From: Woeseiaceae bacterium
GTDB taxonomy: Bacteria; Pseudomonadota; Gammaproteobacteria; Steroidobacterales; Woeseiaceae
Reading direction: 5' to 3'
Length of the DNA: 64,000 nt
Assembly: GCA_021773035.1 (NCBI GenBank)
Contig: JAJFKU010000023.1
Span: 1 to 64,000 of the forward strand
A program made the position numbers and the translations under genes. Shown here in pieces: positions 1 to 64,000 of this stretch (positions are counted from its first letter, which is position 1; each line of letters opens with the position of its first letter). The notes under the pieces are model-generated. The model was not told where the DNA came from. It made no database searches and saw nothing but the letters and a program-made list of their open reading frames with translations.

Positions 1-42
1 GGCCGATGCCGTCTTCACGAGCCACAGGCGACGGCATCGGCC
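1..42 (-). repeat. Hairpin element 1 (13-bp stem, conserved loop)
   Basis: Perfect 13-bp inverted repeat (1-13 with 30-42) around a 16-nt loop. The left arm begins at base 1, so the stem may continue outside the window. Read on the minus strand, the loop and its first stem bases match the loop of the hairpin at 103-172 in 17 of 19 positions, although the stems differ. No T-tract follows on either strand, so it does not look like an ordinary terminator. Confidence 0.6.
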
Positions 43-102
43 CTCCCGGATCAACACCTGTTCAGCACGGCGACCGGTAACGGAAATACATGCCGACTGT
101 CT

Positions 103-172
103 GGATGCGGTGGCTACGCCAATGACCACGCCTGTGTGTCGTGAAGAGGTCATTGGCGTAGCCACCGCATCC
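103..172 (+). repeat. Hairpin element 2 (perfect 25-bp stem, conserved loop)
   Basis: Perfect 25-bp inverted repeat: arm 103-127 is the exact reverse complement of 148-172, separated by a 20-nt loop. The loop contains CGCCTGTGTGTCGTGAAGA; the minus strand of 1-42 carries the same 19-mer with two changes. No T-tract is adjacent. A structured RNA, a protein-binding site or one member of a dispersed repeat family are all possible. Confidence 0.75.
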
Positions 173-354
173 CTGCACCGAACATCAATTCGTTCAACAA
201 ACTTTGCTGCGCTATATGGTGAACACCGGTGCAATAATCCCATGCGTGTGGTGTATTGATCCTTTGAGTTCTCAAGGAAGCCCGCCGTTCGAATTCGATC
301 AATTCCGATACTGTCTGTAAGGTCGGCTCTGGGTTCACACCCAAGCAAAGCTAC
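173..354. other. Gene-free stretch between the hairpins and the GlpD-like gene
   Basis: A 64-codon minus-strand reading frame (150-344) ends inside the right arm of hairpin 2 and resembles nothing recognisable, so it is not called. No RNA gene, clear promoter or terminator was seen. This is the downstream side of the minus-strand GlpD-like gene. Confidence 0.4.
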
Positions 355-1986
355 TTAGCTGTCGCTGGCGCCTAACGCATCGTTCTCAGCGAGGTACTCC
401 GCGAGTTTTTCTTCTGCGCTTTCGCCGAACAGGACTTCGCACGCCTCTCGCAGTCCCGGAGAATGTATAAACATATCTCTGGGCACGACCAGGCTAATTT
501 TCGAGCGCCGGCGAAGAAAATCTTCCAGTTTCGTGATCATCTCGCGGCGACCGCTCTGCTCAATCTCGCATCGCAGGTACTCCGCATTTTCGATCATGCA
601 TTCTGCCTGTTTCGGATCCTCCCGAATTGCCTCGAGCATTTCGAAAGCGGAAGCGCCGTAGCGTCGCCACAGTCGTTCCGACAAGGGCTCACAAGAACGT
701 GGATTTGTCATGTCGTCGAGACCGATGAGGTTCGCCTGATGAAAAAACTTCTCTCTTACATCTTCGCCGGGTTCGCCATACCATTTGTAACCCCGGTACG
801 GGAGTTCTATGCCCATTTTGGCAACCAGCTCGAGTACCTCGGAGCCGATATTCAGGCAGTCGGTCAGTTTGCCGCCGAAGACGCTAAGGTGTTGTTTTTT
901 CTCATCGAATTCGATGGAGTGTGTTCGCGATAAGGCCAACCAATCGGTCGATTGATCTTCACCTGTAACCGCAAGCGGCCGTACGCCGCAACGCTCGGCA
1001 ATGATGTCGGCCTCGGTGAGCGGCGATTCGAATTTCAGCATCTCGTTAGCATTACGCAAAATGAATTTCCTGTCTTCTTCACCGACTTCTACGTTCGGAT
1101 CTTCGACACGCGTATCGGTGGTGCCGATACAGGTTTTCGGTCCCATCGGGATGACAAAAAACAGCCGACCATCGCTGGCGAAGAAGGCCAGTATGCGTTG
1201 ACTTTCGGTAACGCGGTTTACCATCAGGTGCACGCCTTTTGAGAAGACGTGACGGTGCTCGGTTTCTTGTTCGCAGCTGCGATTGTAGTCGTCGACCTCC
1301 GGGCCGCACGCGTTAATCAGCGCATGTGCACGAATATCAAACTGCCGGCCGGATATTGTGTCGGTAGCCGAAACGGTCCAGGTGCCATCACTGAACTCGG
1401 CCTTGTTGGACACCACATAGTTTGCAGCGACCGCGCCGTAGTCCATCGCTGATCGAATAAAATTGAAAACAAACCGTGCGTCGTTGTCGTGCAGATAGCA
1501 GTCCGAATACTCGACGCCCGCCCGCGCCTGGTCCAGCCGTATTCGTGGCTCACGTTCCGCCAGCCGGCCTGCGCTGACAAACTGTGGTGCGCGAGTCGCG
1601 AACCTGCCCATGAACCAATACAGCAGCGAGCCGAGATAGACGAAGACCGGTGGAAAGCGAAAGCCGCGATGAATGGTTGTCAGGAACCGTATTTCCCTGA
1701 CGGTCGACGGATAGTTTCGCGCCAGGTGATTGCGGCTCTTGCAAAGGTTCCAAACCAGCGGAAACTCCCACGTTTCAAGGTACTTGATACCACCCCATGC
1801 AAGGTTTGACGACTGCGAACTCGTGTATCCACCGAAATCGCGCTTGTCGATTAGCGCGACTTTAGCGCCTTGTGCGGCCAGAGCCGCTGCGGAGACTGCA
1901 CCGTTAATACCGCCGCCGATTATGCAGATGTCGAAGCTCCGGTCCTGGAGTTTTTCGATATTTGTATTTCTCAAATTGGCTGACAT
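355..1986 (-). CDS. GlpD-like FAD-dependent glycerol-3-phosphate dehydrogenase family protein
   Basis: 543 residues. The N-terminus has an FAD Rossmann motif (IIGGGINGA, about residues 22-30) followed by TSSQSSNLAWGGIKYLE, which corresponds to the TSS...GGlRYLE signature of aerobic glycerol-3-phosphate dehydrogenases. An FAD-dependent oxidase core follows, then a C-terminal helical region. Family members oxidise glycerol-3-phosphate at the membrane and pass electrons to quinone. No glycerol kinase or facilitator is nearby, and the gene is divergent from a sodium/solute symporter in a LacI-governed locus, so a different polyol phosphate or hydroxy acid is possible. Family assignment is firm, substrate is inferred. 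Confidence 0.8.
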   Translation of the reverse strand: MSANLRNTNIEKLQDRSFDICIIGGGINGAVSAAALAAQGAKVALIDKRDFGGYTSSQSSNLAWGGIKYLETWEFPLVWNLCKSRNHLARNYPSTVREIRFLTTIHRGFRFPPVFVYLGSLLYWFMGRFATRAPQFVSAGRLAEREPRIRLDQARAGVEYSDCYLHDNDARFVFNFIRSAMDYGAVAANYVVSNKAEFSDGTWTVSATDTISGRQFDIRAHALINACGPEVDDYNRSCEQETEHRHVFSKGVHLMVNRVTESQRILAFFASDGRLFFVIPMGPKTCIGTTDTRVEDPNVEVGEEDRKFILRNANEMLKFESPLTEADIIAERCGVRPLAVTGEDQSTDWLALSRTHSIEFDEKKQHLSVFGGKLTDCLNIGSEVLELVAKMGIELPYRGYKWYGEPGEDVREKFFHQANLIGLDDMTNPRSCEPLSERLWRRYGASAFEMLEAIREDPKQAECMIENAEYLRCEIEQSGRREMITKLEDFLRRRSKISLVVPRDMFIHSPGLREACEVLFGESAEEKLAEYLAENDALGASDS

Positions 1987-2153
1987 ATCAGTCGTCTGTC
2001 CGTTTGTGGCGCCGTGAACTCAAAGGCGTTTCTTATAACATCGAGACGCGATACGCAAATGCAGGTTCATCTGTTTGCTGTGCGAGTTCGAACGGGGAAA
2101 TTTGCCTTGCTTGCATCACTTCGAGTAGGTTTCGGCGATCAGGGGGGCTAGCT

Positions 2154-3857
2154 ATGGCTGCGAATAATTTGTTTATGACGCTCACGAGTTGCGCGTTTTT
2201 TATGGCGATCGTGGCGTGGGTTTCCTACCAGAAAACCAAAGGCGAGGTTGATACCCGGGACGGCTACTTCCTTGCTGGCAGGGGGCTTACCGGCGTTTTC
2301 ATCGCGGGTTCCATGTTGCTCACAAACCTGTCAGCCGAGCAGCTCATCGGCCTTAACGGTTCTGCCTACGGCTTTAACCTGAGCAGTATGGCGTGGGAGG
2401 TGACGGCTGCATTTGCGACGATTTGTATGGCGCTGATCTTTCTGCCTCGTTACCTGGCCGGCGCTTTCACCACCCTGCCGGAGTTCCTCAAAAGTCGCTT
2501 CGATGACGACGTGCGCCGTATGTCTGTTGTGCTGTTCATGGTTGGCTATGGGCTGGTCACAATACCATCGGTGCTGTATTCGGGCTCCATCGCCGTGCTG
2601 CAACTTTTCGATGTGCCCGGTCTGTTGCACGTTTCGTACAGCACGGGTCTCGTCATAACGATCGCCAGCATAGGCTGCGTCGGCGCCGTTTACGCAGTGT
2701 TTGGCGGACTGAAGGCAGTCGCCGTATCCGATACTCTAAACGGCGTCGGCCTGCTCGTTGTCGGCATCGTTGTGCCTGTCCTGGGACTTGCCGCCCTCGG
2801 TGATGGTAGTGTCATGCAGGGCCTGGAGACGATTACCAATACGGAAACCCACAAGCTCAATGCAATCGGCGGCGCGAGCGATCCGACACCGTTCGGCACC
2901 ATCTTCACCGGTATGATATTCGCAAACCTGTTCTACTGGTGTACCAACCAGTACGTCATCCAGCGCACCCTTGGCGCCCAGAATCTTGCCGAGGGACAGA
3001 AGGGCGTACTGTTCTCCGGCTTCTTCAAAATCATGGTGCCGTTCATGATGATGATCCCGGGTGTTATCGCTTTTCATCTCTACGGCGAAGGGCTGGCTTC
3101 GATCGATCTCGCTTACCCTCGCTTGATCCGCGACGTACTGCCCGTGTACTTCTCCGGATTCTTTCTCGCTGTTCTGCTCGGCGCGGTGTTCAGTTCGTTC
3201 AACTCTTTGCTGAACAGCGCCGCGACACTTTTCTGTCTGGATGTTTACGGGCCGATGAAGAAACAGCCGCCGAGCGATGCGGAGATGGTAAAGGTTGCGA
3301 AGATCGCGAGTGTTGTTATTGCCCTGTTTTCGTTCGTGGTCGCACCCCTGTTGCAGTTCGCGCCCGAGGGGCTGTGGCAGATAATTCGAATCTTTACCGG
3401 GTTCTACAATATTCCGGTCGTTGTCATCGTAATCGTCGGCCTGTTCACACGGCGCGTTCCGGCGCTGGGCGCGAAGCTAGTTATCGTTTTCCATGTGATT
3501 GCATACGGTCTCGCTAAATTCGTGTTCGACGACATCGTTACGATGCATTTCCTGCACCTGTACGCGGTCCTGTTTATCGTCGAAGTCGGCATGATGCTGT
3601 TGATCGGCTACCTGCGGCCGCGGCCGGAAGCCTGGAATTTCGAGCGCCGTGACCTGGTCGATCTGACGCCGTGGCGCTACGCCGTTCCTGCGGCTTTCTC
3701 GCTGCTTTCCGCCGTGGTATTTCTGTATTTACTGTTCTCGCCGGTCGGTCTCGTGGACGGCCTGAGCCGCCTGTTCTGGCCACTGGTTTCGGCCCTTACA
3801 GCGGCTAATATCCTGTTCTGGTGGCGATATCTGCGCCGCCATTCGCAACCCGCATAG
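2154..3857 (+). CDS. Sodium:solute symporter (SSS/SLC5 family)
   Basis: 567 residues from ATG 2154, which has a strong AGGGGG ribosome site at 2141-2146; the frame is open upstream to 1962 but that extension is not hydrophobic or conserved-looking. About 13-14 hydrophobic segments run through the protein, with the SLC5-type pattern (DGYFLAGRGLTGVFIAGSM near residue 32 and GLKAVAVSDTLNG near 185). Such proteins take up sugars, polyols, vitamins or organic acids with sodium across the inner membrane. It sits just upstream of a TonB receptor and near LacI and Gfo/Idh genes, which suggests the inner-membrane step for a sugar-like substrate. Confidence 0.85.
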   Translation: MAANNLFMTLTSCAFFMAIVAWVSYQKTKGEVDTRDGYFLAGRGLTGVFIAGSMLLTNLSAEQLIGLNGSAYGFNLSSMAWEVTAAFATICMALIFLPRYLAGAFTTLPEFLKSRFDDDVRRMSVVLFMVGYGLVTIPSVLYSGSIAVLQLFDVPGLLHVSYSTGLVITIASIGCVGAVYAVFGGLKAVAVSDTLNGVGLLVVGIVVPVLGLAALGDGSVMQGLETITNTETHKLNAIGGASDPTPFGTIFTGMIFANLFYWCTNQYVIQRTLGAQNLAEGQKGVLFSGFFKIMVPFMMMIPGVIAFHLYGEGLASIDLAYPRLIRDVLPVYFSGFFLAVLLGAVFSSFNSLLNSAATLFCLDVYGPMKKQPPSDAEMVKVAKIASVVIALFSFVVAPLLQFAPEGLWQIIRIFTGFYNIPVVVIVIVGLFTRRVPALGAKLVIVFHVIAYGLAKFVFDDIVTMHFLHLYAVLFIVEVGMMLLIGYLRPRPEAWNFERRDLVDLTPWRYAVPAAFSLLSAVVFLYLLFSPVGLVDGLSRLFWPLVSALTAANILFWWRYLRRHSQPA

Positions 3858-3892
3858 GAGCGGGAAGCGCAGGTGTGTTGTTCTTGCAGGAA

Positions 3893-3912
3893 AAATACAA
3901 ACGTTTGCATTT
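3893..3912. promoter_or_regulatory. LacI-family operator upstream of TonB receptor 1
   Basis: AAATACAAACGTTTGCATTT is a 20-bp palindrome with one mismatch and a central CG, typical of LacI-family sites. It matches the perfect palindrome at 7381-7402 beside the lacI-type gene in 19 of 20 positions and lies about 50 bp before the receptor start at 3963. The presumed regulator is the protein encoded at 6298-7323. Confidence 0.75.
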
Positions 3913-3962
3913 TTTCGGTTCGTCCGGTAGAACTGTTCTAAATTGTTCACAAGGAGCAAACA

Positions 3963-6296
3963 ATGCGTCCACTCAGGGGGGTGGCTCTTGCGATGGCAAT
4001 CGCAGGCGCTTTGCAGTTTGGAATGACCGCACCGGCCTTCGGCCAGTCCGTCATTGAAGAGATCGTCGTAACCGCGCAGAAGCGCGAGGAAAACATCAGC
4101 GATGTTCCGGTCGCCGTCTCGGTTATCGGCCGGCAGCAAATCGAAGGTTCGCACGCCACTAACCTGGAAAGTCTCCAGGCACTGATCCCTTCGGTCAGTT
4201 TCCGTACCGGTAATACGACGCGAAACAGTGCCCTGACGATCCGTGGCATCGGTACGATCTCGTTCAGCGTTGCCGCTGAGCCCAGCGTATCGACGGTCGT
4301 GGATAACGTTGTTCTCGGTCGCTCCGGTCAGGCATTCGGTGATCTTTATGATCTCGAGCGCGTCGAGGTATTGCGTGGCCCGCAGGGTACCCTGTTCGGC
4401 AAGAACGCCTCTGCCGGCGTAGTGAACATCACGACGCGCCGACCCGGCGATGAGCTTGAGGGCTATATCAGCGGCACGTTCTACGAAGACAACGAGTACC
4501 AGTTCCGTGGCCGCGTATCCGGTCCGCTCACCGACAGTTTGCGTGGCAGCGTGACGGTGCTGAGCAGCGAGTTCGATGGCTATGTCAAAAACGTCTTCAA
4601 CAACAAAACGATCAACGGCTACGATAAGCAGGGCATTCGCGCGATGCTCGAATACGATGTCTCCGACGCCACCGACGTACTCTTCATCTTCGAGGACTAC
4701 GAGGCGGACAACGACTGCTGCGTAGACCTCGAGGCACGTGCCAGCGGGCGCAACCCTGCTTCCGAGGCCGTGCCGTCAGGAACCGGGCTGGATCTCGATC
4801 AACGTCTGGCAGATCACGACTTCGAAACCCGTACACTCGACGCCAGCACGGCAATGTCGATACAGATTACAACCTCAGTAGGCGAGCACACGTTGACGTC
4901 GATAACGGCACAACGTACCTGGGACAACACGGAATTTCGCGAGGGCGACTTCACCTCCATCGCCGGTGATAGCGACCAGCCGGTATTCGGCGTACCGTTC
5001 CAGCTTCACGACATTGGCCCGCAGGAATGGCGGCAGTTCTCGCAGGAAATCCGTCTTGCGTCGCCGACCGGCGAAGCCTTTGAGTATCAGCTTGGCCTGT
5101 TCTACTGGAACATCGATTCGCAACGCAACTTCACGCGCGATGCCAGCTGTCAGAACAACGGCGGCCAGCTCGATGCGGTCATTTCCAATCACCTCGATCT
5201 AACCCTCGGCCTGCCGAATACGCCTGCCGATGTTGCCAACTACATTGCGGTAAACAACATCACCTGTAACGCGAACGACATCGTGGCCGCGACTGCCTTC
5301 ATGGACACCGAGTTCGACAACTTCGCCGTGTTCGGACAGGGTAGCTACGATTTCACCGAGACGTTCCGTCTGCTGTTTGGACTTCGCTACACGAGCGATG
5401 ACGTATCGTTCAGCCACAACCGGCGCAACACCGACGTCTACGGTCGTCGCGGCGTTGGCGTGCGACCCCGCTTTTCGGAAAACGGTACCAACAACCAGTT
5501 CGATACCGACTTCTCCGCCAGCACCGACGAAACCAATGTGTCCGGCAAGATCGGCGTGCAGTGGGATGTAAACGACACGATGATGGCCTATGCAACCTAC
5601 AGCACCGGCTATAAAGGTCCGGCATTCAATGTTTTCTACAACCTCGATGAGGATGACATCGAACCGATCAAGGAAGAAACCTCCAAGAGCATTGAACTGG
5701 GTCTGAAATACGCACCAAGTTGGGGACTCATTGGCATCGCGCTGTATGACACCGAGATCGAAGACTTTCAGGCGAACAACTTCGATCCGTCAAGCGGCAC
5801 GACGGAAACGGGCTTCACAACCGGTGGCGACGTCGAGACGCAAGGTGTGGAACTCGACTTCCTGTGGGCCGCTTCCGACAACCTGACGTTCAGCGGTGGT
5901 TTTGCGGTATCCGACTCAACGGCAAAAGCGGGCGGTAATCCGCCGCTGCCATTTGCGCCGGATACGAAGATAACGTTTGCCGGTATGTATGAATATCCGC
6001 TGTCAAACGGTGGCTACCTGGCGGTGAACGGCAGCTACGTCTACACCGACGAAAAGCTCTCCGGAAATATCGGTCAGACCGGTGCTTCGAACCCGGAGAT
6101 ACTGCTCCCGGATTACAGCATCCTCAACGGCAGCTTTGGTTACCACACGGCAGACGACACGCTGAGCATTACTCTGATAGGCAAGAACCTAACCGACGAG
6201 TCTTTTGCTACGACGTATTCCGGTGACGGCTTCCGCTATCAGATCCCGCGGGATGCCAGCCGCTACTTCGGCGTCAACTTCAAAGTTAACTTCTAG
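3963..6296 (+). CDS. TonB-dependent outer-membrane receptor 1
   Basis: 777 residues from ATG 3963 with AAGGAG at about 3951. Residues 1-28 are a signal peptide ending in APAFGQ. A TonB box/plug start (IEEIVVTAQKREENISDVPVAVSVI region) follows at about 31-55; the plug contains the usual RGIGT and VEVLRGPQGTLFGKNASAGVVNI motifs near residues 100-155. The rest is a 22-strand-type barrel ending in aromatic-rich strands with a terminal F (FKVNF). It imports a substrate across the outer membrane using TonB energy. The LacI operator in front and the symporter upstream suggest a carbohydrate-like ligand rather than iron, but this is inference. Confidence 0.93.
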   Translation: MRPLRGVALAMAIAGALQFGMTAPAFGQSVIEEIVVTAQKREENISDVPVAVSVIGRQQIEGSHATNLESLQALIPSVSFRTGNTTRNSALTIRGIGTISFSVAAEPSVSTVVDNVVLGRSGQAFGDLYDLERVEVLRGPQGTLFGKNASAGVVNITTRRPGDELEGYISGTFYEDNEYQFRGRVSGPLTDSLRGSVTVLSSEFDGYVKNVFNNKTINGYDKQGIRAMLEYDVSDATDVLFIFEDYEADNDCCVDLEARASGRNPASEAVPSGTGLDLDQRLADHDFETRTLDASTAMSIQITTSVGEHTLTSITAQRTWDNTEFREGDFTSIAGDSDQPVFGVPFQLHDIGPQEWRQFSQEIRLASPTGEAFEYQLGLFYWNIDSQRNFTRDASCQNNGGQLDAVISNHLDLTLGLPNTPADVANYIAVNNITCNANDIVAATAFMDTEFDNFAVFGQGSYDFTETFRLLFGLRYTSDDVSFSHNRRNTDVYGRRGVGVRPRFSENGTNNQFDTDFSASTDETNVSGKIGVQWDVNDTMMAYATYSTGYKGPAFNVFYNLDEDDIEPIKEETSKSIELGLKYAPSWGLIGIALYDTEIEDFQANNFDPSSGTTETGFTTGGDVETQGVELDFLWAASDNLTFSGGFAVSDSTAKAGGNPPLPFAPDTKITFAGMYEYPLSNGGYLAVNGSYVYTDEKLSGNIGQTGASNPEILLPDYSILNGSFGYHTADDTLSITLIGKNLTDESFATTYSGDGFRYQIPRDASRYFGVNFKVNF

Positions 6297-6297
6297 T

Positions 6298-7323
6298 TCA
6301 GGATTTGCGGGCGGCTTTTGGGCCGCCCGTCGACTCCCGCACGATTAACCTTGGCAACGGTACTTTCGGCGCTCGCGGTTTCTTGCCTTGACCCAGACTG
6401 TAGAGGTATCGGACGCTCTGTTGCCCGAGTTCATACATCGGCCAGGCGACGGTCGTCAGCGGCGGGTCGATGCAGCCGGAAAGCTGAATATCGTCGTGGC
6501 CGGCGACGGAAATATCCTGAGGTACGCTCAGCTTATGATCGCGTAGCGCGTGGATGAGGCCGGCGGCGCTAACGTCGTTATGGCCAAATATTGCCGTCGG
6601 GCGTTCGTCCAGCGCCAGCACCTGCTCTGCAATCAGCTCTGTGCTTTCAAGGGTGCCGTCGAAAGTGAATATCAACTCCGGGTCGTAGTGTATACCCGCC
6701 TCATCAAGCGCCTGCCTGTAAGCGAACATCTTGGGTTCGCGCCCGGGAGGTGCCGGTCCACGCACAAAGCCGATGCGCCGGTGACCGAGTTCGAGCAGGT
6801 GTTGCATGACGAGAATACTGCCGTGTACCGTGTCGCAGTTGACCCGGTGTTTTGCCTCCTCGCGATTCACATGTACCAGCGGAATTGCGTCATTCAGACC
6901 GTCGTAATATTCCTGTGGACCGCGTGCCATCGGTACCACGACGCCATCGACCTTGAGCTCCAGAAACAGCTTGACCGCCTCGCGCTCCGCTGCTTCGACG
7001 CCACGCGTATCGATGATGAGAATTCTTAAGTCGTGTTTTGCCGCTTCGTCCTCGATGCCCCGGCCGAACTCCGCGAAGAAGGGGTTCGTCATGTCCGGGA
7101 TCACAACGCCGATCAGACCGCTGCGCCGGTTGACCAGGGTCCGGGCCGCCATGTCCGGCACGTAGCCCATCTCTGCTGCCAGGCTCGCGATTTTTTCCCG
7201 TGTCGCGGTTTTGACGCGCTCGCTGCCCTGCAGCGCCCGGGTCACCGTCGACGGGTCGACATTCGCCGCCCGGGCAATATCTTTGATAGTGACTCGATGT
7301 GTTTGCCAACGGGCCTTTTCCAT
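6298..7323 (-). CDS. LacI-family transcriptional regulator
   Basis: 341 residues. N-terminal helix-turn-helix with hinge (VTIKDIARAANVDPSTVTRAL, residues 11-31), then a periplasmic-binding-protein-like effector domain (GVVIPDMTNPFFAEF at about 72; RPTAIFGHNDVSAAGLI; VAGHDD). This is a standard full-length LacI/GalR member, normally a repressor released by a sugar or sugar derivative. It is convergent with receptor 1 (1-nt gap) and divergent from the Gfo/Idh gene. The perfect palindrome at 7381-7402 between the two implies autoregulation and control of the dehydrogenase operon. Confidence 0.93.
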   Translation of the reverse strand: MEKARWQTHRVTIKDIARAANVDPSTVTRALQGSERVKTATREKIASLAAEMGYVPDMAARTLVNRRSGLIGVVIPDMTNPFFAEFGRGIEDEAAKHDLRILIIDTRGVEAAEREAVKLFLELKVDGVVVPMARGPQEYYDGLNDAIPLVHVNREEAKHRVNCDTVHGSILVMQHLLELGHRRIGFVRGPAPPGREPKMFAYRQALDEAGIHYDPELIFTFDGTLESTELIAEQVLALDERPTAIFGHNDVSAAGLIHALRDHKLSVPQDISVAGHDDIQLSGCIDPPLTTVAWPMYELGQQSVRYLYSLGQGKKPRAPKVPLPRLIVRESTGGPKAARKS

Positions 7324-7380
7324 AAGCGGGTGCCATGCCTTCCTGCAATATCCGCAAGCTTACCCGAAAGCTGAAAGAGA

Positions 7381-7402
7381 AAAATACAAACGTTTGTATT
7401 TT
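7381..7402. promoter_or_regulatory. Perfect LacI-family operator between lacI and the Gfo/Idh operon
   Basis: A 22-bp perfect palindrome with core AAATACAAACGTTTGTATTT, located 58 bp from the lacI-type start and 68 bp before the Gfo/Idh start. The central CG and the match to 3893-3912 make it the reference operator of this window; a shorter form lies at 37519-37528. Confidence 0.85.
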
Positions 7403-7469
7403 CAGCAGCCCAGAGGTAGAATCAAAACTACTTAGAGGCTTTGACCGACAAATCCAGCGAAGAAAAACA

Positions 7470-8693
7470 ATGACAAGTCGAGACAAACCACGCCTGCGCT
7501 ACTTCGAGGAGGCCTCAGGGCAGCGCCATATCACCGCTGACGATCGTTACCTCTATAGTCGGGAAAAACCCCGCTATCGCGCCAACATCATTGGCACCGG
7601 CACCATCGGCCAGGAGCATATGCGAGTTGCCAGCATGCTTGATCGAATTGCCATCCACGGCATTTACGACGAGAGAGCATCCAGTGCCGATGTTGCAGCC
7701 GAGGAGTACTCGCGTCACAGCGAGGATACGCTGCTGCGCTACCAGGATATTGAGTCCGCCTGTAGCGACCCGAACGCGGATGTACTGTTTATCTGCACGC
7801 CGAACTTCTCTCACATCGACGTCCTTGAAACTGCTGCCCGCTCCGGAAAACCGATTTTCCTTGAGAAGCCTATGGCGACAACACTTGCGGACGCCCGTCG
7901 CGTCGTCGAAATTGCAAACGACTATCCGGCCTTCATACAGGTAGGCCTCCAATACCGATACAAAGCGGCTTACGTCGAAGCACGCCACGAAGTGCTTGCC
8001 CGAAAAACCCTGGGAGCCATAAAGACCATCGGCATGAGTGAATACCGCCCGCCTTTTCTGGACAAAGTAGGGCAGTGGAACAAGTTTGCTGAGTACAGCG
8101 GCGGCACGCTGGTTGAAAAGTGCTGCCACTATTTTGACATGCTGAACCTGTTCGCCGAATCGGAACCCGAGCGTATCTATGCGACCGGGACACAGGCTGT
8201 GAACTTCACCCGTTTCGAGAAAGACGGAAAAGCGGCCGATATCGACGACTGCGCGATGGTCGTGATCGACTACAAGAACGGTATTCATGCGAGCTTCACG
8301 CTTAACATGTTCTGTCCGCACTTCTATGAAGAGCTCGTGATCTGCGGCGAAAAGGGCCGGCTCGTCGCCAGCGAAACGTTCGATTTTCAGCGCCACAACA
8401 GTGCGAACTCCCGCCTGAAGGTCGAGCTCGGCGAACTGGCGGCATCCCGGTACAGCGATGTCGCTTACACACAGCCAATTGAGCAGAGCGGTCATCACGG
8501 TGCCACGTTCTTCGAACACGTGGCCCTTGCGGACCAGCTTGACGGCCACAGCGTCGATTCGGCAACACCGCTTGAAGGATTATGGTCGATAGTCATCGCC
8601 GCCGCTGCGCAGGAGTCGATTAAGAGCGGACAGCCTGTGATTGTCGACGATTTCATCAGCCACAATGAACTCAACCCGGTTTTGGGGCGTTAG
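7470..8693 (+). CDS. Gfo/Idh/MocA-family NAD(P)-dependent dehydrogenase
   Basis: 407 residues from ATG 7470; the open frame reaches back to 7335 across the operator, so the downstream ATG is preferred. Rossmann motif IGTGTIG at residues 41-47, the family EKP motif (LEKPMA, E132-K133-P134) and the C-terminal-domain signature GGTLVEKCCHYFDML near 210-224. Members oxidise or epimerise sugars, inositols and related cyclitols. It carries about 36 extra residues before the Rossmann fold. First gene of an apparent operon with the aldo/keto reductase (13-nt gap) and the Fe(II) oxygenase (11-nt gap), under LacI control. Confidence 0.9.
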   Translation: MTSRDKPRLRYFEEASGQRHITADDRYLYSREKPRYRANIIGTGTIGQEHMRVASMLDRIAIHGIYDERASSADVAAEEYSRHSEDTLLRYQDIESACSDPNADVLFICTPNFSHIDVLETAARSGKPIFLEKPMATTLADARRVVEIANDYPAFIQVGLQYRYKAAYVEARHEVLARKTLGAIKTIGMSEYRPPFLDKVGQWNKFAEYSGGTLVEKCCHYFDMLNLFAESEPERIYATGTQAVNFTRFEKDGKAADIDDCAMVVIDYKNGIHASFTLNMFCPHFYEELVICGEKGRLVASETFDFQRHNSANSRLKVELGELAASRYSDVAYTQPIEQSGHHGATFFEHVALADQLDGHSVDSATPLEGLWSIVIAAAAQESIKSGQPVIVDDFISHNELNPVLGR

Positions 8694-8706
8694 GGACACA
8701 GAGACG

Positions 8707-9681
8707 ATGACCACGATAAAAGTCGCCAACACCGAAATGCCGTCCGTCGGTCTGGGCACCTGGAAAATCGGACGCGACGAAACCGCGCAGGCCGTCAACG
8801 ACGCGATTGCCGCCGGCTACCGGCATATAGACAGTGCCGCCGACTACGGAACCGAGGTGGAGACCGGCAACGGTATTCGATCTGCTCTCTCGCAAGAGCA
8901 CTGCAGTCGCGACGATTTGTGGGTGACGTCGAAGTTATGGAATAGCTACCACCGCAAGCAGCATGTACGAGCTGCGTGCGAGCGGTCACTCGCCGACCTG
9001 CAGCTCGATTACCTCGATCTGTACCTGATTCATTTTCCGATCGCGACGCAGTTCGTCCCGTTTGAAGAGCGCTACCCGCCAGAGTGGATCTTTGATCCTG
9101 ACAGCGCCAAACCGTCGATGCTTGTCGATCAGGTTCCTCTTGCTGAAACCTGGGCCGGGATGGAGGAGTTGGTCACCGCCGGTCTCGTTCGGGAGATCGG
9201 GGTTTGCAACTATTCGTCTGGATTGCTGATTGACCTGATGGCCTACAGCAGAATCAAGCCGGCGATGCTGCAAATCGAGTCGCACCCGTTCCTGACGCAG
9301 GAAAAACTACTTCGCCTTGCAAGCGACTTCGATATTGCGGTTACTGCGTTTTCGCCGCTCGGCGCGCTTTCCTACGTTGCTATCGATATGGCCACCAACG
9401 CAGATACGGTGCTCACCACAGGACCGGTCGTCGCTGCGGCGGAACGCGTCAGTCGCACGCCCGCACAAGTTGTGCTGCGCTGGGGTATCCAGCGCGGTAC
9501 CGCGATTATTCCCAAAACCACGCGGCCGGAGCGTTTGCGAGAGAACCTGTCACTGTTCGACTTCGAGCTCAGCAGCGGCGAAATGACCGCCATCTCGGCA
9601 CTTAATCAAAACCGCCGGTTCAACGACCCCGGCGTTTTCTGCGAACAGGCGTTCGGCAGGTTTTACCCCATTTACGACTAG
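8707..9681 (+). CDS. Aldo/keto reductase
   Basis: 324 residues from ATG 8707 (the frame is open from 8641, inside the upstream gene). The catalytic tetrad is visible: D42 and Y47 (IDSAADYGTE), K76 (TSKLWN) and H109 (LIHFP). The NADP-binding IPKTTRPERLREN segment is near residue 270. This is a full-length (alpha/beta)8 barrel of the xylose/aldose reductase type, interconverting a carbonyl and an alcohol with NAD(P)H. Its placement after a Gfo/Idh dehydrogenase suggests consecutive redox steps on the same sugar- or polyol-like substrate. Confidence 0.92.
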   Translation: MTTIKVANTEMPSVGLGTWKIGRDETAQAVNDAIAAGYRHIDSAADYGTEVETGNGIRSALSQEHCSRDDLWVTSKLWNSYHRKQHVRAACERSLADLQLDYLDLYLIHFPIATQFVPFEERYPPEWIFDPDSAKPSMLVDQVPLAETWAGMEELVTAGLVREIGVCNYSSGLLIDLMAYSRIKPAMLQIESHPFLTQEKLLRLASDFDIAVTAFSPLGALSYVAIDMATNADTVLTTGPVVAAAERVSRTPAQVVLRWGIQRGTAIIPKTTRPERLRENLSLFDFELSSGEMTAISALNQNRRFNDPGVFCEQAFGRFYPIYD

Positions 9682-9692
9682 CAGGTTTCACC

Positions 9693-10694
9693 ATGAGAAA
9701 TATCCAGATCGAATCACTCAGCGTTCCTGGTCAGCAGGACTACACGGAAGTCTTTCCGTTGGTGTATGGCTTAAGCACATCAGATGCGACGATGGACGGC
9801 GTTAAAGAATGGCTGGCCACCGCGCGTAAGGGACTGCTGGAGTCGCTTGCGAAACACGGTGCTATTTTGTTTCGCGGCTTTCCGATAAAAGATGCGAACG
9901 ATTTCGACGCGTTCATAAGAGCCTTTGGCCTCGATAGCTTTACGTATCAGGAATCGTTCTCCAACGCCGTGCGCGTCAACCGAACCGAGCTGGTGTTTAC
10001 GGCGAACGAGGCACCGCCGGATGTCTCGATATTCCTGCATCACGAAATGGCGCAGACACCGCTGTTTCCGTCACGGCTGTTCTTCTGCTGCGAAAAAGCA
10101 GCAGAAGCGGATGGCCAGACACCGATATGCCGATCTGACGTATTGTTGGAGGAACTCGAACGGCGAGTGCCGGAGTTTGTTGACGCCTGTTCCCGGTTGG
10201 GCGTTCGCTACTCGAACGTTATGCCAGCGGAGGACGATCCGGACTCCGGTCAGGGTCGCAGCTGGCGCAGCACTCTGAATGCAGCAGATCGGACAGAGGC
10301 TGCAGAGCGCCTGGAGAAGATGGGCTATACGCATGAATGGCTTGCGGACGGTAGTCTGCGGGCGACGACGCCGGCCCTGCCCGCCATACGTACGCTTGTC
10401 GATGGCCGCCGCGTTTTCTTCAATCAGCTGATTGCCGCGTTTCGTGGCTGGGACGACGTCCGTAACGATCGTCGCAAGTCCATACGCTTCGGTGACGACT
10501 CGGAAATTCCGGCGCAGAGCATGCAGGTTGCGATCGAGCTCGGTGATGAGCTGTCATTCGATCTTGCCTGGCAGGCCGGCGACGTAGCACTCATCGACAA
10601 TTATCTCGTCATGCATGGACGACGCCCCTTCAAGGGCGAAAGGCGGGTGCTCGCTTCGCTGGTGGCCGACGACGGCAAGCGGCTGGCTGCATAA
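9693..10694 (+). CDS. TauD/TfdA-family Fe(II)/2-oxoglutarate oxygenase (clavaminate synthase-like)
   Basis: 333 residues. The N-terminal part has HGAILFRGFPIKDANDFDAFI (about 55-75), typical of the TauD superfamily. The iron-binding triad reads H116-x-E118 (LHHEMAQ) with the distal His at 308 (VMHGRRPF) and an Arg-rich 2-oxoglutarate pocket just after it (KGERRVLAS). Use of Glu instead of Asp in the HxD/E motif is known from clavaminate synthase. Such enzymes hydroxylate or desaturate amino-acid-like or other small substrates. Last gene of the Gfo/Idh operon; substrate unknown. Confidence 0.85.
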   Translation: MRNIQIESLSVPGQQDYTEVFPLVYGLSTSDATMDGVKEWLATARKGLLESLAKHGAILFRGFPIKDANDFDAFIRAFGLDSFTYQESFSNAVRVNRTELVFTANEAPPDVSIFLHHEMAQTPLFPSRLFFCCEKAAEADGQTPICRSDVLLEELERRVPEFVDACSRLGVRYSNVMPAEDDPDSGQGRSWRSTLNAADRTEAAERLEKMGYTHEWLADGSLRATTPALPAIRTLVDGRRVFFNQLIAAFRGWDDVRNDRRKSIRFGDDSEIPAQSMQVAIELGDELSFDLAWQAGDVALIDNYLVMHGRRPFKGERRVLASLVADDGKRLAA

Positions 10695-10728
10695 CGGAGT
10701 TTACAAAGCCGCCGTTAAGGCGAGCAAT

Positions 10729-11445
10729 TCAGCGCGCGACATTGAATCGTTTGCGGATGTAATTGCCGTTTTGCAGCTCTTCGAAGATCGCGTAAGCGTA
10801 GTCTTCGGGCGAAATGCCGGAAGGTTTGCCACCGGGGTCGCGTAACAGTACATCGTCGCCCCAGCGAATCTGCTGTGTTCGTCCCTGTAGTCGCAACCCG
10901 TTCGGTGGCGATGCCACCGTCCAGTTGATGTCCTTACTGGCACGAAATGTATCCAATGCAATCTGATGGCCGTAGAACATGGCGTAGTTCTCATGAGATT
11001 CCGGTACGCGGCCGAGTTCGAGCAGGGTCTTGCCATCTTCGTACTCGAGCGTAAACAAGCTGCCAACGAAGATCATCCGTGGGCCGGCGTCGCCGAAGCG
11101 GGCGAGTATCTCAACCAGGCTCTCGGCCGCCAGCGCAGCTATGTATGTCGATGGCTTCTTATTAGCGGGAGTACCGCCGACGGAGACGATGACGGCATCA
11201 TGCCGAGCGATCAACTCGGCGCTGCGATCACGGTCCAGAATGTCACCCGTTGCAACATCGATGCGATCCGCGAAAGCTTCGAGCCGGGACGGACTTCGAG
11301 TCACACCGGTGACGCGATACCCTCGCAACAACGCCTCTTCGACAATCGCCCCGCCGATCCTGCCGCTGGCACCGAAGACCAGTACGCTTTTTTCGTCGTC
11401 CATCGCCAGGCCGACCGTCGGCAGGACGATCATCGCGATCGCCAT
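10729..11445 (-). CDS. NAD(P)-binding Rossmann protein (NmrA/atypical SDR-like), possibly exported
   Basis: 238 residues from ATG 11445; the frame is open to 11535, which would add 30 residues. The chosen start gives a hydrophobic leader (MAIAMIVLPTVGLA) before the dinucleotide motif VLVFGASGRIGGAIVEEAL. A TTG at 11457 would add the positive residue a signal peptide needs. The body matches NAD(P)H-binding proteins of the PF13460 type (SVGGTPANKK, IFVGSLFTLEY), which lack the SDR Tyr-Lys pair in the usual place. Physiological role unknown; it stands alone, convergent with the oxygenase operon. Confidence 0.7.
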   Translation of the reverse strand: MAIAMIVLPTVGLAMDDEKSVLVFGASGRIGGAIVEEALLRGYRVTGVTRSPSRLEAFADRIDVATGDILDRDRSAELIARHDAVIVSVGGTPANKKPSTYIAALAAESLVEILARFGDAGPRMIFVGSLFTLEYEDGKTLLELGRVPESHENYAMFYGHQIALDTFRASKDINWTVASPPNGLRLQGRTQQIRWGDDVLLRDPGGKPSGISPEDYAYAIFEELQNGNYIRKRFNVAR

Positions 11446-11664
11446 GAAGCGTGACAATATTCGATAACGATGTAACAACCTGTTTCTCCGCCAAGTGGAA
11501 CGAATATCGATATTGCCATACATCGGTGATCGCAAGTTGTAACAGCTCGGCTAACCGTGCCTCACTGTCGATAAGCCGTCGGTCGCGACTTGCAGGTAAC
11601 GCCACAACCCCGATGGATGCTATCGTTGTGTACTTGAAAAAATTCGCTTCAGGAGAGTCGAGCC

Positions 11665-12027
11665 ATGTCGTCAGGCATATTCAAAGTAATCGCGGAATTT
11701 ACAGATGCTAACGGTAGTCCCCTGACGGGTGACGCCTACTCGGTGACGGTTCTCGACGAGGATCGTTTCTTCGATGACAGGCTCGGAGAGGCAAAACTAA
11801 ACGTAGACGGTGCGGCGGAGTTTCTCATCACCGCGGCGGATATTCTGTCCTTCGATTCCGCCGGCGAAACGACTCCCGACCTGTATTTTGTCGTGCGAAA
11901 CAACGGTAACGAGGTGTTTCGGTCGGAGGTGTTTGCCGAGGTTGATTTCGAAACAGTCGATTCAGTGACTGGCAGGCCCAAGGGGCTTACCAGGAAGTTT
12001 GGGCCGTTTCAGGTGCCGAACGAATAG
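11665..12027 (+). CDS. Small beta-rich protein of unknown function (transthyretin-like pattern)
   Basis: 120 residues, ATG 11665 with AGGAGAG upstream. No signal peptide. Alternating hydrophobic strands and a pattern of DEDRFFDDRLGEAKLNVDGAAEFLIT followed by PDLYFVVRNNGNEVF suggest a small Ig/transthyretin-like or C2-like beta-sandwich. I do not recognise a named family with confidence. It lies 20 nt upstream of the DUF72 gene and is probably co-transcribed with it. Confidence 0.6.
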   Translation: MSSGIFKVIAEFTDANGSPLTGDAYSVTVLDEDRFFDDRLGEAKLNVDGAAEFLITAADILSFDSAGETTPDLYFVVRNNGNEVFRSEVFAEVDFETVDSVTGRPKGLTRKFGPFQVPNE

Positions 12028-12047
12028 GGTCGGCGGGAGCCCTCTCG

Positions 12048-12950
12048 ATGAAGTTTGGTAAAACGGATCACCCCGAGCAGATTGATTTCGCGCTGCCTGA
12101 CGACCTCGACGGCACACGGGCGCAGCTGGGACAAAATGGCGCCGAAGGTGGGCCTGAAATACATGTCGGGTGTGCGAAGTGGAACCGACAGGATCTAAAG
12201 AACTTCTACCCCCGCGGCACCAAAGATGAACTCACTTACTACAGTAGTCAGTTCAACGCCATCGAACTGAACGCGACGTTTTACCGTATTTTCCCGTCCT
12301 CCGTGTTCGCGGGCTGGAAAAACAAGACGCCGGACGACTTCGTCTTCTTCCCGAAATTGCCGCAGATAATCAGTCACCGCAAACGCCTGCAGGGCGTGGA
12401 GCCCTACGTAGAAGAATTTCTGCATAATGCCAGTTATCTGGACGAGAAACTCGGCACCATATTCCTGCAGATGACGGAAAACTTCGGGCCCGGGAACCCG
12501 GCCAATATGGAGCGCCTGACTCAGTTCGTTCGTAACTGGCCCCGTGAATTCTCGCTGGCTGTCGAATTGCGGCATAGCGATTGGTTTTCTGACCCGGATG
12601 TCTGTGAAGAGCTGTATGCCTTGTTCGAGGAATACGGCGTTACGAATACCATCACCGATGTCGCAGCACGCCGTGACCTGCTGCACATGAGGCTCACTAC
12701 CCCGAATGTATTTATTCGCTATGTCGGCGCCAATCATGAAACGGATTACACGCGCCTCGACGACTGGGTCGATCGCCTCGAACGCTGGTCGGAACAAGGG
12801 CTCCGGAGAATCGCCTTCTTTGTCCATCAGAACCACGAACTGGAATCCCCGTTGCTGGCGCGCTACTTCATTGAGCAACTTAACGACAGGATGCACAGCA
12901 ATCTGAAAGCTCCAGCTGTGCCGCAGGCGCAACAGGAAACCCTGTTCTAG
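12048..12950 (+). CDS. DUF72 (YecE-like) TIM-barrel protein
   Basis: 300 residues. After a polar N-terminal extension of about 35 residues, the DUF72 core begins with EIHVGCAKWN, followed by YYSSQFNAIELNATFYRIFP and FVFFPKLPQIISHRKRL, all characteristic of the family. Later motifs include FSLAVELRHSDWFSD and VFIRYVGAN. The biochemical activity of DUF72 proteins is not established. It ends 8 nt from the convergent nitrilase gene. Confidence 0.85.
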   Translation: MKFGKTDHPEQIDFALPDDLDGTRAQLGQNGAEGGPEIHVGCAKWNRQDLKNFYPRGTKDELTYYSSQFNAIELNATFYRIFPSSVFAGWKNKTPDDFVFFPKLPQIISHRKRLQGVEPYVEEFLHNASYLDEKLGTIFLQMTENFGPGNPANMERLTQFVRNWPREFSLAVELRHSDWFSDPDVCEELYALFEEYGVTNTITDVAARRDLLHMRLTTPNVFIRYVGANHETDYTRLDDWVDRLERWSEQGLRRIAFFVHQNHELESPLLARYFIEQLNDRMHSNLKAPAVPQAQQETLF

Positions 12951-12958
12951 TATAGAAA

Positions 12959-13747
12959 TCAGGTGTAGATTTCGGATCTTCTGGCGCTGACGAGCTCGAA
13001 ATGGTTATCCGGCATTCCCGCAATGAGCGATAAATCCAGCTGCGTGTGCAGGATTTCCTCGCCATCGCCGGCCGCGGCGATAACGTCACCCCAGGGGCCG
13101 AACAGTGCGCTTCCCCCACCGTAGGCCGTGGCATTTACGCTGAACACAAAGCAGCGGTTTTCGTAGGCACGGGTTCGCATCATCGCGGTATTGATGCTCC
13201 CCGGGTCGGGGCTAAACCAGTCCGTAGCGGTGGGGTGCAAAATCAGCTTCGCTCCCTGTAAGCGCAGGCTGCGGCAAACTTCGGGGAAGTGGCGGTCAAA
13301 ACAAATCATCGCCCCGATCGTGAGGCCGGCGAATTCCGTTACGGGCAGTTCCAGACCTTCGCTATAGGCGAGGTGCTCGTTCGCTTCGCGGCACAGGTGT
13401 GACTTGCGGTAAACGAGTTGCATCGATCCGTTTCGATCGTAAAACACCGCGGTGTTGTAGATATTGTCTGCCTGGAGTTCAGCGAGGCTCCACATAATGC
13501 CGACTCCGTAGTGTCGGGCCAGGGCTGCGATTTCCCAGGATTCCTCGCCATCGAGCGGTCTTGCGAGGTCTCTTAAGTTGCTACTGGAGCAGGCGTAGCC
13601 ATCCAGTACGCTTTCCGGAAAACAGATGAGATCGGGTTTTTCCCGCATGGCTTCGTGAATCAGCGCTTTGCTCTTCGCAAGATTGTCGTCAAGCTCGCCT
13701 GCTGCGCAATTCATCTGTATGCCTGCCAGTTTCAGTTTTACTGTCAT
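12959..13747 (-). CDS. Carbon-nitrogen hydrolase (nitrilase superfamily amidase)
   Basis: 262 residues. The catalytic triad is E45 (CFPES), K115 (YRKSHL) and C149 (ICFDRHFPE), as in the nitrilase/omega-amidase/carbamoylase superfamily. No signal peptide. Family members hydrolyse amides, N-carbamoyl amino acids or nitriles. Its ATG overlaps the end of the racemase gene by 4 bp (ATGA), so the two are translationally coupled. As last gene of the 16254-to-12959 operon it likely acts on an amide or carbamoyl amino acid handled by the neighbouring racemases; the substrate is inferred only. Confidence 0.88.
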   Translation of the reverse strand: MTVKLKLAGIQMNCAAGELDDNLAKSKALIHEAMREKPDLICFPESVLDGYACSSSNLRDLARPLDGEESWEIAALARHYGVGIMWSLAELQADNIYNTAVFYDRNGSMQLVYRKSHLCREANEHLAYSEGLELPVTEFAGLTIGAMICFDRHFPEVCRSLRLQGAKLILHPTATDWFSPDPGSINTAMMRTRAYENRCFVFSVNATAYGGGSALFGPWGDVIAAAGDGEEILHTQLDLSLIAGMPDNHFELVSARRSEIYT

Positions 13748-14451
13748 GATGAGCTCCCGTCACCAAGCATCCAGTCCGCGCCAGCCCGAGCGTGAATCTG
13801 CGTGCTATCGAACACCGGAATATGGGTGTCATCCTGTGACACCAGCAAAGGGATTTCCGTACATCCCAGAATGACTCCCTGCGCTCCTTTTGCTGCCAGC
13901 CGATCTATGCAGCGAAGGTACTCGGTTCGCGATGAGTCTTTCAGGAGTGCGGCACCGATTTCATCGAAAATTACGTCATTGATGAATTGCTGGTCCTCCT
14001 GATTCGGAACGACAACGGAGATTCCGTGTTTGCGCTCCAAATAGCCACGATAAAAGTCCTCCCGCATCGTGTAGATGGTGCCCATGAGTCCGACCTTCTC
14101 AAGGCCCTGTTTCTTTACGGCGGCTGCGGTTGCATCGGCAATGTGAAGCAGTGGAATACCCACCGCATCGCTCACCGCAGCGGCTACTTTGTGTACCGTG
14201 TTGCAGCAGATCATAAACGCTTCCGCGCCGGCTGCCTCGAGATCCCTGGCTGCGTTTACCAGCAACGCCGTCACTGCATCCCAGTCACCGACTTCCTGAA
14301 GCGCCACGAATTCGGCGAAGTCGAGGCTGTTGATCAGGATGTGTCCAGACCGCAGTGGCCCCAGGCGCGAACTGACTTGTGTCTGAAGGGTTTCGTAGTA
14401 TGCCGCCGTGGCTTGCCAGCTAATTCCACCGATGAGTCCAAGTTTTTTCAT
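13744..14451 (-). CDS. Aspartate/glutamate racemase family protein (racemase 1)
   Basis: 235 residues. Starts MKKLGLIGGISWQAT, the classic opening of aspartate racemases. The two catalytic cysteines are visible: C83 (ICCNTVHK) and C197 (LGCTEIPLL). Cofactor-independent two-base racemisation of an acidic amino acid is expected. Coupled by a 4-bp overlap to the nitrilase. A good minus-strand sigma-70-like promoter at 14521-14548 could drive this pair separately from the upstream genes. Confidence 0.9.
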   Translation of the reverse strand: MKKLGLIGGISWQATAAYYETLQTQVSSRLGPLRSGHILINSLDFAEFVALQEVGDWDAVTALLVNAARDLEAAGAEAFMICCNTVHKVAAAVSDAVGIPLLHIADATAAAVKKQGLEKVGLMGTIYTMREDFYRGYLERKHGISVVVPNQEDQQFINDVIFDEIGAALLKDSSRTEYLRCIDRLAAKGAQGVILGCTEIPLLVSQDDTHIPVFDSTQIHARAGADWMLGDGSSS

Positions 14452-14520
14452 GTGGCGATCCTTTGCTCTGCTGCGGCTTGCGCTTCACAGCGCCTAGCGT
14501 GTTCTGTGAATCTTATTGGG

Positions 14521-14548
14521 CTTATAAGTATACTGACATACAAGTCAA
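14521..14548 (-). promoter_or_regulatory. Candidate internal sigma-70 promoter before racemase 1
   Basis: On the minus strand TTGACT (14548-14543) and TATAAG (14526-14521) are separated by 16 bp, a near-consensus -35/-10 pair. It overlaps the 3' end of the upstream racemase 2 gene and points into racemase 1 and the nitrilase. Confidence 0.45.
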
Positions 14549-15318
14549 AAGTGGTTCAAACCTTGGCAATTCCAGGGAAGCGTCGGGGGCGGGTTGCAGG
14601 CGGCCTGCGCCACGGTAAGGAACAGGTGATTTATCAGCGTTGTCATATCGAAGACGGGCAAATTCGTTGCCCGCTGTGCTGCGACGCTGTATGGCGGCAG
14701 GTCGCTGCATTGAAACAACCAGGCACCGATCTCCGGGTGTTGCCTGGCGGTTGCGAGCAGGTACTGTACAAAGGCCTGTTCGAGTTCGTGGCCCGATGCT
14801 TCATCTCCTTTCTGCAGAAAAGCATCAAAACCCGAAATCTCGCCACCGTGCAGTATGACGAGACGCTCCGCGTCAGCGTCGGAAATCCGACATTCTTCGC
14901 GCACACGATGAGTGAAGGCTGCCGCATCGGCGAAAATTACGCCCAGCTTTTGCGAGGAAGGCAGTCCCGTCAGTACAAAGGGCAGCTGACTCATTATGGA
15001 CATGTAAGCGGGAACGGAGGCGTACGCGGTAACGCGCGTCTGCCAGTTGGCGAAGGAGCCACAGGCACCAACAATCATTTTCACCCCCTGTTGTTCAAGA
15101 TTAAGAACGGCCTGTTTGATCGGTTCGTCACAATTGCTGTCGCCGGTCATCAAATGCGGAAACGGGACGTCAACGATTTCGTAGATCACCGGAAACGGAA
15201 AGGACGTTGCATTCTGTACGTTACCGGGCAGCAGCGGATGCCTGGTACGGAGGACGACAATTCCAAGTTTGAATCCGGCCAGCGGGCCGTATGTCCTCGC
15301 AACTAAATCTCGTGACAT
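14545..15318 (-). CDS. Asp/Glu racemase superfamily protein (racemase 2, hydantoin racemase/maleate isomerase-like)
   Basis: 257 residues. Unlike racemase 1 it lacks the LIGGxSW start; the fold is suggested by KLGIVVLRTRHPLLPGNV, VKMIVGACGSFAN (C86) and AWLFQCSDLPP (C204), which would be the two active-site cysteines. The phase of the Cys positions and the length fit the Asp/Glu/hydantoin racemase superfamily. It is 42 nt downstream of the BKACE gene. Substrate could be an amino acid, a hydantoin or a maleate-like acid. Confidence 0.75.
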   Translation of the reverse strand: MSRDLVARTYGPLAGFKLGIVVLRTRHPLLPGNVQNATSFPFPVIYEIVDVPFPHLMTGDSNCDEPIKQAVLNLEQQGVKMIVGACGSFANWQTRVTAYASVPAYMSIMSQLPFVLTGLPSSQKLGVIFADAAAFTHRVREECRISDADAERLVILHGGEISGFDAFLQKGDEASGHELEQAFVQYLLATARQHPEIGAWLFQCSDLPPYSVAAQRATNLPVFDMTTLINHLFLTVAQAACNPPPTLPWNCQGLNHF

Positions 15319-15360
15319 GTTCCTGTTACCTTTGTCTGCACTTGCTGGCGGACCGAGCGG

Positions 15361-16254
15361 TCAGCCGAAGTTCTTCAGCTGCAGAATCTCTCGTGCCTCA
15401 TTCGGTGTCGCGATCGCGCAGCCGAGGTTGTCGATTATCTGTGCTGCACGTTCGACGAGCTGTCCGTTACTGGCAAAAACACCGCGCTCCAGGTAGAGAT
15501 TGTCTTCAAGCCCGACGCGGACATTGCCGCCCAGCAAGACGGATTGGGCGGCGACGGGAAACTGCATTCTTCCCAGGCCCAGTGCGGCCCAGTGCCGCTT
15601 TTCGGGCAGCAGGTTGCGCAGGTAGATCATCGTTTCCGGATCTGCGGGCGCACCCCACAACACGCCAAGTACAAACTGGAATAGCGGTGTTCCGTCCAGC
15701 AGTCCTTCTTCCTGAAGCTGCCTGGCAAACAGCAGGTCTCCGGCGCCGAACGCTTCCAATTCAGGCTTTACGTTTAGTTCCTGGAACCGCTTCGCCATAG
15801 CCCGCAGGGTTCGAGTGGTGTTCAGGTATACAAACTCGGTCTTCCCCTCAACCTGGTTGCCTGTGGTCACGTCGAGCGAGGCGATTTCGGGCAGGCAGTC
15901 GACCAGATGCGCGACGCGTTGTTCTACGCCCGCCACATCGCTACCCGGCAGGGCGCGTGCTTCATCCTCCGGATCCGGCAGAAAGAACGCTCCCAAACCG
16001 GCGGTCAGATTGATGACGATGTCAGTGTCGGATTCCCGGATACGTGACACCGTTTCCCGAAACAACTCGACGCTTCGGCTGCCTACGCCGGTTTCGGGGT
16101 CGCGCACGTGAACATGGGCAATGGATGCGCCGGCTTTCGAGGCTTCAATGGCGGAGGCCGCGATTTGTTTCGGGGTGACCGGGAAATTCGGGTGTGCCGG
16201 GTTGAACGGTGCGTTACCGGTTACTGCACAGGTGAGAATAACTTTGCGTTTCAT
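15361..16254 (-). CDS. Beta-keto acid cleavage enzyme (BKACE, DUF849/Kce family)
   Basis: 297 residues. Opening MKRKVILTCAVTGN and the zinc-binding HVHVRD (H47, H49) define the BKACE family; NLTAGLG and the FGAGDLLFARQLQEEG, QFVLGVLWGAP and GGNVRVGLEDNLYL segments are also typical. Enzymes of this family condense a beta-keto acid with acetyl-CoA and cleave it into acetoacetate-type and acyl-CoA products (for example 3-keto-5-aminohexanoate or dehydrocarnitine). First gene of the four-gene minus operon; upstream lies the 19-bp shared motif. It fits with the dehydrogenase at 20657-21595, which could supply a 3-keto acid. Confidence 0.92.
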   Translation of the reverse strand: MKRKVILTCAVTGNAPFNPAHPNFPVTPKQIAASAIEASKAGASIAHVHVRDPETGVGSRSVELFRETVSRIRESDTDIVINLTAGLGAFFLPDPEDEARALPGSDVAGVEQRVAHLVDCLPEIASLDVTTGNQVEGKTEFVYLNTTRTLRAMAKRFQELNVKPELEAFGAGDLLFARQLQEEGLLDGTPLFQFVLGVLWGAPADPETMIYLRNLLPEKRHWAALGLGRMQFPVAAQSVLLGGNVRVGLEDNLYLERGVFASNGQLVERAAQIIDNLGCAIATPNEAREILQLKNFG

Positions 16255-16555
16255 GACTAATGTTCCTACGCGCGGTTTCGCTTCATGTTTGGTTTCGGGT
16301 CAATAGATTAACACGAATCTAACGTTTGTCATGTAATACGCTGCCACCAAAAAATAGCGAATTTCTTCAGGATTTCTGTTTTAATTTATAATTAACAATG
16401 ATTTATCAAAATAATGCAATCTTCCTGGAGGTTGTTTCCGGGAATTCTATGTACATACTGAACGATTGTTTGGTAGGATTGTTTTGAGGTTCGCCGGCGC
16501 AGAAAACAACGCGTCAGCGCCACATTAATTCCGACGGCTGAACAGGTGGGTATCA
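16255..16555. other. Divergent AT-rich promoter region of the BKACE and M23 operons
   Basis: 301 bp without a gene. It carries the 19-bp motif at 16315-16333 on the BKACE side and an AT-rich block at about 16350-16425 with a TATAAT at 16387-16392, a candidate -10 for the rightward M23/citryl-CoA lyase operon. No reading frame of note. Confidence 0.5.
16315..16333. promoter_or_regulatory. Shared 19-bp regulatory motif, copy A
   Basis: GAATCTAACGTTTGTCATG occurs here, 61 bp upstream of the BKACE start, and again as an exact reverse complement at 24866-24884 upstream of TonB receptor 2. It contains ACAAACGTT on the minus strand, which is also half plus centre of the LacI operators at 3893 and 7381. 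Likely an operator of a regulator shared by the two divergent promoter regions of the cluster. Confidence 0.6.
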
Positions 16556-17764
16556 ATGCTTTTACGCGCTATGGGTTTCCTGATTCTTTTACTCCCGGTG
16601 GCGTTCGGCAATGCCCTGGCGGCAGGCAGTCTGGCGGACGGCGTGCGCTTGTCGGTCAGAAACGCACCCGTGCCGGTGAGGGTGAACGGGAATCGCGAGG
16701 TTTTCTATGAACTTCATATAGAAAACCAGGGCGAGCGGCCGATCAAGCTCGTGCAGGTCTCGCTGCGAGAGAATCCGGGCGACGACAAGATCCGGGCCAG
16801 CTACGACGGCGCGGAGTTGCTCGGTAATCTGCAGATATTCGACGGCGATTATCGTGCCGCAGGACGTGACTACCTTCGCGACGAAAAGGAAGACCCGAAT
16901 TCCATCGGCTCGAGCATGGTCGGTGTCGTATTTTTACAGTTCGTACTGGACGAAGACGAAACCCTGCCGGACAGCTGGCTTCATGACGTCATCGTGCAGC
17001 GAACGAGCGCTGACGGCCAGCGCATCGAAACGCCAGTTTCAGGCGGCGTATTCACGCTCTCACAACGTGAGCCGCTGACAATTCGCCCACCGCTTCAGGG
17101 CGGTCCATGGTGGGTATTCGAGAGTATGGAAAACGCTGCCGTACATCGGCGTGCAATGGTTTTGCAGTCTCCTCTCATCTCACAGCGTTACGGGGTGGAC
17201 TACATGAAACTCGGTGAGAGCGGTTCGACTTTTGGCGGTGACGACCCAACTCGACAGGAGGCCTGGTACGGCTACGGCGAACCGGTCTTCGCCGTGGCCG
17301 ACGGCGTGGTCACTGACCTTATAGACGGGGTCCCCGAAAACACACCGCTGTCTCCGGAGCGTGCCGTTCCCATGACCATAGACACGATCAACGGCAACTA
17401 CGTCATTCTCGATATAGGTTCCGGTTACTACGCGGTATACGGCCACATGATTCCGAACAGCATCCGGCCCAGCCTGGGGCAGCGGGTGAGCCGCGGAGAT
17501 GTCATCGGGCTGCTCGGAAATTCAGGCAATTCAGAAGGGCCTCACCTGCATTTTCACCTGGGTACGGAAAACATGGTGTTTGAAGCCGAAGGGCTGCCCT
17601 ACGCCTACGAGCAATTCAAGGTGCTGGGTCGAGTCGATATGGAGCAGATTCAGGTCTCCGGTTTCAGCGAGGAACAGAAAATGGAAACGCTTCAGCGCAG
17701 AGATGAAATACCAGGCAATTTCACCGTGGTCGAGTTTCCGGAAACTGCCGGCTCTGTCGACTAG
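16556..17764 (+). CDS. M23-family (LytM) metallopeptidase, exported
   Basis: 402 residues with a signal peptide (MLLRAMGFLILLLPVAFGNALAA). Residues 25-190 are a beta-rich region; the C-terminal half is an M23 domain with GNYVILDIGSGYYAVYGHM, a LGQRVSRGDVIGLLGNSGNS segment and the zinc motif H330-L-H332-F-H334. The first zinc-ligand position reads SQRYGVDYMKL, without the usual His. M23 enzymes cut peptidoglycan cross-links or peptides. Heading a catabolic operon (next gene 50 nt downstream) is unusual for a cell-wall enzyme, so a role on an imported peptide is possible but unproven. Confidence 0.88.
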   Translation: MLLRAMGFLILLLPVAFGNALAAGSLADGVRLSVRNAPVPVRVNGNREVFYELHIENQGERPIKLVQVSLRENPGDDKIRASYDGAELLGNLQIFDGDYRAAGRDYLRDEKEDPNSIGSSMVGVVFLQFVLDEDETLPDSWLHDVIVQRTSADGQRIETPVSGGVFTLSQREPLTIRPPLQGGPWWVFESMENAAVHRRAMVLQSPLISQRYGVDYMKLGESGSTFGGDDPTRQEAWYGYGEPVFAVADGVVTDLIDGVPENTPLSPERAVPMTIDTINGNYVILDIGSGYYAVYGHMIPNSIRPSLGQRVSRGDVIGLLGNSGNSEGPHLHFHLGTENMVFEAEGLPYAYEQFKVLGRVDMEQIQVSGFSEEQKMETLQRRDEIPGNFTVVEFPETAGSVD

Positions 17765-17814
17765 TAGTCGGTTCACGCGATGATCCGCCTCATAAAGCGG
17801 CCGGGGCGGTAAGT

Positions 17815-18591
17815 ATGCAAAAGACAAAGACAGCACCAACGAGCAGCCTCTGCAGGTTTAACGAAAGCTCCATATTCATCCGCGATAGAGACCTGTGCGA
17901 GGAGCTGATCGGAAAAGTTAATTTCACGCAGATGATTTTCTTCGACATCCTGGGCCGGATGCCTTCGCGCACCGAAGAGGCGGTCATCAATGCGATGATG
18001 GTGACGTTGATGGAGCATGGCCTGGCACCGTCGGCGATCGCAACCCGACTGGTTTACTCCTCCGCGCCGGAAGCGCTGCAAGGTGCAGTTGCCGCGGGTT
18101 TGCTGGGAGCCGGTTCGGTCATGCTGGGTACGCTCGAGCAGGCCGCGGAGTTGCTGGAGAAAATAGTTCAGGACCCGGAGGGCATTCAATCCGCGGCTGA
18201 AAAGCAGGCTCGCTGGTACCGGGAAAACAGGCTGCCGCTCCCTGGATTTGGCCACCCCGATCATAAGCCCGACGATCCTCGCACCACTCGTTTGTTCGCT
18301 TTAGCCGAGGAACTCGATATTTCCGGCAGGTACGTGCAGTCCTGCAAGTCCCTCTCCGTGGCTGTCGACGAGGTCTACGGAAAACACATTACCGTGAACG
18401 CTTCGGCGAGCATGGCTGCGTTACTTTGCGAAATTGGAATTCCGAAAGAACTGATGCGTGGTTTTGCAGTTATTTGCCGAAGTGCCGGACTCGTGGCGCA
18501 TGTCTGTGAGGAAATGAACAATCCGCTCGCATGGACAATATCGCAGGCGGCAGAAGACGCGGTTTCGTACCGTCCCAATGAACCGGCATAG
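17815..18591 (+). CDS. Citryl-CoA lyase-like protein (short citrate synthase family)
   Basis: 258 residues, about two thirds of a full citrate synthase. The active-site loop GFGHPDHKPDDPRT (about 141-154) corresponds to the GFGHrvYKxxDPR motif of citrate synthase. AAGLLGAGSVMLGTLEQAAELLEKI precedes it, and the C-terminus (AAVLCEIG..FAVICRSAGLVAHVCEE) matches stand-alone citryl-CoA lyases. Such proteins split citryl-CoA or a related 3-hydroxy-3-carboxyacyl-CoA. The next gene encodes a CoA ligase (23 nt gap), giving a plausible activate-then-cleave pair. Confidence 0.85.
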   Translation: MQKTKTAPTSSLCRFNESSIFIRDRDLCEELIGKVNFTQMIFFDILGRMPSRTEEAVINAMMVTLMEHGLAPSAIATRLVYSSAPEALQGAVAAGLLGAGSVMLGTLEQAAELLEKIVQDPEGIQSAAEKQARWYRENRLPLPGFGHPDHKPDDPRTTRLFALAEELDISGRYVQSCKSLSVAVDEVYGKHITVNASASMAALLCEIGIPKELMRGFAVICRSAGLVAHVCEEMNNPLAWTISQAAEDAVSYRPNEPA

Positions 18592-18614
18592 GCGCGGCGT
18601 CGTCAGGAGGCGTA

Positions 18615-20222
18615 TTGAAACCAACCCTTAACTTCGCGAAAGACCTGGTCAACGCGGCGCTCCGATATCCTCAGTCCGTTGGCCTGGTTCATGGTGACGA
18701 CCGCTGGACATGGGCAGAGCTAAATGCCGACGTAGATGCGCTCGCTGCAGGTCTTCGTTCGCTTGGTGTGGGTCGCGGTGACATGATCTTCGTGCTGACA
18801 CCAAACAATCGCTGCGCGTTTGAGACGGTCTATGCTGCTGCCAAACTGGCAGCGATCGACGTGCCGCTGAACTTTCGGGATACGGCATCTGAGTTAAGCG
18901 GTTTCCTGAAACTCTGTGAGCCCCGGTACCTCATTGTCGACACGGGCAACTGCCAAAAAGTGCAGCAGGTGCAGGCTGATTACCCGGGCCTGGAGCAAAT
19001 CATCGTGTTCGGGGAGCTGTCCGAAAAACAACGTGTTGATGGCTGGCTTTCCTACGACGAGCTAATTGCCGAAAACCGGGGGACAGTCATTGCCACGGAG
19101 AATGTTCAGGACGAAGAAATATGCCGGCTGAGTTTCGGCTCAGGGACCACCGGCGAGCCCAAGGCTCTGTTGCACTCTTTCGAGCAATACGCCTATACGA
19201 TCGTTAATCGTCTTGCTGACGTGCTGGTTGGCGTCGGGCCGACAGATGCGTTTCTTGCGATCGGCCCGCTTTCCCATGGCTCCTCTACAGTGAATATCGC
19301 GATGACGGCCCGGGCTGCGAAGACCGTCTTCTTACCGACGCAGAAATTTTCCGAGGAGCAGTGCTGGGAGCTGATCGAACAGCATAAAATCACCTGTCTG
19401 TTCCTTGTCCCGACGATGCTGATGCGACTGGTCCGATATCTGAAAAGCAGTGACCACGACCACTCTACCCTGACACATGTGATTTACGCAGGTGCTCCGA
19501 TTTCGAGAGAGGATCAGAAGGAAGCACTGCAGGCGCTGGGACCGGTTCTTGTTCAATACTATGGTTCCGGGGAGTTGCTGGGACACGGTACGGTTTTGAC
19601 ACCGGCGATGCATAGTCTGCGCGACGATGATCCGCTGGCACCACCGGGAACCGCCGGCGTCGCGAGGACGGGCACGGATCTCGAAATACTGGACCAGGAT
19701 TTTCTGCCGCTACCCTGCGGCAGCGTGGGCTCTATCTGCATAAAGCGGGGTCCCGGTGCATTTTCCGGGTACTTTCGCGACGATCCCGCAACGTCGGAGG
19801 TAATCAAGGGTGACTGGCTGTTTACCGGGGATGTCGGCTATCTGAATGAAAGGGGTTTTCTTTTCATCGTCGGCCGGACAAAGGAAATCTACAAATCGGG
19901 TGGCCTGCAGGTATTTCCGAACGAAACTGAGAACACCCTGTGCCAACACGACGGTGTTGCAGAGGCATGCGTGATTCCGTTTCCCGACAGCGAGTGGGGA
20001 GAGGTCGGAGTGGCCATCGTCACGGCACGCGATGACGGTGAGTTGGACGAAGATACGCTAAAGACGTTTCTGCGTGAAAGGCTGTCCGGCTACAAAATAC
20101 CGAAACGCATATTTATATGGACGGAAATACCAAGAAGCGCGGTGGGCAAGTTGCAAAAACCGTCAATTCGAGCAGAGATATACAAGCGTCGCCTGCTGCA
20201 GGAAGGTATTGATATCCGCTAG
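18615..20222 (+). CDS. AMP-dependent acyl-CoA synthetase/ligase
   Basis: 535 residues from TTG 18615, chosen because GGAGG lies at 18606-18610. ANL-superfamily motifs are all present: LSFGSGTTGEPKALLHS (about 175), the A5 region QYYGSGELLG (a variant of YGxTE), WLFTGDVGYLNERGFLFIVGRTKEIYKSGG and the catalytic-Lys motif SAVGKLQK near the C-terminus. It activates a carboxylic acid to its CoA thioester in the cytoplasm. The pairing with a citryl-CoA lyase-like protein and an epimerase-like VOC protein suggests a branched or dicarboxylic acid substrate. Confidence 0.92.
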   Translation: MKPTLNFAKDLVNAALRYPQSVGLVHGDDRWTWAELNADVDALAAGLRSLGVGRGDMIFVLTPNNRCAFETVYAAAKLAAIDVPLNFRDTASELSGFLKLCEPRYLIVDTGNCQKVQQVQADYPGLEQIIVFGELSEKQRVDGWLSYDELIAENRGTVIATENVQDEEICRLSFGSGTTGEPKALLHSFEQYAYTIVNRLADVLVGVGPTDAFLAIGPLSHGSSTVNIAMTARAAKTVFLPTQKFSEEQCWELIEQHKITCLFLVPTMLMRLVRYLKSSDHDHSTLTHVIYAGAPISREDQKEALQALGPVLVQYYGSGELLGHGTVLTPAMHSLRDDDPLAPPGTAGVARTGTDLEILDQDFLPLPCGSVGSICIKRGPGAFSGYFRDDPATSEVIKGDWLFTGDVGYLNERGFLFIVGRTKEIYKSGGLQVFPNETENTLCQHDGVAEACVIPFPDSEWGEVGVAIVTARDDGELDEDTLKTFLRERLSGYKIPKRIFIWTEIPRSAVGKLQKPSIRAEIYKRRLLQEGIDIR

Positions 20223-20248
20223 GCCTTCTATCCGGTGGAGCTGAGACG

Positions 20249-20653
20249 ATGAAAATAAACCGCATTGCACATATTGCTGTCTACGGTCGTGAAATGGACG
20301 AACTGAAACATGTTTTCCATTCGCTGCTGGGTCTGGATGTTTCGCACGAAGAGGTTTACGAGGACGAGGCTGACCTGTGTTTCCTGCCGGTCGGCGATAC
20401 GGAGCTTGAGCTTGTGACACCAACCCAGCGTGGCAACCCGTTCGATCGGGAGCTCGACGAAGAGGGTACCGGTCTGAACCATATCGCGCTGGAGGTGGAA
20501 GATATTGCCAGTGCCGTTGAAGAGCTGAAGTCGAAACAGCTGTTGCCGGCGGATGCAGAGATACTGCCAGGCGGGCAGGGCTCGAAAATCATATTCCTGG
20601 ATAGCAGAAAAACAGCAGGTGTATCCATCGAACTCGTTGAAGTCGCATCTTAA
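20249..20653 (+). CDS. VOC-superfamily protein, methylmalonyl-CoA epimerase-like
   Basis: 134 residues. Begins MKINRIAHIAVYG with a first metal His at 8, then LELVTPTQRGNPF, GTGLNHIALEV (second metal His) and GVSIELVEV with a terminal acidic ligand, the pattern of methylmalonyl-CoA epimerase and glyoxalase relatives. It is the last gene of the rightward operon and ends 4 nt from the convergent dehydrogenase gene. The association with acyl-CoA genes favours epimerisation of a 2-methylacyl-CoA; this is not proven. Confidence 0.82.
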   Translation: MKINRIAHIAVYGREMDELKHVFHSLLGLDVSHEEVYEDEADLCFLPVGDTELELVTPTQRGNPFDRELDEEGTGLNHIALEVEDIASAVEELKSKQLLPADAEILPGGQGSKIIFLDSRKTAGVSIELVEVAS

Positions 20654-20656
20654 GGT

Positions 20657-21595
20657 TTACTTCGCAACGCCGTCGAGAAAACGGTTGAGCTGCATCAATT
20701 TCCTGTCCCTCCAGGCCTGTCGTTGTGAAATCTGATCATGAGGCGTGCTTGCGGAAAGCGAACTGTCGATGCTCTCGATCGTTTCCTTCGTCCAGGTGTC
20801 ATAGTCAATGTTCAGGTCAGCGACGATTTTCGAATGGCAGTCCTTATACGCGGAAACATAGTCGCTGAAGCCCGTCGAGTAGTTCAGGTGTCCGGTCTCA
20901 AACGGCCCCATAAACAGCCAGCGCATTGCCAGCCCGTCCCTCATTGCTGTGTCGACGTCTTCCGGCGAGCAGACACCGGCTGAGATCAGACTGACAGCCT
21001 CCGCCAACACGGCCAATTGCATGCGATTCGCCACGAAACCGCTGACCTCTTTTTGTACTACGATGGGGCGCTGCCCAATGCTTCGGAAAAATGTGAGCGC
21101 CCCGGTCAACGCGGTCTCGGAGGTCCAGGGGGAAGGGCATAGCTCAACGAGCGGAATGAGATACGGCGGATTCAGCGGGTGGGCCACGAGGCAGCGCTGC
21201 CGACCTTTAAGTTCTGCACAAAAGTCGGAGGCCGGTATCTCGGACGTTGAGCTGCCGATGATCGTAGTGTCGTCGGCAAGGCTGTCCAGTTCGTGGAATA
21301 CCGCTGTTTTCAACGACGTGTTTTCAGGAACACTCTCCTGAATATAGCTGGCGTCCCTAACCGCCTCCTGCAACGACGTGGTCACTGAAATTCGGCTTTG
21401 CAGTTCCGTGGAATTGCCGATACCCATGGCCTCGATGTCGGACAGGCTTTCGTCTATGCGCCGTAGCGCCAGGTCCAGTTTCTCGGCTGAAACGTCGTAC
21501 AGCACTGTTTTGCATTGGCCCATCGCGAATTTTATCGCCCAGGCCCGTCCGACATTCCCGGCGCCAATACAGGTCACTTTCATTGGCTCTTTCAC
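20657..21595 (-). CDS. 3-hydroxyacyl-CoA dehydrogenase family protein (lambda-crystallin/carnitine dehydrogenase-like)
   Basis: 312 residues. NAD-binding motif IGAGNVGRAWA at 10-20; IGSSTSEIPASDFCAEL, HPLNPPYLIPLVEL and QKEVSGFVANRMQ are those of the lambda-crystallin/L-gulonate/L-carnitine dehydrogenase branch rather than of a bifunctional beta-oxidation enzyme. The reaction would be NAD-dependent oxidation of a 3-hydroxy acid to a 3-keto acid, which is what BKACE (15361-16254) consumes. ATG 21595 overlaps the S9 peptidase stop by 4 bp, so the operon order is S12 hydrolase, S9 peptidase, dehydrogenase. An ATG four codons later is an alternative start. Confidence 0.88.
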   Translation of the reverse strand: MKEPMKVTCIGAGNVGRAWAIKFAMGQCKTVLYDVSAEKLDLALRRIDESLSDIEAMGIGNSTELQSRISVTTSLQEAVRDASYIQESVPENTSLKTAVFHELDSLADDTTIIGSSTSEIPASDFCAELKGRQRCLVAHPLNPPYLIPLVELCPSPWTSETALTGALTFFRSIGQRPIVVQKEVSGFVANRMQLAVLAEAVSLISAGVCSPEDVDTAMRDGLAMRWLFMGPFETGHLNYSTGFSDYVSAYKDCHSKIVADLNIDYDTWTKETIESIDSSLSASTPHDQISQRQAWRDRKLMQLNRFLDGVAK

Positions 21596-23568
21596 TGTCG
21601 GTCCGGTCCAGCGGCGGGATCCTCGCCCATCATAAACCGGGCGGTGGAGTTCGAGAGTTCATTTCCGACAGGTTCATGGCGTCCGCCAAGATGGCGTGCC
21701 AGGAAGTCTTCTACGATGCCAAAAAAACCCTCGAGATTGGCGGGGTTTTCGAAGCCGTGACCCTCATCCGGGTAGGTGACGTAAGTAAGCTCGACGCCGC
21801 GACGTTTCAGCGCCGAGGCCATCTGATCCGACTCAGCCTGCACCACTCGCGGATCGTTGCTGCCTTGTGCAATAAGCACCGGTTTGACGATGTTGTCGAC
21901 GCAATACAGTGGTGATTGTGTATCGAGTTGCTGCCGGCCTTCTGCCGTTTTGCTGCTGCCCACACGGAAATCCCACATCGCGTGATGTGCTTTCCAGTGA
22001 GCAGGGATGGAGTCCAGGAAGGTGCGCAAATCGGTCGGGCCAAAAAGGTCGATGCCGCAGGCGAACATCTGCGGATAGCGGCACAAAGCCATCAGCGTTG
22101 TGTAACCGCCGAAACTGGCCCCCATAACGGACAGTCTTTCCGCATCGGCAATGCCCTCTGAAACGGTCCATCTGACGGCATCGATGATGTCGTCGCAAAT
22201 TCGTCCACCCCATTCCCGGTTTCCGGCATTGAGGAAGTTCTTGCCGAACCCGGCAGAGCCGCGGAAATTGACCTTCAATACTGCGTAGCCGCGATTGGCG
22301 AGTAGCTGCTCCCAGGAATCGTATGCGGCGGTATCCCGGGTCCATGGGCCACCGTGGACAATCGTCACCAGTGGCAGTCGTTGCCTGGCGCCACCTGGCC
22401 CCGAGATTTTCCTCGGCAGCGTCAGGTAACAAAGCAGGGGTCGTCCGTCCCGTGCGGTGATCGTGTGTGCCGCCGAACGTGCGAGCTGTGCTCTCTGTAG
22501 ACGGGGTCCGGGCTCGACGATACGACCTGTCTGCTTGTCACGCCGATCGTAAAGCTCGTATTGAAGCGGTAAATCGGGCGCTGAGCGACCGATAAGCCAC
22601 ACAGGGCTCTGCAGTGCCTGGCTGAGAATGAAGACTTCGTCCTGCGAATCTGCCGAGAGCGCAGCGAAGTCGCCTGCGACATCCTCGACCAGTGGGATGT
22701 TCTTGTATCGGTCGTAGTTCCGGCAATAAGCGATGATCTCGTGCGATGCCGGGTCAACGACGATTCCAGCAATATCCGTGCGATCATCGCTGGCAATGAT
22801 GCGGCTTTCTCCCGACTCGAGCTTCCATGCGGCGAGCGCCGCTGTATCTCTGCCGCGGCTGTCCACAGCGTAGATTTCACTCGCATCGCTGTTGAAGCCG
22901 AAAAGAGTTTCCCAGATGCGAAATGGGCGCGTCGTCAACTCGTCACCGGCGTCGACCGAGAACAATAAGCGCCAATTCCCGTCACCGGACGACGCATAAT
23001 ATTCCAGGCCGCCAAGCGGCTGCCTGAGCTCCGCGAGCCTTGGTTTCAGATGGTGGTCCGCATAAATCCATGTAAAACGATTGTTTTCTTCGAGCAAGCT
23101 TGCCTTGCCGCTATGCAAATTCAGCCGGTAAGGATCAAAGTAAGCAGGATCCCTGTCATTGGACTCGATCAGAATTTCGTCCGGATACTCGTCACTTAGC
23201 GCCAGCAGGCGGGTATCCGCGCTATCGGATTTCGAGAATACGAGCGTCGTGCCGGAGTCAGCGCAGATGATGCTCAGGTCGCAGTTTTCGTCGCCGCGAT
23301 TGTCCTGAAACGCAAGAATATGCTGATTGTTTCTGGCCCAGTAGAGACTACTAAACGGGCGCTCTTGTTCTGGAACGACAGGAGCGGCGTCCTCTGGGTG
23401 TGCAACGTCGGCGACCCTGAGGCAGAAGCGCCCGTCATTGTGTGCAACGAGTGCGATCCTCTTTCCATCCGGGCTGATGACGGCGTCAAGCAGCTCGCGG
23501 GGGGCCAACAAATCGCGCCGCGGCAGCAGTTCGAATTGATCGACTGCCTTGTCGGAGTTCTTACTCAT
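21592..23568 (-). CDS. S9 prolyl oligopeptidase-family peptidase, cytoplasmic
   Basis: 658 residues with no signal peptide. The first 380 residues form a beta-propeller-like region (VISPDGKRIALVAHN and similar repeats); the rest is an alpha/beta hydrolase with nucleophile S485 (GASFGGYT), D572 (GSNDPRV) and H604 (DEGHGF). The GGPWTRDTAAYDSWEQLLANRGYAVL stretch is typical of acylaminoacyl/dipeptidyl S9C enzymes. It cuts short peptides at internal or N-terminal sites. Coupled at both ends: its ATG shares one base with the upstream S12 gene stop, and its stop overlaps the downstream dehydrogenase start. Confidence 0.92.
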   Translation of the reverse strand: MSKNSDKAVDQFELLPRRDLLAPRELLDAVISPDGKRIALVAHNDGRFCLRVADVAHPEDAAPVVPEQERPFSSLYWARNNQHILAFQDNRGDENCDLSIICADSGTTLVFSKSDSADTRLLALSDEYPDEILIESNDRDPAYFDPYRLNLHSGKASLLEENNRFTWIYADHHLKPRLAELRQPLGGLEYYASSGDGNWRLLFSVDAGDELTTRPFRIWETLFGFNSDASEIYAVDSRGRDTAALAAWKLESGESRIIASDDRTDIAGIVVDPASHEIIAYCRNYDRYKNIPLVEDVAGDFAALSADSQDEVFILSQALQSPVWLIGRSAPDLPLQYELYDRRDKQTGRIVEPGPRLQRAQLARSAAHTITARDGRPLLCYLTLPRKISGPGGARQRLPLVTIVHGGPWTRDTAAYDSWEQLLANRGYAVLKVNFRGSAGFGKNFLNAGNREWGGRICDDIIDAVRWTVSEGIADAERLSVMGASFGGYTTLMALCRYPQMFACGIDLFGPTDLRTFLDSIPAHWKAHHAMWDFRVGSSKTAEGRQQLDTQSPLYCVDNIVKPVLIAQGSNDPRVVQAESDQMASALKRRGVELTYVTYPDEGHGFENPANLEGFFGIVEDFLARHLGGRHEPVGNELSNSTARFMMGEDPAAGPDRQ

Positions 23569-24707
23569 CAGCTCATCGCCTGATACATGAGTGTCTTAAA
23601 CTCACGGGCAAGCGTGTACTCGCTGCTGGGAACAAACTGGGCGAAGAGAACGGATAGCAGCTGCTCCTCGGGATCCACCCAGAAGTAGGTGCTGCCGGAT
23701 CCCGCCCAGCCGAACTCCCCTTTTGTGCCGAGGTTTCTATAGGCGGCGGGATCGATAAGGACACCCAGTCCAAAACCGAAGCCATGTCCACGCAGCCACA
23801 TCTTTTTCCGCTGCTTCTTATCCAGATGATTCATCGTCATCAGGTCGACGCTTTTCCGGCTGAGGAATTGCTCGCCGCGCGAGTCGCCTCTGTTGAGCAG
23901 CATCCGCGCGAAGATGCGGCAATCGTCTATTGTAGAGACCAGCCCCTCTCCACCGGCGAAGAAAAGACTGTCCTGGGTGCACAGCCGCGCATCGGGAGCG
24001 TCATACTCAGTGAGCTTTCTGTCTGCGTCGAGCGTATACAGTGTCGCCAGATCCCTGCGTTTTTCGGTTGCAACGGTAAACGCGGTTCTGTGCATACCCA
24101 TCGGTTCGAACACTTCCCTGGCAAGGAATCGATCGAAGCGTTGGCCGGAAACCACCTCTATGACTCGTCCCAAAACATCGTGCGCGACGCTGTATTCCCA
24201 GGATTCGCCAGGTTGGTATTTCAGCGGCAAGCGGCCCAGGCGGGCAACCATATCGGCGATCGTTTCCTCGTAGCGAAAGGGCTTCGAACTTCTATAGAGT
24301 TCGTCGACGGGGTGGTCCTCATGACCATAGGCGAACCCGGCGCTGTGCAGCAGCAGGTCTGCGATCTCGATCTCCCTGTGGCAGGAGGCGAGCTCTCCTT
24401 CGCCGGCGTAGACCATTAGCTCGCCAAGTTCCGGCAGGTAGTCCGATACCGGGTCGGTCAGCAGTAGGCGACCCTGTTCGAACAGCCGCATCAACGCTGC
24501 GCTGGTGATGGGTTTGCTGAGTGAGTAAATGCGAAACACCGTATCGTTATCGAGTTTCTTCGAACTCGCCACGTCGGCGTAGCCGGACTGGTGTCGAAAG
24601 ACCTCCGTTCCCCGGTGTTCGATGAGCGCACTGACGCCCGCCAGCATCTCCCGGTCTACGTAAGAGCGCAGGTGCGAGTCCAGCAGCGACAGTCGGCTAA
24701 CATTCAT
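23568..24707 (-). CDS. S12-type serine hydrolase (beta-lactamase/family VIII esterase fold), MlrB-type candidate 1
   Basis: 379 residues from ATG 24707; the frame is open to a TTG at 24761, which lacks a ribosome site. Active-site motifs: S62-L-S-K65 and Y172-S-V (YSVAHDVLG), typical of family VIII esterases and class C-like peptidases. No signal peptide. Family members hydrolyse esters or D-amino-acid-containing peptides; MlrB of the microcystin pathway belongs to this superfamily. It is the first gene of the leftward operon and diverges from TonB receptor 2. Confidence 0.88.
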   Translation of the reverse strand: MNVSRLSLLDSHLRSYVDREMLAGVSALIEHRGTEVFRHQSGYADVASSKKLDNDTVFRIYSLSKPITSAALMRLFEQGRLLLTDPVSDYLPELGELMVYAGEGELASCHREIEIADLLLHSAGFAYGHEDHPVDELYRSSKPFRYEETIADMVARLGRLPLKYQPGESWEYSVAHDVLGRVIEVVSGQRFDRFLAREVFEPMGMHRTAFTVATEKRRDLATLYTLDADRKLTEYDAPDARLCTQDSLFFAGGEGLVSTIDDCRIFARMLLNRGDSRGEQFLSRKSVDLMTMNHLDKKQRKKMWLRGHGFGFGLGVLIDPAAYRNLGTKGEFGWAGSGSTYFWVDPEEQLLSVLFAQFVPSSEYTLAREFKTLMYQAMS

Positions 24708-24865
24708 TTTTGATTTCAGTTTTACCAAACAAGTGTTCAATATGTTCGAAATGGGGCACAAAAAGCAAGAGGTATTTTCTGTGCGATTATATAATAGTTT
24801 GTAATTTAAAGGATAATTTGATCAATTTCACATCAATACGACGATTTTTCGTCAACAACGGAAAT

Positions 24866-24884
24866 CATGACAAACGTTAGATTC
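24866..24884. promoter_or_regulatory. Shared 19-bp regulatory motif, copy B
   Basis: CATGACAAACGTTAGATTC, the exact reverse complement of 16315-16333, lies 89 bp before the start of TonB receptor 2, in the 265-bp AT-rich region divergent with the S12/S9 operon. Two perfect 19-bp copies in the two divergent promoter regions of one gene cluster point to a common operator. Confidence 0.6.
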
Positions 24885-24972
24885 TTGTGTAGTATTGCGA
24901 TCTGTCCGTACGCGAGCTGCTTGGTTTGCAGGGCATCAATACAGTTGGATCCGGCTACATAGGGGCAAGAAA

Positions 24973-27309
24973 ATGGTAGGAAAGCACGGTAATAAAGGTG
25001 GGAACAGGTCTTCTGCAGGGCTAGGGCCGCAACAAGGAACACTGGGCTTGTGTGCTCTTGTTGTGCTCGGTTTTCCGCTTCCGAACGTGTATGCCCAGGA
25101 AGAACCGGGGCAGCAGGCTCTGGATGAGATCGTCGTCACGGCGACTCGCCGGGAGGTGAACCTGCTGGACGTACCGCAATCGATCGGCGTTCTGACAGAA
25201 GAGTTCCTGACCGATACAGGGCTCGACAGCCTGTCGGAATTCGCCGGGCAGGTGGCCGGCCTCAATTTTACCGAGCGGGGTCCCGGGCAAACGTCTATGA
25301 GTATTCGCGGCGTCTCAGCCGATCCCGGTACGCGCAGCGTATCCACTGTTGGCGTCTACTTCGACGACGTCGCGATTACCAGCGACAACCAGAACGCGCA
25401 GGCAGACGTTCGCTCATTTGATCTCGCACGAGTCGAGATTCTCCGTGGACCCCAGGGGACCTTGTACGGAGAGGGGGCCGTCGGCGGAGTAGTTCGCTAT
25501 ATAACGAACAAGGCCAATACGTCGGAAATGGAAGGCGCTTTCGAGCTAACAGCGGGCTCGATCAGGGGCGGCGACAACAGCACGGCAATCAACGCCATGA
25601 TCAATGTGCCGCTGGTGGAGGACAAACTCGCGTTTCGTGTCGTCGGCATGCGCAGGGATCTCGGTGGCTACATCGACAATCCGATGATGGGTGTGGAGAA
25701 CTTCAATTCGTCCGAGATTACCGGCGGTCGTGCGTCCATGGTCTGGAATGCTACCGAGGAACTTTCGGTGGAGGCCATGGCGATCATCAACCGCATCGAC
25801 GTGGACGGCGACAATATTACGCGCGGGGGAAGCGAAACGGAGTTTGTCGCCAGTGCCCTGAACCCGCGCAAGGATGACTACGATCTCTATTCGCTGACTC
25901 TGCACTACGACACGCCGAACTATTCGTTGACGTCTGTTTCCGGTTACAACATCAGAGAATCCAGTGCGACAACGGTGGAAAGCGACATCGCGCTGATGTT
26001 CTTTATTCAGCCGTTTTCAGCGTTCTTTTCCGATGTCGTGCCGACGGAGTCAACTTTCGTTCTCAATGAAGAAAACAAGAACTTCACCCAGGAAATACGC
26101 CTGGTCTCACACACCGATTCTCCGCTGCAATGGACGGCCGGACTGTGGTATCGGGACGGCGATTTTGAAGATATCTCCAATCGTATGACCGATCCCGGCT
26201 TAACCTACGGCGGCACAGGTGATTTAACGCCGTTCGGCGTACCGTTTTCGCTGGGGCCGAACCCATTGGGCGGCACGCCCGGTGGCCTGATTCCCGGGGA
26301 ATTCGAGCAAAACCCTTCCACCGCGACGTTCGAAAACAAGGCAGTTTTCGGTGAGGTTTCCTACGATATTTCCGAGCACTTCCAATTTCTCGTCGGCGGG
26401 CGCTATTTCAAGGAAACGCGCGGCGATAAAGCGCCGCTGGGAACGGGCGGTTTCAACGAGGCGCTGCAGTTGCTCAATACTCTGACCGGCGCGCCCAATG
26501 AGCCCACGGACGACGAGTTCTCCATCACGGAGTTTACGCCCAAAGTCACGCTGACCTATCGCAGCGATGGAGGCACCATGTCGTACCTGACTTATGGCGA
26601 GGGCGTTCGGTCCGGCGGTCGAAATGGCGAGGCAAGCGTTGTTCTGGGTACCAACTGTCGCGAATTCTATGACGCAGATAGAACCGCAAATTTCGAAGTG
26701 GGCTTAAAGACGGCGTCCCGGAGCGGGCGTATGTCGCTGGAGGCGGCCGCCTATCATATCGACTGGCAGGACCTGCAGGTTCTCATCTTTGACGCCGACA
26801 CCTTCAATTCCTGTGTTGAGAATGTCGGTGGTGCGCATTCGAACGGCCTCGAAGTCGCGTTTTCCGCGCTCGTCACCGACAGCATCACAGTAGGCTTAAG
26901 CGGCACCTGGATTGAAGCTGAACTCGACGTCGACCTGCGGGGCGCAGACAGTTCATCCGCTGTTATCGCGAAGGGAACGCGTTTGCCGAATGTGCCCGAG
27001 TACAAACTCGGCGGTTGGCTGCAATACGAATGGCCGTTGTTTTCCGGATGGATGGGCAGCGCAAATGTCAACGTGAGTGTCGTCGGTGACAGTAGCGCTG
27101 CGCTCGAACCCGGTGTGCGCGGCGACCTGAAGCAGCCATCGTATACGCTCGGCAATTTAAGTCTGGGCATGGCGAAAGACCAGTACGAGATTCAGCTTTA
27201 CGTCAATAACGTCGCCGACGAATTCGCCGTTTTTGCGGACGATACCTTCGGTGGTATTCACAGGAACCAGCCGCGGACAGCGGGTATAAGGCTGCGCGCC
27301 GGTTTCTGA
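24973..27309 (+). CDS. TonB-dependent outer-membrane receptor 2
   Basis: 778 residues from ATG 24973, preceded by AGGGGC; an upstream start at 24895 would add 26 residues ahead of the signal region. Signal sequence LGLCALVVLGFPLPNVYAQ, then TonB box LDEIVVTATRREVNLLDVPQSIGVL. Plug motifs MSIRGVSAD, VEILRGPQGTLYGEGAVGGVVRYIT, and a beta-barrel ending IRLRAGF. It is the only outer-membrane importer inside the peptidase/racemase cluster and is directly followed by the two M81 peptidase genes, so it probably imports the cluster's substrate. Confidence 0.93.
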   Translation: MVGKHGNKGGNRSSAGLGPQQGTLGLCALVVLGFPLPNVYAQEEPGQQALDEIVVTATRREVNLLDVPQSIGVLTEEFLTDTGLDSLSEFAGQVAGLNFTERGPGQTSMSIRGVSADPGTRSVSTVGVYFDDVAITSDNQNAQADVRSFDLARVEILRGPQGTLYGEGAVGGVVRYITNKANTSEMEGAFELTAGSIRGGDNSTAINAMINVPLVEDKLAFRVVGMRRDLGGYIDNPMMGVENFNSSEITGGRASMVWNATEELSVEAMAIINRIDVDGDNITRGGSETEFVASALNPRKDDYDLYSLTLHYDTPNYSLTSVSGYNIRESSATTVESDIALMFFIQPFSAFFSDVVPTESTFVLNEENKNFTQEIRLVSHTDSPLQWTAGLWYRDGDFEDISNRMTDPGLTYGGTGDLTPFGVPFSLGPNPLGGTPGGLIPGEFEQNPSTATFENKAVFGEVSYDISEHFQFLVGGRYFKETRGDKAPLGTGGFNEALQLLNTLTGAPNEPTDDEFSITEFTPKVTLTYRSDGGTMSYLTYGEGVRSGGRNGEASVVLGTNCREFYDADRTANFEVGLKTASRSGRMSLEAAAYHIDWQDLQVLIFDADTFNSCVENVGGAHSNGLEVAFSALVTDSITVGLSGTWIEAELDVDLRGADSSSAVIAKGTRLPNVPEYKLGGWLQYEWPLFSGWMGSANVNVSVVGDSSAALEPGVRGDLKQPSYTLGNLSLGMAKDQYEIQLYVNNVADEFAVFADDTFGGIHRNQPRTAGIRLRAGF

Positions 27310-27314
27310 TGCAC

Positions 27315-27385
27315 AGCCCGCCTGCGGGCTATCGGGAAAACGAAAGGACTCCAGCGGCATCTCGTCCGGGGGCAATCGCCCCCGG
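27315..27385 (+). terminator. Two hairpins between TonB receptor 2 and the first M81 gene
   Basis: First hairpin AGCCCGC-CT-GCGGGCT (27315-27330). Second is a perfect 8-bp GC stem CCGGGGGC-AATC-GCCCCCGG (27366-27385), followed 13 nt later by TTTT (27399-27402) before the GTG start at 27416. They could be a leaky terminator or attenuator that lowers expression of the downstream operon relative to the receptor, or an mRNA-stabilising structure. Confidence 0.5.
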
Positions 27386-27415
27386 AGCCGGGCCCTGTTT
27401 TGAGGTGCAATCATT

Positions 27416-28894
27416 GTGAAGCTCTTCACGGCTACCCTTATTCACGAAACGAATAGTTTTTCGCCCATACCAACCAATCTGGATAGCTATCGGGAGACGT
27501 TTCTGTATCGCCCATCCACCGGCGAGGGTGTGGAGCTGGCAGACTCTCTGGTCGCGGATATCAATATCCGAACGATGGCGGCGCGGCGCGGTCACGAGGC
27601 TTATCAGGGGCTGATCGCCGGCGCGCAACCGTCAATGCCAACGAACGACGCTGCCTGGACCTGTCTGCTCGAAGAAATTCTGAGCGATATCCGAAATCAC
27701 CTGCCGCTCGACGGCGTCCTGCTGTTCTTGCACGGAGCGCAGATCGCGAACTCGGTGGATGACTGTGAGGGCGAACTGCTCTGTGCCGTTCGCGCTCTGA
27801 CGGGGCCGGATACCGTTATCGGAGTTTCCTTCGATCTGCACGGCAATGTCAGTCGCCAGATGATCGAGCATGCCGATTTTCTGCTCTCCTGCCTTGAATA
27901 TCCTCACACCGACTTTGAGTCCCGAACTGAACTGCTGCTGCAGCTGATGGAGCGAAAACATGCGGGAGATATCAGCCCGCTGACAAGTTTTCGGCGTGTT
28001 CCGATGTTCGGTAGTTATCCGACGACGCGGGAGCCGATGCGAGGCTTCGTCGATCGTCTGATGGAGACACAGCAACGGCAAGACGTTCTGGCAATCAGCC
28101 TGATCCACGGTTTTGCCTGGTCTGACGTACCGGACGCCGGGGCAAGCGTGCTCGTGACCTGTGATGGCGATGCAAGGCTTGCCGATCGACTGGCCGATGA
28201 ACTGGCTACGGAATTCTTTGCTCTGCGAGAAGACCTCGTGAGTCCTCCCCTGACTGCCGATGACGCCATCGACAAGGCACTGCTGTTCGAGAGCGGTCCG
28301 ATTGTAATCGCCGACACTACCGATAACCCTGGCGGGGGCGCACCCGGGGACTCCACCTACCTGCTGGAGCGGGTCTTCGAGCGAGGCGTCGAGAATGTCG
28401 GTGTCGCGATGTTGTACGACCCGGTCGCAGTAAAAATCGCCACCTCGGCTGGGGAGGGAGCCCAGCTCCCGCTGCGTATCGGCGGTAAGTTGAGCCGGCT
28501 GTCCGGTCGCCCCCTGGATGTACTGGCCACCGTTAGAAAAGTTCGCGACGACGCCATGCAGCTTCGCGATACGAGCCGGCGTTCGCTCGGTGATGCCGTT
28601 GCGATTGAGGTCAACGGTGTCGAGATCGTCCTGTGCAGCGAACGGGAACAGACGTTTACAGCGGAGTGTTTTGTTGAGATGGGGATCGATCCCTATAGCA
28701 AACGCCTGTTGATTGTGAAATCACACCAGCACTTCCACGAGGATTTCTCCAGGTTCGCGCAGGAGATAATCTACGCAACCCCGCCCGGTGTTGTTGTTCG
28801 AAATTTTTCGGAGCTCCCCTATCAGCGAATTACGCGACCGGTCTGGCCGCTCGACACGCCACCGTTTACCGCCTTCAGTACCGAATGGAAATAG
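27416..28894 (+). CDS. M81-family metallopeptidase, MlrC-like (copy 1)
   Basis: 492 residues from GTG 27416. MlrC family motifs: HETNSFSPIPT (residue 10 onward), LFLHGAQIA, SFDLHGN, EYPHTDF, FGSYPTTREPM, HGFAWSDVPDAG, IADTTDNPGGGAPGDST and VKSHQHFHEDF. The D/H pairs in FDLHGN and YPHTDF are the likely zinc ligands. MlrC, the founding member, hydrolyses the linear tetrapeptide and Adda-containing products of microcystin; other members act on unknown peptides or amides. No signal peptide, so cytoplasmic. Separated by a single base from a paralogous gene. Confidence 0.92.
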   Translation: MKLFTATLIHETNSFSPIPTNLDSYRETFLYRPSTGEGVELADSLVADINIRTMAARRGHEAYQGLIAGAQPSMPTNDAAWTCLLEEILSDIRNHLPLDGVLLFLHGAQIANSVDDCEGELLCAVRALTGPDTVIGVSFDLHGNVSRQMIEHADFLLSCLEYPHTDFESRTELLLQLMERKHAGDISPLTSFRRVPMFGSYPTTREPMRGFVDRLMETQQRQDVLAISLIHGFAWSDVPDAGASVLVTCDGDARLADRLADELATEFFALREDLVSPPLTADDAIDKALLFESGPIVIADTTDNPGGGAPGDSTYLLERVFERGVENVGVAMLYDPVAVKIATSAGEGAQLPLRIGGKLSRLSGRPLDVLATVRKVRDDAMQLRDTSRRSLGDAVAIEVNGVEIVLCSEREQTFTAECFVEMGIDPYSKRLLIVKSHQHFHEDFSRFAQEIIYATPPGVVVRNFSELPYQRITRPVWPLDTPPFTAFSTEWK

Positions 28895-28895
28895 C

Positions 28896-30377
28896 ATGAA
28901 AGTGTATTCGACTTATTTCGCCCACGAGAGCAACAGTTTCTCTCCGATACCCACGACGCTCGAATCCTATTCCCAGAGTTGTCTTTACCGACCGAAGACC
29001 GGGGAAGGCGAGGAGATACTGAGCGAGGAACTCTCGGACGACCTGGCGATGATTCCAATACTGAAAGAGCGTGGCCATGAACTGCACGTGGGTCCGCTGG
29101 CGGCGACAACTCCCAGCGCACCTACCCGCCAGGCGGACTACGAGTTATTGAGGGACGAAATCCTCTCTTCCCTGCGCGAAGCGATGCCGGTGGACGCGGT
29201 CATCATGTTTATGCATGGCGCACAACTCGCGATGGGCTGCGATGACTGCGCCGGCGATATCCTGCAGAGGATTCGGGATCTCGTCGGGCCGAATATACCC
29301 GTCGGCGTGGAACTCGATCTGCACTGCAACATTTCACCCTTGATGATGGAAACTGCCGATGTAGTTATTGCCTGCAAGGAATACCCGCATACCGATTTCG
29401 AGCAGGAAGCGCTACGGCTGGTTGAGATAATCGAGTCGGCGGTCCGGCAACAATGCACGCCCGTCATGGCGTTCTTTCCGGTGCCGATGCTGGGCTATTT
29501 TCATACCACACGGGAACCAATGCGCAGCCTCGTGGCTGAAGCCAGAAGTCTGGAGCAGGAGCAAGGCGTGCTCTCGGTGTCGGTCTGCCACGGTTTCGCG
29601 CTCGCCGATTCCGTTCATACCGGAGCCGGCGTCCTGGTGGTCAGCGACGGCGATGAAAGCCGTGCGAAGAGCATCGCTCGGACGCTTGGCGAGAAACTGT
29701 TTTCGATAAGGGATGCCGTCAAGGCACCGTTATGCACGATCGACGAAGCTCTGAATGCGGTCGAAGAGAACGGCAAGGGCACCGTGGTAATCGCCGATAC
29801 AACGGATAATACGGGTGGCGGCGCCGCCGGTGATTCAACATTTATCCTGCACGCCATGCTGGCTCGCGGCATGCGCAATGTCGCCCTGGCGATGCTATGG
29901 GACCCCATGGCGGTAAGCCTGGCTTCGAAGGCAGGGCCTGGCGCGAGCCTACAGATGCGTATCGGTGGGAAAATCGGTCCCGGGTCCGGGGATCCCCTCG
30001 ATGTACTGGCCACCGTGAAAGCCGTGCGTGACGATGCTTACCAGATGATGTTCAGTTCCAGGAACTCGCTGGGTAGTGCCGTGGCTCTTGAGTTCGACGG
30101 GATTACGGTCATTGTGAACGATGTCCGCGAACAGGTATTTGATCCGCGCTGTTTTACCGAGCTCGGTGTCGACCCATGGCAGTTCGACGCCGTTATCGTG
30201 AAATCTTCACAGCACTTTCATGCGGCTTTTGCACCGCACGCTGAGGACATTCTCTACGTTGACGCGCCGGGCGCTACAACGGCGAGTTTCGAGAAACTGC
30301 CGTACAGGAAGCTGTTGCGCCCCGTATGGCCTATCGATGAACCTCCTTTTGAGGCGCGGGGGAGAAGATGGACCTGA
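28896..30377 (+). CDS. M81-family metallopeptidase, MlrC-like (copy 2)
   Basis: 493 residues from ATG 28896, one base after the stop of copy 1 (the frame is open upstream to 28788 within copy 1). Clearly a tandem paralogue: HESNSFSPIPTTLESY against HETNSFSPIPTNLDSY, ELDLHCN against SFDLHGN, EYPHTDF identical, IADTTDNTGGGAAGDST and VKSSQHFHAAF. All presumed metal-binding and catalytic positions are kept, so both copies should be active, perhaps on different bonds or stereoisomers. Overlaps the next gene by 10 bp. Confidence 0.92.
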   Translation: MKVYSTYFAHESNSFSPIPTTLESYSQSCLYRPKTGEGEEILSEELSDDLAMIPILKERGHELHVGPLAATTPSAPTRQADYELLRDEILSSLREAMPVDAVIMFMHGAQLAMGCDDCAGDILQRIRDLVGPNIPVGVELDLHCNISPLMMETADVVIACKEYPHTDFEQEALRLVEIIESAVRQQCTPVMAFFPVPMLGYFHTTREPMRSLVAEARSLEQEQGVLSVSVCHGFALADSVHTGAGVLVVSDGDESRAKSIARTLGEKLFSIRDAVKAPLCTIDEALNAVEENGKGTVVIADTTDNTGGGAAGDSTFILHAMLARGMRNVALAMLWDPMAVSLASKAGPGASLQMRIGGKIGPGSGDPLDVLATVKAVRDDAYQMMFSSRNSLGSAVALEFDGITVIVNDVREQVFDPRCFTELGVDPWQFDAVIVKSSQHFHAAFAPHAEDILYVDAPGATTASFEKLPYRKLLRPVWPIDEPPFEARGRRWT

Positions 30378-31750
30378 AGCAGAGCCTGTCTGCCGCCGTC
30401 AGCGAAAGCGCGGCACCAGGTGCGGCATTGGCGATCATAGGGAGCGATGGGCTGCGTAGCTTCGGAGCCGGCGTGCTGAATGCCGGTACGGGTGCCGGGG
30501 TGGGCAAGGACAGTCCCTTCCTGATCGGTTCGATTACGAAAGTTTTCACGGCGACGCTGTGCATGCAGCTGATCGAACGCGGCGCGCTGACGCTCGACAC
30601 AAGCGTTGCTGAAGAGCTTCCCGAACTGCGTTTGTCCGGGGATGCCGGGCGGCTGATAGCGATTCGCCATCTATTGAGTCACAGCAGTGGTATAGACGGA
30701 GATTTTTTCCCCGACGATAGTGGAGGAGATGAACACTGCAGTCTGGAGAAACTGTTACAGCAGTGCCCGGACGTCGAACTGCTGCACCCTGCAGGAGCAA
30801 TGTTTTCCTACTGCAATCTCGGTTACCTGTTGCTGGGCAGAATCCTGGAGAAGCACAGCGGTGATTCGTGGAACGAGATACTGGACAAGCATCTCCTGAA
30901 ACCTCTGCAACTCAACTCAGCCAGCCTCGACTTCGATTCCAATGTCGTCGCTTCGGGACATACCCCGGGCGCGGGTGGCACACAATTGCAGATCCACGGT
31001 GCGGGCCCGTGGTCCAATGCGGCAGCCGGTACGCGACTATCGATGAGTGCCGCCGACCTTGCCAGGTTCGCGTGGTGGCATCTGCAGACCTCGAAAGGGC
31101 TGACGTCCCGTTCGCTGCTCTCGGAAAGTAGTGCACTTGCAATGCAACAGCCGCTTGTCGCTACACCGTTCAGCACACGTTATTCGGGTTGGGGTCTGGG
31201 CTGGGCCAGCATGAGTCATGCTGGAAATTCGGTGTTCGGTCACGATGGCGGGGTTGCCGGCACGACCGCGTTCCTGCGAGTTTTACCGAAGCAGGACAAA
31301 GTGATTGTCCTGTTTGCAAATGGCCCGGGATACCGCGATATCTATACGAGTGTCGTGCAGCAGATTCTCGTCGAGTCGGGCATTGAGGAGCTGCCTGCTG
31401 CTGATGAGAAAATTTCCGGAATACCCTGCGCTGGCGAACGGATAAACGCTGCTGACTACGTAGCTACCTACAGGCGCAGGGGTTTAACGGTCGAGATCGG
31501 TTTGAGCGGCAGTCAGCTGACGGGGACTCTCGGTGGTGAGTACGGTTATCCCCCATCTGCGCCCAGTCCGCTAACGGCACTTTCCGCCTCGACGTTCACG
31601 GCCTACGTGCCCGTCGTCGGCGACACGATAAGACTTGATTTCTTCGATACGGATACGTCCGGCTGCCCCGGCGGGCTGTCTTTTCAGGACCGGGTATACA
31701 GGCGGCAGCCACGCCGGCGGCGGCAAGAAGCGGCCGGGTCCGGCGCGTGA
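30368..31750 (+). CDS. S12-type serine hydrolase, MlrB-type candidate 2
   Basis: 460 residues, ATG 30368 behind GGGGGAGAAG, overlapping the M81 gene end by 10 bp. Motifs S55-I-T-K58 and Y148-C-N150, with RHLLSHSSGIDGDFF between them and FGHDGGVAGTTAFLRV as the third element. No signal peptide. The C-terminal 110 residues form a separate lipocalin-like beta domain, as in many S12 proteins. Expected to act as a D-aminopeptidase, esterase or amidase on intermediates made by the M81 enzymes. Confidence 0.9.
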   Translation: MDLKQSLSAAVSESAAPGAALAIIGSDGLRSFGAGVLNAGTGAGVGKDSPFLIGSITKVFTATLCMQLIERGALTLDTSVAEELPELRLSGDAGRLIAIRHLLSHSSGIDGDFFPDDSGGDEHCSLEKLLQQCPDVELLHPAGAMFSYCNLGYLLLGRILEKHSGDSWNEILDKHLLKPLQLNSASLDFDSNVVASGHTPGAGGTQLQIHGAGPWSNAAAGTRLSMSAADLARFAWWHLQTSKGLTSRSLLSESSALAMQQPLVATPFSTRYSGWGLGWASMSHAGNSVFGHDGGVAGTTAFLRVLPKQDKVIVLFANGPGYRDIYTSVVQQILVESGIEELPAADEKISGIPCAGERINAADYVATYRRRGLTVEIGLSGSQLTGTLGGEYGYPPSAPSPLTALSASTFTAYVPVVGDTIRLDFFDTDTSGCPGGLSFQDRVYRRQPRRRRQEAAGSGA

Positions 31751-33138
31751 ACGCAGACGACATCGAGTCATTCCTCCGGGAACGGATAGCGGGGCACAAG
31801 GTGCCGGGCGCAAGCCTCGCACTAGCAAAAGGTGAGCGGTTGCTGCAGGCGTCGGCAGGCGTACTCAATCTTCACACCGGGGTGCCGGTTAATACGGAAT
31901 CCGTGTTCCAGATAGGTTCGATTACCAAGGTCATTACAACGACGCTGGTAATGATGCTGGCAGACCGTGGACAGCTTAAGCTCGACGAGCCGGTCGTCAA
32001 ATACCTTCCGGGCTTCCGGCTCCGACGCGGCGAACCCTACAGCCGCATTACTACGCGACACCTGCTGACGCACACATCCGGCATAGACGGAGATTTTTTC
32101 CTGGATACGGGCCGGGGTAAAGGGGCATTGGCAAAGTACGTCAGGCAGTGTCGGTCTCTGCAGATGATTCATCCGCCTGGCAAGCATTTTTCGTACTGCA
32201 ATACGGGTTTCGTGATTGCCGGCAGATTGATCGAAGTGTTGTCGGGGCGAAGCTGGGATCAGGTTGTCAGTGAGTGGCTGTTTGAGCCGCTGCACCTTAC
32301 GCACTCGGCAACGCTGGCGGAGCATCTCGTTGGTAAGTCTGCGGCGATCGGTCATATTCCCGCAGAAGATGACGGGACGACATTCGAACCGCTGTCCAAC
32401 GCCTATGCCATTCCGTTCAGCATTGGGCCTGCCGGCAGCACCGTGACGATGAGTGCACTGGACCTTCTCACCTTTGCTCGTATGCACGAAAACGAGGGAC
32501 GGGCGCCGGACGGCCGGCAAATTCTACGCCCGGAATCGGTGGTTGCGATGCAACAGCCATCGGTTAAGCTGCCGGGGTTCACCTCCTGGGGGCGTGAGTG
32601 CTGGGGCCTCGGCTGGTCGACAAGTCACTGGGGCGAAAACAGGTGCATCGGACACGATGGAAACACCGATGGCCAAAGAGCATTCCTGTTGATGCTGCCC
32701 GATCTTCGCGCCGCCATGGTCCTGCTGACAAACGGTGGCGCCGGTATCGATCTGGCACACGAGGTTTACGACGAGCTGTTCGCCGGTTTCGCCGCGCTAA
32801 CGCCCAGGAACAGACCGCCGCATGCCGTGATCGACGACCTGGATCTGTCGCCTTACACAGGGTTCTACCGCCATTCTCCCGGTTACTCAAAGGTCTTTTT
32901 GCAGGGCCGCGAACTTCGTATGCAGTCCTTCGAAGAACCGGGTTCCGTACCGGAATCGTTCAGTTTGCGGGCGATTGGCGAGTCGACGTTTTTGTGCGAT
33001 CGGCCTCCCAATGCAAGTCCCTGGTATGTGCAGTTTCCGGACCTCGATGAAGACGGTAAAGCCACCTGTATGTTTTCCTTGTACCGGCGATGCCCGCGTG
33101 TCAATTTTGCGGACCTGCAAGCGGCGGAAATGTCGTGA
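31747..33138 (+). CDS. S12-type serine hydrolase, MlrB-type candidate 3
   Basis: 463 residues from GTG 31747, coupled to the previous gene by a GTGA overlap. A paralogue of the preceding hydrolase: S58-I-T-K61, Y150-C-N152, RHLLTHTSGIDGDFF and IGHDGNTDGQRAFLLML. A 19-nt stretch coding for IDGDFF is identical in both genes. C-terminal lipocalin-like region (SPYTGFYRHSPGYSKVFLQGRELRM). Cytoplasmic. Function as for its neighbour; keeping two copies suggests two cleavage steps or two substrate variants. Confidence 0.9.
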   Translation: MNADDIESFLRERIAGHKVPGASLALAKGERLLQASAGVLNLHTGVPVNTESVFQIGSITKVITTTLVMMLADRGQLKLDEPVVKYLPGFRLRRGEPYSRITTRHLLTHTSGIDGDFFLDTGRGKGALAKYVRQCRSLQMIHPPGKHFSYCNTGFVIAGRLIEVLSGRSWDQVVSEWLFEPLHLTHSATLAEHLVGKSAAIGHIPAEDDGTTFEPLSNAYAIPFSIGPAGSTVTMSALDLLTFARMHENEGRAPDGRQILRPESVVAMQQPSVKLPGFTSWGRECWGLGWSTSHWGENRCIGHDGNTDGQRAFLLMLPDLRAAMVLLTNGGAGIDLAHEVYDELFAGFAALTPRNRPPHAVIDDLDLSPYTGFYRHSPGYSKVFLQGRELRMQSFEEPGSVPESFSLRAIGESTFLCDRPPNASPWYVQFPDLDEDGKATCMFSLYRRCPRVNFADLQAAEMS

Positions 33139-34214
33139 AGGCGGTTCAGCGCGTATTGGACAGTCACGCAAAGCTGTCCCTGCTGACGGGGCCGACCCCG
33201 TTGGAACCACTGGATCGCTTAAGCGATTGTCTTGGCGGCCCTCAGCTCTGGGTGAAGCGGGATGACTGCACCGGCCTGGCCTTTGGCGGTAACAAGGTCC
33301 GAAAGCTCGAATACCTGCTCGGGGACGCGCTTGCCCGCGACGCTGATCTGCTAATCACCAACGGCGCGCTGCAATCGAATCATGCGAGGCTGACGGCGGC
33401 GGCAGCCGTGAAAGCGGGTATGGCCTGCGATCTGCTTCTCGCGCCCTGTGACGCCGGACGTTTTGCGATCGAGCGTAAATCGGGCAACGCGCTGCTCGAC
33501 CGATTGCTGGGTGCAAACCTTCACGTGAAGGCAAGCGATCAAAATCTGGGCCAGGGTATGCGCGATATCGCCGCGCAAAGACGCCGGGAGGGGTTTTCGC
33601 CCTACATTATTAACGCCGGAGGATCGTCTGCTATCGGCAGTCTCGGCTACGTTGCCTGTGCGCTAGAGATCGCCGCGCAGGCGCATACCCTGGGCGTCCA
33701 TTTCGACTATGTTTTGCACGCCGCAGGCAGTTGCGGAACGCAGGCGGGTCTGGTGACGGGGTTCCAGTTGCTCGGTCTCGATACGGCGGTGCTGGGTGTT
33801 GCGGTAAGCCCCGACGGCGAGCAGACGTTTCGTCATGAGCGGGTGGCTGAGTTGCGTCGTGAATTGCTGGCCCTGTTTGACCTGTCTCCTTGCCAGAAGG
33901 CGTTATCGGTGCTGTTGACGGGCGATTACAGCGGGCCTTGTTACGGCGAAGCCGATGCAGCGACCTTTGACGCGATCAGCCTGTTTGCGCAGACCGAAAG
34001 CATCATTCTGGACCCTGTGTACTCGGGCAAAGCTGCCGCTGCCGCCATTGGCCTGAGCAGAAAAGGACGTTTTTCAAGCGACGCCAATGTGTTGTTTTTG
34101 CATACCGGGGGAACGCCTGCGCTATTTGCCCGCTATGCGGCCGCCGGCTCAAATGCAGGCAAGTGTAAGGGGCTAGCGATGAAAACCCGGAAGGATAACG
34201 CTGCAAGACCATGA
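33135..34214 (+). CDS. PLP-dependent D-cysteine desulfhydrase/ACC deaminase family protein (copy 1)
   Basis: 359 residues from GTG 33135 (GTGA overlap with the S12 gene; the frame is open to 33090). LWVKRDDCTGLAFGGNKVRKLEYL contains the PLP lysine K54, and GALQSNHARLTAAAA, GGSSAIGSLGYVACALEI, AAGSCGTQAGLV and LDPVYSGKAAAA are family signatures. Relatives deaminate D-cysteine, 1-aminocyclopropane-1-carboxylate or cysteate to keto acids. In this operon it probably deaminates a D- or modified amino acid released by the hydrolases. Confidence 0.9.
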   Translation: MKAVQRVLDSHAKLSLLTGPTPLEPLDRLSDCLGGPQLWVKRDDCTGLAFGGNKVRKLEYLLGDALARDADLLITNGALQSNHARLTAAAAVKAGMACDLLLAPCDAGRFAIERKSGNALLDRLLGANLHVKASDQNLGQGMRDIAAQRRREGFSPYIINAGGSSAIGSLGYVACALEIAAQAHTLGVHFDYVLHAAGSCGTQAGLVTGFQLLGLDTAVLGVAVSPDGEQTFRHERVAELRRELLALFDLSPCQKALSVLLTGDYSGPCYGEADAATFDAISLFAQTESIILDPVYSGKAAAAAIGLSRKGRFSSDANVLFLHTGGTPALFARYAAAGSNAGKCKGLAMKTRKDNAARP

Positions 34215-34312
34215 ACGAACAGTTGACCAAGAAATCATCGAACTCGATAATCCGTGCAGGCGCCAGGGTACCGGGAACCCCCGGTTGGGCGGGCTGGAGA
34301 AAGGTTAAGTCG

Positions 34313-35512
34313 ATGACTAAATCACAGCAAAAAGACAAACAAAAGCACGTGATTGCTTTAGCAGCGGGCCTGGTCAGACAGCAGGGATACGAAAACACCA
34401 CCGTCCGGGATATCGCCTCTGCGGCCGGCATGCTGCCGGGGTCTCTTTATTACCATTTCCCATCCAAAGCGGATCTGCTGTACGAGATTCACCGCAGGGG
34501 TATGGGAGAGCTGCGGGCAGGAGCGATAGCGGCGATTGACGGCATCGTGGCACCCTGGGAGCGCCTCGAAGCCGCTTGTGCGACGCATGTGCAGATGATT
34601 CTCGAAGGGGAGGAACATATTGGTGTTGCGGTGTTTTCGCTGCCGAAGTCGGATCCGGATCTGCTAAACCGGCTGACCGCGGCTCGCGACTCCTATGAAG
34701 ATATTTACCGGCAGTTGATTGCCGAGTTGCCCCTGTCCGGAGAAGTGGATCGAAAGCACCTTCGGCTGGCTTTGCTGGGCGCTCTTAACTACACGGAGGT
34801 CTGGCACGGCGAAGGGTCGCTGCAGGCGCACGAGATCGGCAGGAAGATTTGCGAACTGTTTCGGTTTTGCCTGGAACACGGAGCGCACACGGCAGACTCT
34901 GCTGTAGCGAAACATGCTGCGCTGATTGAGCAGGCAATGAATCTCGATCACGAGTCGGGTGAGGAAAAAGATCGCGGTAAAAAGATCATAACCGCCGCCG
35001 CTCATCTGTTTGCCAACCGTGGCTATAAATCAAGCAGCATGCGCGATATCGGCGACGAGGCAGGCTTGGAGGCCGGGTCGATCTACTATCATTTCAAATC
35101 GAAATCCGAGCTCTTCATTGCGATCGTGGACGAAGCCCTGAAGCGTCGCCGCAACGCGATCGAACTCGTGTTCAACGATATTGACGACCCCTGGGAAAAG
35201 CTGGAAGTCACTTGTGCCATACACTTGCTTTTCCTGCTTTCGAAAAACGACTTTGCGACTATCATCAGCCAGCCGACCGGCTCTGAAGACACAAAAATAT
35301 GGGATCGGATTATCAAGGTCAGGGATGGTGTGGAGCAGGAGTTTAAGGGGCTGATCGATGCGCTTGAGCTGCCCGAAGCCTTAAACACAAAGCTGTATTT
35401 GTTCGTGTTACTGGGTGCGATCAATACGGTGCATATCTGGTACCGGTCACACCGCGATGGCCCCGCTCAGATCGCGCATCATATCGTCAGCATGTTGCAT
35501 CCGGGCGAGTAG
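34313..35512 (+). CDS. Tandem TetR regulator (two TetR modules in one chain)
   Basis: 399 residues from ATG 34313, preceded by GGAGAAAGG; an ATG at 34211 (ATGA overlap with the PLP gene) would add 34 residues. Module 1 has its helix-turn-helix at about 29-48 (TTVRDIASAAGMLPGSLYYHF); module 2 repeats the architecture at about 220-262 (SSSMRDIGDEAGLEAGSIYYHF). Each is followed by a ligand-binding-type helical domain. A single chain would act as a pseudo-dimer with two non-identical DNA-reading heads and could bind an asymmetric site. It is likely the cluster-specific repressor; the 19-bp motif is a candidate target. Confidence 0.85.
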   Translation: MTKSQQKDKQKHVIALAAGLVRQQGYENTTVRDIASAAGMLPGSLYYHFPSKADLLYEIHRRGMGELRAGAIAAIDGIVAPWERLEAACATHVQMILEGEEHIGVAVFSLPKSDPDLLNRLTAARDSYEDIYRQLIAELPLSGEVDRKHLRLALLGALNYTEVWHGEGSLQAHEIGRKICELFRFCLEHGAHTADSAVAKHAALIEQAMNLDHESGEEKDRGKKIITAAAHLFANRGYKSSSMRDIGDEAGLEAGSIYYHFKSKSELFIAIVDEALKRRRNAIELVFNDIDDPWEKLEVTCAIHLLFLLSKNDFATIISQPTGSEDTKIWDRIIKVRDGVEQEFKGLIDALELPEALNTKLYLFVLLGAINTVHIWYRSHRDGPAQIAHHIVSMLHPGE

Positions 35513-35513
35513 A

Positions 35514-36539
35514 ATGAATTCCGATCGCAGCGTGTTGCATCGCCTGGATCAAATCGATCGCTTTCCGCTGTGTCACTTGCCTACACCGCTGCAGCCGCTG
35601 GATCGTTTGTCTGCGACCCTTGGCGGCCCTCGACTGTGGATCAAGCGGGACGACTGCACGGGTCTGAGTCTGGGCGGGAACAAGTCCCGCAAGATGGAAT
35701 ACGTGATACCGGAGGTCATTGCCAGTGGCGCAGATACGCTGGTGACCATAGGCGCGCTGCAGTCCAATCACGTTCGCCAAACCATAGCGGCGGGGGTCAG
35801 GAGTGGCATGGAGAGCTGGGTCGTGCTCGGAAACTGGGTGGGCCATGAACACGCTTCCTATCTGCGCTCCGGAAATCGCCTGCTTGACGAGGTTCTGGGC
35901 GCCAGAATTTTTACAGCCGGTGACGACGAGACGCCGGACGATGCGCTGAGTCGTGTTTGCGACGCGGCGATTGCCGCCGGACGCAAGCCTTCCATTGTTG
36001 CATTGGGCGCGTCCACCCCGGTTGGGGCTCTGGGCTATGCTCATAGTGCCGTCGAGCTGTTGCAGCAATGTGAGGCAGAAGGTTTCAAGCCGGCTGCTGT
36101 GTATTTCGCCTCCGGGTCCGGCGGGACTCAGGCGGGACTTCTGGCCGGCATGCTGGCGGCGAAGGCGCGTACGATTGTTCAGGGCATATCGGTGTTCAAT
36201 GCGAACGGCCAGGAACTGCTTGGGGTCATTGAATCGATTTGTGCGGAAACCCTGAAACTGCTCGGGGATGCCACAGAGATCGCCTCCGATGATTTGCGTC
36301 TGGACGAAACACAGCTCGGCCCCGGTTATGGGCAGCCAACTGATGAGATGCTCGAGGCTCTGCGCCTGCTGGCCCGGCTCGAAGCTGTCATTCTGGATCC
36401 GGTTTACACGGCTAAGGCAATGGCCGGCCTGATTAAGGACCTTCGCGAAGAACGCTTTGGAGCCGATGAAAACATTGTTTTCATTCACACCGGCGGTGCA
36501 CCTGGTTTGTTCGCGTACGCCGATATTATCGATTTTTGA
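35514..36539 (+). CDS. PLP-dependent D-cysteine desulfhydrase/ACC deaminase family protein (copy 2)
   Basis: 341 residues from ATG 35514, one base after the regulator stop. LWIKRDDCTGLSLGGNKSRKMEYV holds the PLP lysine K57; GALQSNHVRQTIAAG, GASTPVGALGYAHSAVEL, ASGSGGTQAGLLAG and LDPVYTAKAMAGL follow. Paralogous to 33135-34214, with the same TPL.PLDRLS..LGGP.LW.KRDDCTGL opening. The length also fits the L-cysteate sulfo-lyase (CuyA) branch. Separated from copy 1 by the tandem TetR gene. Confidence 0.9.
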   Translation: MNSDRSVLHRLDQIDRFPLCHLPTPLQPLDRLSATLGGPRLWIKRDDCTGLSLGGNKSRKMEYVIPEVIASGADTLVTIGALQSNHVRQTIAAGVRSGMESWVVLGNWVGHEHASYLRSGNRLLDEVLGARIFTAGDDETPDDALSRVCDAAIAAGRKPSIVALGASTPVGALGYAHSAVELLQQCEAEGFKPAAVYFASGSGGTQAGLLAGMLAAKARTIVQGISVFNANGQELLGVIESICAETLKLLGDATEIASDDLRLDETQLGPGYGQPTDEMLEALRLLARLEAVILDPVYTAKAMAGLIKDLREERFGADENIVFIHTGGAPGLFAYADIIDF

Positions 36540-36563
36540 TTGTACAAGCTTACAGGTCGAAGC

Positions 36564-37463
36564 ATGTCTGAATACCGGGATATAGAGTGTGTCGCGATGG
36601 TCGGCGCCGGTGTCATGGGAAGTAAAGTTGCCTGGGCATGTTGCGTGGCCGGATTAAGCGTGCGCTTGTATGACCCGTCCCGGCCGCAGATGGAACGAGC
36701 CCTGAAAAAGATCGAATGCTGGATGCGAGAAGACGGCTGCGCCGAGGCAGAGATCGCGGATGCACTGTCTCATGTAACGCTGCATGACAGTCTCGGTGCA
36801 GCCGTCGACGGGGTCGATCTCGCCTTCGAGAATGTGCCGGAGCGCCTTGATCTGAAAAACTCGGTCCATCGGCAAATTCACGAGCTGGTGCCCGAAGACG
36901 TGTTGCTGGGTTCAAACGCTTCGTCAATCGTTGTCTCCGACCTGGCTGACGCTTCGGGGCGTCCGGAACTCTTTTTCAACATGAATTTTGCGGACCCCAG
37001 GGAAGGGCCGCTCGTTGAGATCATGGTGGGTCCGAAGACCAGCACGAAAACACTGAAGAGTGCCGAACTATGGGCTCGAAAATTAAACATGATCCCGATC
37101 ATTACGCGCAAAGAGATCATCGGGTATTGCTTCAACCGGATCTGGCGCGCCATCAAAAAGGAGTCACTCTTTCTGGCGGACCAGGGCTATGCGGATTTCG
37201 AGGATATCGACCGCGCATTTATGCTGTCTTTCGGCGTTCCGCAGGGGCCGTTCGCGATAATGGATGAAGTGGGTCTCAATTCCGTCAAGCTGGTTGAGGA
37301 GCAGTACTATCAGGCGAGCGGAGATGCCAGCGACAGGCCGCCGAAGATACTTAACGACCTGGTCGACGAGGGTCATCTGGGCGTGCAGTCCGGTAAAGGG
37401 TTTTACGACTACCCGAATCCGGCTTACAGCCGGCCGGGCTGGTTGGCCAAGCAAGAAGATTAG
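36564..37463 (+). CDS. 3-hydroxyacyl-CoA dehydrogenase-type NAD-dependent oxidoreductase
   Basis: 299 residues from ATG 36564; a TTG directly after the upstream stop (36540) would add 8 residues. NAD motif VGAGVMGSKVAWACC, then ENVPERLDLKNSVHRQI, LGSNASSIVVSDLADA, FNMNFADPREGPLVEIM and FGVPQGPFAIMDEVGLNSV, giving both the Rossmann and the C-terminal helical dimerisation domains. Normal HPxNP is replaced by NFADPREG, so the substrate may not be an ordinary 3-hydroxyacyl-CoA. Last gene of the 27416-37463 operon. Confidence 0.87.
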   Translation: MSEYRDIECVAMVGAGVMGSKVAWACCVAGLSVRLYDPSRPQMERALKKIECWMREDGCAEAEIADALSHVTLHDSLGAAVDGVDLAFENVPERLDLKNSVHRQIHELVPEDVLLGSNASSIVVSDLADASGRPELFFNMNFADPREGPLVEIMVGPKTSTKTLKSAELWARKLNMIPIITRKEIIGYCFNRIWRAIKKESLFLADQGYADFEDIDRAFMLSFGVPQGPFAIMDEVGLNSVKLVEEQYYQASGDASDRPPKILNDLVDEGHLGVQSGKGFYDYPNPAYSRPGWLAKQED

Positions 37464-37518
37464 CGCCCGGCCGGGCCGTTAACGCAAACTGCATGTGATG
37501 CCGCTACTGTCAGTTTTT

Positions 37519-37528
37519 CAAACGTTTG
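37519..37528. promoter_or_regulatory. Short LacI-type operator core before the GPH transporter
   Basis: CAAACGTTTG is the perfect 10-bp core of the operators at 3893 and 7381. The flanks are only weakly symmetric. It lies 73 bp upstream of the GPH transporter start, a plausible operator position, and may tie the transporter to the LacI regulator. Confidence 0.5.
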
Positions 37529-37600
37529 CCCAAATCAAGAAAATACCTCATAATCACTCCATATTCGCTATAAATTATACTGGGTAAAAGCGATATCGAT

Positions 37601-38998
37601 ATGAGTGAAACATCAAATCAAACAACTGTTCGGGTCGCCCCAGTGCCTCGTATGACGCTGTCCAGAAAGACCTGCGCCGCGTTCGCCGCGCCGGGTTTTA
37701 CCGAGAACATGATGATGGCGCCGGTGTTGGGGATTCTGCCCGCCCTGTACGCCGAAGACTTTGGCCTGAGTCTCGCAACCGTTGGAATGATCTTCATGCT
37801 GGCGCGGATTTTCGATGCTGTCACCGATCCGCTGGTTGGTTACCTTTCAGATCGAACGCTGTCACGCTTTGGCGCCAGAAAACCCTGGATCGTCGCCGGC
37901 CAGTTCTTGTCCATGATCGCGGTCTTCTTCCTGTTCATACCCCGGGAAGGGGCGGGGACGATCTACTTCGCCGTGTTCTCCAGCATACATTTTCTCGGCT
38001 GGACGATGCTGATGATTCCGTACAACGCCTGGACGGCGGAGTTAAGCGGAGACTACACCGAGCGCGCGCGCCTGTTCACCTACCGGAGTTGCGCCGTATA
38101 CGGCGGTGCGCTGCTGTTTACGATAGCACCGCTGGCACTGTCGCCCTGGACGGGAAATTCGGAATACGATTTCGAGTTCATGAAGTTGCTCTGTTACTTC
38201 CTGCTGACCGCAATTCCTGTACTGACCCTGATCGCATTAACCGCCGTTCCCCAGGGAAAGAAAATACTCACGATACCGCCCTCGATCGGGGACACTTTGC
38301 AGGCGATCAGGAAGAACAAGGTGCTGCTGCTCTTTATCGTGGTGGCGGTAATCGGAAGCCTGGCGCAGGGTATTGCCGGGGCGCTGGAGTTTCTCTATCT
38401 CAGCAACTACATGAAGCTCGGACCCCATATTCCGATTTTGCTGACGGCGGGTGTAGTGACATCCCTGTTCGCGATTCCGCTCTGGTATTCGCTGGTGAAT
38501 CGCTTCGGTAAACACAAACCGTGGGCGATCTCGAGTCTTATCTTCGCGGTCTGTGCGCCGCTGTATCTTTTTCTACAGCCTGGCGAGAAATCGTTGCCGT
38601 GGCTGTTCGCACTGATTTTCGTCATGGGCTTCGTCCGCGCAACCGGGGCCGTAGCACCGCAGTCGATGCTGGCCGACATCATCGATTTCGACACATTGAA
38701 GACCGGTGCGAACAGGGCGGGCAGTTACTTCTCTCTGCTCATGTTGATCTCAAAAGGCGGACTCGCGGTGGGCGGCGGGATAGGTTTGTGGCTTGTCGGA
38801 GCCGGCGGTTATGACCCAACCGCCGCAGTTAACGACAGCTCTGCGAACTTCACTTTCCTGCTGGTTTACGCGCTCGTACCAGGCACTCTGCTTGCCGTGA
38901 ATGCGCTGCTGATCTTCAGGTATCCATTGAACGAGAACCGCCAGTCGATAATCCGGAAACGGCTTGAACAACTGACAGAAAGAGCGCTCGTCAAGTGA
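37601..38998 (+). CDS. Sugar/glycoside:cation symporter, GPH (MelB-like) MFS transporter
   Basis: 465 residues with about 12 transmembrane segments. DAVTDPLVGYLSDRTLSRFGARKPWIVAG (about 64-92) is the GPH/MelB signature with its cation-site aspartates, and MIPYNAWTAELSGDYTERAR follows, also typical. Members carry glycosides, pentosides or hexuronides with Na+ or H+. It would be the inner-membrane importer for TonB receptor 2 and plays the position that a transporter (MlrD) has in mlr clusters, although it belongs to a different family. A LacI-type operator core lies upstream. Confidence 0.9.
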   Translation: MSETSNQTTVRVAPVPRMTLSRKTCAAFAAPGFTENMMMAPVLGILPALYAEDFGLSLATVGMIFMLARIFDAVTDPLVGYLSDRTLSRFGARKPWIVAGQFLSMIAVFFLFIPREGAGTIYFAVFSSIHFLGWTMLMIPYNAWTAELSGDYTERARLFTYRSCAVYGGALLFTIAPLALSPWTGNSEYDFEFMKLLCYFLLTAIPVLTLIALTAVPQGKKILTIPPSIGDTLQAIRKNKVLLLFIVVAVIGSLAQGIAGALEFLYLSNYMKLGPHIPILLTAGVVTSLFAIPLWYSLVNRFGKHKPWAISSLIFAVCAPLYLFLQPGEKSLPWLFALIFVMGFVRATGAVAPQSMLADIIDFDTLKTGANRAGSYFSLLMLISKGGLAVGGGIGLWLVGAGGYDPTAAVNDSSANFTFLLVYALVPGTLLAVNALLIFRYPLNENRQSIIRKRLEQLTERALVK

Positions 38999-39022
38999 GT
39001 TTCATACGTTGAGAGACAAACA

Positions 39023-39985
39023 ATGAATAGAATGAAAAACAAAGTCATCGTCTTTTCGCTGCTACTGGCCGCCCCGCTGCCGGCCCTGCCCGAAGGGCAG
39101 TTGAACATCGCATTGACTAACGATGACGGCTGGCAGGCCCACGGTATTCAGGCCGTACACCGGGCATTGACCGAAGCCGGCCACCAGGCAACGATGGCGG
39201 CACCGTCCGACCAGCAGAGCGGCAGCAGTGCAGCGATGGACAGTGACAGCATCGAGGTGCGCCGCGTTGCCGAAACCCAGTATTCGGTAACGGCCTGCAA
39301 AGACGATGCCTGCGATGCCAGAGCAGGCGCGGAGCCGATAACAGCGGCGCTGGTTGCCGTCGACCTGGCACGGCGAAGCGGTGACGATTCGTGGCCCGAC
39401 CTGCTGGTTTCCGGCATCAACGAAGGTACGAATATCGGCGTCGCGACACAACTGTCGGGTACCGTCGGGGCGACCGTGGCCTCGCTTTCGCATGTTATGA
39501 ACAGCGCAGTGCCGTCCATCGCGATCAGCACGGACGAACCGGCGCATTGTGAAGACAACGAATCCTGCGTCATTGCGCACTACGACGACGTCGCCAACTT
39601 CATAGTGCGGCTGGTCGAGGTTCTCAACGAACGCCGCGCGGCAAGCGAGTCTCTTCTGCCTGCGGGCATAGGGCTGAACATCAATTACCCCAGCGCGTCA
39701 CCCAGGGGCGTGCGCGTCGTACGCCAGGAAAGCAAGATGGATATCGGCGGGTCGGTGATGGTGTTCGAGGTCGGTTGCGAGAAATGCCCGGGACTGGAAA
39801 TAGGCGAGATCGCAGCGGCAACTAACCTTAGCTTCAGCCCGGACAGTGCGGCGGAACCCGGCGGCGAGATATCAAGCTTCAACGAAGGCTACGTCACCAT
39901 CGTACCTATCCGTATCGACTATACGGCGTCCGACTATCAGGCCTTATCGGACTGGTTTGACGGCATGCACTGGGAGTCGCAGTAA
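39023..39985 (+). CDS. Exported SurE-like 5'/3'-nucleotidase or phosphatase
   Basis: 320 residues. SurE hallmarks: LNIALTNDDGWQAHGI (metal-binding NDDG), MAAPSDQQSGSSAAMD, DLLVSGINEGTNIG and SGTVGATVASL. An N-terminal signal peptide (KNKVIVFSLLLAAPLPALPEG) is unusual, because classical SurE is cytoplasmic. It has extra Cys pairs (CKDDACDA, CEDNESC, CEKC) consistent with periplasmic disulphides. It could remove a phosphate from an imported conjugate. 24 nt after the transporter, probably the same transcript. Confidence 0.87.
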   Translation: MNRMKNKVIVFSLLLAAPLPALPEGQLNIALTNDDGWQAHGIQAVHRALTEAGHQATMAAPSDQQSGSSAAMDSDSIEVRRVAETQYSVTACKDDACDARAGAEPITAALVAVDLARRSGDDSWPDLLVSGINEGTNIGVATQLSGTVGATVASLSHVMNSAVPSIAISTDEPAHCEDNESCVIAHYDDVANFIVRLVEVLNERRAASESLLPAGIGLNINYPSASPRGVRVVRQESKMDIGGSVMVFEVGCEKCPGLEIGEIAAATNLSFSPDSAAEPGGEISSFNEGYVTIVPIRIDYTASDYQALSDWFDGMHWESQ

Positions 39986-40569
39986 CGAATCGCATCCTCG
40001 AGGCGGTCATCGCCCCAGAACAGCTCGTCACAAACAAAGAAACTGGGCGACCCGAATACCCCTCTTTGCCGCGCCTCGTCGGTGTTGCCTTCCAAACCCG
40101 AACAAGCAGCGTCGCCTTCACTCTCGCAAAGAACGCTGTCATAGGGTTTATTCAGCGATGCCAAGGTTGCTCGCAGATTGGCTTTCGCGCCGGCGGTTAG
40201 TCCGCGTTGAAACCAGTTGCGGTAGGTTTCGGCAAGATACTCGCCGCACCAGCCGTCCCGGGCGGCGATCACCGCAATTCGGTTTGCTCGCTCAAAATGT
40301 TCCAGCGGGTACTCAACAGGCAGTCTGACAGGGTGACCATAGTGTTCCGCCCTGCGCTCGAGGTCGCGCCACATATAGTTGACCTTGTCCGGTTTGGATG
40401 CCGGGAACGGAAAATTATCGGTTTCCAGCATAATTTTTCGAACGTTAAACGGATGCCAGGAAATACTGATTCCGTTTTGCCTGCAGGCATTCTCAGTCCT
40501 CATGGCGGACAGGTAGGTGTAGGTGCTGCCCACGGCAAACCAGAATTCGATGTGTTTTTTTCGCTGCAT
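39937..40569 (-). CDS. 2-hydroxychromene-2-carboxylate isomerase/DsbA-family protein (GST kappa-like)
   Basis: 210 residues from ATG 40569; the frame is open to 40734 but the upstream part is low-complexity. EFWFAVGSTYTYLSAMR matches the N-terminal active-site region of HCCA isomerases, with Ser/Thr in place of the CxxC of DsbA; GVFGSPSFFVCDELFWGDDRLEDAI is the typical C-terminal segment. Such enzymes isomerise aromatic intermediates with glutathione. It overlaps the 3' end of the SurE-like gene by 49 bp on the opposite strand. Confidence 0.82.
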   Translation of the reverse strand: MQRKKHIEFWFAVGSTYTYLSAMRTENACRQNGISISWHPFNVRKIMLETDNFPFPASKPDKVNYMWRDLERRAEHYGHPVRLPVEYPLEHFERANRIAVIAARDGWCGEYLAETYRNWFQRGLTAGAKANLRATLASLNKPYDSVLCESEGDAACSGLEGNTDEARQRGVFGSPSFFVCDELFWGDDRLEDAIRYCDSQCMPSNQSDKA

Positions 40570-40669
40570 GGTATTTCCGGATCCACGGGTACGGTCTGCG
40601 TGCCATGATGATGGCAAATAGTTGGACGTCGCGGAAGTACTCCCGCAAGCTGGGGCGGCCTGAAAAAGT

Positions 40670-40698
40670 GGTACCCGGTTTTGGCCGGATTCCCCTCT
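40670..40698 (+). promoter_or_regulatory. Candidate ECF sigma promoter of the fecI-like gene
   Basis: Carries GGTACCCG, then GGAT 17 bases and CCTCT 24 bases from its start. The same three blocks with identical spacing occur at 42389-42417 before TonB receptor 3 (21 of 29 positions identical). Location 30 bp ahead of the sigma gene implies autoregulation. Confidence 0.6.
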
Positions 40699-40727
40699 GT
40701 ATACAGAACGGGTACAGGTGAGGCTGA

Positions 40728-41234
40728 ATGGCAAGTGACAACAGGTTCCGGGAAGCGGATGTAGTCGCGGCGCAGGGCAAGCAACTGCGCCACTATCTGC
40801 GCTCGCGTCTGGCCAACGAAGCCGACGCCCAGGACCTGGCTCAGGAGGCCTATTTCCGATTGCTGCGTGTGAAGGACCCGAGCCTGGTTCGGGATCCGGT
40901 CGCCTATCTGTATCGTATTGCGAGGAATTTGATTCACGAACTCTATACGGGCCTGCCTCCGGCTTCCGATTCTCTGGACGATGTCGAACTCGCCGATACG
41001 GCGACTATGTCGATAGAAGACGTCGCGGAATGTGGACAACAGATGGAGCGCCTGGAGCGGGTCCTGGACACCCTGTCGCCGAAGTGTCGCGCGGCTATTG
41101 TTATGCACAGACGAGATGGCATGACCTACAGCGAGATTGCCGGGGCGCTTGGAGTCTCGACGGCAATGGTTAAAAAATATCTTTCACAAGGCCTGTCTCG
41201 CTGCCGCAAGCGATTGCGGCGTTTTCACGAGTAG
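40728..41234 (+). CDS. FecI-like ECF RNA polymerase sigma factor
   Basis: 168 residues with AGGTGAGG upstream of ATG 40728. Sigma region 2 (LRSRLANEADAQDLAQEAYFRLLRV...DPVAYLYRIARNLIHEL) and region 4 (LDTLSPKCRAAIVMHRRDGMTYSEIAGALGVSTAMVKKYLSQGL) are those of iron-starvation/TonB-linked FecI sigma factors. It is held inactive or activated by the FecR protein encoded 6 nt downstream, in response to ligand binding by the receptor at 42476-45991. Confidence 0.93.
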   Translation: MASDNRFREADVVAAQGKQLRHYLRSRLANEADAQDLAQEAYFRLLRVKDPSLVRDPVAYLYRIARNLIHELYTGLPPASDSLDDVELADTATMSIEDVAECGQQMERLERVLDTLSPKCRAAIVMHRRDGMTYSEIAGALGVSTAMVKKYLSQGLSRCRKRLRRFHE

Positions 41235-41240
41235 CTAAGG

Positions 41241-42347
41241 ATGAGCAAGGACACATCAGCAAAACGCAGTGACGTCATCGCCGATGAGGCGGCGGACTGG
41301 TTCGTGAGCCTGCAGGAGCCCGGTGCACAGAGCAGGGCGGAGTTTGCTGCCTGGTTGAAGACCTCTCCGGAACATGTGCGTGAGTTTCTGGAGATTGCTG
41401 CGCTCTGGGAGGAAGTGAACACGCTTCAGTCCCAACCCTCGGTTGACGACCTTGTTGCCATGGCGATCACCGATGCAGATGATTCCAACGTGGTGTCACT
41501 CGGTACTCCGGAGCTTACGGCAGCGGCGATACCGCGTTCGAAAACGCGTCCGGAAGCAACGGCGGGACGAAGCCGATGGGCAGCGTTGGCAGCCGCCGCC
41601 GTCGTACTGTTTTTCGCCGGGATGCAGATCATGCGCCCACCGGCAGCGGACCCCAATCTGCACACAACGATGACCGGCGAGCAAAGGTCCCTGCCATTGC
41701 CGGACGGTTCGATCGTTACTCTCAATACGCAATCGACGCTGCGAGTCGCCTATTCAGACGAGTATCGTGACGTCATCCTCGGTGAAGGGGAAGCGTTGTT
41801 CGATGTCGCCAAAGACACTGCGAGGCCGTTTCGGGTGATTACCGAGCACGCCGTTGTTCAGGCAGTCGGTACGCAGTTCAATGTGCATCAGGAAAAAGGG
41901 GACCTCGTCGTGACCGTTGTCGAGGGGATCGTCGATGTCAACACGGGGTCCGGGGCCGGGCAATCCGGGCGTATGCGCCCCGGTATGTCGATGCCCCTGG
42001 TTTTCGAGCCGCAAAGGCTAATGGTGGGACAACAGGCCACGGTAGCCTCCGGGTCCAGTAAAGTCGTTGTTGCAGAGGCCACGATCGACACCGCGATTGC
42101 CTGGCAGGAACGACGGCTGGTATTCGATTTTCTACCCCTTCGCGAAGTGATTGCTGAGTTCAATCGCTATAACGATCCGCCGCTGACGATCAACGATTCA
42201 GAGTTGGACTTACTGCCGATCAGCGGCGTGTTTCGATCAAACGACCGGGAATCGTTCGTGCAGTTCTTACAGGAGATGCACCTGGCGAAATCGACGACAC
42301 GTGCCGACGGCACGATCGTCCTGCAAGCTGTGGACGATGATTCTTAA
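41241..42347 (+). CDS. FecR-like anti-sigma/transmembrane sensor
   Basis: 368 residues. Cytoplasmic N-terminal domain with EAADWFVSLQEPGAQSRAEFAAWLKTSPEHVREFLEIAALW (the sigma-binding FecR N-domain), a single transmembrane helix at about 112-130, then the periplasmic FecR domain (RSLPLPDGSIVTLNTQSTLRVAYSD...GEALFDVAKDTARPFRVITEHAVVQAVGTQFNV) and a C-terminal STN-interacting region (LPLREVIAEFNRYNDPPLTIND). It transmits the receptor signal across the inner membrane. Confidence 0.94.
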   Translation: MSKDTSAKRSDVIADEAADWFVSLQEPGAQSRAEFAAWLKTSPEHVREFLEIAALWEEVNTLQSQPSVDDLVAMAITDADDSNVVSLGTPELTAAAIPRSKTRPEATAGRSRWAALAAAAVVLFFAGMQIMRPPAADPNLHTTMTGEQRSLPLPDGSIVTLNTQSTLRVAYSDEYRDVILGEGEALFDVAKDTARPFRVITEHAVVQAVGTQFNVHQEKGDLVVTVVEGIVDVNTGSGAGQSGRMRPGMSMPLVFEPQRLMVGQQATVASGSSKVVVAEATIDTAIAWQERRLVFDFLPLREVIAEFNRYNDPPLTINDSELDLLPISGVFRSNDRESFVQFLQEMHLAKSTTRADGTIVLQAVDDDS

Positions 42348-42388
42348 CGAATCGACAAACGTCAAATACGAGTGTCCCGGGACAAAGC

Positions 42389-42417
42389 GGTACCCGACTT
42401 TTTCAGGATCAGCCTCT
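42389..42417 (+). promoter_or_regulatory. Candidate ECF sigma promoter of TonB receptor 3
   Basis: GGTACCCG, GGAT and CCTCT blocks at offsets 0, 17 and 24, identical to those at 40670-40698. It lies 59 bp before the receptor start at 42476 and so separates receptor expression from the fecI-fecR promoter. Confidence 0.6.
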
Positions 42418-42475
42418 AGTGAACCCAAGGGGGAGGCATTGCGCCTCGAATATTGGGAACAAAGAGGCTGAATCC

Positions 42476-45400
42476 ATGAATCGATCCATACTGACAATCC
42501 TCGTTCTTGTCGCGCTGAATCTGCAATCTGCAGCCGCAGCTGACGACCGGCTCCGGACAATCACGGTTGAACCACAAGCACTCAGTAGTGCGCTGCAGGA
42601 CTTTTCCGACCAGTCCGGATTACAGATCGCCTACGTAGCAACGCTTGCCGAGAACGTCACATCGCCAGGTACGGATGATGCCGGCAGCCCCAGGCTCGCA
42701 CTGAATGATCTGCTGGATGGCACCGGCCTGGAACATCGCTTCATTAATGATGAAACCGTCGCGATTGGCCCGGGCAATCAACCCGGCAGTCAGGAGCAGG
42801 GGGCCGAAGACCCGGGAAACTCGCTGCCGACACCGCAGCGGATGCTGATGGCCCAGGTGTCGGGGACACGGACTCAGCACCAGGCGAACCGAAGCGGCGA
42901 CGGAACTGACGGCAGCGTCAGCGGAAAAGTGAGCGATAGGCGCACCGGTGCCGCGCTCGAGGGCGCGCTGGTAAGGATTGTGGAGACCGATCGCAGGACG
43001 GCCACGGACAGTCTTGGCAGCTATCGCTTTCCCGGGCTTGCGCCGGGCATTTACTCGCTGGAAGTTTCCTACCTTGGTTTTGCAACAGCGCTTACGCGCA
43101 TCTCGCTGAACGGCGGTGAGCACGTCAAATACCCCGTTGCATTGGGCGCAGAGGGCGGTCCGATGGATGAAATCGTTGTTTTCGGTTCCCGTTCGGCACG
43201 GGCGTTGGCGCTTAACCAGGAAAGAACCGCTGACAATTCTTCGTCCGTCGTGACGGCGGACCTTCTCGGGAATTTTACCGGCACAACGCTCTCCGAGGCC
43301 TTGCGGCGGGTACCCGGTATCGCATTTCAGCAGGACGCGCAAACCGGCGATGGCTCCAATATCATTGTGCGCGGACTTTCGCCCGACATGAACGCCGTCA
43401 AGATCAACGGCCTGCACGTGCCGGTGGGCAGCGGCCGGCAGCGATCCGCTAATCTCGGCAACCTGCTGGCGGACTCCGTGGGCAAAATCACCATTCACAA
43501 AACACTGCTGCCGAGCCACGATAGTGCCGGAACCGGTGCTTTGATCGAAGTGGAAACCAAGTCGCCACTGGCAAGGCCACGTCGTTATCTGAACTTCAGC
43601 GTGGAGGGAGGACCAAAAGCCAGGGACTTTAGCGATGACCTGCTGCTGTCGGGAACCGTCGCCGGCACTTTTGGCAGCGATGAGAGTTTCGGTCTGAGTG
43701 CGTCAGTGCAATACCGGGATCGCGACGTCAAGTCCATTCGTTACGACAGAATATTTCGATCAGGACAGTATCTGCCGCTGGAAACCGATGGTTCGTTAAT
43801 AAGCTCGGCATTTCAAATCGATCCTCACCAGGCCTTTCCCTATGAGCCCGGTGCGGCCGACAGTTTTCAAAGCAGTTTAACAACCCGCTACAACGTGGCC
43901 GAGATTTCCAACCTTGCCGTCACGATCGCCGGTGAGTGGCAGATGGGCGATCACACGAATCTAAAGCTCGACATGCAGCATGCGGAGGGAGAGCGTTCGC
44001 TTTTCGGTCGCAGCTCGGATTTCGTGACCAGCGGGATGTCGTATCGCGAGCTGCCTGTCGTGGCGCTCAACGGCGAAACGCGGCGGGCACTGCGTTGGTC
44101 CGGTGGTCAGTTTACCGACCAGGACTATAACCTGAGCCGCGGTCGTACCGACGAGACAGATACTTACAGTCTTCGTGGCGTGACCAGTCGCGGCAAACTC
44201 GAGTTCACCTATATCGCCGGTTACGCTCATGGCTCGACAACCACGCCGGAGGACTTGTTCCTGACCTTCGGGCACGTAGATTCCTTCGGTATCGTGAATC
44301 CGGATTTCCTGCTTGCGAGTGCCGTTGACCCGGTAGAAGGGCGCGTTATCTCACCGTTCGGAACCTACGCTGGCGGCGATCTTTCGCTGCCGCTTTTTAC
44401 CGAGGAAGGTTTCGACTATTTCAACGATCCGGAAAACTACAACATCAGCACGGGCAGCATTTTCCGCGACAAGGGCAAGAACGATCGTTACACGGCCGAT
44501 TTCGGCGTCAAGTATGACGTTGACGGTGAGCACTTCAAATACCTGGAGGCGGGTGTTGATTTCGAGACCGCGAAGTACTCCGTCAGGCTCGATAGCTCGT
44601 TTGTATTCGGTTTCGGCAGCATCGGTTCGTTCGGGCTCGATTTCGCGGATTCGAACCTGTCCGACATCGGTCTGTCCGGTCCCGGTTTTCAGGTTGTGTC
44701 GGCCGCTGACTTCGCTGCTTTCGCAGACGGCCTTGCCGATACACCGGGGATCTTCGTCGATCCGGACGATATCGACGCCGAACTAAACCAGGCGTTTACG
44801 AAAGAAGACAGTCTCGCCGCCTATATCCAGGCGAGATTCGATATTGGCAAGCTGGAGATCATCGGCGGGCTTCGCTTTAGCGAGGTCACGGTTCAGGCGG
44901 TTAATCTCGAATCACCAAGTTTCAGCAACGAGTTCTTCCAGCCCGATCGCGAGTTTGAAAATCAATTCAGACGCCTGTTCGACGAATCGGCGACGGCCAG
45001 CGATGTACTCCCAAGAGTGCTTCTGAACTACCGGAAAACGGACAATCTGATTTTTCGCGGTGGCTATTATAAGTCGGTTGCGAGGCCGGAAATCGCCAGC
45101 CTTTCGTCCCGTCGTCGGCTTGCCCTGACGCTGGCGCCGTTCTTCGGACCGGACCGGAACCAGCCGCGGCTCAACGTTCAGGAAGGAAACCCCGACCTGA
45201 AGCCTGCGGTAACGCACAATTTCGACGTGTCGGCCGAGTACTATCACGACCAGATCGGCGCGCTCAAGCTGGGTGTTTTCTACAAGCGCGTTAACAACCT
45301 GCTGCAGACGAATCTGACGGAGGGGATAGACGTACTCGACGGCCTCGACCTGCCGGATCACCCCTATTTTCAGAATCTCCCCGCCAATCTCTTCGTCACC

Positions 45401-45991
45401 GGCTCGCGCCCGTCAAACGACGAGAACGACGCGACAATCTGGGGTATCGAAGGACACGTAGAACGACAGTTTACCTTCCTGCCCGGATTCTGGGGCGGCT
45501 TCGGCACCTATGCCAATCTGACTTACACGCAGAGTTCGCGCCACCAGCTGTACAACTGGTTCGGCAGCCCGATTTTCGATGCTGCGGGAGACCTTGTCGG
45601 CCGCGAGTCGGTTGAGGTCGATTTCTCATCGGAAGCTTTTTCGCAGCAGCCTGATTATTCCGGCACCTTCGCGCTTACCTATAACCGCAACAATATCGAC
45701 GCGACGCTTGCCTACAGCGCGCAGTCGCGACGTCTGAGTGGCTTCGGCCCACGTAACCTCTATCCCTTTTTCGACAAGGTGGAAACGCTTGATCTGCACG
45801 CCGAGTACCGTTTCGACGTGGGTTCCGGCAGCTACCGCGTTTTTATCGAGGGCAGCGACCTGCTGAAAGGAACCAATGATGCGGATATTCAGAGCTTTAT
45901 CGGTGGTGTCGGTGGAACGCCGAGCCTGAATACCGGCGGCACCTACCTCGGCGGCCGTGCCTTCAAAATGGGTTTGTCGGGGACGTTCTAA
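42476..45991 (+). CDS. TonB-dependent transducer receptor 3 with STN and carboxypeptidase-regulatory-like domains
   Basis: 1171 residues from ATG 42476. Signal peptide MNRSILTILVLVALNLQSAAAA; STN signalling domain at about 28-85 (ITVEPQALSSALQDFSDQSGLQIAYVA); a linker; a CarboxypepD_reg-like beta-sandwich at about 145-220 (VSGKVSDRRTGAALEGALVRI...GSYRFPGLAPGIYSLEVSYLGF); TonB box and plug from about 235 (MDEIVVFGSRSARALA..LSEALRRVPGIAFQQD), then a large barrel. The STN domain is what FecR-type sensors contact. The extra domain and size are common in receptors for proteins, peptides or glycans. Confidence 0.94.
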   Translation: MNRSILTILVLVALNLQSAAAADDRLRTITVEPQALSSALQDFSDQSGLQIAYVATLAENVTSPGTDDAGSPRLALNDLLDGTGLEHRFINDETVAIGPGNQPGSQEQGAEDPGNSLPTPQRMLMAQVSGTRTQHQANRSGDGTDGSVSGKVSDRRTGAALEGALVRIVETDRRTATDSLGSYRFPGLAPGIYSLEVSYLGFATALTRISLNGGEHVKYPVALGAEGGPMDEIVVFGSRSARALALNQERTADNSSSVVTADLLGNFTGTTLSEALRRVPGIAFQQDAQTGDGSNIIVRGLSPDMNAVKINGLHVPVGSGRQRSANLGNLLADSVGKITIHKTLLPSHDSAGTGALIEVETKSPLARPRRYLNFSVEGGPKARDFSDDLLLSGTVAGTFGSDESFGLSASVQYRDRDVKSIRYDRIFRSGQYLPLETDGSLISSAFQIDPHQAFPYEPGAADSFQSSLTTRYNVAEISNLAVTIAGEWQMGDHTNLKLDMQHAEGERSLFGRSSDFVTSGMSYRELPVVALNGETRRALRWSGGQFTDQDYNLSRGRTDETDTYSLRGVTSRGKLEFTYIAGYAHGSTTTPEDLFLTFGHVDSFGIVNPDFLLASAVDPVEGRVISPFGTYAGGDLSLPLFTEEGFDYFNDPENYNISTGSIFRDKGKNDRYTADFGVKYDVDGEHFKYLEAGVDFETAKYSVRLDSSFVFGFGSIGSFGLDFADSNLSDIGLSGPGFQVVSAADFAAFADGLADTPGIFVDPDDIDAELNQAFTKEDSLAAYIQARFDIGKLEIIGGLRFSEVTVQAVNLESPSFSNEFFQPDREFENQFRRLFDESATASDVLPRVLLNYRKTDNLIFRGGYYKSVARPEIASLSSRRRLALTLAPFFGPDRNQPRLNVQEGNPDLKPAVTHNFDVSAEYYHDQIGALKLGVFYKRVNNLLQTNLTEGIDVLDGLDLPDHPYFQNLPANLFVTGSRPSNDENDATIWGIEGHVERQFTFLPGFWGGFGTYANLTYTQSSRHQLYNWFGSPIFDAAGDLVGRESVEVDFSSEAFSQQPDYSGTFALTYNRNNIDATLAYSAQSRRLSGFGPRNLYPFFDKVETLDLHAEYRFDVGSGSYRVFIEGSDLLKGTNDADIQSFIGGVGGTPSLNTGGTYLGGRAFKMGLSGTF

Positions 45992-46006
45992 GTAGAAACC
46001 CAATTG

Positions 46007-46038
46007 CCGCCGGTTGCGCGCGACCGGCGGTTGATTTT
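46007..46038 (+). terminator. Candidate terminator after TonB receptor 3
   Basis: 8-bp GC stem CCGCCGGT (46007-46014) with ACCGGCGG (46023-46030), 8-nt loop, followed by TTGATTTTCG. The T-run is short, so termination may be partial and allow read-through into the M16 gene. Confidence 0.45.
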
Positions 46039-46124
46039 CGCCCTGGCCCGCTTCCAAACACAAACACGTGACCGAAACCGTTTCGGTGTCCCGAACAATC
46101 AAGAGAAACAAGGAAACCACGACA

Positions 46125-48923
46125 GTGACATTCTGTAAATCATTTCTGCTGGCACTTGGCCTGATCCTTTGTAGCGCGTTTGCCGTTGCCGCCAAACCCT
46201 ACATAGAACACGACAGCTTCACGCTCGACAACGGGCTGCGTGTCATCGTTCACGAGGATCGTAAAGCACCGGTCGTTGCCGTGAATGTCTGGTACCACGT
46301 CGGCTCGAAAGACGAACCCGCCGGTAAAACCGGTTTCGCACATCTGTTCGAGCACATCATGTTTAAAGGCTCTGAGAACTTCAGCGGGGACTTTCACGAG
46401 ACCCTGAAGAATGCCGGGGCCACCAGTGTCAACGGCACGACGAATTTCGATCGCACACTCTATTTCGAGACTGTGCCTACAGAAGCCTTGGAACTGGTGT
46501 TGTGGATTGAGTCCGACAGGATGGGATATTTGCTGGGTGCTGTCACACAGGAAACACTCGATGCCGAGCGCGGCATCGTGCAGAACGAAAAGCGCCAGCG
46601 CGAAGGCGTGGCTTTCGGCCGCGCTTACAAGCAGCAGATCGCAGCTCTTTATCCCGAAGGACATAGGTATCACCACCCGACGATTGGCTCCATGGCAGAC
46701 CTCGCGGCGGCCTCACTTGAAGACGTGCATGGCTGGTTTAAAGACTACTACGGCGCATCCAACGCGCTGCTGGTACTCGTCGGTGACATTGACGTAAAAA
46801 CCGCTCGCCCGCTTGTGGAGAAGTACTTTGCTGATATCCCGGCGGGGCCTGCTGTCGCCCGGGTGCAGGCAGCGGTACCTGAGCCTGAGAAGATTCAGCG
46901 CGACCTCATGGAGGACACGGTCGGTCAGACGCTGCTCTCGCGTGCCTGGGCTGTTCCACCATTTGACTCGCAGGAAAAAGTAAACCTCAATGTGGCCGCG
47001 AGTATTCTGAACGTTGGAAAACACTCGCGACTCTACAAGGCCCTGGTGGAGGAACAGGAAATCGCGACCGCTGTCTCCGCGAACGTTCAGTCCGGTGAGC
47101 TTTCCAGTATTTTTACACTCTACGTCAACATAAAGGACGGTGTAGAAGTCGAAGCCGCGGAGCGCGCCCTTGACAAGGTAGTTGCCGATTTCCTGGAAGA
47201 CGGCCCGACGAAACGAGAAATAGAAAATTATCGCAAGAGCCTGGAAGCAATACTGATACGAGGTCACCACAGCATTATGGCGAAGGGCAAAATGCTGGCG
47301 GAAGCAGAGTTGTACGCCGGCAGCCTGGATTTTGTCGATCAAGAGATCGCTTGGCTACGGCGGGCAAGTGTCGCCGACGTGACCGCTGCTGCGCGGAAGT
47401 GGTTGTCGCGCAACTACTATCAGTTGACCGTCGTGCCTGGTGTATTGCCGTCGGTCAATTCAGCGACGAATAGTAGTTCCGAGCCGGTTTCGGCGACAGT
47501 TGACGCCGAAGACAAGAATCGTGTTGCTACACAACCTCCGCTTGGCAAGGCAAGGCCGATGCCAAAAGTAGCGGCGGGATCCGAACTGATATTTCCCGAG
47601 GTCCGGAAGGGGAGAACGGCCAACGGCATCGACGTCGTGCTTGTTGAAAAAGACGATACACCGGACGTTCTGATGTCAATGGTGTTCCGCGATGCGGGTT
47701 CGCTTGCCGATCAGGGAATAAAGGCGGGGACATCGAATGCGACGGCTATCCTGATGAATGACGGTCCGTCTCATATGAAACTCGACGAGTACTCCGAGCA
47801 ACGAGAGCGCCTTGGCGTGCGGATGGGTTTTGGTTCAAGAGGTCGTTACCTGTCGACGTCGATGATGGCTTTGAAGACTGAATTGCCCGCGTCTGCAGAT
47901 CTCTGGGCCAGAACTATCCGCTTCCCCGCCTTCCGGACCGAGGACCTGGCTCGCTGGCAGGATAACGTCGAGCAGGGCGTCGAGAACTTCCGTAATAATC
48001 CTACCGGCATGGCGTCGCGTGCGCTCTACTACAACATCCTGGGTCCCGGTCATCCGCTGCGCAGAGCCTGGGATGAGGCTGCCGTCGCCAATGCGCTCGA
48101 TACCGATGACCTCGCTGCGTTCCACGCACACTGGATCAGGCCTGATAACGCAACGGTCTTCGTTGTCGGCGATATCAGCCTGGCCGATGCGCTCGAGCTT
48201 CTGGAGCAAAAATTCGGTGATTGGGTCAAGCCTGAAACACCGCTGGCCGAGGTACCCGGGGTTGCCGCGGTCGACTACGCGAAGTCCGCGCGCTTCATAC
48301 TGTTGGATCGACCCGGGTCGCAGCAGACAACTATCATGGCGGGACGGTTGATCCCGCCGGCGCATGATATCAACGTCGATGCGTTTGAGGCGCTGAACAG
48401 CACTCTCGCCGGCGGTATGACCGCCAGGATCGGTAACAACCTGCGTGTGGAAAAAGGCTGGTCCTATGGTGTCCACGGCGGTGTCACCGAGGCCCTCGGG
48501 CAAGGATACTGGGTTGTCACTACGTCGGTGCAGAATGACAAGACTTCGGAGTCGGTGACCGAAATCTGGCGCGAGATGGAGGACCTCTCCGGCAAGGAGC
48601 CCGCGACGAAAGAGGAGCTTGAGCTGTTCGTTCGGAGCCGGATCAGGAGCCTGCCGGCGCGGCTGGAGAGCAACATGCAGATTCTCGGCGACATGATGGG
48701 GAACTACCACTTTGGCCGTCCTTATGAGTATCTCAGAGGATACGAGAAGCGTCTTGCTACACTGGATCTCGAGGCGCTAAACACCGTCGCGAACGGATAC
48801 CTGGATCCCGAAGCGATGACCTGGGTTCTGGTCGGTGACCTGTCGTTGGTGGAGCAGGGAATCCGGGACCTGGATATTGCGGTGGTTGAAGTCTGGGGTG
48901 AGGATGGCAAGCGAATCAGGTAA
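46125..48923 (+). CDS. Exported M16-family zinc protease (two-module pitrilysin type)
   Basis: 932 residues from GTG 46125, chosen because it gives a clean signal peptide (MTFCKSFLLALGLILCSAFAVAA) and has AAGG upstream; a GTG at 46068 would add 19 residues. The inverted zinc motif H73-L-F-E76-H77 with the downstream Glu in DAERGIVQNEKRQR identifies M16. The second half (from about 480) is a non-catalytic M16 repeat without HxxEH. In the FusA/FusC system a periplasmic M16 protease degrades a protein imported by a TonB receptor; its position next to receptor 3 fits such a role. Confidence 0.93.
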   Translation: MTFCKSFLLALGLILCSAFAVAAKPYIEHDSFTLDNGLRVIVHEDRKAPVVAVNVWYHVGSKDEPAGKTGFAHLFEHIMFKGSENFSGDFHETLKNAGATSVNGTTNFDRTLYFETVPTEALELVLWIESDRMGYLLGAVTQETLDAERGIVQNEKRQREGVAFGRAYKQQIAALYPEGHRYHHPTIGSMADLAAASLEDVHGWFKDYYGASNALLVLVGDIDVKTARPLVEKYFADIPAGPAVARVQAAVPEPEKIQRDLMEDTVGQTLLSRAWAVPPFDSQEKVNLNVAASILNVGKHSRLYKALVEEQEIATAVSANVQSGELSSIFTLYVNIKDGVEVEAAERALDKVVADFLEDGPTKREIENYRKSLEAILIRGHHSIMAKGKMLAEAELYAGSLDFVDQEIAWLRRASVADVTAAARKWLSRNYYQLTVVPGVLPSVNSATNSSSEPVSATVDAEDKNRVATQPPLGKARPMPKVAAGSELIFPEVRKGRTANGIDVVLVEKDDTPDVLMSMVFRDAGSLADQGIKAGTSNATAILMNDGPSHMKLDEYSEQRERLGVRMGFGSRGRYLSTSMMALKTELPASADLWARTIRFPAFRTEDLARWQDNVEQGVENFRNNPTGMASRALYYNILGPGHPLRRAWDEAAVANALDTDDLAAFHAHWIRPDNATVFVVGDISLADALELLEQKFGDWVKPETPLAEVPGVAAVDYAKSARFILLDRPGSQQTTIMAGRLIPPAHDINVDAFEALNSTLAGGMTARIGNNLRVEKGWSYGVHGGVTEALGQGYWVVTTSVQNDKTSESVTEIWREMEDLSGKEPATKEELELFVRSRIRSLPARLESNMQILGDMMGNYHFGRPYEYLRGYEKRLATLDLEALNTVANGYLDPEAMTWVLVGDLSLVEQGIRDLDIAVVEVWGEDGKRIR

Positions 48924-49033
48924 TCCATCACCGGTATTCGCTCGGATATGATTGCGCACACCGAGTGCAGCGACTACAAAATTGCGACGACGATGCTCGT
49001 CATACGAAGACAGGTCTGAAGCAACTGGCAGAA

Positions 49034-50362
49034 CTACAGGGACCTGAGGTACTCGATCAGGTCCCGTTTCTGATCGTCGCTCAGGCCCAGGTTCTGAAAA
49101 TCGTCATAGTGGTTGATGACATCGAGCAGGGTGCCGAAGCGACCGTCGTGATAATAGCCACCGGTTTCATGTGACCACAGGCCTGCGAGCGGTGTAGTCC
49201 GGTAACGGTCTTCCGGTCCACGCTGCGCCTGGAAGCCATCGATGCCAATCTCCTCTGGTGTGTGCAGGTTCCAACCGGGTTCCGTGAAGATCGGCGGTAC
49301 ATGGCAGTTTGCGCAGGCGGCTTGTCCGTTGGGGGCGAACAAAGCCTTGCCGCGCTTTGCAGCCCGTCGGTCGAAACTTCCACGCGGCGGCTTCGGTGCT
49401 TTCAGTGCCAGTTGATAAAACTGCAGTTCTGCGAGTTTCGGTGTCACAAGGTCCGGGTCGTTACGTACATTCCCGAAGTTATTCGCAGCTGCGATGGGAA
49501 ATTTTCCGGCGTCGTTCAGGCGCGGATCATAAAACGTACCTTTACCCTGCATTTCCAGTACGGCAACCAGGGCGTTCCAGTGTGACACCGAACCCCATCC
49601 GGACCAGGTATGTAGGTTGATACCGGCAAGTCCGTATGCCGGTGGAATCAAGGTAGCCGCTGAACCTCCGTTGGGCGCAACTGCCTGGCCGTCGAGGAAT
49701 AGTGCAGCATCGAATTTCCCCGGTCCCCATGAATTGAGAACCTGGCGTACGGTCGCCTCGTCGACGCCAAGCAGCTGTGCGAACGGTGCAACACTCTCGG
49801 ACGCAGCGATGATCGCGCCGACGTTCAGGTCGCGCGCCGCCCAACCGTCGAGACGTCTGCCGATACCGGGCGCGAACGAGTCGTCAACTGTGCTGTGACA
49901 CAGTGCGCAGGTGATGCCGATGGCATCAATGTTGCCGTAGTTGTCAAATTGACCACGAACGCCCAGAACGGCATCGAGTTTGAGTAGGCTCAGCGTCGTT
50001 GCCGGATCGGTGAGATCGACCTGTCCTCGTTTCAGGGCTCTTCGCAGCGATCTGGGTAAGGCATTGACGTCTACCTTCAGCCCCAGGGCCAATGCAAGCT
50101 CGGGGCTAACGCCAGGCCCGACTCCGCCGTTGGCTGTACCGGCAATAGCACGGTGCAGTCCAAGTTGACCGCCCCAGAAGTCCTCATTGCCGAAGGTGTC
50201 GTAGCGAAACGTTTTTTTGCCGTCGCGAACCATTTCGATTGCGTTGACGAATGGATTATCCGTGCGTCTGTTGTCGCGATGGCTGCCGCTTGCGGTTTCG
50301 ATAAGAAACAGAGCGGCGATGACGGCCACGATGGTGGCGTATTTAGCGGTGACATTTTTCAT
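49034..50362 (-). CDS. Exported di-haem c-type cytochrome (cytochrome c peroxidase-related)
   Basis: 442 residues, ATG 50362 behind AGGGGG. Signal peptide MKNVTAKYATIVAVIAALFLIETASG. Two haem-binding motifs: CALCH (about 152-156) and CANCH (about 350). GWNLHTPEEIGIDGFQ and RYRTTPLAGLWSHETGGYYHDGRFGTLLDVINHYD resemble the C-terminal half of di-haem peroxidases/MauG relatives, but the N-terminal half is divergent. A periplasmic electron carrier or peroxidase-like enzyme. Downstream of an ECF sigma gene (56 nt), so probably sigma-controlled. Confidence 0.85.
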   Translation of the reverse strand: MKNVTAKYATIVAVIAALFLIETASGSHRDNRRTDNPFVNAIEMVRDGKKTFRYDTFGNEDFWGGQLGLHRAIAGTANGGVGPGVSPELALALGLKVDVNALPRSLRRALKRGQVDLTDPATTLSLLKLDAVLGVRGQFDNYGNIDAIGITCALCHSTVDDSFAPGIGRRLDGWAARDLNVGAIIAASESVAPFAQLLGVDEATVRQVLNSWGPGKFDAALFLDGQAVAPNGGSAATLIPPAYGLAGINLHTWSGWGSVSHWNALVAVLEMQGKGTFYDPRLNDAGKFPIAAANNFGNVRNDPDLVTPKLAELQFYQLALKAPKPPRGSFDRRAAKRGKALFAPNGQAACANCHVPPIFTEPGWNLHTPEEIGIDGFQAQRGPEDRYRTTPLAGLWSHETGGYYHDGRFGTLLDVINHYDDFQNLGLSDDQKRDLIEYLRSL

Positions 50363-50418
50363 TGCTGAACCCCCTGTCTGTCAGCGATGTTGAACGTGCG
50401 ATCAAACTAAGTGCCAGG

Positions 50419-51120
50419 CTAGTGTTGTTCGTGCGGAATGCCTGCAATGGTTGCGAAAACCGTGTCGACAATGCTGTCGCAACGTCGACCATCGAAACCG
50501 AAGGTGCTCGGTAGCGCATTTCTGACCCGGCGATCAAGTGCTTTTCTCATTAAGCCCCTGGCTCTGTGAAAGCGGGTTTTTACCGTCGCGGGCTTGATGT
50601 TCAGTAGCTCGGCGGTTTCGTTGACCGAAAGTTCTTCGACGCCGCGCAGCATGAAGACGACGCGAAAATCCGGCGGCAGTCTATCGATGGCCGACTCGAT
50701 GATCTCGAGTGCGTCGTAGCCCATTGCGATTTCCTCCGGCCGGTCATTTGCGTCTGCCGGCGTTGCATCCGGATCCAGTTCCCCGTCAGTCTTTATTTGC
50801 CGTTTTCTCGTACGAGAGATCGCTTCGTTGACCACGACCCTCGAAATCCAGCTCGGGAAGCCATCGGGACCCTTGAACTGGGACAGTCGATAGTAGGCAC
50901 GGACATAGCTTTCCTGCACGACATCCATGGCATCTTCGTCGTTGCCGACAATGCCGCGAGCGAGGCGAAAAAGCAGTCGATTGTAGCGCCGCATGATGCC
51001 TTCGTAGGCAGCGCTGTTGCCCGCCAGGACGAGGGCGATAATCGCTGTATCCGTCAACCCGGAGGTGGCCCAGCCGTCTACCGGCGGCAGGGTGCGATCA
51101 GCATGGGTGACGGTGTCCAT
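50419..51120 (-). CDS. ECF-family RNA polymerase sigma factor (RpoE-like)
   Basis: 233 residues. Region 2: YEGIMRRYNRLLFRLARGIVGNDEDAMDVVQESYVRAYYRLSQFKGPDGFPSWISRVVVNEAI; region 4: IDRLPPDFRVVFMLRGVEELSVNETAELLNIKPATVKTRFHRARGLMRKAL. About 35 extra residues at the C-terminus (RRCDSIVDTVFATIAGIPHEQH), with one Cys. No anti-sigma gene sits beside it; the neighbour is the di-haem cytochrome, so redox or oxidative-stress control is plausible. Confidence 0.92.
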   Translation of the reverse strand: MDTVTHADRTLPPVDGWATSGLTDTAIIALVLAGNSAAYEGIMRRYNRLLFRLARGIVGNDEDAMDVVQESYVRAYYRLSQFKGPDGFPSWISRVVVNEAISRTRKRQIKTDGELDPDATPADANDRPEEIAMGYDALEIIESAIDRLPPDFRVVFMLRGVEELSVNETAELLNIKPATVKTRFHRARGLMRKALDRRVRNALPSTFGFDGRRCDSIVDTVFATIAGIPHEQH

Positions 51121-51265
51121 ACCTGAGAGACGCAGTTAGGACGAAAGAGGTTCCCGCTTTTTTACAGGACACGGCCCCTGGACATGCAGCGTAAGGAACG
51201 TCACCTGGGAGAAGCTTGCAGATCGCGACACTACCGCCGCAGAATTTACGATTCCCGGGGCCTGT

Positions 51266-51691
51266 TCAAGTCGCGAGTATCTTGTGCGCCTGCATGAGTT
51301 GATAGCCTTTATAGAAAAGGTACAGACCAAGCGGTGTCAGCGCGACCCCGATGAGAATCCCGATCGTCGCGATGCCCGCAAGAGTCGTTATCACTGCCCA
51401 GAGCAGTACGTACCAGGTGCTCATGCCGTAGGTAAAGCCGGTGACGTCGTTACGCACCAGAACGGCCTTGATACCACTTCTCGTATCGCTGCCGACGACA
51501 GTGGCCTCATCGCCGTCCGTCAGATCGATGCCCTTGGGCAGTTTCATCGTTACCGGCTGAGTGCCAACGCGAAAGTTGATCTCTTTCTCGGTTCTGAGCG
51601 AGGTGTGTCCCGTGTTGCTGGTTCTGGCGTTTGTAATCTGAGTCTCTTCCCGAAAATTGCTGACCGGCCCGGTGATTTTGACTAGTCCCAT
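51266..51691 (-). CDS. Small membrane protein of unknown function
   Basis: 141 residues, ATG 51691 behind GGGAGAG. An N-terminal soluble beta-rich part (about 1-85, including RTEKEINFRVGTQPVTMKLPKG and DEATVVGSDTRSG) is followed by one or two transmembrane helices (about 91-132). Not recognised as a named family. It starts 2 nt after the stop of the lipoprotein gene, so they form a two-gene operon. Confidence 0.65.
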   Translation of the reverse strand: MGLVKITGPVSNFREETQITNARTSNTGHTSLRTEKEINFRVGTQPVTMKLPKGIDLTDGDEATVVGSDTRSGIKAVLVRNDVTGFTYGMSTWYVLLWAVITTLAGIATIGILIGVALTPLGLYLFYKGYQLMQAHKILAT

Positions 51692-51693
51692 CT

Positions 51694-51993
51694 CTACTCT
51701 CCCGTGTTGGTTTGTCTGTGAATAAGTTCGAGTCCCATCGGTCCGTACAGCCGCTTATCACGGCGTGTCAGAACGACCGTCCCCTGGGCGCTGGTGACCA
51801 GCACCTTGTCGTCATCCACGCGGTATTCGGCATCGACTTCGGTACCGAGCACCGAGATCTTCACGTCACCGCTGCCGGAAAATGTGTAGCAGGTGATGCC
51901 GGCCTTGTCCGCGTAGGTACCCGCCAGCCCGTCGCCACAACCTGCCAGCACAACTGACAGGATGAGCAAGACCCACGTTGTATTCGTTCGCAT
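51694..51993 (-). CDS. Small lipoprotein of unknown function
   Basis: 99 residues from ATG 51993, which has GGAG at 10 nt; an upstream start at 52014 is not preferred. Signal peptide with lipobox LAGC (Cys 19 becomes lipidated). The mature part is about 80 residues with a beta-rich pattern (GITCYTFSGSGDVKISVLGTEVDAEYRVDDDKVLVTSAQGTVVLTRR) resembling small exported proteins that report or bind ligands. Function unknown. Confidence 0.7.
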   Translation of the reverse strand: MRTNTTWVLLILSVVLAGCGDGLAGTYADKAGITCYTFSGSGDVKISVLGTEVDAEYRVDDDKVLVTSAQGTVVLTRRDKRLYGPMGLELIHRQTNTGE

Positions 51994-52131
51994 AAACTGT
52001 CTCCGTTGTAACAAAGACTAGGTGTTACGTGCGTTGCAGCGCATCGACAGCTAACGATAGTTAAGGTCAATTAACGCGGGTTTGCGGTTGTGCGCTAATA
52101 TTCGGATGACAGATACCATCTGGCGGGACCT

Positions 52132-54138
52132 ATGAGTACAACGGCAAGCGCACAACGGAATCGCGGCGTCCGTGCCTCGCGGGCGAAGCTCGCGCACGCC
52201 CTGGCCGAGGCCGGGTTGAAAACGCAGGCGGCGCTGGCCGAGCGTATGGCTGACATTGAAGGCCTTGATGCGGCACCGAAAGACGTAGTCAGCCGTGTGT
52301 TTCGCGAGCTCTCCGTGGACGCAACGACGGTTGAGCGCGTCGCCCGCGCCCTCGGTGTCGAGGCTTATACGCTGTATAAGACGGCAGACGAGGAGAAGGT
52401 CGCCGCACGCGAGTCCAATGCGGTGCCTCGTGTACCGCTATTTCGACGTTTCTTGTTCGCTGCGGTTCTCGCAATTGTGGTGTTGGCTGGCGTTCTTGCC
52501 ATGCGACAGTGGTTCGATCCCGGGCGTGAGGCGGTGCCCGCCACCGAAGCGACGGAAGAGTCGGCTGTGCTTGGCATGGGAGCCCCGACCCTGGCGGTCA
52601 TACCCTTTGCTAACGACTCCGACAAGGCGTTCAGCAGTGCGCTACGCAACGTGTTGGGAAACCACTTCAAGGTTGCAAGGTCGACCGCGGAAGTGCTTAC
52701 GCAGTCGCGCGATCCGGTAGAGGTCGCAAAGCGCCTGCGCACGGATGTTGTCATCGACGGAGATTTTCAGCAGGTTGGCAGGCTGACGGCAATTCGCGTT
52801 TATCTCTTCAAAGGTGGCGTGCGGCAGCAAATATGGAGTGACAGCGTGCCGGCTGCAGCAACACAGGAGTCGCTGGCTACCATCGCCGGTGACGCGGCGT
52901 TGGCGGTACGCCGAGTTGTCGGGATGCCGGTTCCCGAGAATGCGGCCAGTTATTTTCCACTCGCGCCGGTACAGGACGATTACCTGGAAGGCGAGCGTCT
53001 GCTGGATAAACCGTCCAATGAACTCAATGTGAAGCGCGCGCAGAGCCGCTTTGAGGCGGCTCTACGACAGGATGCGAATTACGCGCGCGCGCATGCGGGT
53101 CTTTGCCAAACACTGCTCGAAGAACACTGGATGGATAGTGAGGAGCGGGCGCTCAAGGACGCCTCACTGGCCTGCGGCCAGGCATTGCAGCTCGACCCTG
53201 ACGATCGCGTCGTCGCTGTTGCGCATGCGCACTTTCTTGCACGGACCGGTCGCAACGATGAAGCTATCGACTTGTACGAACAAACAATTGCACAGCACCC
53301 GAAGGACGCGGCGGCACTTGCCGGGTTGGCATCGAGTCAGCTGGGGGCCTATCGCGAACACGCCGACCGCGAGCTGTTGATGCGTGCCAAAGCGAGCGCG
53401 CGCCGCGCAGCGCAGGTCGACGCATCGATCTGGAAACCCCTGTTTTCACTCGGGCTCATGGAGTGGTTCGACGGCAATGTCGGCGCTGCCATCGAGGCTA
53501 GCGAAGCGGCACTTGCGAGAGACCGGAACGAATACATACTCGCCAATCTCGGCAGTTTTTATCTTTGCGACGGCGCCCTGGAGAGCGCACGTGATGCGTA
53601 CGCAGATGCCAGGGACCTCAATCCGCAATCCTATGTCGGTGACGAGTTTCTCGGCCAGGCGCACTATTTTCTCGGCGACTTCAAGCTGTCCGCCACACTG
53701 CGGCAGAAAGCGATCGACTCCGTCGCAAACGGTAATCCGGAGATTCACGAAATGTGGGGTAACCTCGCTGATTCCTATCGACAAAGCGGCGCCGAAGAGA
53801 AGGCGATAGCTGCCTATGTGCGCGCAGCGGAGATCGCGGAGCGCGACTACCTGCGCGGCACCGTTCCGATGGCCGATCAGGCGGCACGTGCTTATTACTA
53901 CACGATGCTTGCGCGCATTGCTCCTGCTTTAGTACCCAAGTCGGTGTTGAACACGATTGCCGACGAGATCGATTCAATCGCGGCGAAACTGGTGTCGTCA
54001 TCCGCGTTGCGGCGCATGGCGCAAACCTACCTCGAACGCGGCGAAGTCGAAAAGGCGCGCGCAACGCTCGAACGGGCGACGGTGATGTGCAAAGGCTATG
54101 CAAAGCTTCCTGACCTCGCGCCGCTGGACCCGGATTAA
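52132..54138 (+). CDS. Membrane-anchored HTH-TolB-like-TPR protein (one-component regulator candidate)
   Basis: 668 residues. N-terminal about 15-82 looks like a helix-turn-helix DNA-binding domain (KLAHALAEAGLKTQAALAERMADIEG...VERVARALGVEAYTLYK). A single transmembrane helix follows at about 106-125, preceded by basic residues, which places the HTH in the cytoplasm. The periplasmic part starts with a TolB/FlgO-like domain (APTLAVIPFANDSDKAFSSALRNVLGNHF) and continues as many TPR-type helical repeats to residue 650. The architecture resembles ToxR/CadC-type membrane regulators with a TPR sensor. Ligand and targets unknown. Confidence 0.75.
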   Translation: MSTTASAQRNRGVRASRAKLAHALAEAGLKTQAALAERMADIEGLDAAPKDVVSRVFRELSVDATTVERVARALGVEAYTLYKTADEEKVAARESNAVPRVPLFRRFLFAAVLAIVVLAGVLAMRQWFDPGREAVPATEATEESAVLGMGAPTLAVIPFANDSDKAFSSALRNVLGNHFKVARSTAEVLTQSRDPVEVAKRLRTDVVIDGDFQQVGRLTAIRVYLFKGGVRQQIWSDSVPAAATQESLATIAGDAALAVRRVVGMPVPENAASYFPLAPVQDDYLEGERLLDKPSNELNVKRAQSRFEAALRQDANYARAHAGLCQTLLEEHWMDSEERALKDASLACGQALQLDPDDRVVAVAHAHFLARTGRNDEAIDLYEQTIAQHPKDAAALAGLASSQLGAYREHADRELLMRAKASARRAAQVDASIWKPLFSLGLMEWFDGNVGAAIEASEAALARDRNEYILANLGSFYLCDGALESARDAYADARDLNPQSYVGDEFLGQAHYFLGDFKLSATLRQKAIDSVANGNPEIHEMWGNLADSYRQSGAEEKAIAAYVRAAEIAERDYLRGTVPMADQAARAYYYTMLARIAPALVPKSVLNTIADEIDSIAAKLVSSSALRRMAQTYLERGEVEKARATLERATVMCKGYAKLPDLAPLDPD

Positions 54139-54148
54139 CCACTGCCAG

Positions 54149-54170
54149 ATAGCCTGTGCTGGCAGGCTAT
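54149..54170. terminator. Hairpin between convergent genes
   Basis: ATAGCCTG-TGCTGG-CAGGCTAT, an 8-bp perfect stem between the HTH-TPR gene and the convergent TetR gene. No T-run, so a bidirectional terminator is only a guess. Confidence 0.35.
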
Positions 54171-54199
54171 GTCCGTTATCTAATAGGAGAGAGCATCAC

Positions 54200-54772
54200 C
54201 TACTCGTCATGGGCGCGGATAGCTTCGTCAAGCAGCGTTCTGGCGGCGTGCTTGGCGGTCTTCGCGCTGTCGGGAGAGCAGGACACCTGTGACGTGACGA
54301 TCGACCCCTCAAGCAACATGGCGATTTCAGATGCCAGCCCGGCCGGGTCATCGACATCAAGCGAGCGGGCGAGTTCTTCGATGTAAACCCGCATCTGGCG
54401 CTTGAACTCCTTACAGGCTTCCAGGATGGCCGGGTTACGCCCCGAGTACTCGCCGATCGCGTTGATGAACATGCAGCCAAAGAAGTCGTGTTGCGAAAAC
54501 CATTCGTGGGCAACGTCGAAAACCGCCAACAGCCGGTCATACGAAGTATCTGCGGATTGCTCCACCGCGCGCATGAACTGATTGCGAAACAGGCCGTCAT
54601 GATGCCTGAGCGCCGCGACGATGAGTTCCTCCTTGGAACGGAAGTGGTGGTACATCGTCTTCTTCGAGACATTGGCCTGCTCGGCGATAAGGTCGATACC
54701 CGTGCCGTGAAAACCCTGCCGGGCGAACAGCTCTATCGCTGTTTCCACCAGTTGTTGTCTTTTCTCCGACAT
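54200..54772 (-). CDS. TetR/AcrR-family transcriptional regulator
   Basis: 190 residues. Helix-turn-helix GIDLIAEQANVSKKTMYHHFRSKEELI at about 24-50, then a helical ligand domain with Cys residues (FFGCMFINAIGEYSG, VTSQVSCSPDSAK) that fit members sensing electrophiles or thiol stress. Divergent from the AhpD-like/YHS operon. Three matching operators lie in the intergenic region, one directly over its own start, so it is autoregulated. Confidence 0.92.
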   Translation of the reverse strand: MSEKRQQLVETAIELFARQGFHGTGIDLIAEQANVSKKTMYHHFRSKEELIVAALRHHDGLFRNQFMRAVEQSADTSYDRLLAVFDVAHEWFSQHDFFGCMFINAIGEYSGRNPAILEACKEFKRQMRVYIEELARSLDVDDPAGLASEIAMLLEGSIVTSQVSCSPDSAKTAKHAARTLLDEAIRAHDE

Positions 54773-54775
54773 AAA

Positions 54776-54795
54776 AGTAAACCGATCTGTGAATT
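54776..54795. promoter_or_regulatory. TetR operator 1 (at the regulator start)
   Basis: AGTAAACCGATCTGTGAATT, one intact half-site and a GATC centre shared with operators 2 and 3. It lies immediately upstream of the tetR-type start at 54772 (minus strand). Confidence 0.65.
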
Positions 54796-54897
54796 CCCAA
54801 TGATCCTAACCCAACTGCAAGGTAAATAGCCAGTTTGCGGCCGTTTCTGGCCATTCAGGCTGTCCAGGTGCCTTTTTTCTCCAGTTCCGCTTGACAA

Positions 54898-54917
54898 GGG
54901 TAACAGATCGGTATACC
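54898..54917. promoter_or_regulatory. TetR operator 2 within the divergent promoter
   Basis: GGGTAACAGATCGGTATACC; palindromic about the same GATC centre. It overlaps a consensus -35 TTGACA at 54891-54896 and a TATACC block at 54912-54917, so a bound repressor would cover the AhpD-like operon promoter. Confidence 0.75.
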
Positions 54918-54930
54918 TTTTGTTTTCACA

Positions 54931-54950
54931 AGTAAACAGATCGGTTTACT
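54931..54950. promoter_or_regulatory. TetR operator 3 before the AhpD-like gene
   Basis: AGTAAACAGATCGGTTTACT, nearly perfect 20-bp palindrome (the single CAG/CGG asymmetry is at the centre), 26 bp ahead of the ATG at 54976. The best of the three sites. Confidence 0.85.
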
Positions 54951-54975
54951 CGCTAAGTTAACAGGAGATCCAGCA

Positions 54976-55527
54976 ATGCCCACGATAAACCCCGTAGATC
55001 CAAACAATGCCGGTGACGCCGCCCAGACCCTGGCGACCGTCAAGGCCCAGATGGGCCGTGTGCCAAACATCTTCGCGACCATGGCAAATTCGGCGTCGGT
55101 CCTCGACGGCTTTCTTGGTTTTTCGGCGGCGCTTCGCGGCGGTGTCATAGGCCCGGCTGTCGGTGAACAGATCGCGTTGACCGTCGCAGGTCAGAACAGC
55201 TGCGACTATTGTGCTTCGGCCCACAGCGCGATCGCCGCCGGTGCCGGGATTGACAGTCAGGAAGCGGCGGAGAATCTCCGTGGGCGTTCGGGCGATGCCA
55301 AAACCGACGCCATGTTGGTCTTCGCTGCAGCGGTAGTTGAGCAGCGCGGGCAGGTCAGCGAGGAACAGATTACAACACTGCGCGAGGCCGGCGTATCGGA
55401 TGCCGAGTTCGTCGAACTCATTGCGCACGTCGCTCTGAACACTTTCACCAACTATTTCAACCACATTGCCGGGACAGAAATAGATTTTCCGTTCGTTAAT
55501 TCATCGGCAACAACAAAAGCCGCTTAG
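54976..55527 (+). CDS. Carboxymuconolactone decarboxylase/AhpD-like protein
   Basis: 183 residues. Active site C76-D-Y-C79-A-S-A-H83 (NSCDYCASAHSA) is the alkylhydroperoxidase D-like CxxC...H motif. The preceding helix (GEQIALTVAGQ) and the C-terminal AEFVELIAHVALNTFTNYFNHIAGTEIDFP are typical. Thiol-dependent peroxidase activity or detoxification is expected. Under TetR control through three operators, and followed 22 nt later by an exported YHS protein. Confidence 0.9.
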   Translation: MPTINPVDPNNAGDAAQTLATVKAQMGRVPNIFATMANSASVLDGFLGFSAALRGGVIGPAVGEQIALTVAGQNSCDYCASAHSAIAAGAGIDSQEAAENLRGRSGDAKTDAMLVFAAAVVEQRGQVSEEQITTLREAGVSDAEFVELIAHVALNTFTNYFNHIAGTEIDFPFVNSSATTKAA

Positions 55528-55549
55528 GCCAATCATTAAAGGAAAAACC

Positions 55550-56002
55550 ATGAAAATCAAAGCAACACTTCTGGCGCTGACTGCGCTATTCGCTTTCGGT
55601 GGCAACGCAGCCGCGGCCGACAATGCGCACAGTGCACCGGCAGTTCAGGGATATGACGTCGTTTCCTATCAGACAGGTAAGCGCCCGGTCCGCGGCAGTG
55701 GCCACTATGTCGCCACACACGACGGTGCGACCTACATATTCTCGAGCCAGGAAAATCTGCAGACCTTCAAAAATAACCCCGAGCGTTATGCTCCCGCTTA
55801 CAATGGATATTGCGCTTTCGGCGTATCCGTCGGTAAGAAATTCGTTGGTGATCCGGAAGTGTTCCGAGTCGTTAACAATCGCCTGTACCTGAATCTCGAT
55901 GCGACGATTCAAGATGACTGGCTGAAAGACATTCCCGGTCGCATCAAGAGTGCCGACAAGCAGTGGACTAAAATAGAAAATAAGGACCCCGCAGCGCTCT
56001 AA
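55550..56002 (+). CDS. Exported YHS-domain protein
   Basis: 150 residues. Signal peptide MKIKATLLALTALFAFGGNAAAA. The YHS-like domain includes VQGYDVVSYQTGKRPVRGSGHYVATHDGATYIFSSQENLQTFKNNPERYAPAYNGYCAFGVSVGKKF, with a conserved Cys and a metal-binding-like arrangement. Such periplasmic proteins are frequent partners of AhpD-like and TetR genes; the function is not well defined, with metal or thiol stress being the usual suggestion. Confidence 0.88.
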   Translation: MKIKATLLALTALFAFGGNAAAADNAHSAPAVQGYDVVSYQTGKRPVRGSGHYVATHDGATYIFSSQENLQTFKNNPERYAPAYNGYCAFGVSVGKKFVGDPEVFRVVNNRLYLNLDATIQDDWLKDIPGRIKSADKQWTKIENKDPAAL

Positions 56003-56012
56003 TTACGATGCC

Positions 56013-56065
56013 GACAGTCGCCAATAGCCTTCCCCCGGGGCGGTTGGCGACTGTCATTTTCTCTC
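56013..56065 (+). terminator. Strong terminator after the YHS gene
   Basis: 12-bp perfect stem GACAGTCGCCAA (56013-56024) with TTGGCGACTGTC (56044-56055), 19-nt loop, followed by ATTTTCTCTCC. It ends the AhpD-YHS operon and also separates it from the convergent peroxidase gene. Confidence 0.7.
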
Positions 56066-56095
56066 CTTCTTCGAACTGCCGGTCAGCACGGCGGC

Positions 56096-57637
56096 TTATA
56101 AAAGATCCCCGTTTATATCGACCGCATTAAGTTGCAGCTCATCCGCGGCCTCGCCGCTTGTCGGTATCCACGCCGACAGGCAGCTACGGTCCTCTACGCA
56201 GGGGTCCGTCAGGGTTTGCAGGAACGCGATGATGTCGTTGCGTTCGCCATTGTTGAGGTTGACGTTCTGAAGCGCCGCCGGGTCGTTCTGGTTGCGCTCC
56301 ATCGTGACCTTCGCCAGCACCGCGTTGGAGTTTTGCCGGGCGTTGGGGTAGAGCGTCGTGCAGTTCTCCACGTTCTCGAACTGCCGCAGGTCGCACCAGC
56401 CGCCATCGTCGAAAAAATCGTCAACCGTGGCATTCGGATTGTTGTAGTGATTCACGACCTGCTGCAGGGTTTCGTAGGCTCCCGTGTGCATGTAAGGCCC
56501 CGTAAGCTCGATGTTCAGTAGCGAAGGAGTGCGGAGTCTGAAACGCTCGGAGGCGTCGCCACTGATATTCTCCCGACCGAAATCGTGATTGTTCGGATTG
56601 CCTTTCCCGAGGCCAAACTGCGGTGCGCCGACGGTGTGGCTCTCTTCGTCGGTAAACAGGTCGCCGGAGTGGCATTGTACGCAGCCGCCACCCTGCTGGT
56701 TCGCATCCGTATAGAACAGGATCGCGCCCTGCTTGGCATCGTTGCTGATGGCATCGTTGTCTCCCTGAACGTAGTCGCGCCAGGGGTTGGCGACAAAAAT
56801 CTGCGAACGCTCGTACGCGCTGATAGCTATCATGATGTTGTCGAAGCTAACCAGGCTCTCAGCGGGCGCCGAGCTTGCAAACGCTGTTTGAAATTCCGCG
56901 AGCCAGCGGGCGTTCAGCAACTCGTCCTGGCCGTTGCCATAGTCGCCGAGACGTGCGGCGAGGTGTGAGCGGAGTGCCTCATTCGACTCCCCCGCCTCAA
57001 GAAGACCACGCATCTCTTCCACCGACGTGACCGGGAATCTCGCCTGCGCCGCGACCAGGTTGGCGCCGGCGGTCCCATCAATGACGTTGATACCGGAGTC
57101 CGGCGTGCTGATTCCGGACGCAGCACCGTTTTCGCCGACTTCCTTGCCGAGACTCTCGACTCTTGCGTCCATGAACAGTGCCGAGTCCCACAGTGCGGTG
57201 TTGAAGGTTGTCGGCGCGTTACGCGGAACGTTGGGCAGGCCCGTCACGTCGCCGCGTCCCGGGCCAAGAAGGTCGGGCGCGATTGCGCCAACACCAAAAG
57301 GAAGCGATAGTCCGTCGCCGCCACCGAGTACCGGGTGGTGGCAGCTGACACAGGCACTGTCCATCTCTCCACCCAGGGCCTTGGTAAAGAACAGCTTCTT
57401 TCCCAGTTGCGCCAGCGGGTCCGATATCTGCGGCAGGTTTCTGCCGGTGCTCGGATCACCGCTAAGGCCGTTCGCAGCGATCAGCGCGCGCAGCTGATCG
57501 TCGATAGGGGCGTTGTCCACCGGTGGCGTAACCGGCGGTGCGACAACAACCGGCGTCTCAGTGGTGTCGCTGCCGCCACCGCATCCTTGCAGCACGATCG
57601 CGCAGAGCAACAAGATGCGCAGATTCTTTACGTTCAT
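56096..57637 (-). CDS. Lipoprotein di-haem cytochrome c peroxidase (MauG/CCP family)
   Basis: 513 residues from ATG 57637, six bases after AAAGGA; an ATG two codons earlier would touch the ribosome site. Lipobox with Cys 19 (LQGC), then a Pro-rich linker. Haem 1: C96-V-S-C-H100; haem 2: CVQCHSGDLF at about 320. The FNTALWDSALFMDARVESL, RFRLRTPSLLNIELTGPYMHTGAYETL and NHYNNPN segments are typical of the family. A membrane-tethered periplasmic peroxidase or MauG-like oxidase. It stands alone. Confidence 0.92.
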   Translation of the reverse strand: MNVKNLRILLLCAIVLQGCGGGSDTTETPVVVAPPVTPPVDNAPIDDQLRALIAANGLSGDPSTGRNLPQISDPLAQLGKKLFFTKALGGEMDSACVSCHHPVLGGGDGLSLPFGVGAIAPDLLGPGRGDVTGLPNVPRNAPTTFNTALWDSALFMDARVESLGKEVGENGAASGISTPDSGINVIDGTAGANLVAAQARFPVTSVEEMRGLLEAGESNEALRSHLAARLGDYGNGQDELLNARWLAEFQTAFASSAPAESLVSFDNIMIAISAYERSQIFVANPWRDYVQGDNDAISNDAKQGAILFYTDANQQGGGCVQCHSGDLFTDEESHTVGAPQFGLGKGNPNNHDFGRENISGDASERFRLRTPSLLNIELTGPYMHTGAYETLQQVVNHYNNPNATVDDFFDDGGWCDLRQFENVENCTTLYPNARQNSNAVLAKVTMERNQNDPAALQNVNLNNGERNDIIAFLQTLTDPCVEDRSCLSAWIPTSGEAADELQLNAVDINGDLL

Positions 57638-57771
57638 TAGCATTCCTTTTCGTAAACAGGTGGTAAGTTAACGAAGGACTCGCTACTGCGACGACAGGAT
57701 AATGTGGAGAAAGTGTGGAGTTTCTTCATCGGTATTCCTCGTATCCGTCATTTGCTTGTTAAAGTCGCACT

Positions 57772-59190
57772 ATGCGATGGACTATTGGCAGACGGATATT
57801 CGTAGCGCTCACCGTGGCGAGCCTCGTCATCGTCGGCCTGAATGCGGCGGCAACGCGCTGGAGTTTTCAGCAGGGTTTCGCCGGCTATCTGAGCCAGCAG
57901 GAAACGGAACGCCTTTCAGGCGCAGTGGACGAGTTGGCGGGACTCTATCGACGCGAGGACTCGTGGCAGCTGTTGAGAACAGACCGCCGCGCCTGGGATG
58001 AGTTGTTTCGCGATCGTTACGCACCTCGCCCAATGGACGGCGATGCCCGTCGTCCGAAACCACGGGGCATGCCGCCGCCGGACCCGCTCGGTTTACGTGA
58101 ACGGGTGAGCCTCGTCGACGCAGATGGGGTTACGGTCAGGGGCCGGGAGAGCCGGGACAAAAAGGCTCGCAGTATCGACGTCACGCTGGATGGGGCTGTG
58201 ATTGGCCGTCTGTTCATCGAACCACAGCCCGGACTGACGGAGACCATCGATCTTAACTTTGCGAGACAACAGTCCGAGTCGATCGCCTACATTGCTGTCG
58301 CGGTACTCTTGCTGGCGGCCGCGATAGCTGCGCTTATTGCAAAGCAGCTGGTCCGGCCCATCGCCGCGTTGACTGCCGGCACCCGGTCACTTGGTGCCGG
58401 AGAGTTCGAGAAACGAATTACCGTCACGCGCGACGACGAACTCGGCGATCTCGCCCGGGACTTCAATAAACTGGCGGAAACTCTGCAAAAAAACCAGCGC
58501 TCGCGGCGGCAATGGGTATCCGATATTTCACACGAACTGCGCACGCCGCTGGCGATACTGAGCGGCGAGTTGCAGGCAATAGAAGACGGTGTGAGACGTT
58601 TTGACGAAGGAACGCGGAGGTCTCTGCAGGCTGAAGTCGACCGGCTGCAGAAGCTGGTCGGGGATTTGCATGAGCTGACAATGTCCGACGAGGGCGGATT
58701 GCGGTACCGGCTCGAGACGATCGATATTGTCAGTATTCTGCAAGACGTACTCGGTTCGAACCGCTCACGTCTCGGCGATGCCGGACTGTATATGAGTTTT
58801 GAGGTTACGGAACAGAACCTGTTGATCGCGGGTGATTCCTCGCGTCTCGATCAGCTCTTTAGCAATCTCATTGAGAACTCGATACGTTATACCGATGAGC
58901 CGGGAACGATCGAGATCGGCGTTACGGCAACAGAGCAGCAGGTAATCATCGTATTCGCAGATTCCGCGCCCGGCGTGCACGCCGATCAGTACCCGCGGCT
59001 GTTCGATCGTTTGTACCGCGTAGACGAATCCCGAAACCGGGCGACCGGCGGTTCGGGACTCGGCCTGTCGATTTGCGAGTCCATCGTCACGGCGCACTCC
59101 GGTGAGATCGTCGCCGAAGCTTCCCATCTCGGCGGGCTTTCCGTCCGCATTACACTGCCAAGGCTAGGTTCGCAGGAGGTATCGGTATGA
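57772..59190 (+). CDS. Sensor histidine kinase (BaeS-like)
   Basis: 472 residues. Transmembrane helices at about 9-28 and 171-190 enclose a periplasmic sensor of 140 residues with a Pro-rich basic patch (PRPMDGDARRPKPRGMPPPDP). HAMP domain at about 192-243; HisKA with H254 (VSDISHELRTPL); ATPase domain with N, G1 and G2 boxes (NLIENSIRY, GGSGLGLSICESI). Phosphorylates the response regulator encoded by the overlapping next gene (ATGA). BaeS relatives respond to envelope stress and toxic compounds. Confidence 0.93.
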   Translation: MRWTIGRRIFVALTVASLVIVGLNAAATRWSFQQGFAGYLSQQETERLSGAVDELAGLYRREDSWQLLRTDRRAWDELFRDRYAPRPMDGDARRPKPRGMPPPDPLGLRERVSLVDADGVTVRGRESRDKKARSIDVTLDGAVIGRLFIEPQPGLTETIDLNFARQQSESIAYIAVAVLLLAAAIAALIAKQLVRPIAALTAGTRSLGAGEFEKRITVTRDDELGDLARDFNKLAETLQKNQRSRRQWVSDISHELRTPLAILSGELQAIEDGVRRFDEGTRRSLQAEVDRLQKLVGDLHELTMSDEGGLRYRLETIDIVSILQDVLGSNRSRLGDAGLYMSFEVTEQNLLIAGDSSRLDQLFSNLIENSIRYTDEPGTIEIGVTATEQQVIIVFADSAPGVHADQYPRLFDRLYRVDESRNRATGGSGLGLSICESIVTAHSGEIVAEASHLGGLSVRITLPRLGSQEVSV

Positions 59191-59864
59191 GCACTCAACG
59201 GGTGTTGATCGTCGAGGACGAGGAGAAAATCGCCGGCTTGCTGCGCGACTATCTGCAGCAAGCCGGATACGACACGCACTGGATCGCGCGCGGCGACAAG
59301 GTTGTAGACTGGGTTAAGAGCAACAGGCCGGACATCGTCTTGCTCGACATTATGCTGCCCGGCAAGGACGGGCTCTCTATCTGTCGCGAGATTCGTGCGT
59401 TCTCCAATGTGCCCGTCATCGTTGTCACGGCGAGGGTAGAGGAAATCGACCGTCTGCTCGGGCTGGAGCTTGGCGCGGACGACTATGTCTGCAAACCGTT
59501 TAGCGCGCGTGAAATTGTTGCGCGGGTCAAAGCGATATTGCGGCGCGTCGGCGAGCCGTCAATCGAGGAAGCGGGCAATTACCGCGGCCTGCATATCGAC
59601 GCAGAACGTTTTGAGGCCTCCGTCGACGGCGTAGCGCTTGAATTAACGCCGGTGGAGTTTCGGGTGCTCGCGCTGCTCGCGCGTAGCCCGGGGCGGGTTT
59701 ATTCGCGCGACGCTTTGATCGACAGTATGTATCTCGACGGGCGAGTGGTCAGTGACAGGACCGTCGACTCGCACGTCAAAAATCTGCGTAAGAAACTGGT
59801 CGCAGCGACTGGTGACGATGCGTGGATACGGTCGATTTACGGCGTCGGCTATCGAATCGACTGA
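59187..59864 (+). CDS. OmpR-family response regulator (BaeR-like)
   Basis: 225 residues. Receiver domain with phosphoacceptor D54 (VLLDIMLPGKDG), acidic D11/E12 (VEDEEK) and K103 (YVCKPF); winged-helix C-terminal domain (LELTPVEFRVLALLARSPGRVYSRDALIDSMYLDGRVVSDRTVDSHVKNLRKKL). Overlaps the kinase gene by 4 bp. Controls genes of the BaeSR-type regulon; the small exported protein 102 nt downstream is a likely target by position. Confidence 0.95.
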   Translation: MSTQRVLIVEDEEKIAGLLRDYLQQAGYDTHWIARGDKVVDWVKSNRPDIVLLDIMLPGKDGLSICREIRAFSNVPVIVVTARVEEIDRLLGLELGADDYVCKPFSAREIVARVKAILRRVGEPSIEEAGNYRGLHIDAERFEASVDGVALELTPVEFRVLALLARSPGRVYSRDALIDSMYLDGRVVSDRTVDSHVKNLRKKLVAATGDDAWIRSIYGVGYRID

Positions 59865-59965
59865 GAAACCCCGTAACAGCTTCACAATTTCTCCACCAAA
59901 ACTGCGGCCGGAATGCAGACTCCGTTCGTACAGTGATTCTGAATTCACACCTGTTGGAGACAGCA

Positions 59966-60256
59966 ATGAAAACCGTAGTCAAAACTGCTGCAGTTGCGCT
60001 GGCGCTTGTAGTCGCAGGCCCGGTATTCGCCGAAAATGCGAATGACAAAAAGCAAGAGCGTCGCGGTCCGCCGCTGGTCGCTATTGAGGCCTGTGCTGCC
60101 GCTGTCGATGGCGACAGCTGTTCGTTCGAGGGTCGTCGTGGCGAAGCCTTGTCCGGCCAATGCGTTACGGATCGTGAGGAGGTGCTTGCCTGCCGACCCG
60201 AAGGCGGGCCGCCGAAGTTGCGTCAGCGAGAGGGTGAACAGGATGCGGGGGAGTAG
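59966..60256 (+). CDS. Small exported Cys-containing protein of unknown function
   Basis: 96 residues from ATG 59966 (GTTGGAGACAGCA supplies the ribosome site; the frame is open to 59822 inside the response regulator). Signal peptide MKTVVKTAAVALALVVAGPVFA. The mature part has four Cys in EACAAAVDGDSC, GQC and LAC contexts with a GRRGEALSGQCVTD motif, a pattern seen in small exported proteins of many proteobacteria. Function unknown. Last part of the gene overlaps the G-rich tract at 60247-60282. Confidence 0.7.
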   Translation: MKTVVKTAAVALALVVAGPVFAENANDKKQERRGPPLVAIEACAAAVDGDSCSFEGRRGEALSGQCVTDREEVLACRPEGGPPKLRQREGEQDAGE

Positions 60257-60282
60257 GGGTAAGGGCAAGACGGGGAATAGGG
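60247..60282 (+). other. Putative G-quadruplex tract at the end of the small exported gene
   Basis: Five runs of three to five G (60247-51, 56-59, 63-65, 72-75, 80-82) separated by 3-6 nt spacers, fitting the G3+N1-7 rule with one run to spare. It covers the stop codon of 59966-60256, so the structure would form on the coding strand and in the mRNA 3' end. Function, if any, could be transcript-end or replication/recombination related. Confidence 0.5.
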
Positions 60283-60304
60283 ATCGAACCGCACCAGGGT
60301 CTGA

Positions 60305-60595
60305 AACCCGACATGGTTTTCTTTTCGGCTAGACGACAGCAATCGCGAGTGTGAAGAGGTACAGTTCGATTTACGCAGTGATGAAGTAGCGGCTTTCCTG
60401 CAGCGTTCTGCAGAAGGCTTTCCTGACGTTCAGGTACTAAACCTGATTGATCTGGTTTGTCCCGAAGGGCGTTGTGCGGCGAGTCGGGAAGACGGATTGA
60501 TCGTCGTTCGTGACCAGGGCCACCTGACGAATACTTTTGTGAATGCCCAGGTATCCGGGGTCCGGGATCGTCTGCTGGCAATGGGTTTGGATTAG
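60305..60595 (+). pseudogene. Fragment of an OafA-type acyltransferase (SGNH domain C-terminus)
   Basis: A 96-codon frame with no start codon and a stop just upstream (60302-60304). From about 60332 it reads as the C-terminal SGNH region found in acyltransferase-3 fusion proteins: a run DLVCPEGRCAASREDGLIVVRD then QGHLT, i.e. the C..C and D..HL motifs. No acyltransferase body is present, so only the tail of a former gene remains. It lies between the G-rich tract and the lipoprotein gene. Confidence 0.65.
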
Positions 60596-60637
60596 GCACA
60601 AGCAGGCTTCATAATTGGTGGGAAGAGGTGAATTGGT

Positions 60638-61048
60638 ATGCGTGGGAAAGTTCGGTCCAAGTCCATTCTGATATGCACGGCGATACTGTCGACCGCATTG
60701 CTTTACGGTTGTGCCGGTGTCGACGGCGTCTTCGAGCCCGCGTGTACAGCTTACGAAGGTGACAGGCTTACGCTCAGGAACGGTCGTTTTGAATGGTCCC
60801 GATTTACAGACGTGCGCAGTATCGACGGCGACGGCAACGAGATCGACCCGTTTCCCGGTTACCCGAAGCTTGGCCGCTACGAAGTCGACGCTACGAAGGT
60901 TGAATTTCATGCCGACGACAGAACTGGCCTCGAAGACTATTTCCTGCTCGAGCAAAACGGTTCGCTGTATTTGCTGACCGGCGAGCAAAACGTGGCGGCT
61001 ATAGCCGGCCAGGGCCTGCCCGACTGCCCTTTGCGCCGCAGCAAGTGA
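60638..61048 (+). CDS. Putative lipoprotein of unknown function
   Basis: 136 residues; starts 43 nt after the SGNH fragment. Signal sequence SILICTAILSTALLYGC gives a lipobox (LLYGC, Cys 25). The mature part includes FEPACTAYEGDRLTLRNGRFEWSRFTDVR and a final GLPDCPLRRSK, with a Cys pair that could form a disulphide. Not recognised as a named family. Confidence 0.65.
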   Translation: MRGKVRSKSILICTAILSTALLYGCAGVDGVFEPACTAYEGDRLTLRNGRFEWSRFTDVRSIDGDGNEIDPFPGYPKLGRYEVDATKVEFHADDRTGLEDYFLLEQNGSLYLLTGEQNVAAIAGQGLPDCPLRRSK

Positions 61049-61180
61049 GCGCTTCCTGAACTGAGAACCACGTCACACTCTTGTACCGTCTGTCGCGGAT
61101 AGCAGACGCATATTCGCTTGCGGGGCACGTGCTATTTTTGTTTAGCTGAAAGACCGGCAAACTACGCGGCAGGTGTGCTG

Positions 61181-63307
61181 ATGATCGGTCTCAGGCGATA
61201 CGCTTTTTTACTCCTCATGACGGTGTGTTGCTTACCGTTTGCCGCGTTCGCCGGCAACGTGCGTATCGAGTACAGCGAGCCGCTGGAGGACCTCGGTTTT
61301 TCTCAAGCGGCGGGTGAGTTTCAGAAGCCTGGCGTGCCGTCCGTCCAGCGCATGCGTTTCAATGCGTTCAGCCGTCACTTCGATGTCGAACTGCAGCTCA
61401 ATCACGCACTGATCGATGCCGTTGAGCGCCAGTCCCTCGGTGCGGACGTACAGATTTACAGGGGTTCGCTGGCTGCGGAGCCCGATTCCTGGGTGCGCAT
61501 GGTCATTGCGCAGGGCCAGCCGCGCGGTATGTTGTTCGACGGCTCGGAAATGTTTGCGATCGAGGTCAGTGAGACGACTGGCAAAGCGTTGATCTATCGG
61601 CTGGCCGACCTGCATATCGAACCGGGTGCGCTCGCGTGTGCGGAAGCCGGCATGGCGACCAGCGGCGCCGATTTGCTCAAGACGGTCGTCAGCGAAATGA
61701 CATCCGCGGTTTCCTCGGCACCGGGTGCCAGCTCGCAAATAGACGTGGCCGTGATCGCCGACTTCGAGTTCGCCACCGACAAGGGCAGTGATGCGCAGGC
61801 GGCCATGATCACTCGCATGAACAACGTCGACGGTATCTTCAGCTCGCAGCTGGGTGTGCAGATCAATGTCAACAGAGTCGACGTGTTTTCTTCGTCGAAC
61901 GACCCGTTCAGCGACCAGACCGATTCCAGCCTGCTGCTCGACGAAGTGTCGGACTACCGCTCCGATACGTCGGTGCAACGGGCCAACGGTCTGACGCACC
62001 TGTTCACCGGGCGCAATCTCGACGGTTCGACGGTGGGTATTGCGTTCGGTGGGGCACTCTGCAGTAGCCGCTTTGGGGCCGGGCTGACTCAGGCTACCAG
62101 CAGCGTAACGACTGACACGCTGATCGTCGCTCATGAATTGGGCCACAATTTCGGCGCACCGCACGACGGCACCAGCGGTGCTTGCGAAAGCACGCCGCAG
62201 GATTTCCTGATGGCGCCGAGAATCAACGGCAGCGATACATTCTCGAGTTGCAGCATCTCGCAGATGCAGGACAACGTCGCTCGTGCTTCTTGCATCACGG
62301 CACTGGCGAGCAACGACGTTGCTGTCGCTGCCGGTACGCAGTCCGCAACGCTGCTGCTCGGAGACAGTACGACGGTCAGCTTCGACCTTACAAGCGCGGG
62401 TACTGACGCGGCGAGCAACGTCTCGCTTTCCGTTACCGTTCCTGTGGGCGTGACGCTGGACAGCTCTTCGACGACGGCAGGTAGCTGCACCGACGGAGCC
62501 GGCAGCGTCAATTGCTCAATTGGTACGCTTGCCGCAGGTTCCGGCGCGACCGTGAGCTTGTCTCTAACGTCGCAGACGGTCGGTTCCAGCGATGTCGTGG
62601 CGACAGCGTCCGCGAGCGGCGATGCGAATTCCAATAACAACGAGGCAACGATAGGCCTGACCGTCAATCCCGCTATCGATCTTGCTACGATTACGCCGAC
62701 GGTCGCACAGCTGCAGCTGAATCAAGCCGCGACGCTTCGACCACGAGTAGAGAACCAATCGTCTATCGTTGCAAGCGACGCGGTGATTACCGTCGCGATT
62801 GCTGCCGGTCTGCGCATCGACAGCGCGACCTGGCCGGTGGGCGACTGTACCGTGTCCGGCGGGGAAGTCCGCTGTACGGCACCGAGTCTCGCCGCGAACT
62901 CCACGACGACGATCGACGTCCAGGTAACGGCTGTCGCAGAGGGCCAGCATACTTACTCGACATCGGCGGCCGCAGGCGAGACGGATCGCGACAGTTCCAA
63001 CAATGAGAGTTCGGCGCAGGTTACGGTCACGGAAGCATCGACAACGGCGCCGCCCGATAACGAGGAAGACTCCGGCGGCGGCTCAATGGGCCTCGTGAGT
63101 CTGCTGTTCCTGTGCGTGGTGACGGTACTAGTCAGGGGACATTCGCGACCCTTCGGCAGCGAAAAACGGGGCATGGCCCCGGTCGCTGCTACTCGAAGCC
63201 GGCAGCTAGGGAAGCAAAATGCGACGAGTTCGTCGGTCAGATTCATCGACGGTAGAGAGCAGGAGCGCAGTGGTGACTGGCGAAACGACAGGATCGAGAT
63301 CCATTGA
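61181..63307 (+). CDS. Exported M12B-like (reprolysin-type) zinc metalloprotease with DUF11 repeats and sorting-type C-terminus
   Basis: 708 residues from ATG 61181 (frame open to 61118). Signal peptide MIGLRRYAFLLLMTVCCLPFAAFA. A propeptide-like domain precedes the catalytic part with the metzincin motif H318-E-L-G-H322-N-F-G-A-P-H328-D. From about 390 come two DUF11-like beta repeats (ATLLLGDSTTVSFDLTSAGTD, VTVPVGVTLDSSS..NCSIGTLAAGSGATVSLSLTS). The C-terminus has a Gly-rich-hydrophobic-basic segment (SGGGSMGLVSLLFLCVV then VRGHSR), like GlyGly-CTERM sorting signals, but 45 further residues follow, which is odd. Probably cell-surface anchored or secreted. Confidence 0.85.
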   Translation: MIGLRRYAFLLLMTVCCLPFAAFAGNVRIEYSEPLEDLGFSQAAGEFQKPGVPSVQRMRFNAFSRHFDVELQLNHALIDAVERQSLGADVQIYRGSLAAEPDSWVRMVIAQGQPRGMLFDGSEMFAIEVSETTGKALIYRLADLHIEPGALACAEAGMATSGADLLKTVVSEMTSAVSSAPGASSQIDVAVIADFEFATDKGSDAQAAMITRMNNVDGIFSSQLGVQINVNRVDVFSSSNDPFSDQTDSSLLLDEVSDYRSDTSVQRANGLTHLFTGRNLDGSTVGIAFGGALCSSRFGAGLTQATSSVTTDTLIVAHELGHNFGAPHDGTSGACESTPQDFLMAPRINGSDTFSSCSISQMQDNVARASCITALASNDVAVAAGTQSATLLLGDSTTVSFDLTSAGTDAASNVSLSVTVPVGVTLDSSSTTAGSCTDGAGSVNCSIGTLAAGSGATVSLSLTSQTVGSSDVVATASASGDANSNNNEATIGLTVNPAIDLATITPTVAQLQLNQAATLRPRVENQSSIVASDAVITVAIAAGLRIDSATWPVGDCTVSGGEVRCTAPSLAANSTTTIDVQVTAVAEGQHTYSTSAAAGETDRDSSNNESSAQVTVTEASTTAPPDNEEDSGGGSMGLVSLLFLCVVTVLVRGHSRPFGSEKRGMAPVAATRSRQLGKQNATSSSVRFIDGREQERSGDWRNDRIEIH

Positions 63308-63317
63308 TTTCAGCCGC

Positions 63318-64000
63318 TTAGGTCGTTCCGATGGCCGATGCCTTACGGCTGATCCCCAGGCGTTTCATCTTGGAGCGCAGCGTACTCGGGGGAATACGCA
63401 GCACGACCGCAGCGCCGCCCGACCCTGCTATTTTCCACCGTGTCTTCTCAAGCACGCTGACTATATGGGCGCGCTCGAACGACGAAAGGTCAGCCGGGTT
63501 ATCGACAGAAAAGTCGGATTTCACACGATCCACAGCCGTCATTGAGGATAGCGGGCCGGCAAGTTCAAGAACAGAGTTGTTCTCTACCGAAATCAAAGCT
63601 CGCTCGATGACGCTCTCAAGTTCGCGGATGTTACCTGGCCACCCGTGGTTCACAAGCTCCTTAACCATCTTCGCGGACATCGCCACAATCTTCTTTCCCA
63701 AACGCCCGGCGTGCTTGTGGACGAAGTGTTCGGCCAGCAAAGGAATGTCGCCTTTGCGGTCTCGCAAGCTTGGCAGGCGAACTGGAAAGCTGCTGATACG
63801 GTAATACAGGTCTGCCCGAAATTCTCCGCGTCCGATGGCGTCTTCAAGGCCGCGATTAGTCGCTGCAATCAGCCGAATATTGGAACGCAAGGTTTTTGTG
63901 CCGCCAATACGTTCGAATTCGCCAGTTTGCAGGACGCGCAGCAATTTCGCCTGCAGTTCCAGCGATAGCTCTCCGATCTCGTCGAGAAAGAGCGTGCCGT
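63318..64000 (-). CDS. Sigma-54-dependent transcriptional activator, 3' part (runs off the right edge)
   Basis: About 227 C-terminal residues are in the window; the gene continues past 64000. Reading in from the edge: Walker B-type LFLDEIGELSLELQAKLLRVLQ, then sensor I and the RADLYYRISSFPVRLPSLRDRKGDIPLLAEHF segment, NHGWPGNIRELESVIERAL (sensor II), and a C-terminal Fis-type HTH (VLEKTRWKIAGSGGAAVVLRIPPSTLRSKMKRLGI). This is an NtrC-family AAA+ activator of RNA polymerase with sigma-54. The N-terminal sensor domain is outside the window. Convergent with the metalloprotease gene (10-nt gap). Confidence 0.93.
   Translation of the reverse strand, partial: GTLFLDEIGELSLELQAKLLRVLQTGEFERIGGTKTLRSNIRLIAATNRGLEDAIGRGEFRADLYYRISSFPVRLPSLRDRKGDIPLLAEHFVHKHAGRLGKKIVAMSAKMVKELVNHGWPGNIRELESVIERALISVENNSVLELAGPLSSMTAVDRVKSDFSVDNPADLSSFERAHIVSVLEKTRWKIAGSGGAAVVLRIPPSTLRSKMKRLGISRKASAIGTT

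Follow-up and report, generated by a model that had tools for sequence, protein, structure and literature searches.

A 27-kb gene island of a Woeseiaceae bacterium, predicted to take up and digest a peptide with D- or unusual amino acids, with a likely old pair of M81 metallopeptidases

Results

The window, by which we mean the whole stretch of 64,000 nucleotides analysed here (positions 1 to 64,000 of contig JAJFKU010000023.1, assembly GCA_021773035.1, from a Woeseiaceae bacterium), carries a 27-kb block of genes between positions 12959 and 39985. The left end of the block, on the minus strand, encodes a nitrilase-fold C-N hydrolase (amidase; 12959..13747; PF00795, E 5.5e-46, below all NCBIfam cut-offs), the Asp/Glu-type amino acid racemase race1 (13744..14451; PF01177, E 4e-46; TIGR00035, 206.6 bits, cut-off 93.1), the unclassified, only PRK07475-like race2 (14545..15318; NF005679, a 'hypothetical protein' model, 175.7 bits, cut-off 231) and a BKACE beta-keto acid cleavage enzyme (15361..16254; PF05853, E 1e-93). 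On the plus strand follow an M23-family protein, likely exported (16556..17764; PF01551, E 1.9e-16; N-terminus hydrophobic by eye), a citryl-CoA-lyase-like C-C lyase (17815..18591; NF004868, 302 bits, cut-off 193), an acyl-CoA ligase (18615..20222; PF00501, E 1.7e-65) and a VOC protein resembling methylmalonyl-CoA epimerase (20249..20653; TIGR03081, 84 bits, below the cut-off of 115). The minus strand then carries HCDH1, of the 3-hydroxyacyl-CoA-dehydrogenase family (20657..21595; NF004783, 361 bits, cut-off 347), an S9 oligopeptidase (21592..23568; PF00326, E 3e-45) and the class VIII esterase-like S12a (23568..24761; PF00144, E 3e-65).

The remainder, all on the plus strand, starts with a TonB-dependent receptor (24895..27309, likely ATG 24973; PF00593 and PF07715), the metallopeptidases M81a (27416..28894) and M81b (28899..30377, the ORF being listed from 28788), the serine hydrolases S12b (30368..31750; PF00144, E 5e-58) and S12c (31747..33138; PF00144, E 5e-64), and PALP1, a lyase of the D-cysteine-desulfhydrase/CuyA type (33090..34214). 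These are followed by a tandem TetR regulator (34211..35512), the second such lyase, PALP2 (35415..36539), a second 3-hydroxyacyl-CoA-dehydrogenase family enzyme (36540..37463; PF02737/PF00725, below all NCBIfam cut-offs), a GPH/MFS_2 permease (37601..38998; PF13347, E 1e-71; TIGR00792, 189.5 bits, under the cut-off of 231) and a SurE-like phosphatase, likely exported (39023..39985; PF01975, E 1.7e-31, below NCBIfam cut-offs; N-terminus hydrophobic by eye). Pfam and NCBIfam agree with the first-pass annotation on two M81 proteins, three S12 proteins and two D-cysteine-desulfhydrase-type lyases, and family matches are present for the nitrilase/amidase, S9 protein, BKACE, two hydroxyacid dehydrogenases, CoA ligase, TonB receptor and GPH permease that it had named. 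It had omitted the tandem TetR, M23, citryl-CoA-lyase-like, VOC and SurE-like genes, and the likely ATG of M81b at 28899.

Two Asp/Glu racemases had also been proposed. The assignment holds for race1, by TIGR00035; for race2, which has no Pfam match and lies below the NF005679 cut-off, a racemase function is unproven. No useful solved relative of race2 was found, its structure model is unusable (pLDDT 39.5), and a BLASTP comparison with race1 gave E 0.007 over 28 residues. PALP1 and PALP2 match eight NCBIfam models and fall below the cut-off of each: the CuyA model NF052482 (E 3e-111 and 6e-111; 371 and 370 bits, cut-off 450), the D-cysteine desulfhydrase model NF003030 (288 and 293 bits, cut-off 429) and TIGR01275 (274.5 and 265.9 bits, cut-off 289.4) among them. 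The nearest solved chain of PALP1 is the D-cysteine desulfhydrase 7ysk, with which it shares YSGK and HTGG stretches; PALP2 reads YTAK.

All three S12 proteins match PF00144 over the cut-off and have an SxxK motif in their translations (SLSK in S12a, SITK in S12b and S12c), and S12a reads YSV where S12b and S12c read YCN. Among solved chains, those nearest to S12a are esterases (7pp3 closest), while S12b and S12c match D-Ala-D-Ala carboxypeptidases and an alkaline D-peptidase; the single nearest chains are 7spn for S12c and, for S12b, 6ksu, which is deposited as 'Alpha/beta hydrolase' and which we take to be a nonribosomal-peptide cyclase.

The first-pass annotation had described a motif common to four operons, and an exact 18-bp site, AATCTAACGTTTGTCATG, does lie in both divergent promoter regions that head them: between BKACE and M23 (16316..16333, plus strand) and between S12a and the TonB receptor (24866..24883, minus strand). 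In shuffles 0.04 occurrences are expected at up to 3 mismatches. Across the 5.4-Mb genome, the first 17 bases occur at 0 or 1 mismatch at the two places of the window only, and at 2 or 3 mismatches at seven more places (reversed-pattern control, 4 in all). The second copy overlaps a promoter-like ATGACA-17-TAGTAT (24867..24895, plus strand), a match at chance level. A candidate third copy before the GPH gene (37519), CAAACGTTTG, was rejected as not above chance (in the window 3 exact occurrences, and 5 at up to 1 mismatch against 2.56 expected), and the short core MWAACGTTTG was absent from the 23 loci scanned. The main operon encodes the tandem TetR, a protein with two TetR_N (PF00440) and two TetR_C_24 (PF17932) domains in one open frame and with halves that are 33% identical over 175 residues; three other full-length relatives were found, and no paper on such a protein came up in a narrow literature search. 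Site and regulator are observed and their pairing is predicted; that the site occurs twice is no proof that the local regulator binds it.

M81a and M81b both have the two family domains, PF07364 and PF07171, over the cut-off (Pfam, E 3.5e-78 to 3.5e-51). In the tree, the first copies of five M81 pairs and the five second copies form separate groups (support 94, just below the tool's mark of 95), so the pair is likely old. A duplication confined to the window was rejected with 44 rows (AU p 1.4e-5), although three pairs without known gene order had there been labelled first or second from an earlier tree, which is circular, and again with 29 rows, when the test was repeated with only the five pairs of observed gene order (AU p 0.027). 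One exception to the rule is the pair P0007 and P0088, from contigs of equal length, both of which fall in the 'first' group. Residues matching the zinc ligands of MlrC given in PMC9982164 (E39, D167, H169 and H191) are present in all 12 M81 proteins of the alignment with MlrC, namely M81a, M81b and ten others. At MlrC E70, in a poorly aligned region, M81b has E, M81a has D and the other pairs mostly have different residues. A search of M81b against viral contigs gave no match.

The gene set had been taken as one unit; comparison across genomes recovered a conserved core, and in no other place was the complete set of four operons seen. The core comprises a TonB receptor, GPH permease, S12 proteins and M81a followed by M81b, often with a D-amino-acid lyase, and is recurrent across lineages. 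Its order is S12, GPH, TonB, S12, M81, M81, PALP in Emcibacter (L032) and TonB, GPH, S12, S12, M81, M81, S12 in Parasphingopyxis (L037); a 6.4-kb alphaproteobacterial contig (L033) reads PALP, S12, S12, M81, M81, with no TonB or GPH gene seen on it. A second core cluster lies on contig C58 of the Woeseiaceae genome itself, and its receptor is 58% identical to that of the window. The S12c lineage travels with M81, four of its seven closest relatives coming from a contig equal in length to that of an M81 relative; one of these, a metagenome contig of 66,900 bases, also bears one of the three full-length tandem TetR relatives. Of the nine loci with a TonB match, eight had an S12 gene near M81, against 6 of the 71 without (Fisher p 9e-7); counts from neighbourhoods preselected for S12 or TonB are biased and were not used as a test.

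Eleven hand-picked M81 loci without a TonB match (14 were chosen, and L053, L067 and L101 dropped) gave 99 ORFs, 41 of 140 being left out, with 13 BPD_transp_1, 11 oligo_HPY and 7 SBP_bac_5 matches and two M55 D-aminopeptidases; a companion scan of M81 loci left out 27 of 118 ORFs. BPD_transp_1, oligo_HPY and SBP_bac_5 are parts of peptide ABC importers. Elsewhere in the Woeseiaceae genome, the M81 pair on C58 lies near the one gene that exceeds the cut-off for D-serine ammonia-lyase, and a third M81 locus (C51) adjoins D-glutamate genes, namely DgcN and a protein that exceeds the cut-off of DgcA as well as that of L-Ala-D/L-Glu epimerase. At the M81 locus of C59, the five neighbours scanned include no D-amino-acid enzyme. 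Such proximity is weaker evidence than it looks, because the genome holds many of these enzymes: six D-cysteine-desulfhydrase-like genes, PALP1 and PALP2 included, and three DgcA-like genes over the cut-off, with one more just under it.

The outer carbon operons are linked to the core solely through the common 18-bp site. BKACE was rejected as a member of the conserved core: none was found beside M81 in the genomes of the relatives L032, L033, L037 and L043, and the carbon operons may therefore serve another compound. The next-closest model of HCDH1 is carnitine 3-dehydrogenase (180 bits, cut-off 592), and carnitine 3-dehydrogenase cut-offs were missed in both comparisons (180/592 and 161/414 bits).

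Placement of MlrC (7YLQ), which sits on a long branch, inside the paired-M81 group was rejected (AU p 0.001), and M81a and M81b score 301 and 323 bits with the NCBIfam microcystinase model (cut-off 999). No MlrA-like protease had been seen at first pass, and none is found nearby; of the CPBP superfamily (PF02517), to which the ring-opening protease MlrA belongs, the genome has only two proteins, which lie on C63 and C34, not near M81, and match no NCBIfam MlrA model. Among the window proteins scanned there is no PTR2 (MlrD) transporter, the permease being MFS_2/GPH. Microcystin as the substrate was rejected because of where MlrC falls in the tree, because no MlrA candidate was found and because the transporter is of another type.

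Discussion

The 27-kb block is best read as an inducible island that catabolises a small peptide, or a peptide-like amide, rich in D- or other unusual residues and is built around the likely old M81 pair; we put the chance of this at about even. Microcystin is improbable as the substrate. The TonB receptor and GPH permease would carry the compound to the cytoplasm, where the S12 and S9 hydrolases and both M81 enzymes would cleave it, M81a and M81b probably at different bonds, as their ordered duplication suggests. From their families, the racemase may convert freed residues to D-forms and the two D-cysteine-desulfhydrase-type lyases may deaminate them; the CoA ligase, the 3-hydroxyacid dehydrogenases, BKACE and the citryl-CoA-lyase-like enzyme could degrade the leftover carbon acids. 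The tandem TetR likely represses the four operons through the 18-bp site in both divergent promoter regions, and the substrate or a product is predicted to release it. GPH permeases are named for sugars, and we counted this name, together with the closeness of S12a to esterases, against the peptide reading. A broader proposal is possible though doubtful: that TonB-GPH-S12(x2)-M81a-M81b with a D-amino-acid lyase is a distinct module spread between distant bacteria, that its two M81 proteins, diverged long ago, share the cutting of a new class of D-/beta-amino-acid peptides, and that all four operons are switched by a single-chain double TetR through one asymmetric 18-bp operator.

Other explanations have to be set against the peptide island. 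Cell-wall scavenging, in which muropeptide stems are trimmed by the S12, M81 and M23 proteins and then used by the racemase and lyases, is unlikely. In its favour, one operon of the presumed regulon begins with the M23-family gene, S12b and S12c resemble D-Ala-D-Ala carboxypeptidases and alkaline D-peptidase, and DgcN and the DgcA/L-Ala-D/L-Glu epimerase-type protein are encoded next to the M81 gene of C51. However, Pfam gave no match to a muramoyl amidase, LD-carboxypeptidase or NagZ among the window proteins scanned, S12b finds its best solved match in 6ksu, and no M23 relative was seen in L032, L033, L037 or the C58 cluster; the M23 protein of the window also lacks, by eye, the usual first zinc His of the M23 motif. 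We also find it unlikely that BKACE, the 3-hydroxyacyl-CoA dehydrogenases and the CoA ligase are the core of a pathway for a beta-hydroxy acid, carnitine-like compound or ester, with the S12 and M81 proteins as esterases or amidases. BKACE is present, HCDH1 exceeds the NF004783 cut-off with carnitine 3-dehydrogenase next closest, and S12a is near esterases; yet the carnitine dehydrogenase cut-offs were missed, the TonB, GPH, S12 and M81 core of relatives shows no BKACE or HCDH match, and the M81 neighbours elsewhere include peptide importers.

That unrelated catabolic operons lie together by chance is quite improbable: such enzymes abound in the genome and the full set was not seen elsewhere, but the exact 18-bp site is common to both regions and the core recurs in several lineages. 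That the block is a true island for the degradation of microcystin or nodularin, its ring-opening enzyme having escaped detection, is very improbable. The M81 and S12 families are those of mlrC and mlrB and the zinc ligands are kept; against this, MlrC falls outside the paired group, long-branched as it is, E70 is not kept across pairs in its poorly aligned region, both CPBP proteins are on other contigs with no MlrA-model match, and no PTR2 was seen in the scanned window proteins. Moreover, inspection by eye shows a signal peptide in none of S12a, S12b and S12c; MlrB, according to PMC12474180, does have one and is assigned to the periplasm.

The M81 family is large (2,598 relatives at E<=1e-20 among 7,998 scored candidates), and MlrC is, to our knowledge, its only experimentally studied member; the microcystin name that many members bear is therefore probably misleading. 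M81 enzymes likely serve mostly to turn over D-amino-acid peptides, which are a little-charted fraction of dissolved organic matter; the conserved module, in which two M81 proteins are joined by import, D-amino-acid enzymes and a regulator, offers a concrete and testable way to learn what the family does. The tandem TetR with its asymmetric common site poses a small, directly testable regulatory question.

Several known systems resemble parts of the island. Where M81 lies beside Dpp/Opp peptide ABC importers (Phyllobacterium, Burkholderiales and others) it is likewise coupled to peptide import, but through an ABC importer instead of TonB and GPH, and with no S12 match in the 11 loci. The D-cysteate sulfo-lyase CuyA with the cysteate racemase CuyB, or D-cysteine desulfhydrase, parallels the racemase and the D-amino-acid PLP lyases of the same superfamily; the island differs in its two lyase paralogues, which miss the named-family cut-offs, and in its peptide setting. 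The SITK and YCN motifs of S12b and S12c recur in PBP-type S12 peptidases and cyclases (6ksu, Ulm16 8fek and alkaline D-peptidase 4y7p), several of which presumably act on D-residues, although the matches are distant and the function here is predicted only. The mlr cluster of Sphingopyxis (mlrC-A-D-B) shares M81 and S12 hydrolases, an MFS permease and the zinc ligands; the island has two M81 and three S12 proteins, GPH for PTR2, no MlrA found, an added TonB receptor and D-amino-acid lyases, and an M81 group that excludes MlrC. Of the mlr-like pathway proposed at first pass, the close tie to mlr thus falls away, while a D-amino-acid-oriented peptide pathway with mlrB/mlrC-type families and its own import remains the best fit; on the best reading, the island works like mlr without belonging to it.

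Gene content and layout of the island

Four operons, as judged from strand and spacing, make up the island (12959..39985), and their content was established by an ORF listing and family scans. Operon 1 runs leftward and encodes BKACE, an unclassified protein, an Asp/Glu-type racemase and a nitrilase-fold amidase; operon 2, rightward, an M23 protein, a citryl-CoA-lyase-like protein, a CoA ligase and a VOC protein; and operon 3, leftward, the S12 hydrolase S12a, an S9 oligopeptidase and a protein of the 3-hydroxyacyl-CoA-dehydrogenase family (3-HCDH). Operon 4, rightward, holds a TonB receptor, the MlrC-like M81 metallopeptidases M81a and M81b, S12b, S12c, a D-cysteine-desulfhydrase-type lyase, a tandem TetR protein, a second such lyase and a second 3-HCDH; a GPH permease and then a SurE-like protein, also rightward, lie 3' of these genes. 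The gene list of the first-pass annotation is borne out, except that its second racemase (14545..15318) is an unclassified protein. The most likely start of M81b is the ATG at 28899, because homology to MlrC, the M81 enzyme of microcystin degradation (mlr), begins there. S12a resembles esterases, and the two D-cysteine-desulfhydrase-type lyases fall below the cut-offs of named families. The S9 and S12a genes adjoin in the window; P0238, a protein of 744 aa, carries both S9 and S12 Pfam domains. The right flank (40728-45991) encodes an ECF sigma factor, FecR and a 1190-aa TonB receptor with a carboxypeptidase-regulatory-like domain.

Conservation and rarity of the core

The island had been read as a possible enlarged mlr-like pathway, which invited comparison of the gene set across genomes. 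Its core (TonB, GPH, S12s, M81a then M81b) does recur. A search of four relatives found no BKACE gene next to M81. In tblastn searches with the window proteins, the core was present in Emcibacter (L032) and Parasphingopyxis (L037) and, lacking TonB and GPH, on a 6.4-kb alphaproteobacterial contig that breaks off within the cluster (L033). The wider flanks in Emcibacter hold, farther out, relatives of the CoA ligase (26%) and the racemase (34%). Six M81 genes were counted in the genome that holds the window, and two of them, on contig C58, form a second core (L014/L015). It comprises a D-serine ammonia-lyase, CoA transferase, aminotransferase, aldehyde dehydrogenase, HpcH/HpaI aldolase, S12, M81, M81, alpha/beta hydrolase, two more S12 relatives, GPH and a TonB receptor that shares 58% identity with the one in the window. 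Two GPH relatives are found in the C58 cluster.

The M81 survey took one genome per species and kept the best 80 of at least 586 M81 loci; among these 80, S12 relatives occurred at eight of nine loci with a TonB relative vs six of 71 without, uncorrected for kinship of species and short contigs. For four of the seven nearest S12c relatives, the longest contig equals in bases that of an M81 relative (8,638; 66,900; 3,563; 28,239). From these equal sizes we infer that S12c and M81 relatives share those contigs, joined on the 66,900-base one by a tandem-TetR relative, in independent support of a conserved core.

Few related genomes have M81 genes of this kind. Counting the window's own genome each time, any M81 gene was found in 7 of 60 relatives, a match at E<=1e-50 in 6 of 369 genomes of the class and one at E<=1e-90 in 21 of 398 of the phylum; at these thresholds, no other genome of either list has two matches side by side.

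A shared 18-bp site and the tandem TetR protein

The motif reported earlier is present as exact copies: both divergent intergenic regions contain the identical 18 bases AATCTAACGTTTGTCATG, at 16316-16333 (+) and 24866-24883 (-), and shuffles of the window gave 0.04 at up to three mismatches. In the 5.38-Mb genome, the first 17 bases match with at most one mismatch only at these two places; there are seven other matches with two or three mismatches vs four for a reversed-pattern control. The halves of the site around AAC|GTT are unlike (outward, one half reads CTAAC and the other CAAAC), an asymmetry kept in both copies. The second copy overlaps a promoter-like ATGACA-17-TAGTAT directed toward the TonB operon, a weak indication, as this is one of two such sites where 1.0 is expected by chance.

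The local regulator (34211-35512) is one chain of two TetR units, 33% identical over 175 residues. Among its 93 relatives at E<=1e-10 (7,997 candidates scored), at least 99% query coverage together with both Pfam domains was seen only in the window protein and P0242-P0244; one of these three lies on the 66,900-base contig, which by equal size would also carry M81 and S12 relatives. The tandem TetR protein is predicted to bind the 18-bp site. The carbon-skeleton operons are linked to the core only through this shared site.

Peptide and D-amino-acid genes near M81

Neighbors of M81 genes were surveyed at 11 hand-picked loci without a TonB match, where 99 of the 140 listed ORFs included matches to ABC permeases (13), an oligopeptide/dipeptide ABC domain (11), a peptide-binding family (7), DAO-type oxidoreductases (6) and M55 D-aminopeptidases (2). 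The predicted substrate is a peptide with D-amino acids; peptidoglycan peptides are a serious alternative candidate. Three M81 loci of the window's genome have D-amino-acid genes, and the kind differs from locus to locus: the two D-cysteine-desulfhydrase-type lyases in the window, the D-serine ammonia-lyase on C58 (NF002823, 507 bits, cut-off 246; the only gene of the genome over the TIGR02035 cut-off) and, on C51, DgcN (478 bits, just below the cut-off of 480) and DgcA (446 bits, cut-off 400). However, strong DgcA-like genes occur four times in the genome (three of them exceed the cut-off) and D-cysteine-desulfhydrase-like genes six times, so that some nearness to M81 is expected, and no D-amino-acid gene was found among five neighbors scanned at the C59 locus. 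The C51 M81 gene (L017) adjoins LysR, DgcN, DgcA, a nucleoside hydrolase, a PfkB kinase and an alcohol dehydrogenase. On C59 (L016, 11691-13028), a phage-integrase-family recombinase directly adjoins the diverged M81 gene, which may hint at mobility.

History of the M81 pair and comparison with mlr

In a protein tree of five M81 pairs of known order (window, C58, L032, L033 and L037), one branch separates firsts from seconds (support 94); with eight pairs, the labels of three being tree-derived, the split is the same (support 96.7). One protein pair, P0007 and P0088, is an exception. Tree tests reject a duplication confined to the window (AU p 0.027 with five pairs, 1.4e-5 with eight), and the pair is therefore likely to reflect an ancient duplication whose order was kept, which in turn suggests that M81a and M81b have two different tasks. 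Seven consecutive M81 matches occur in one Stella vacuolata locus (L053, 7.3-17.7 kb).

A limited literature search turned up no study on the function of any M81 protein outside mlr; PMC12474180 deals with mlr itself and PMC9608346 mentions the M81 family once. The tests also reject a position of MlrC, which sits on a long branch, inside the pair group (p 0.001 in both trees). Of the MlrC residues named in PMC9982164, the zinc ligands are conserved in every one of the 12 M81 proteins in the alignment; the position of E70, in a poorly aligned region, has E in M81b, D in M81a and mostly other residues in the other pairs. Two Massilia loci (L040 and L046) each have TonB, two S12 and two M81 relatives, the M81 proteins not being of the pair type in the tree. 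A PTR2-family permease, the family of MlrD, directly follows M81 at L040, and a second PTR2 member was counted among neighborhoods chosen for having S12 or TonB; with TonB, two S12, two M81 and PTR2, the Massilia L040 locus resembles an mlrBCD set.
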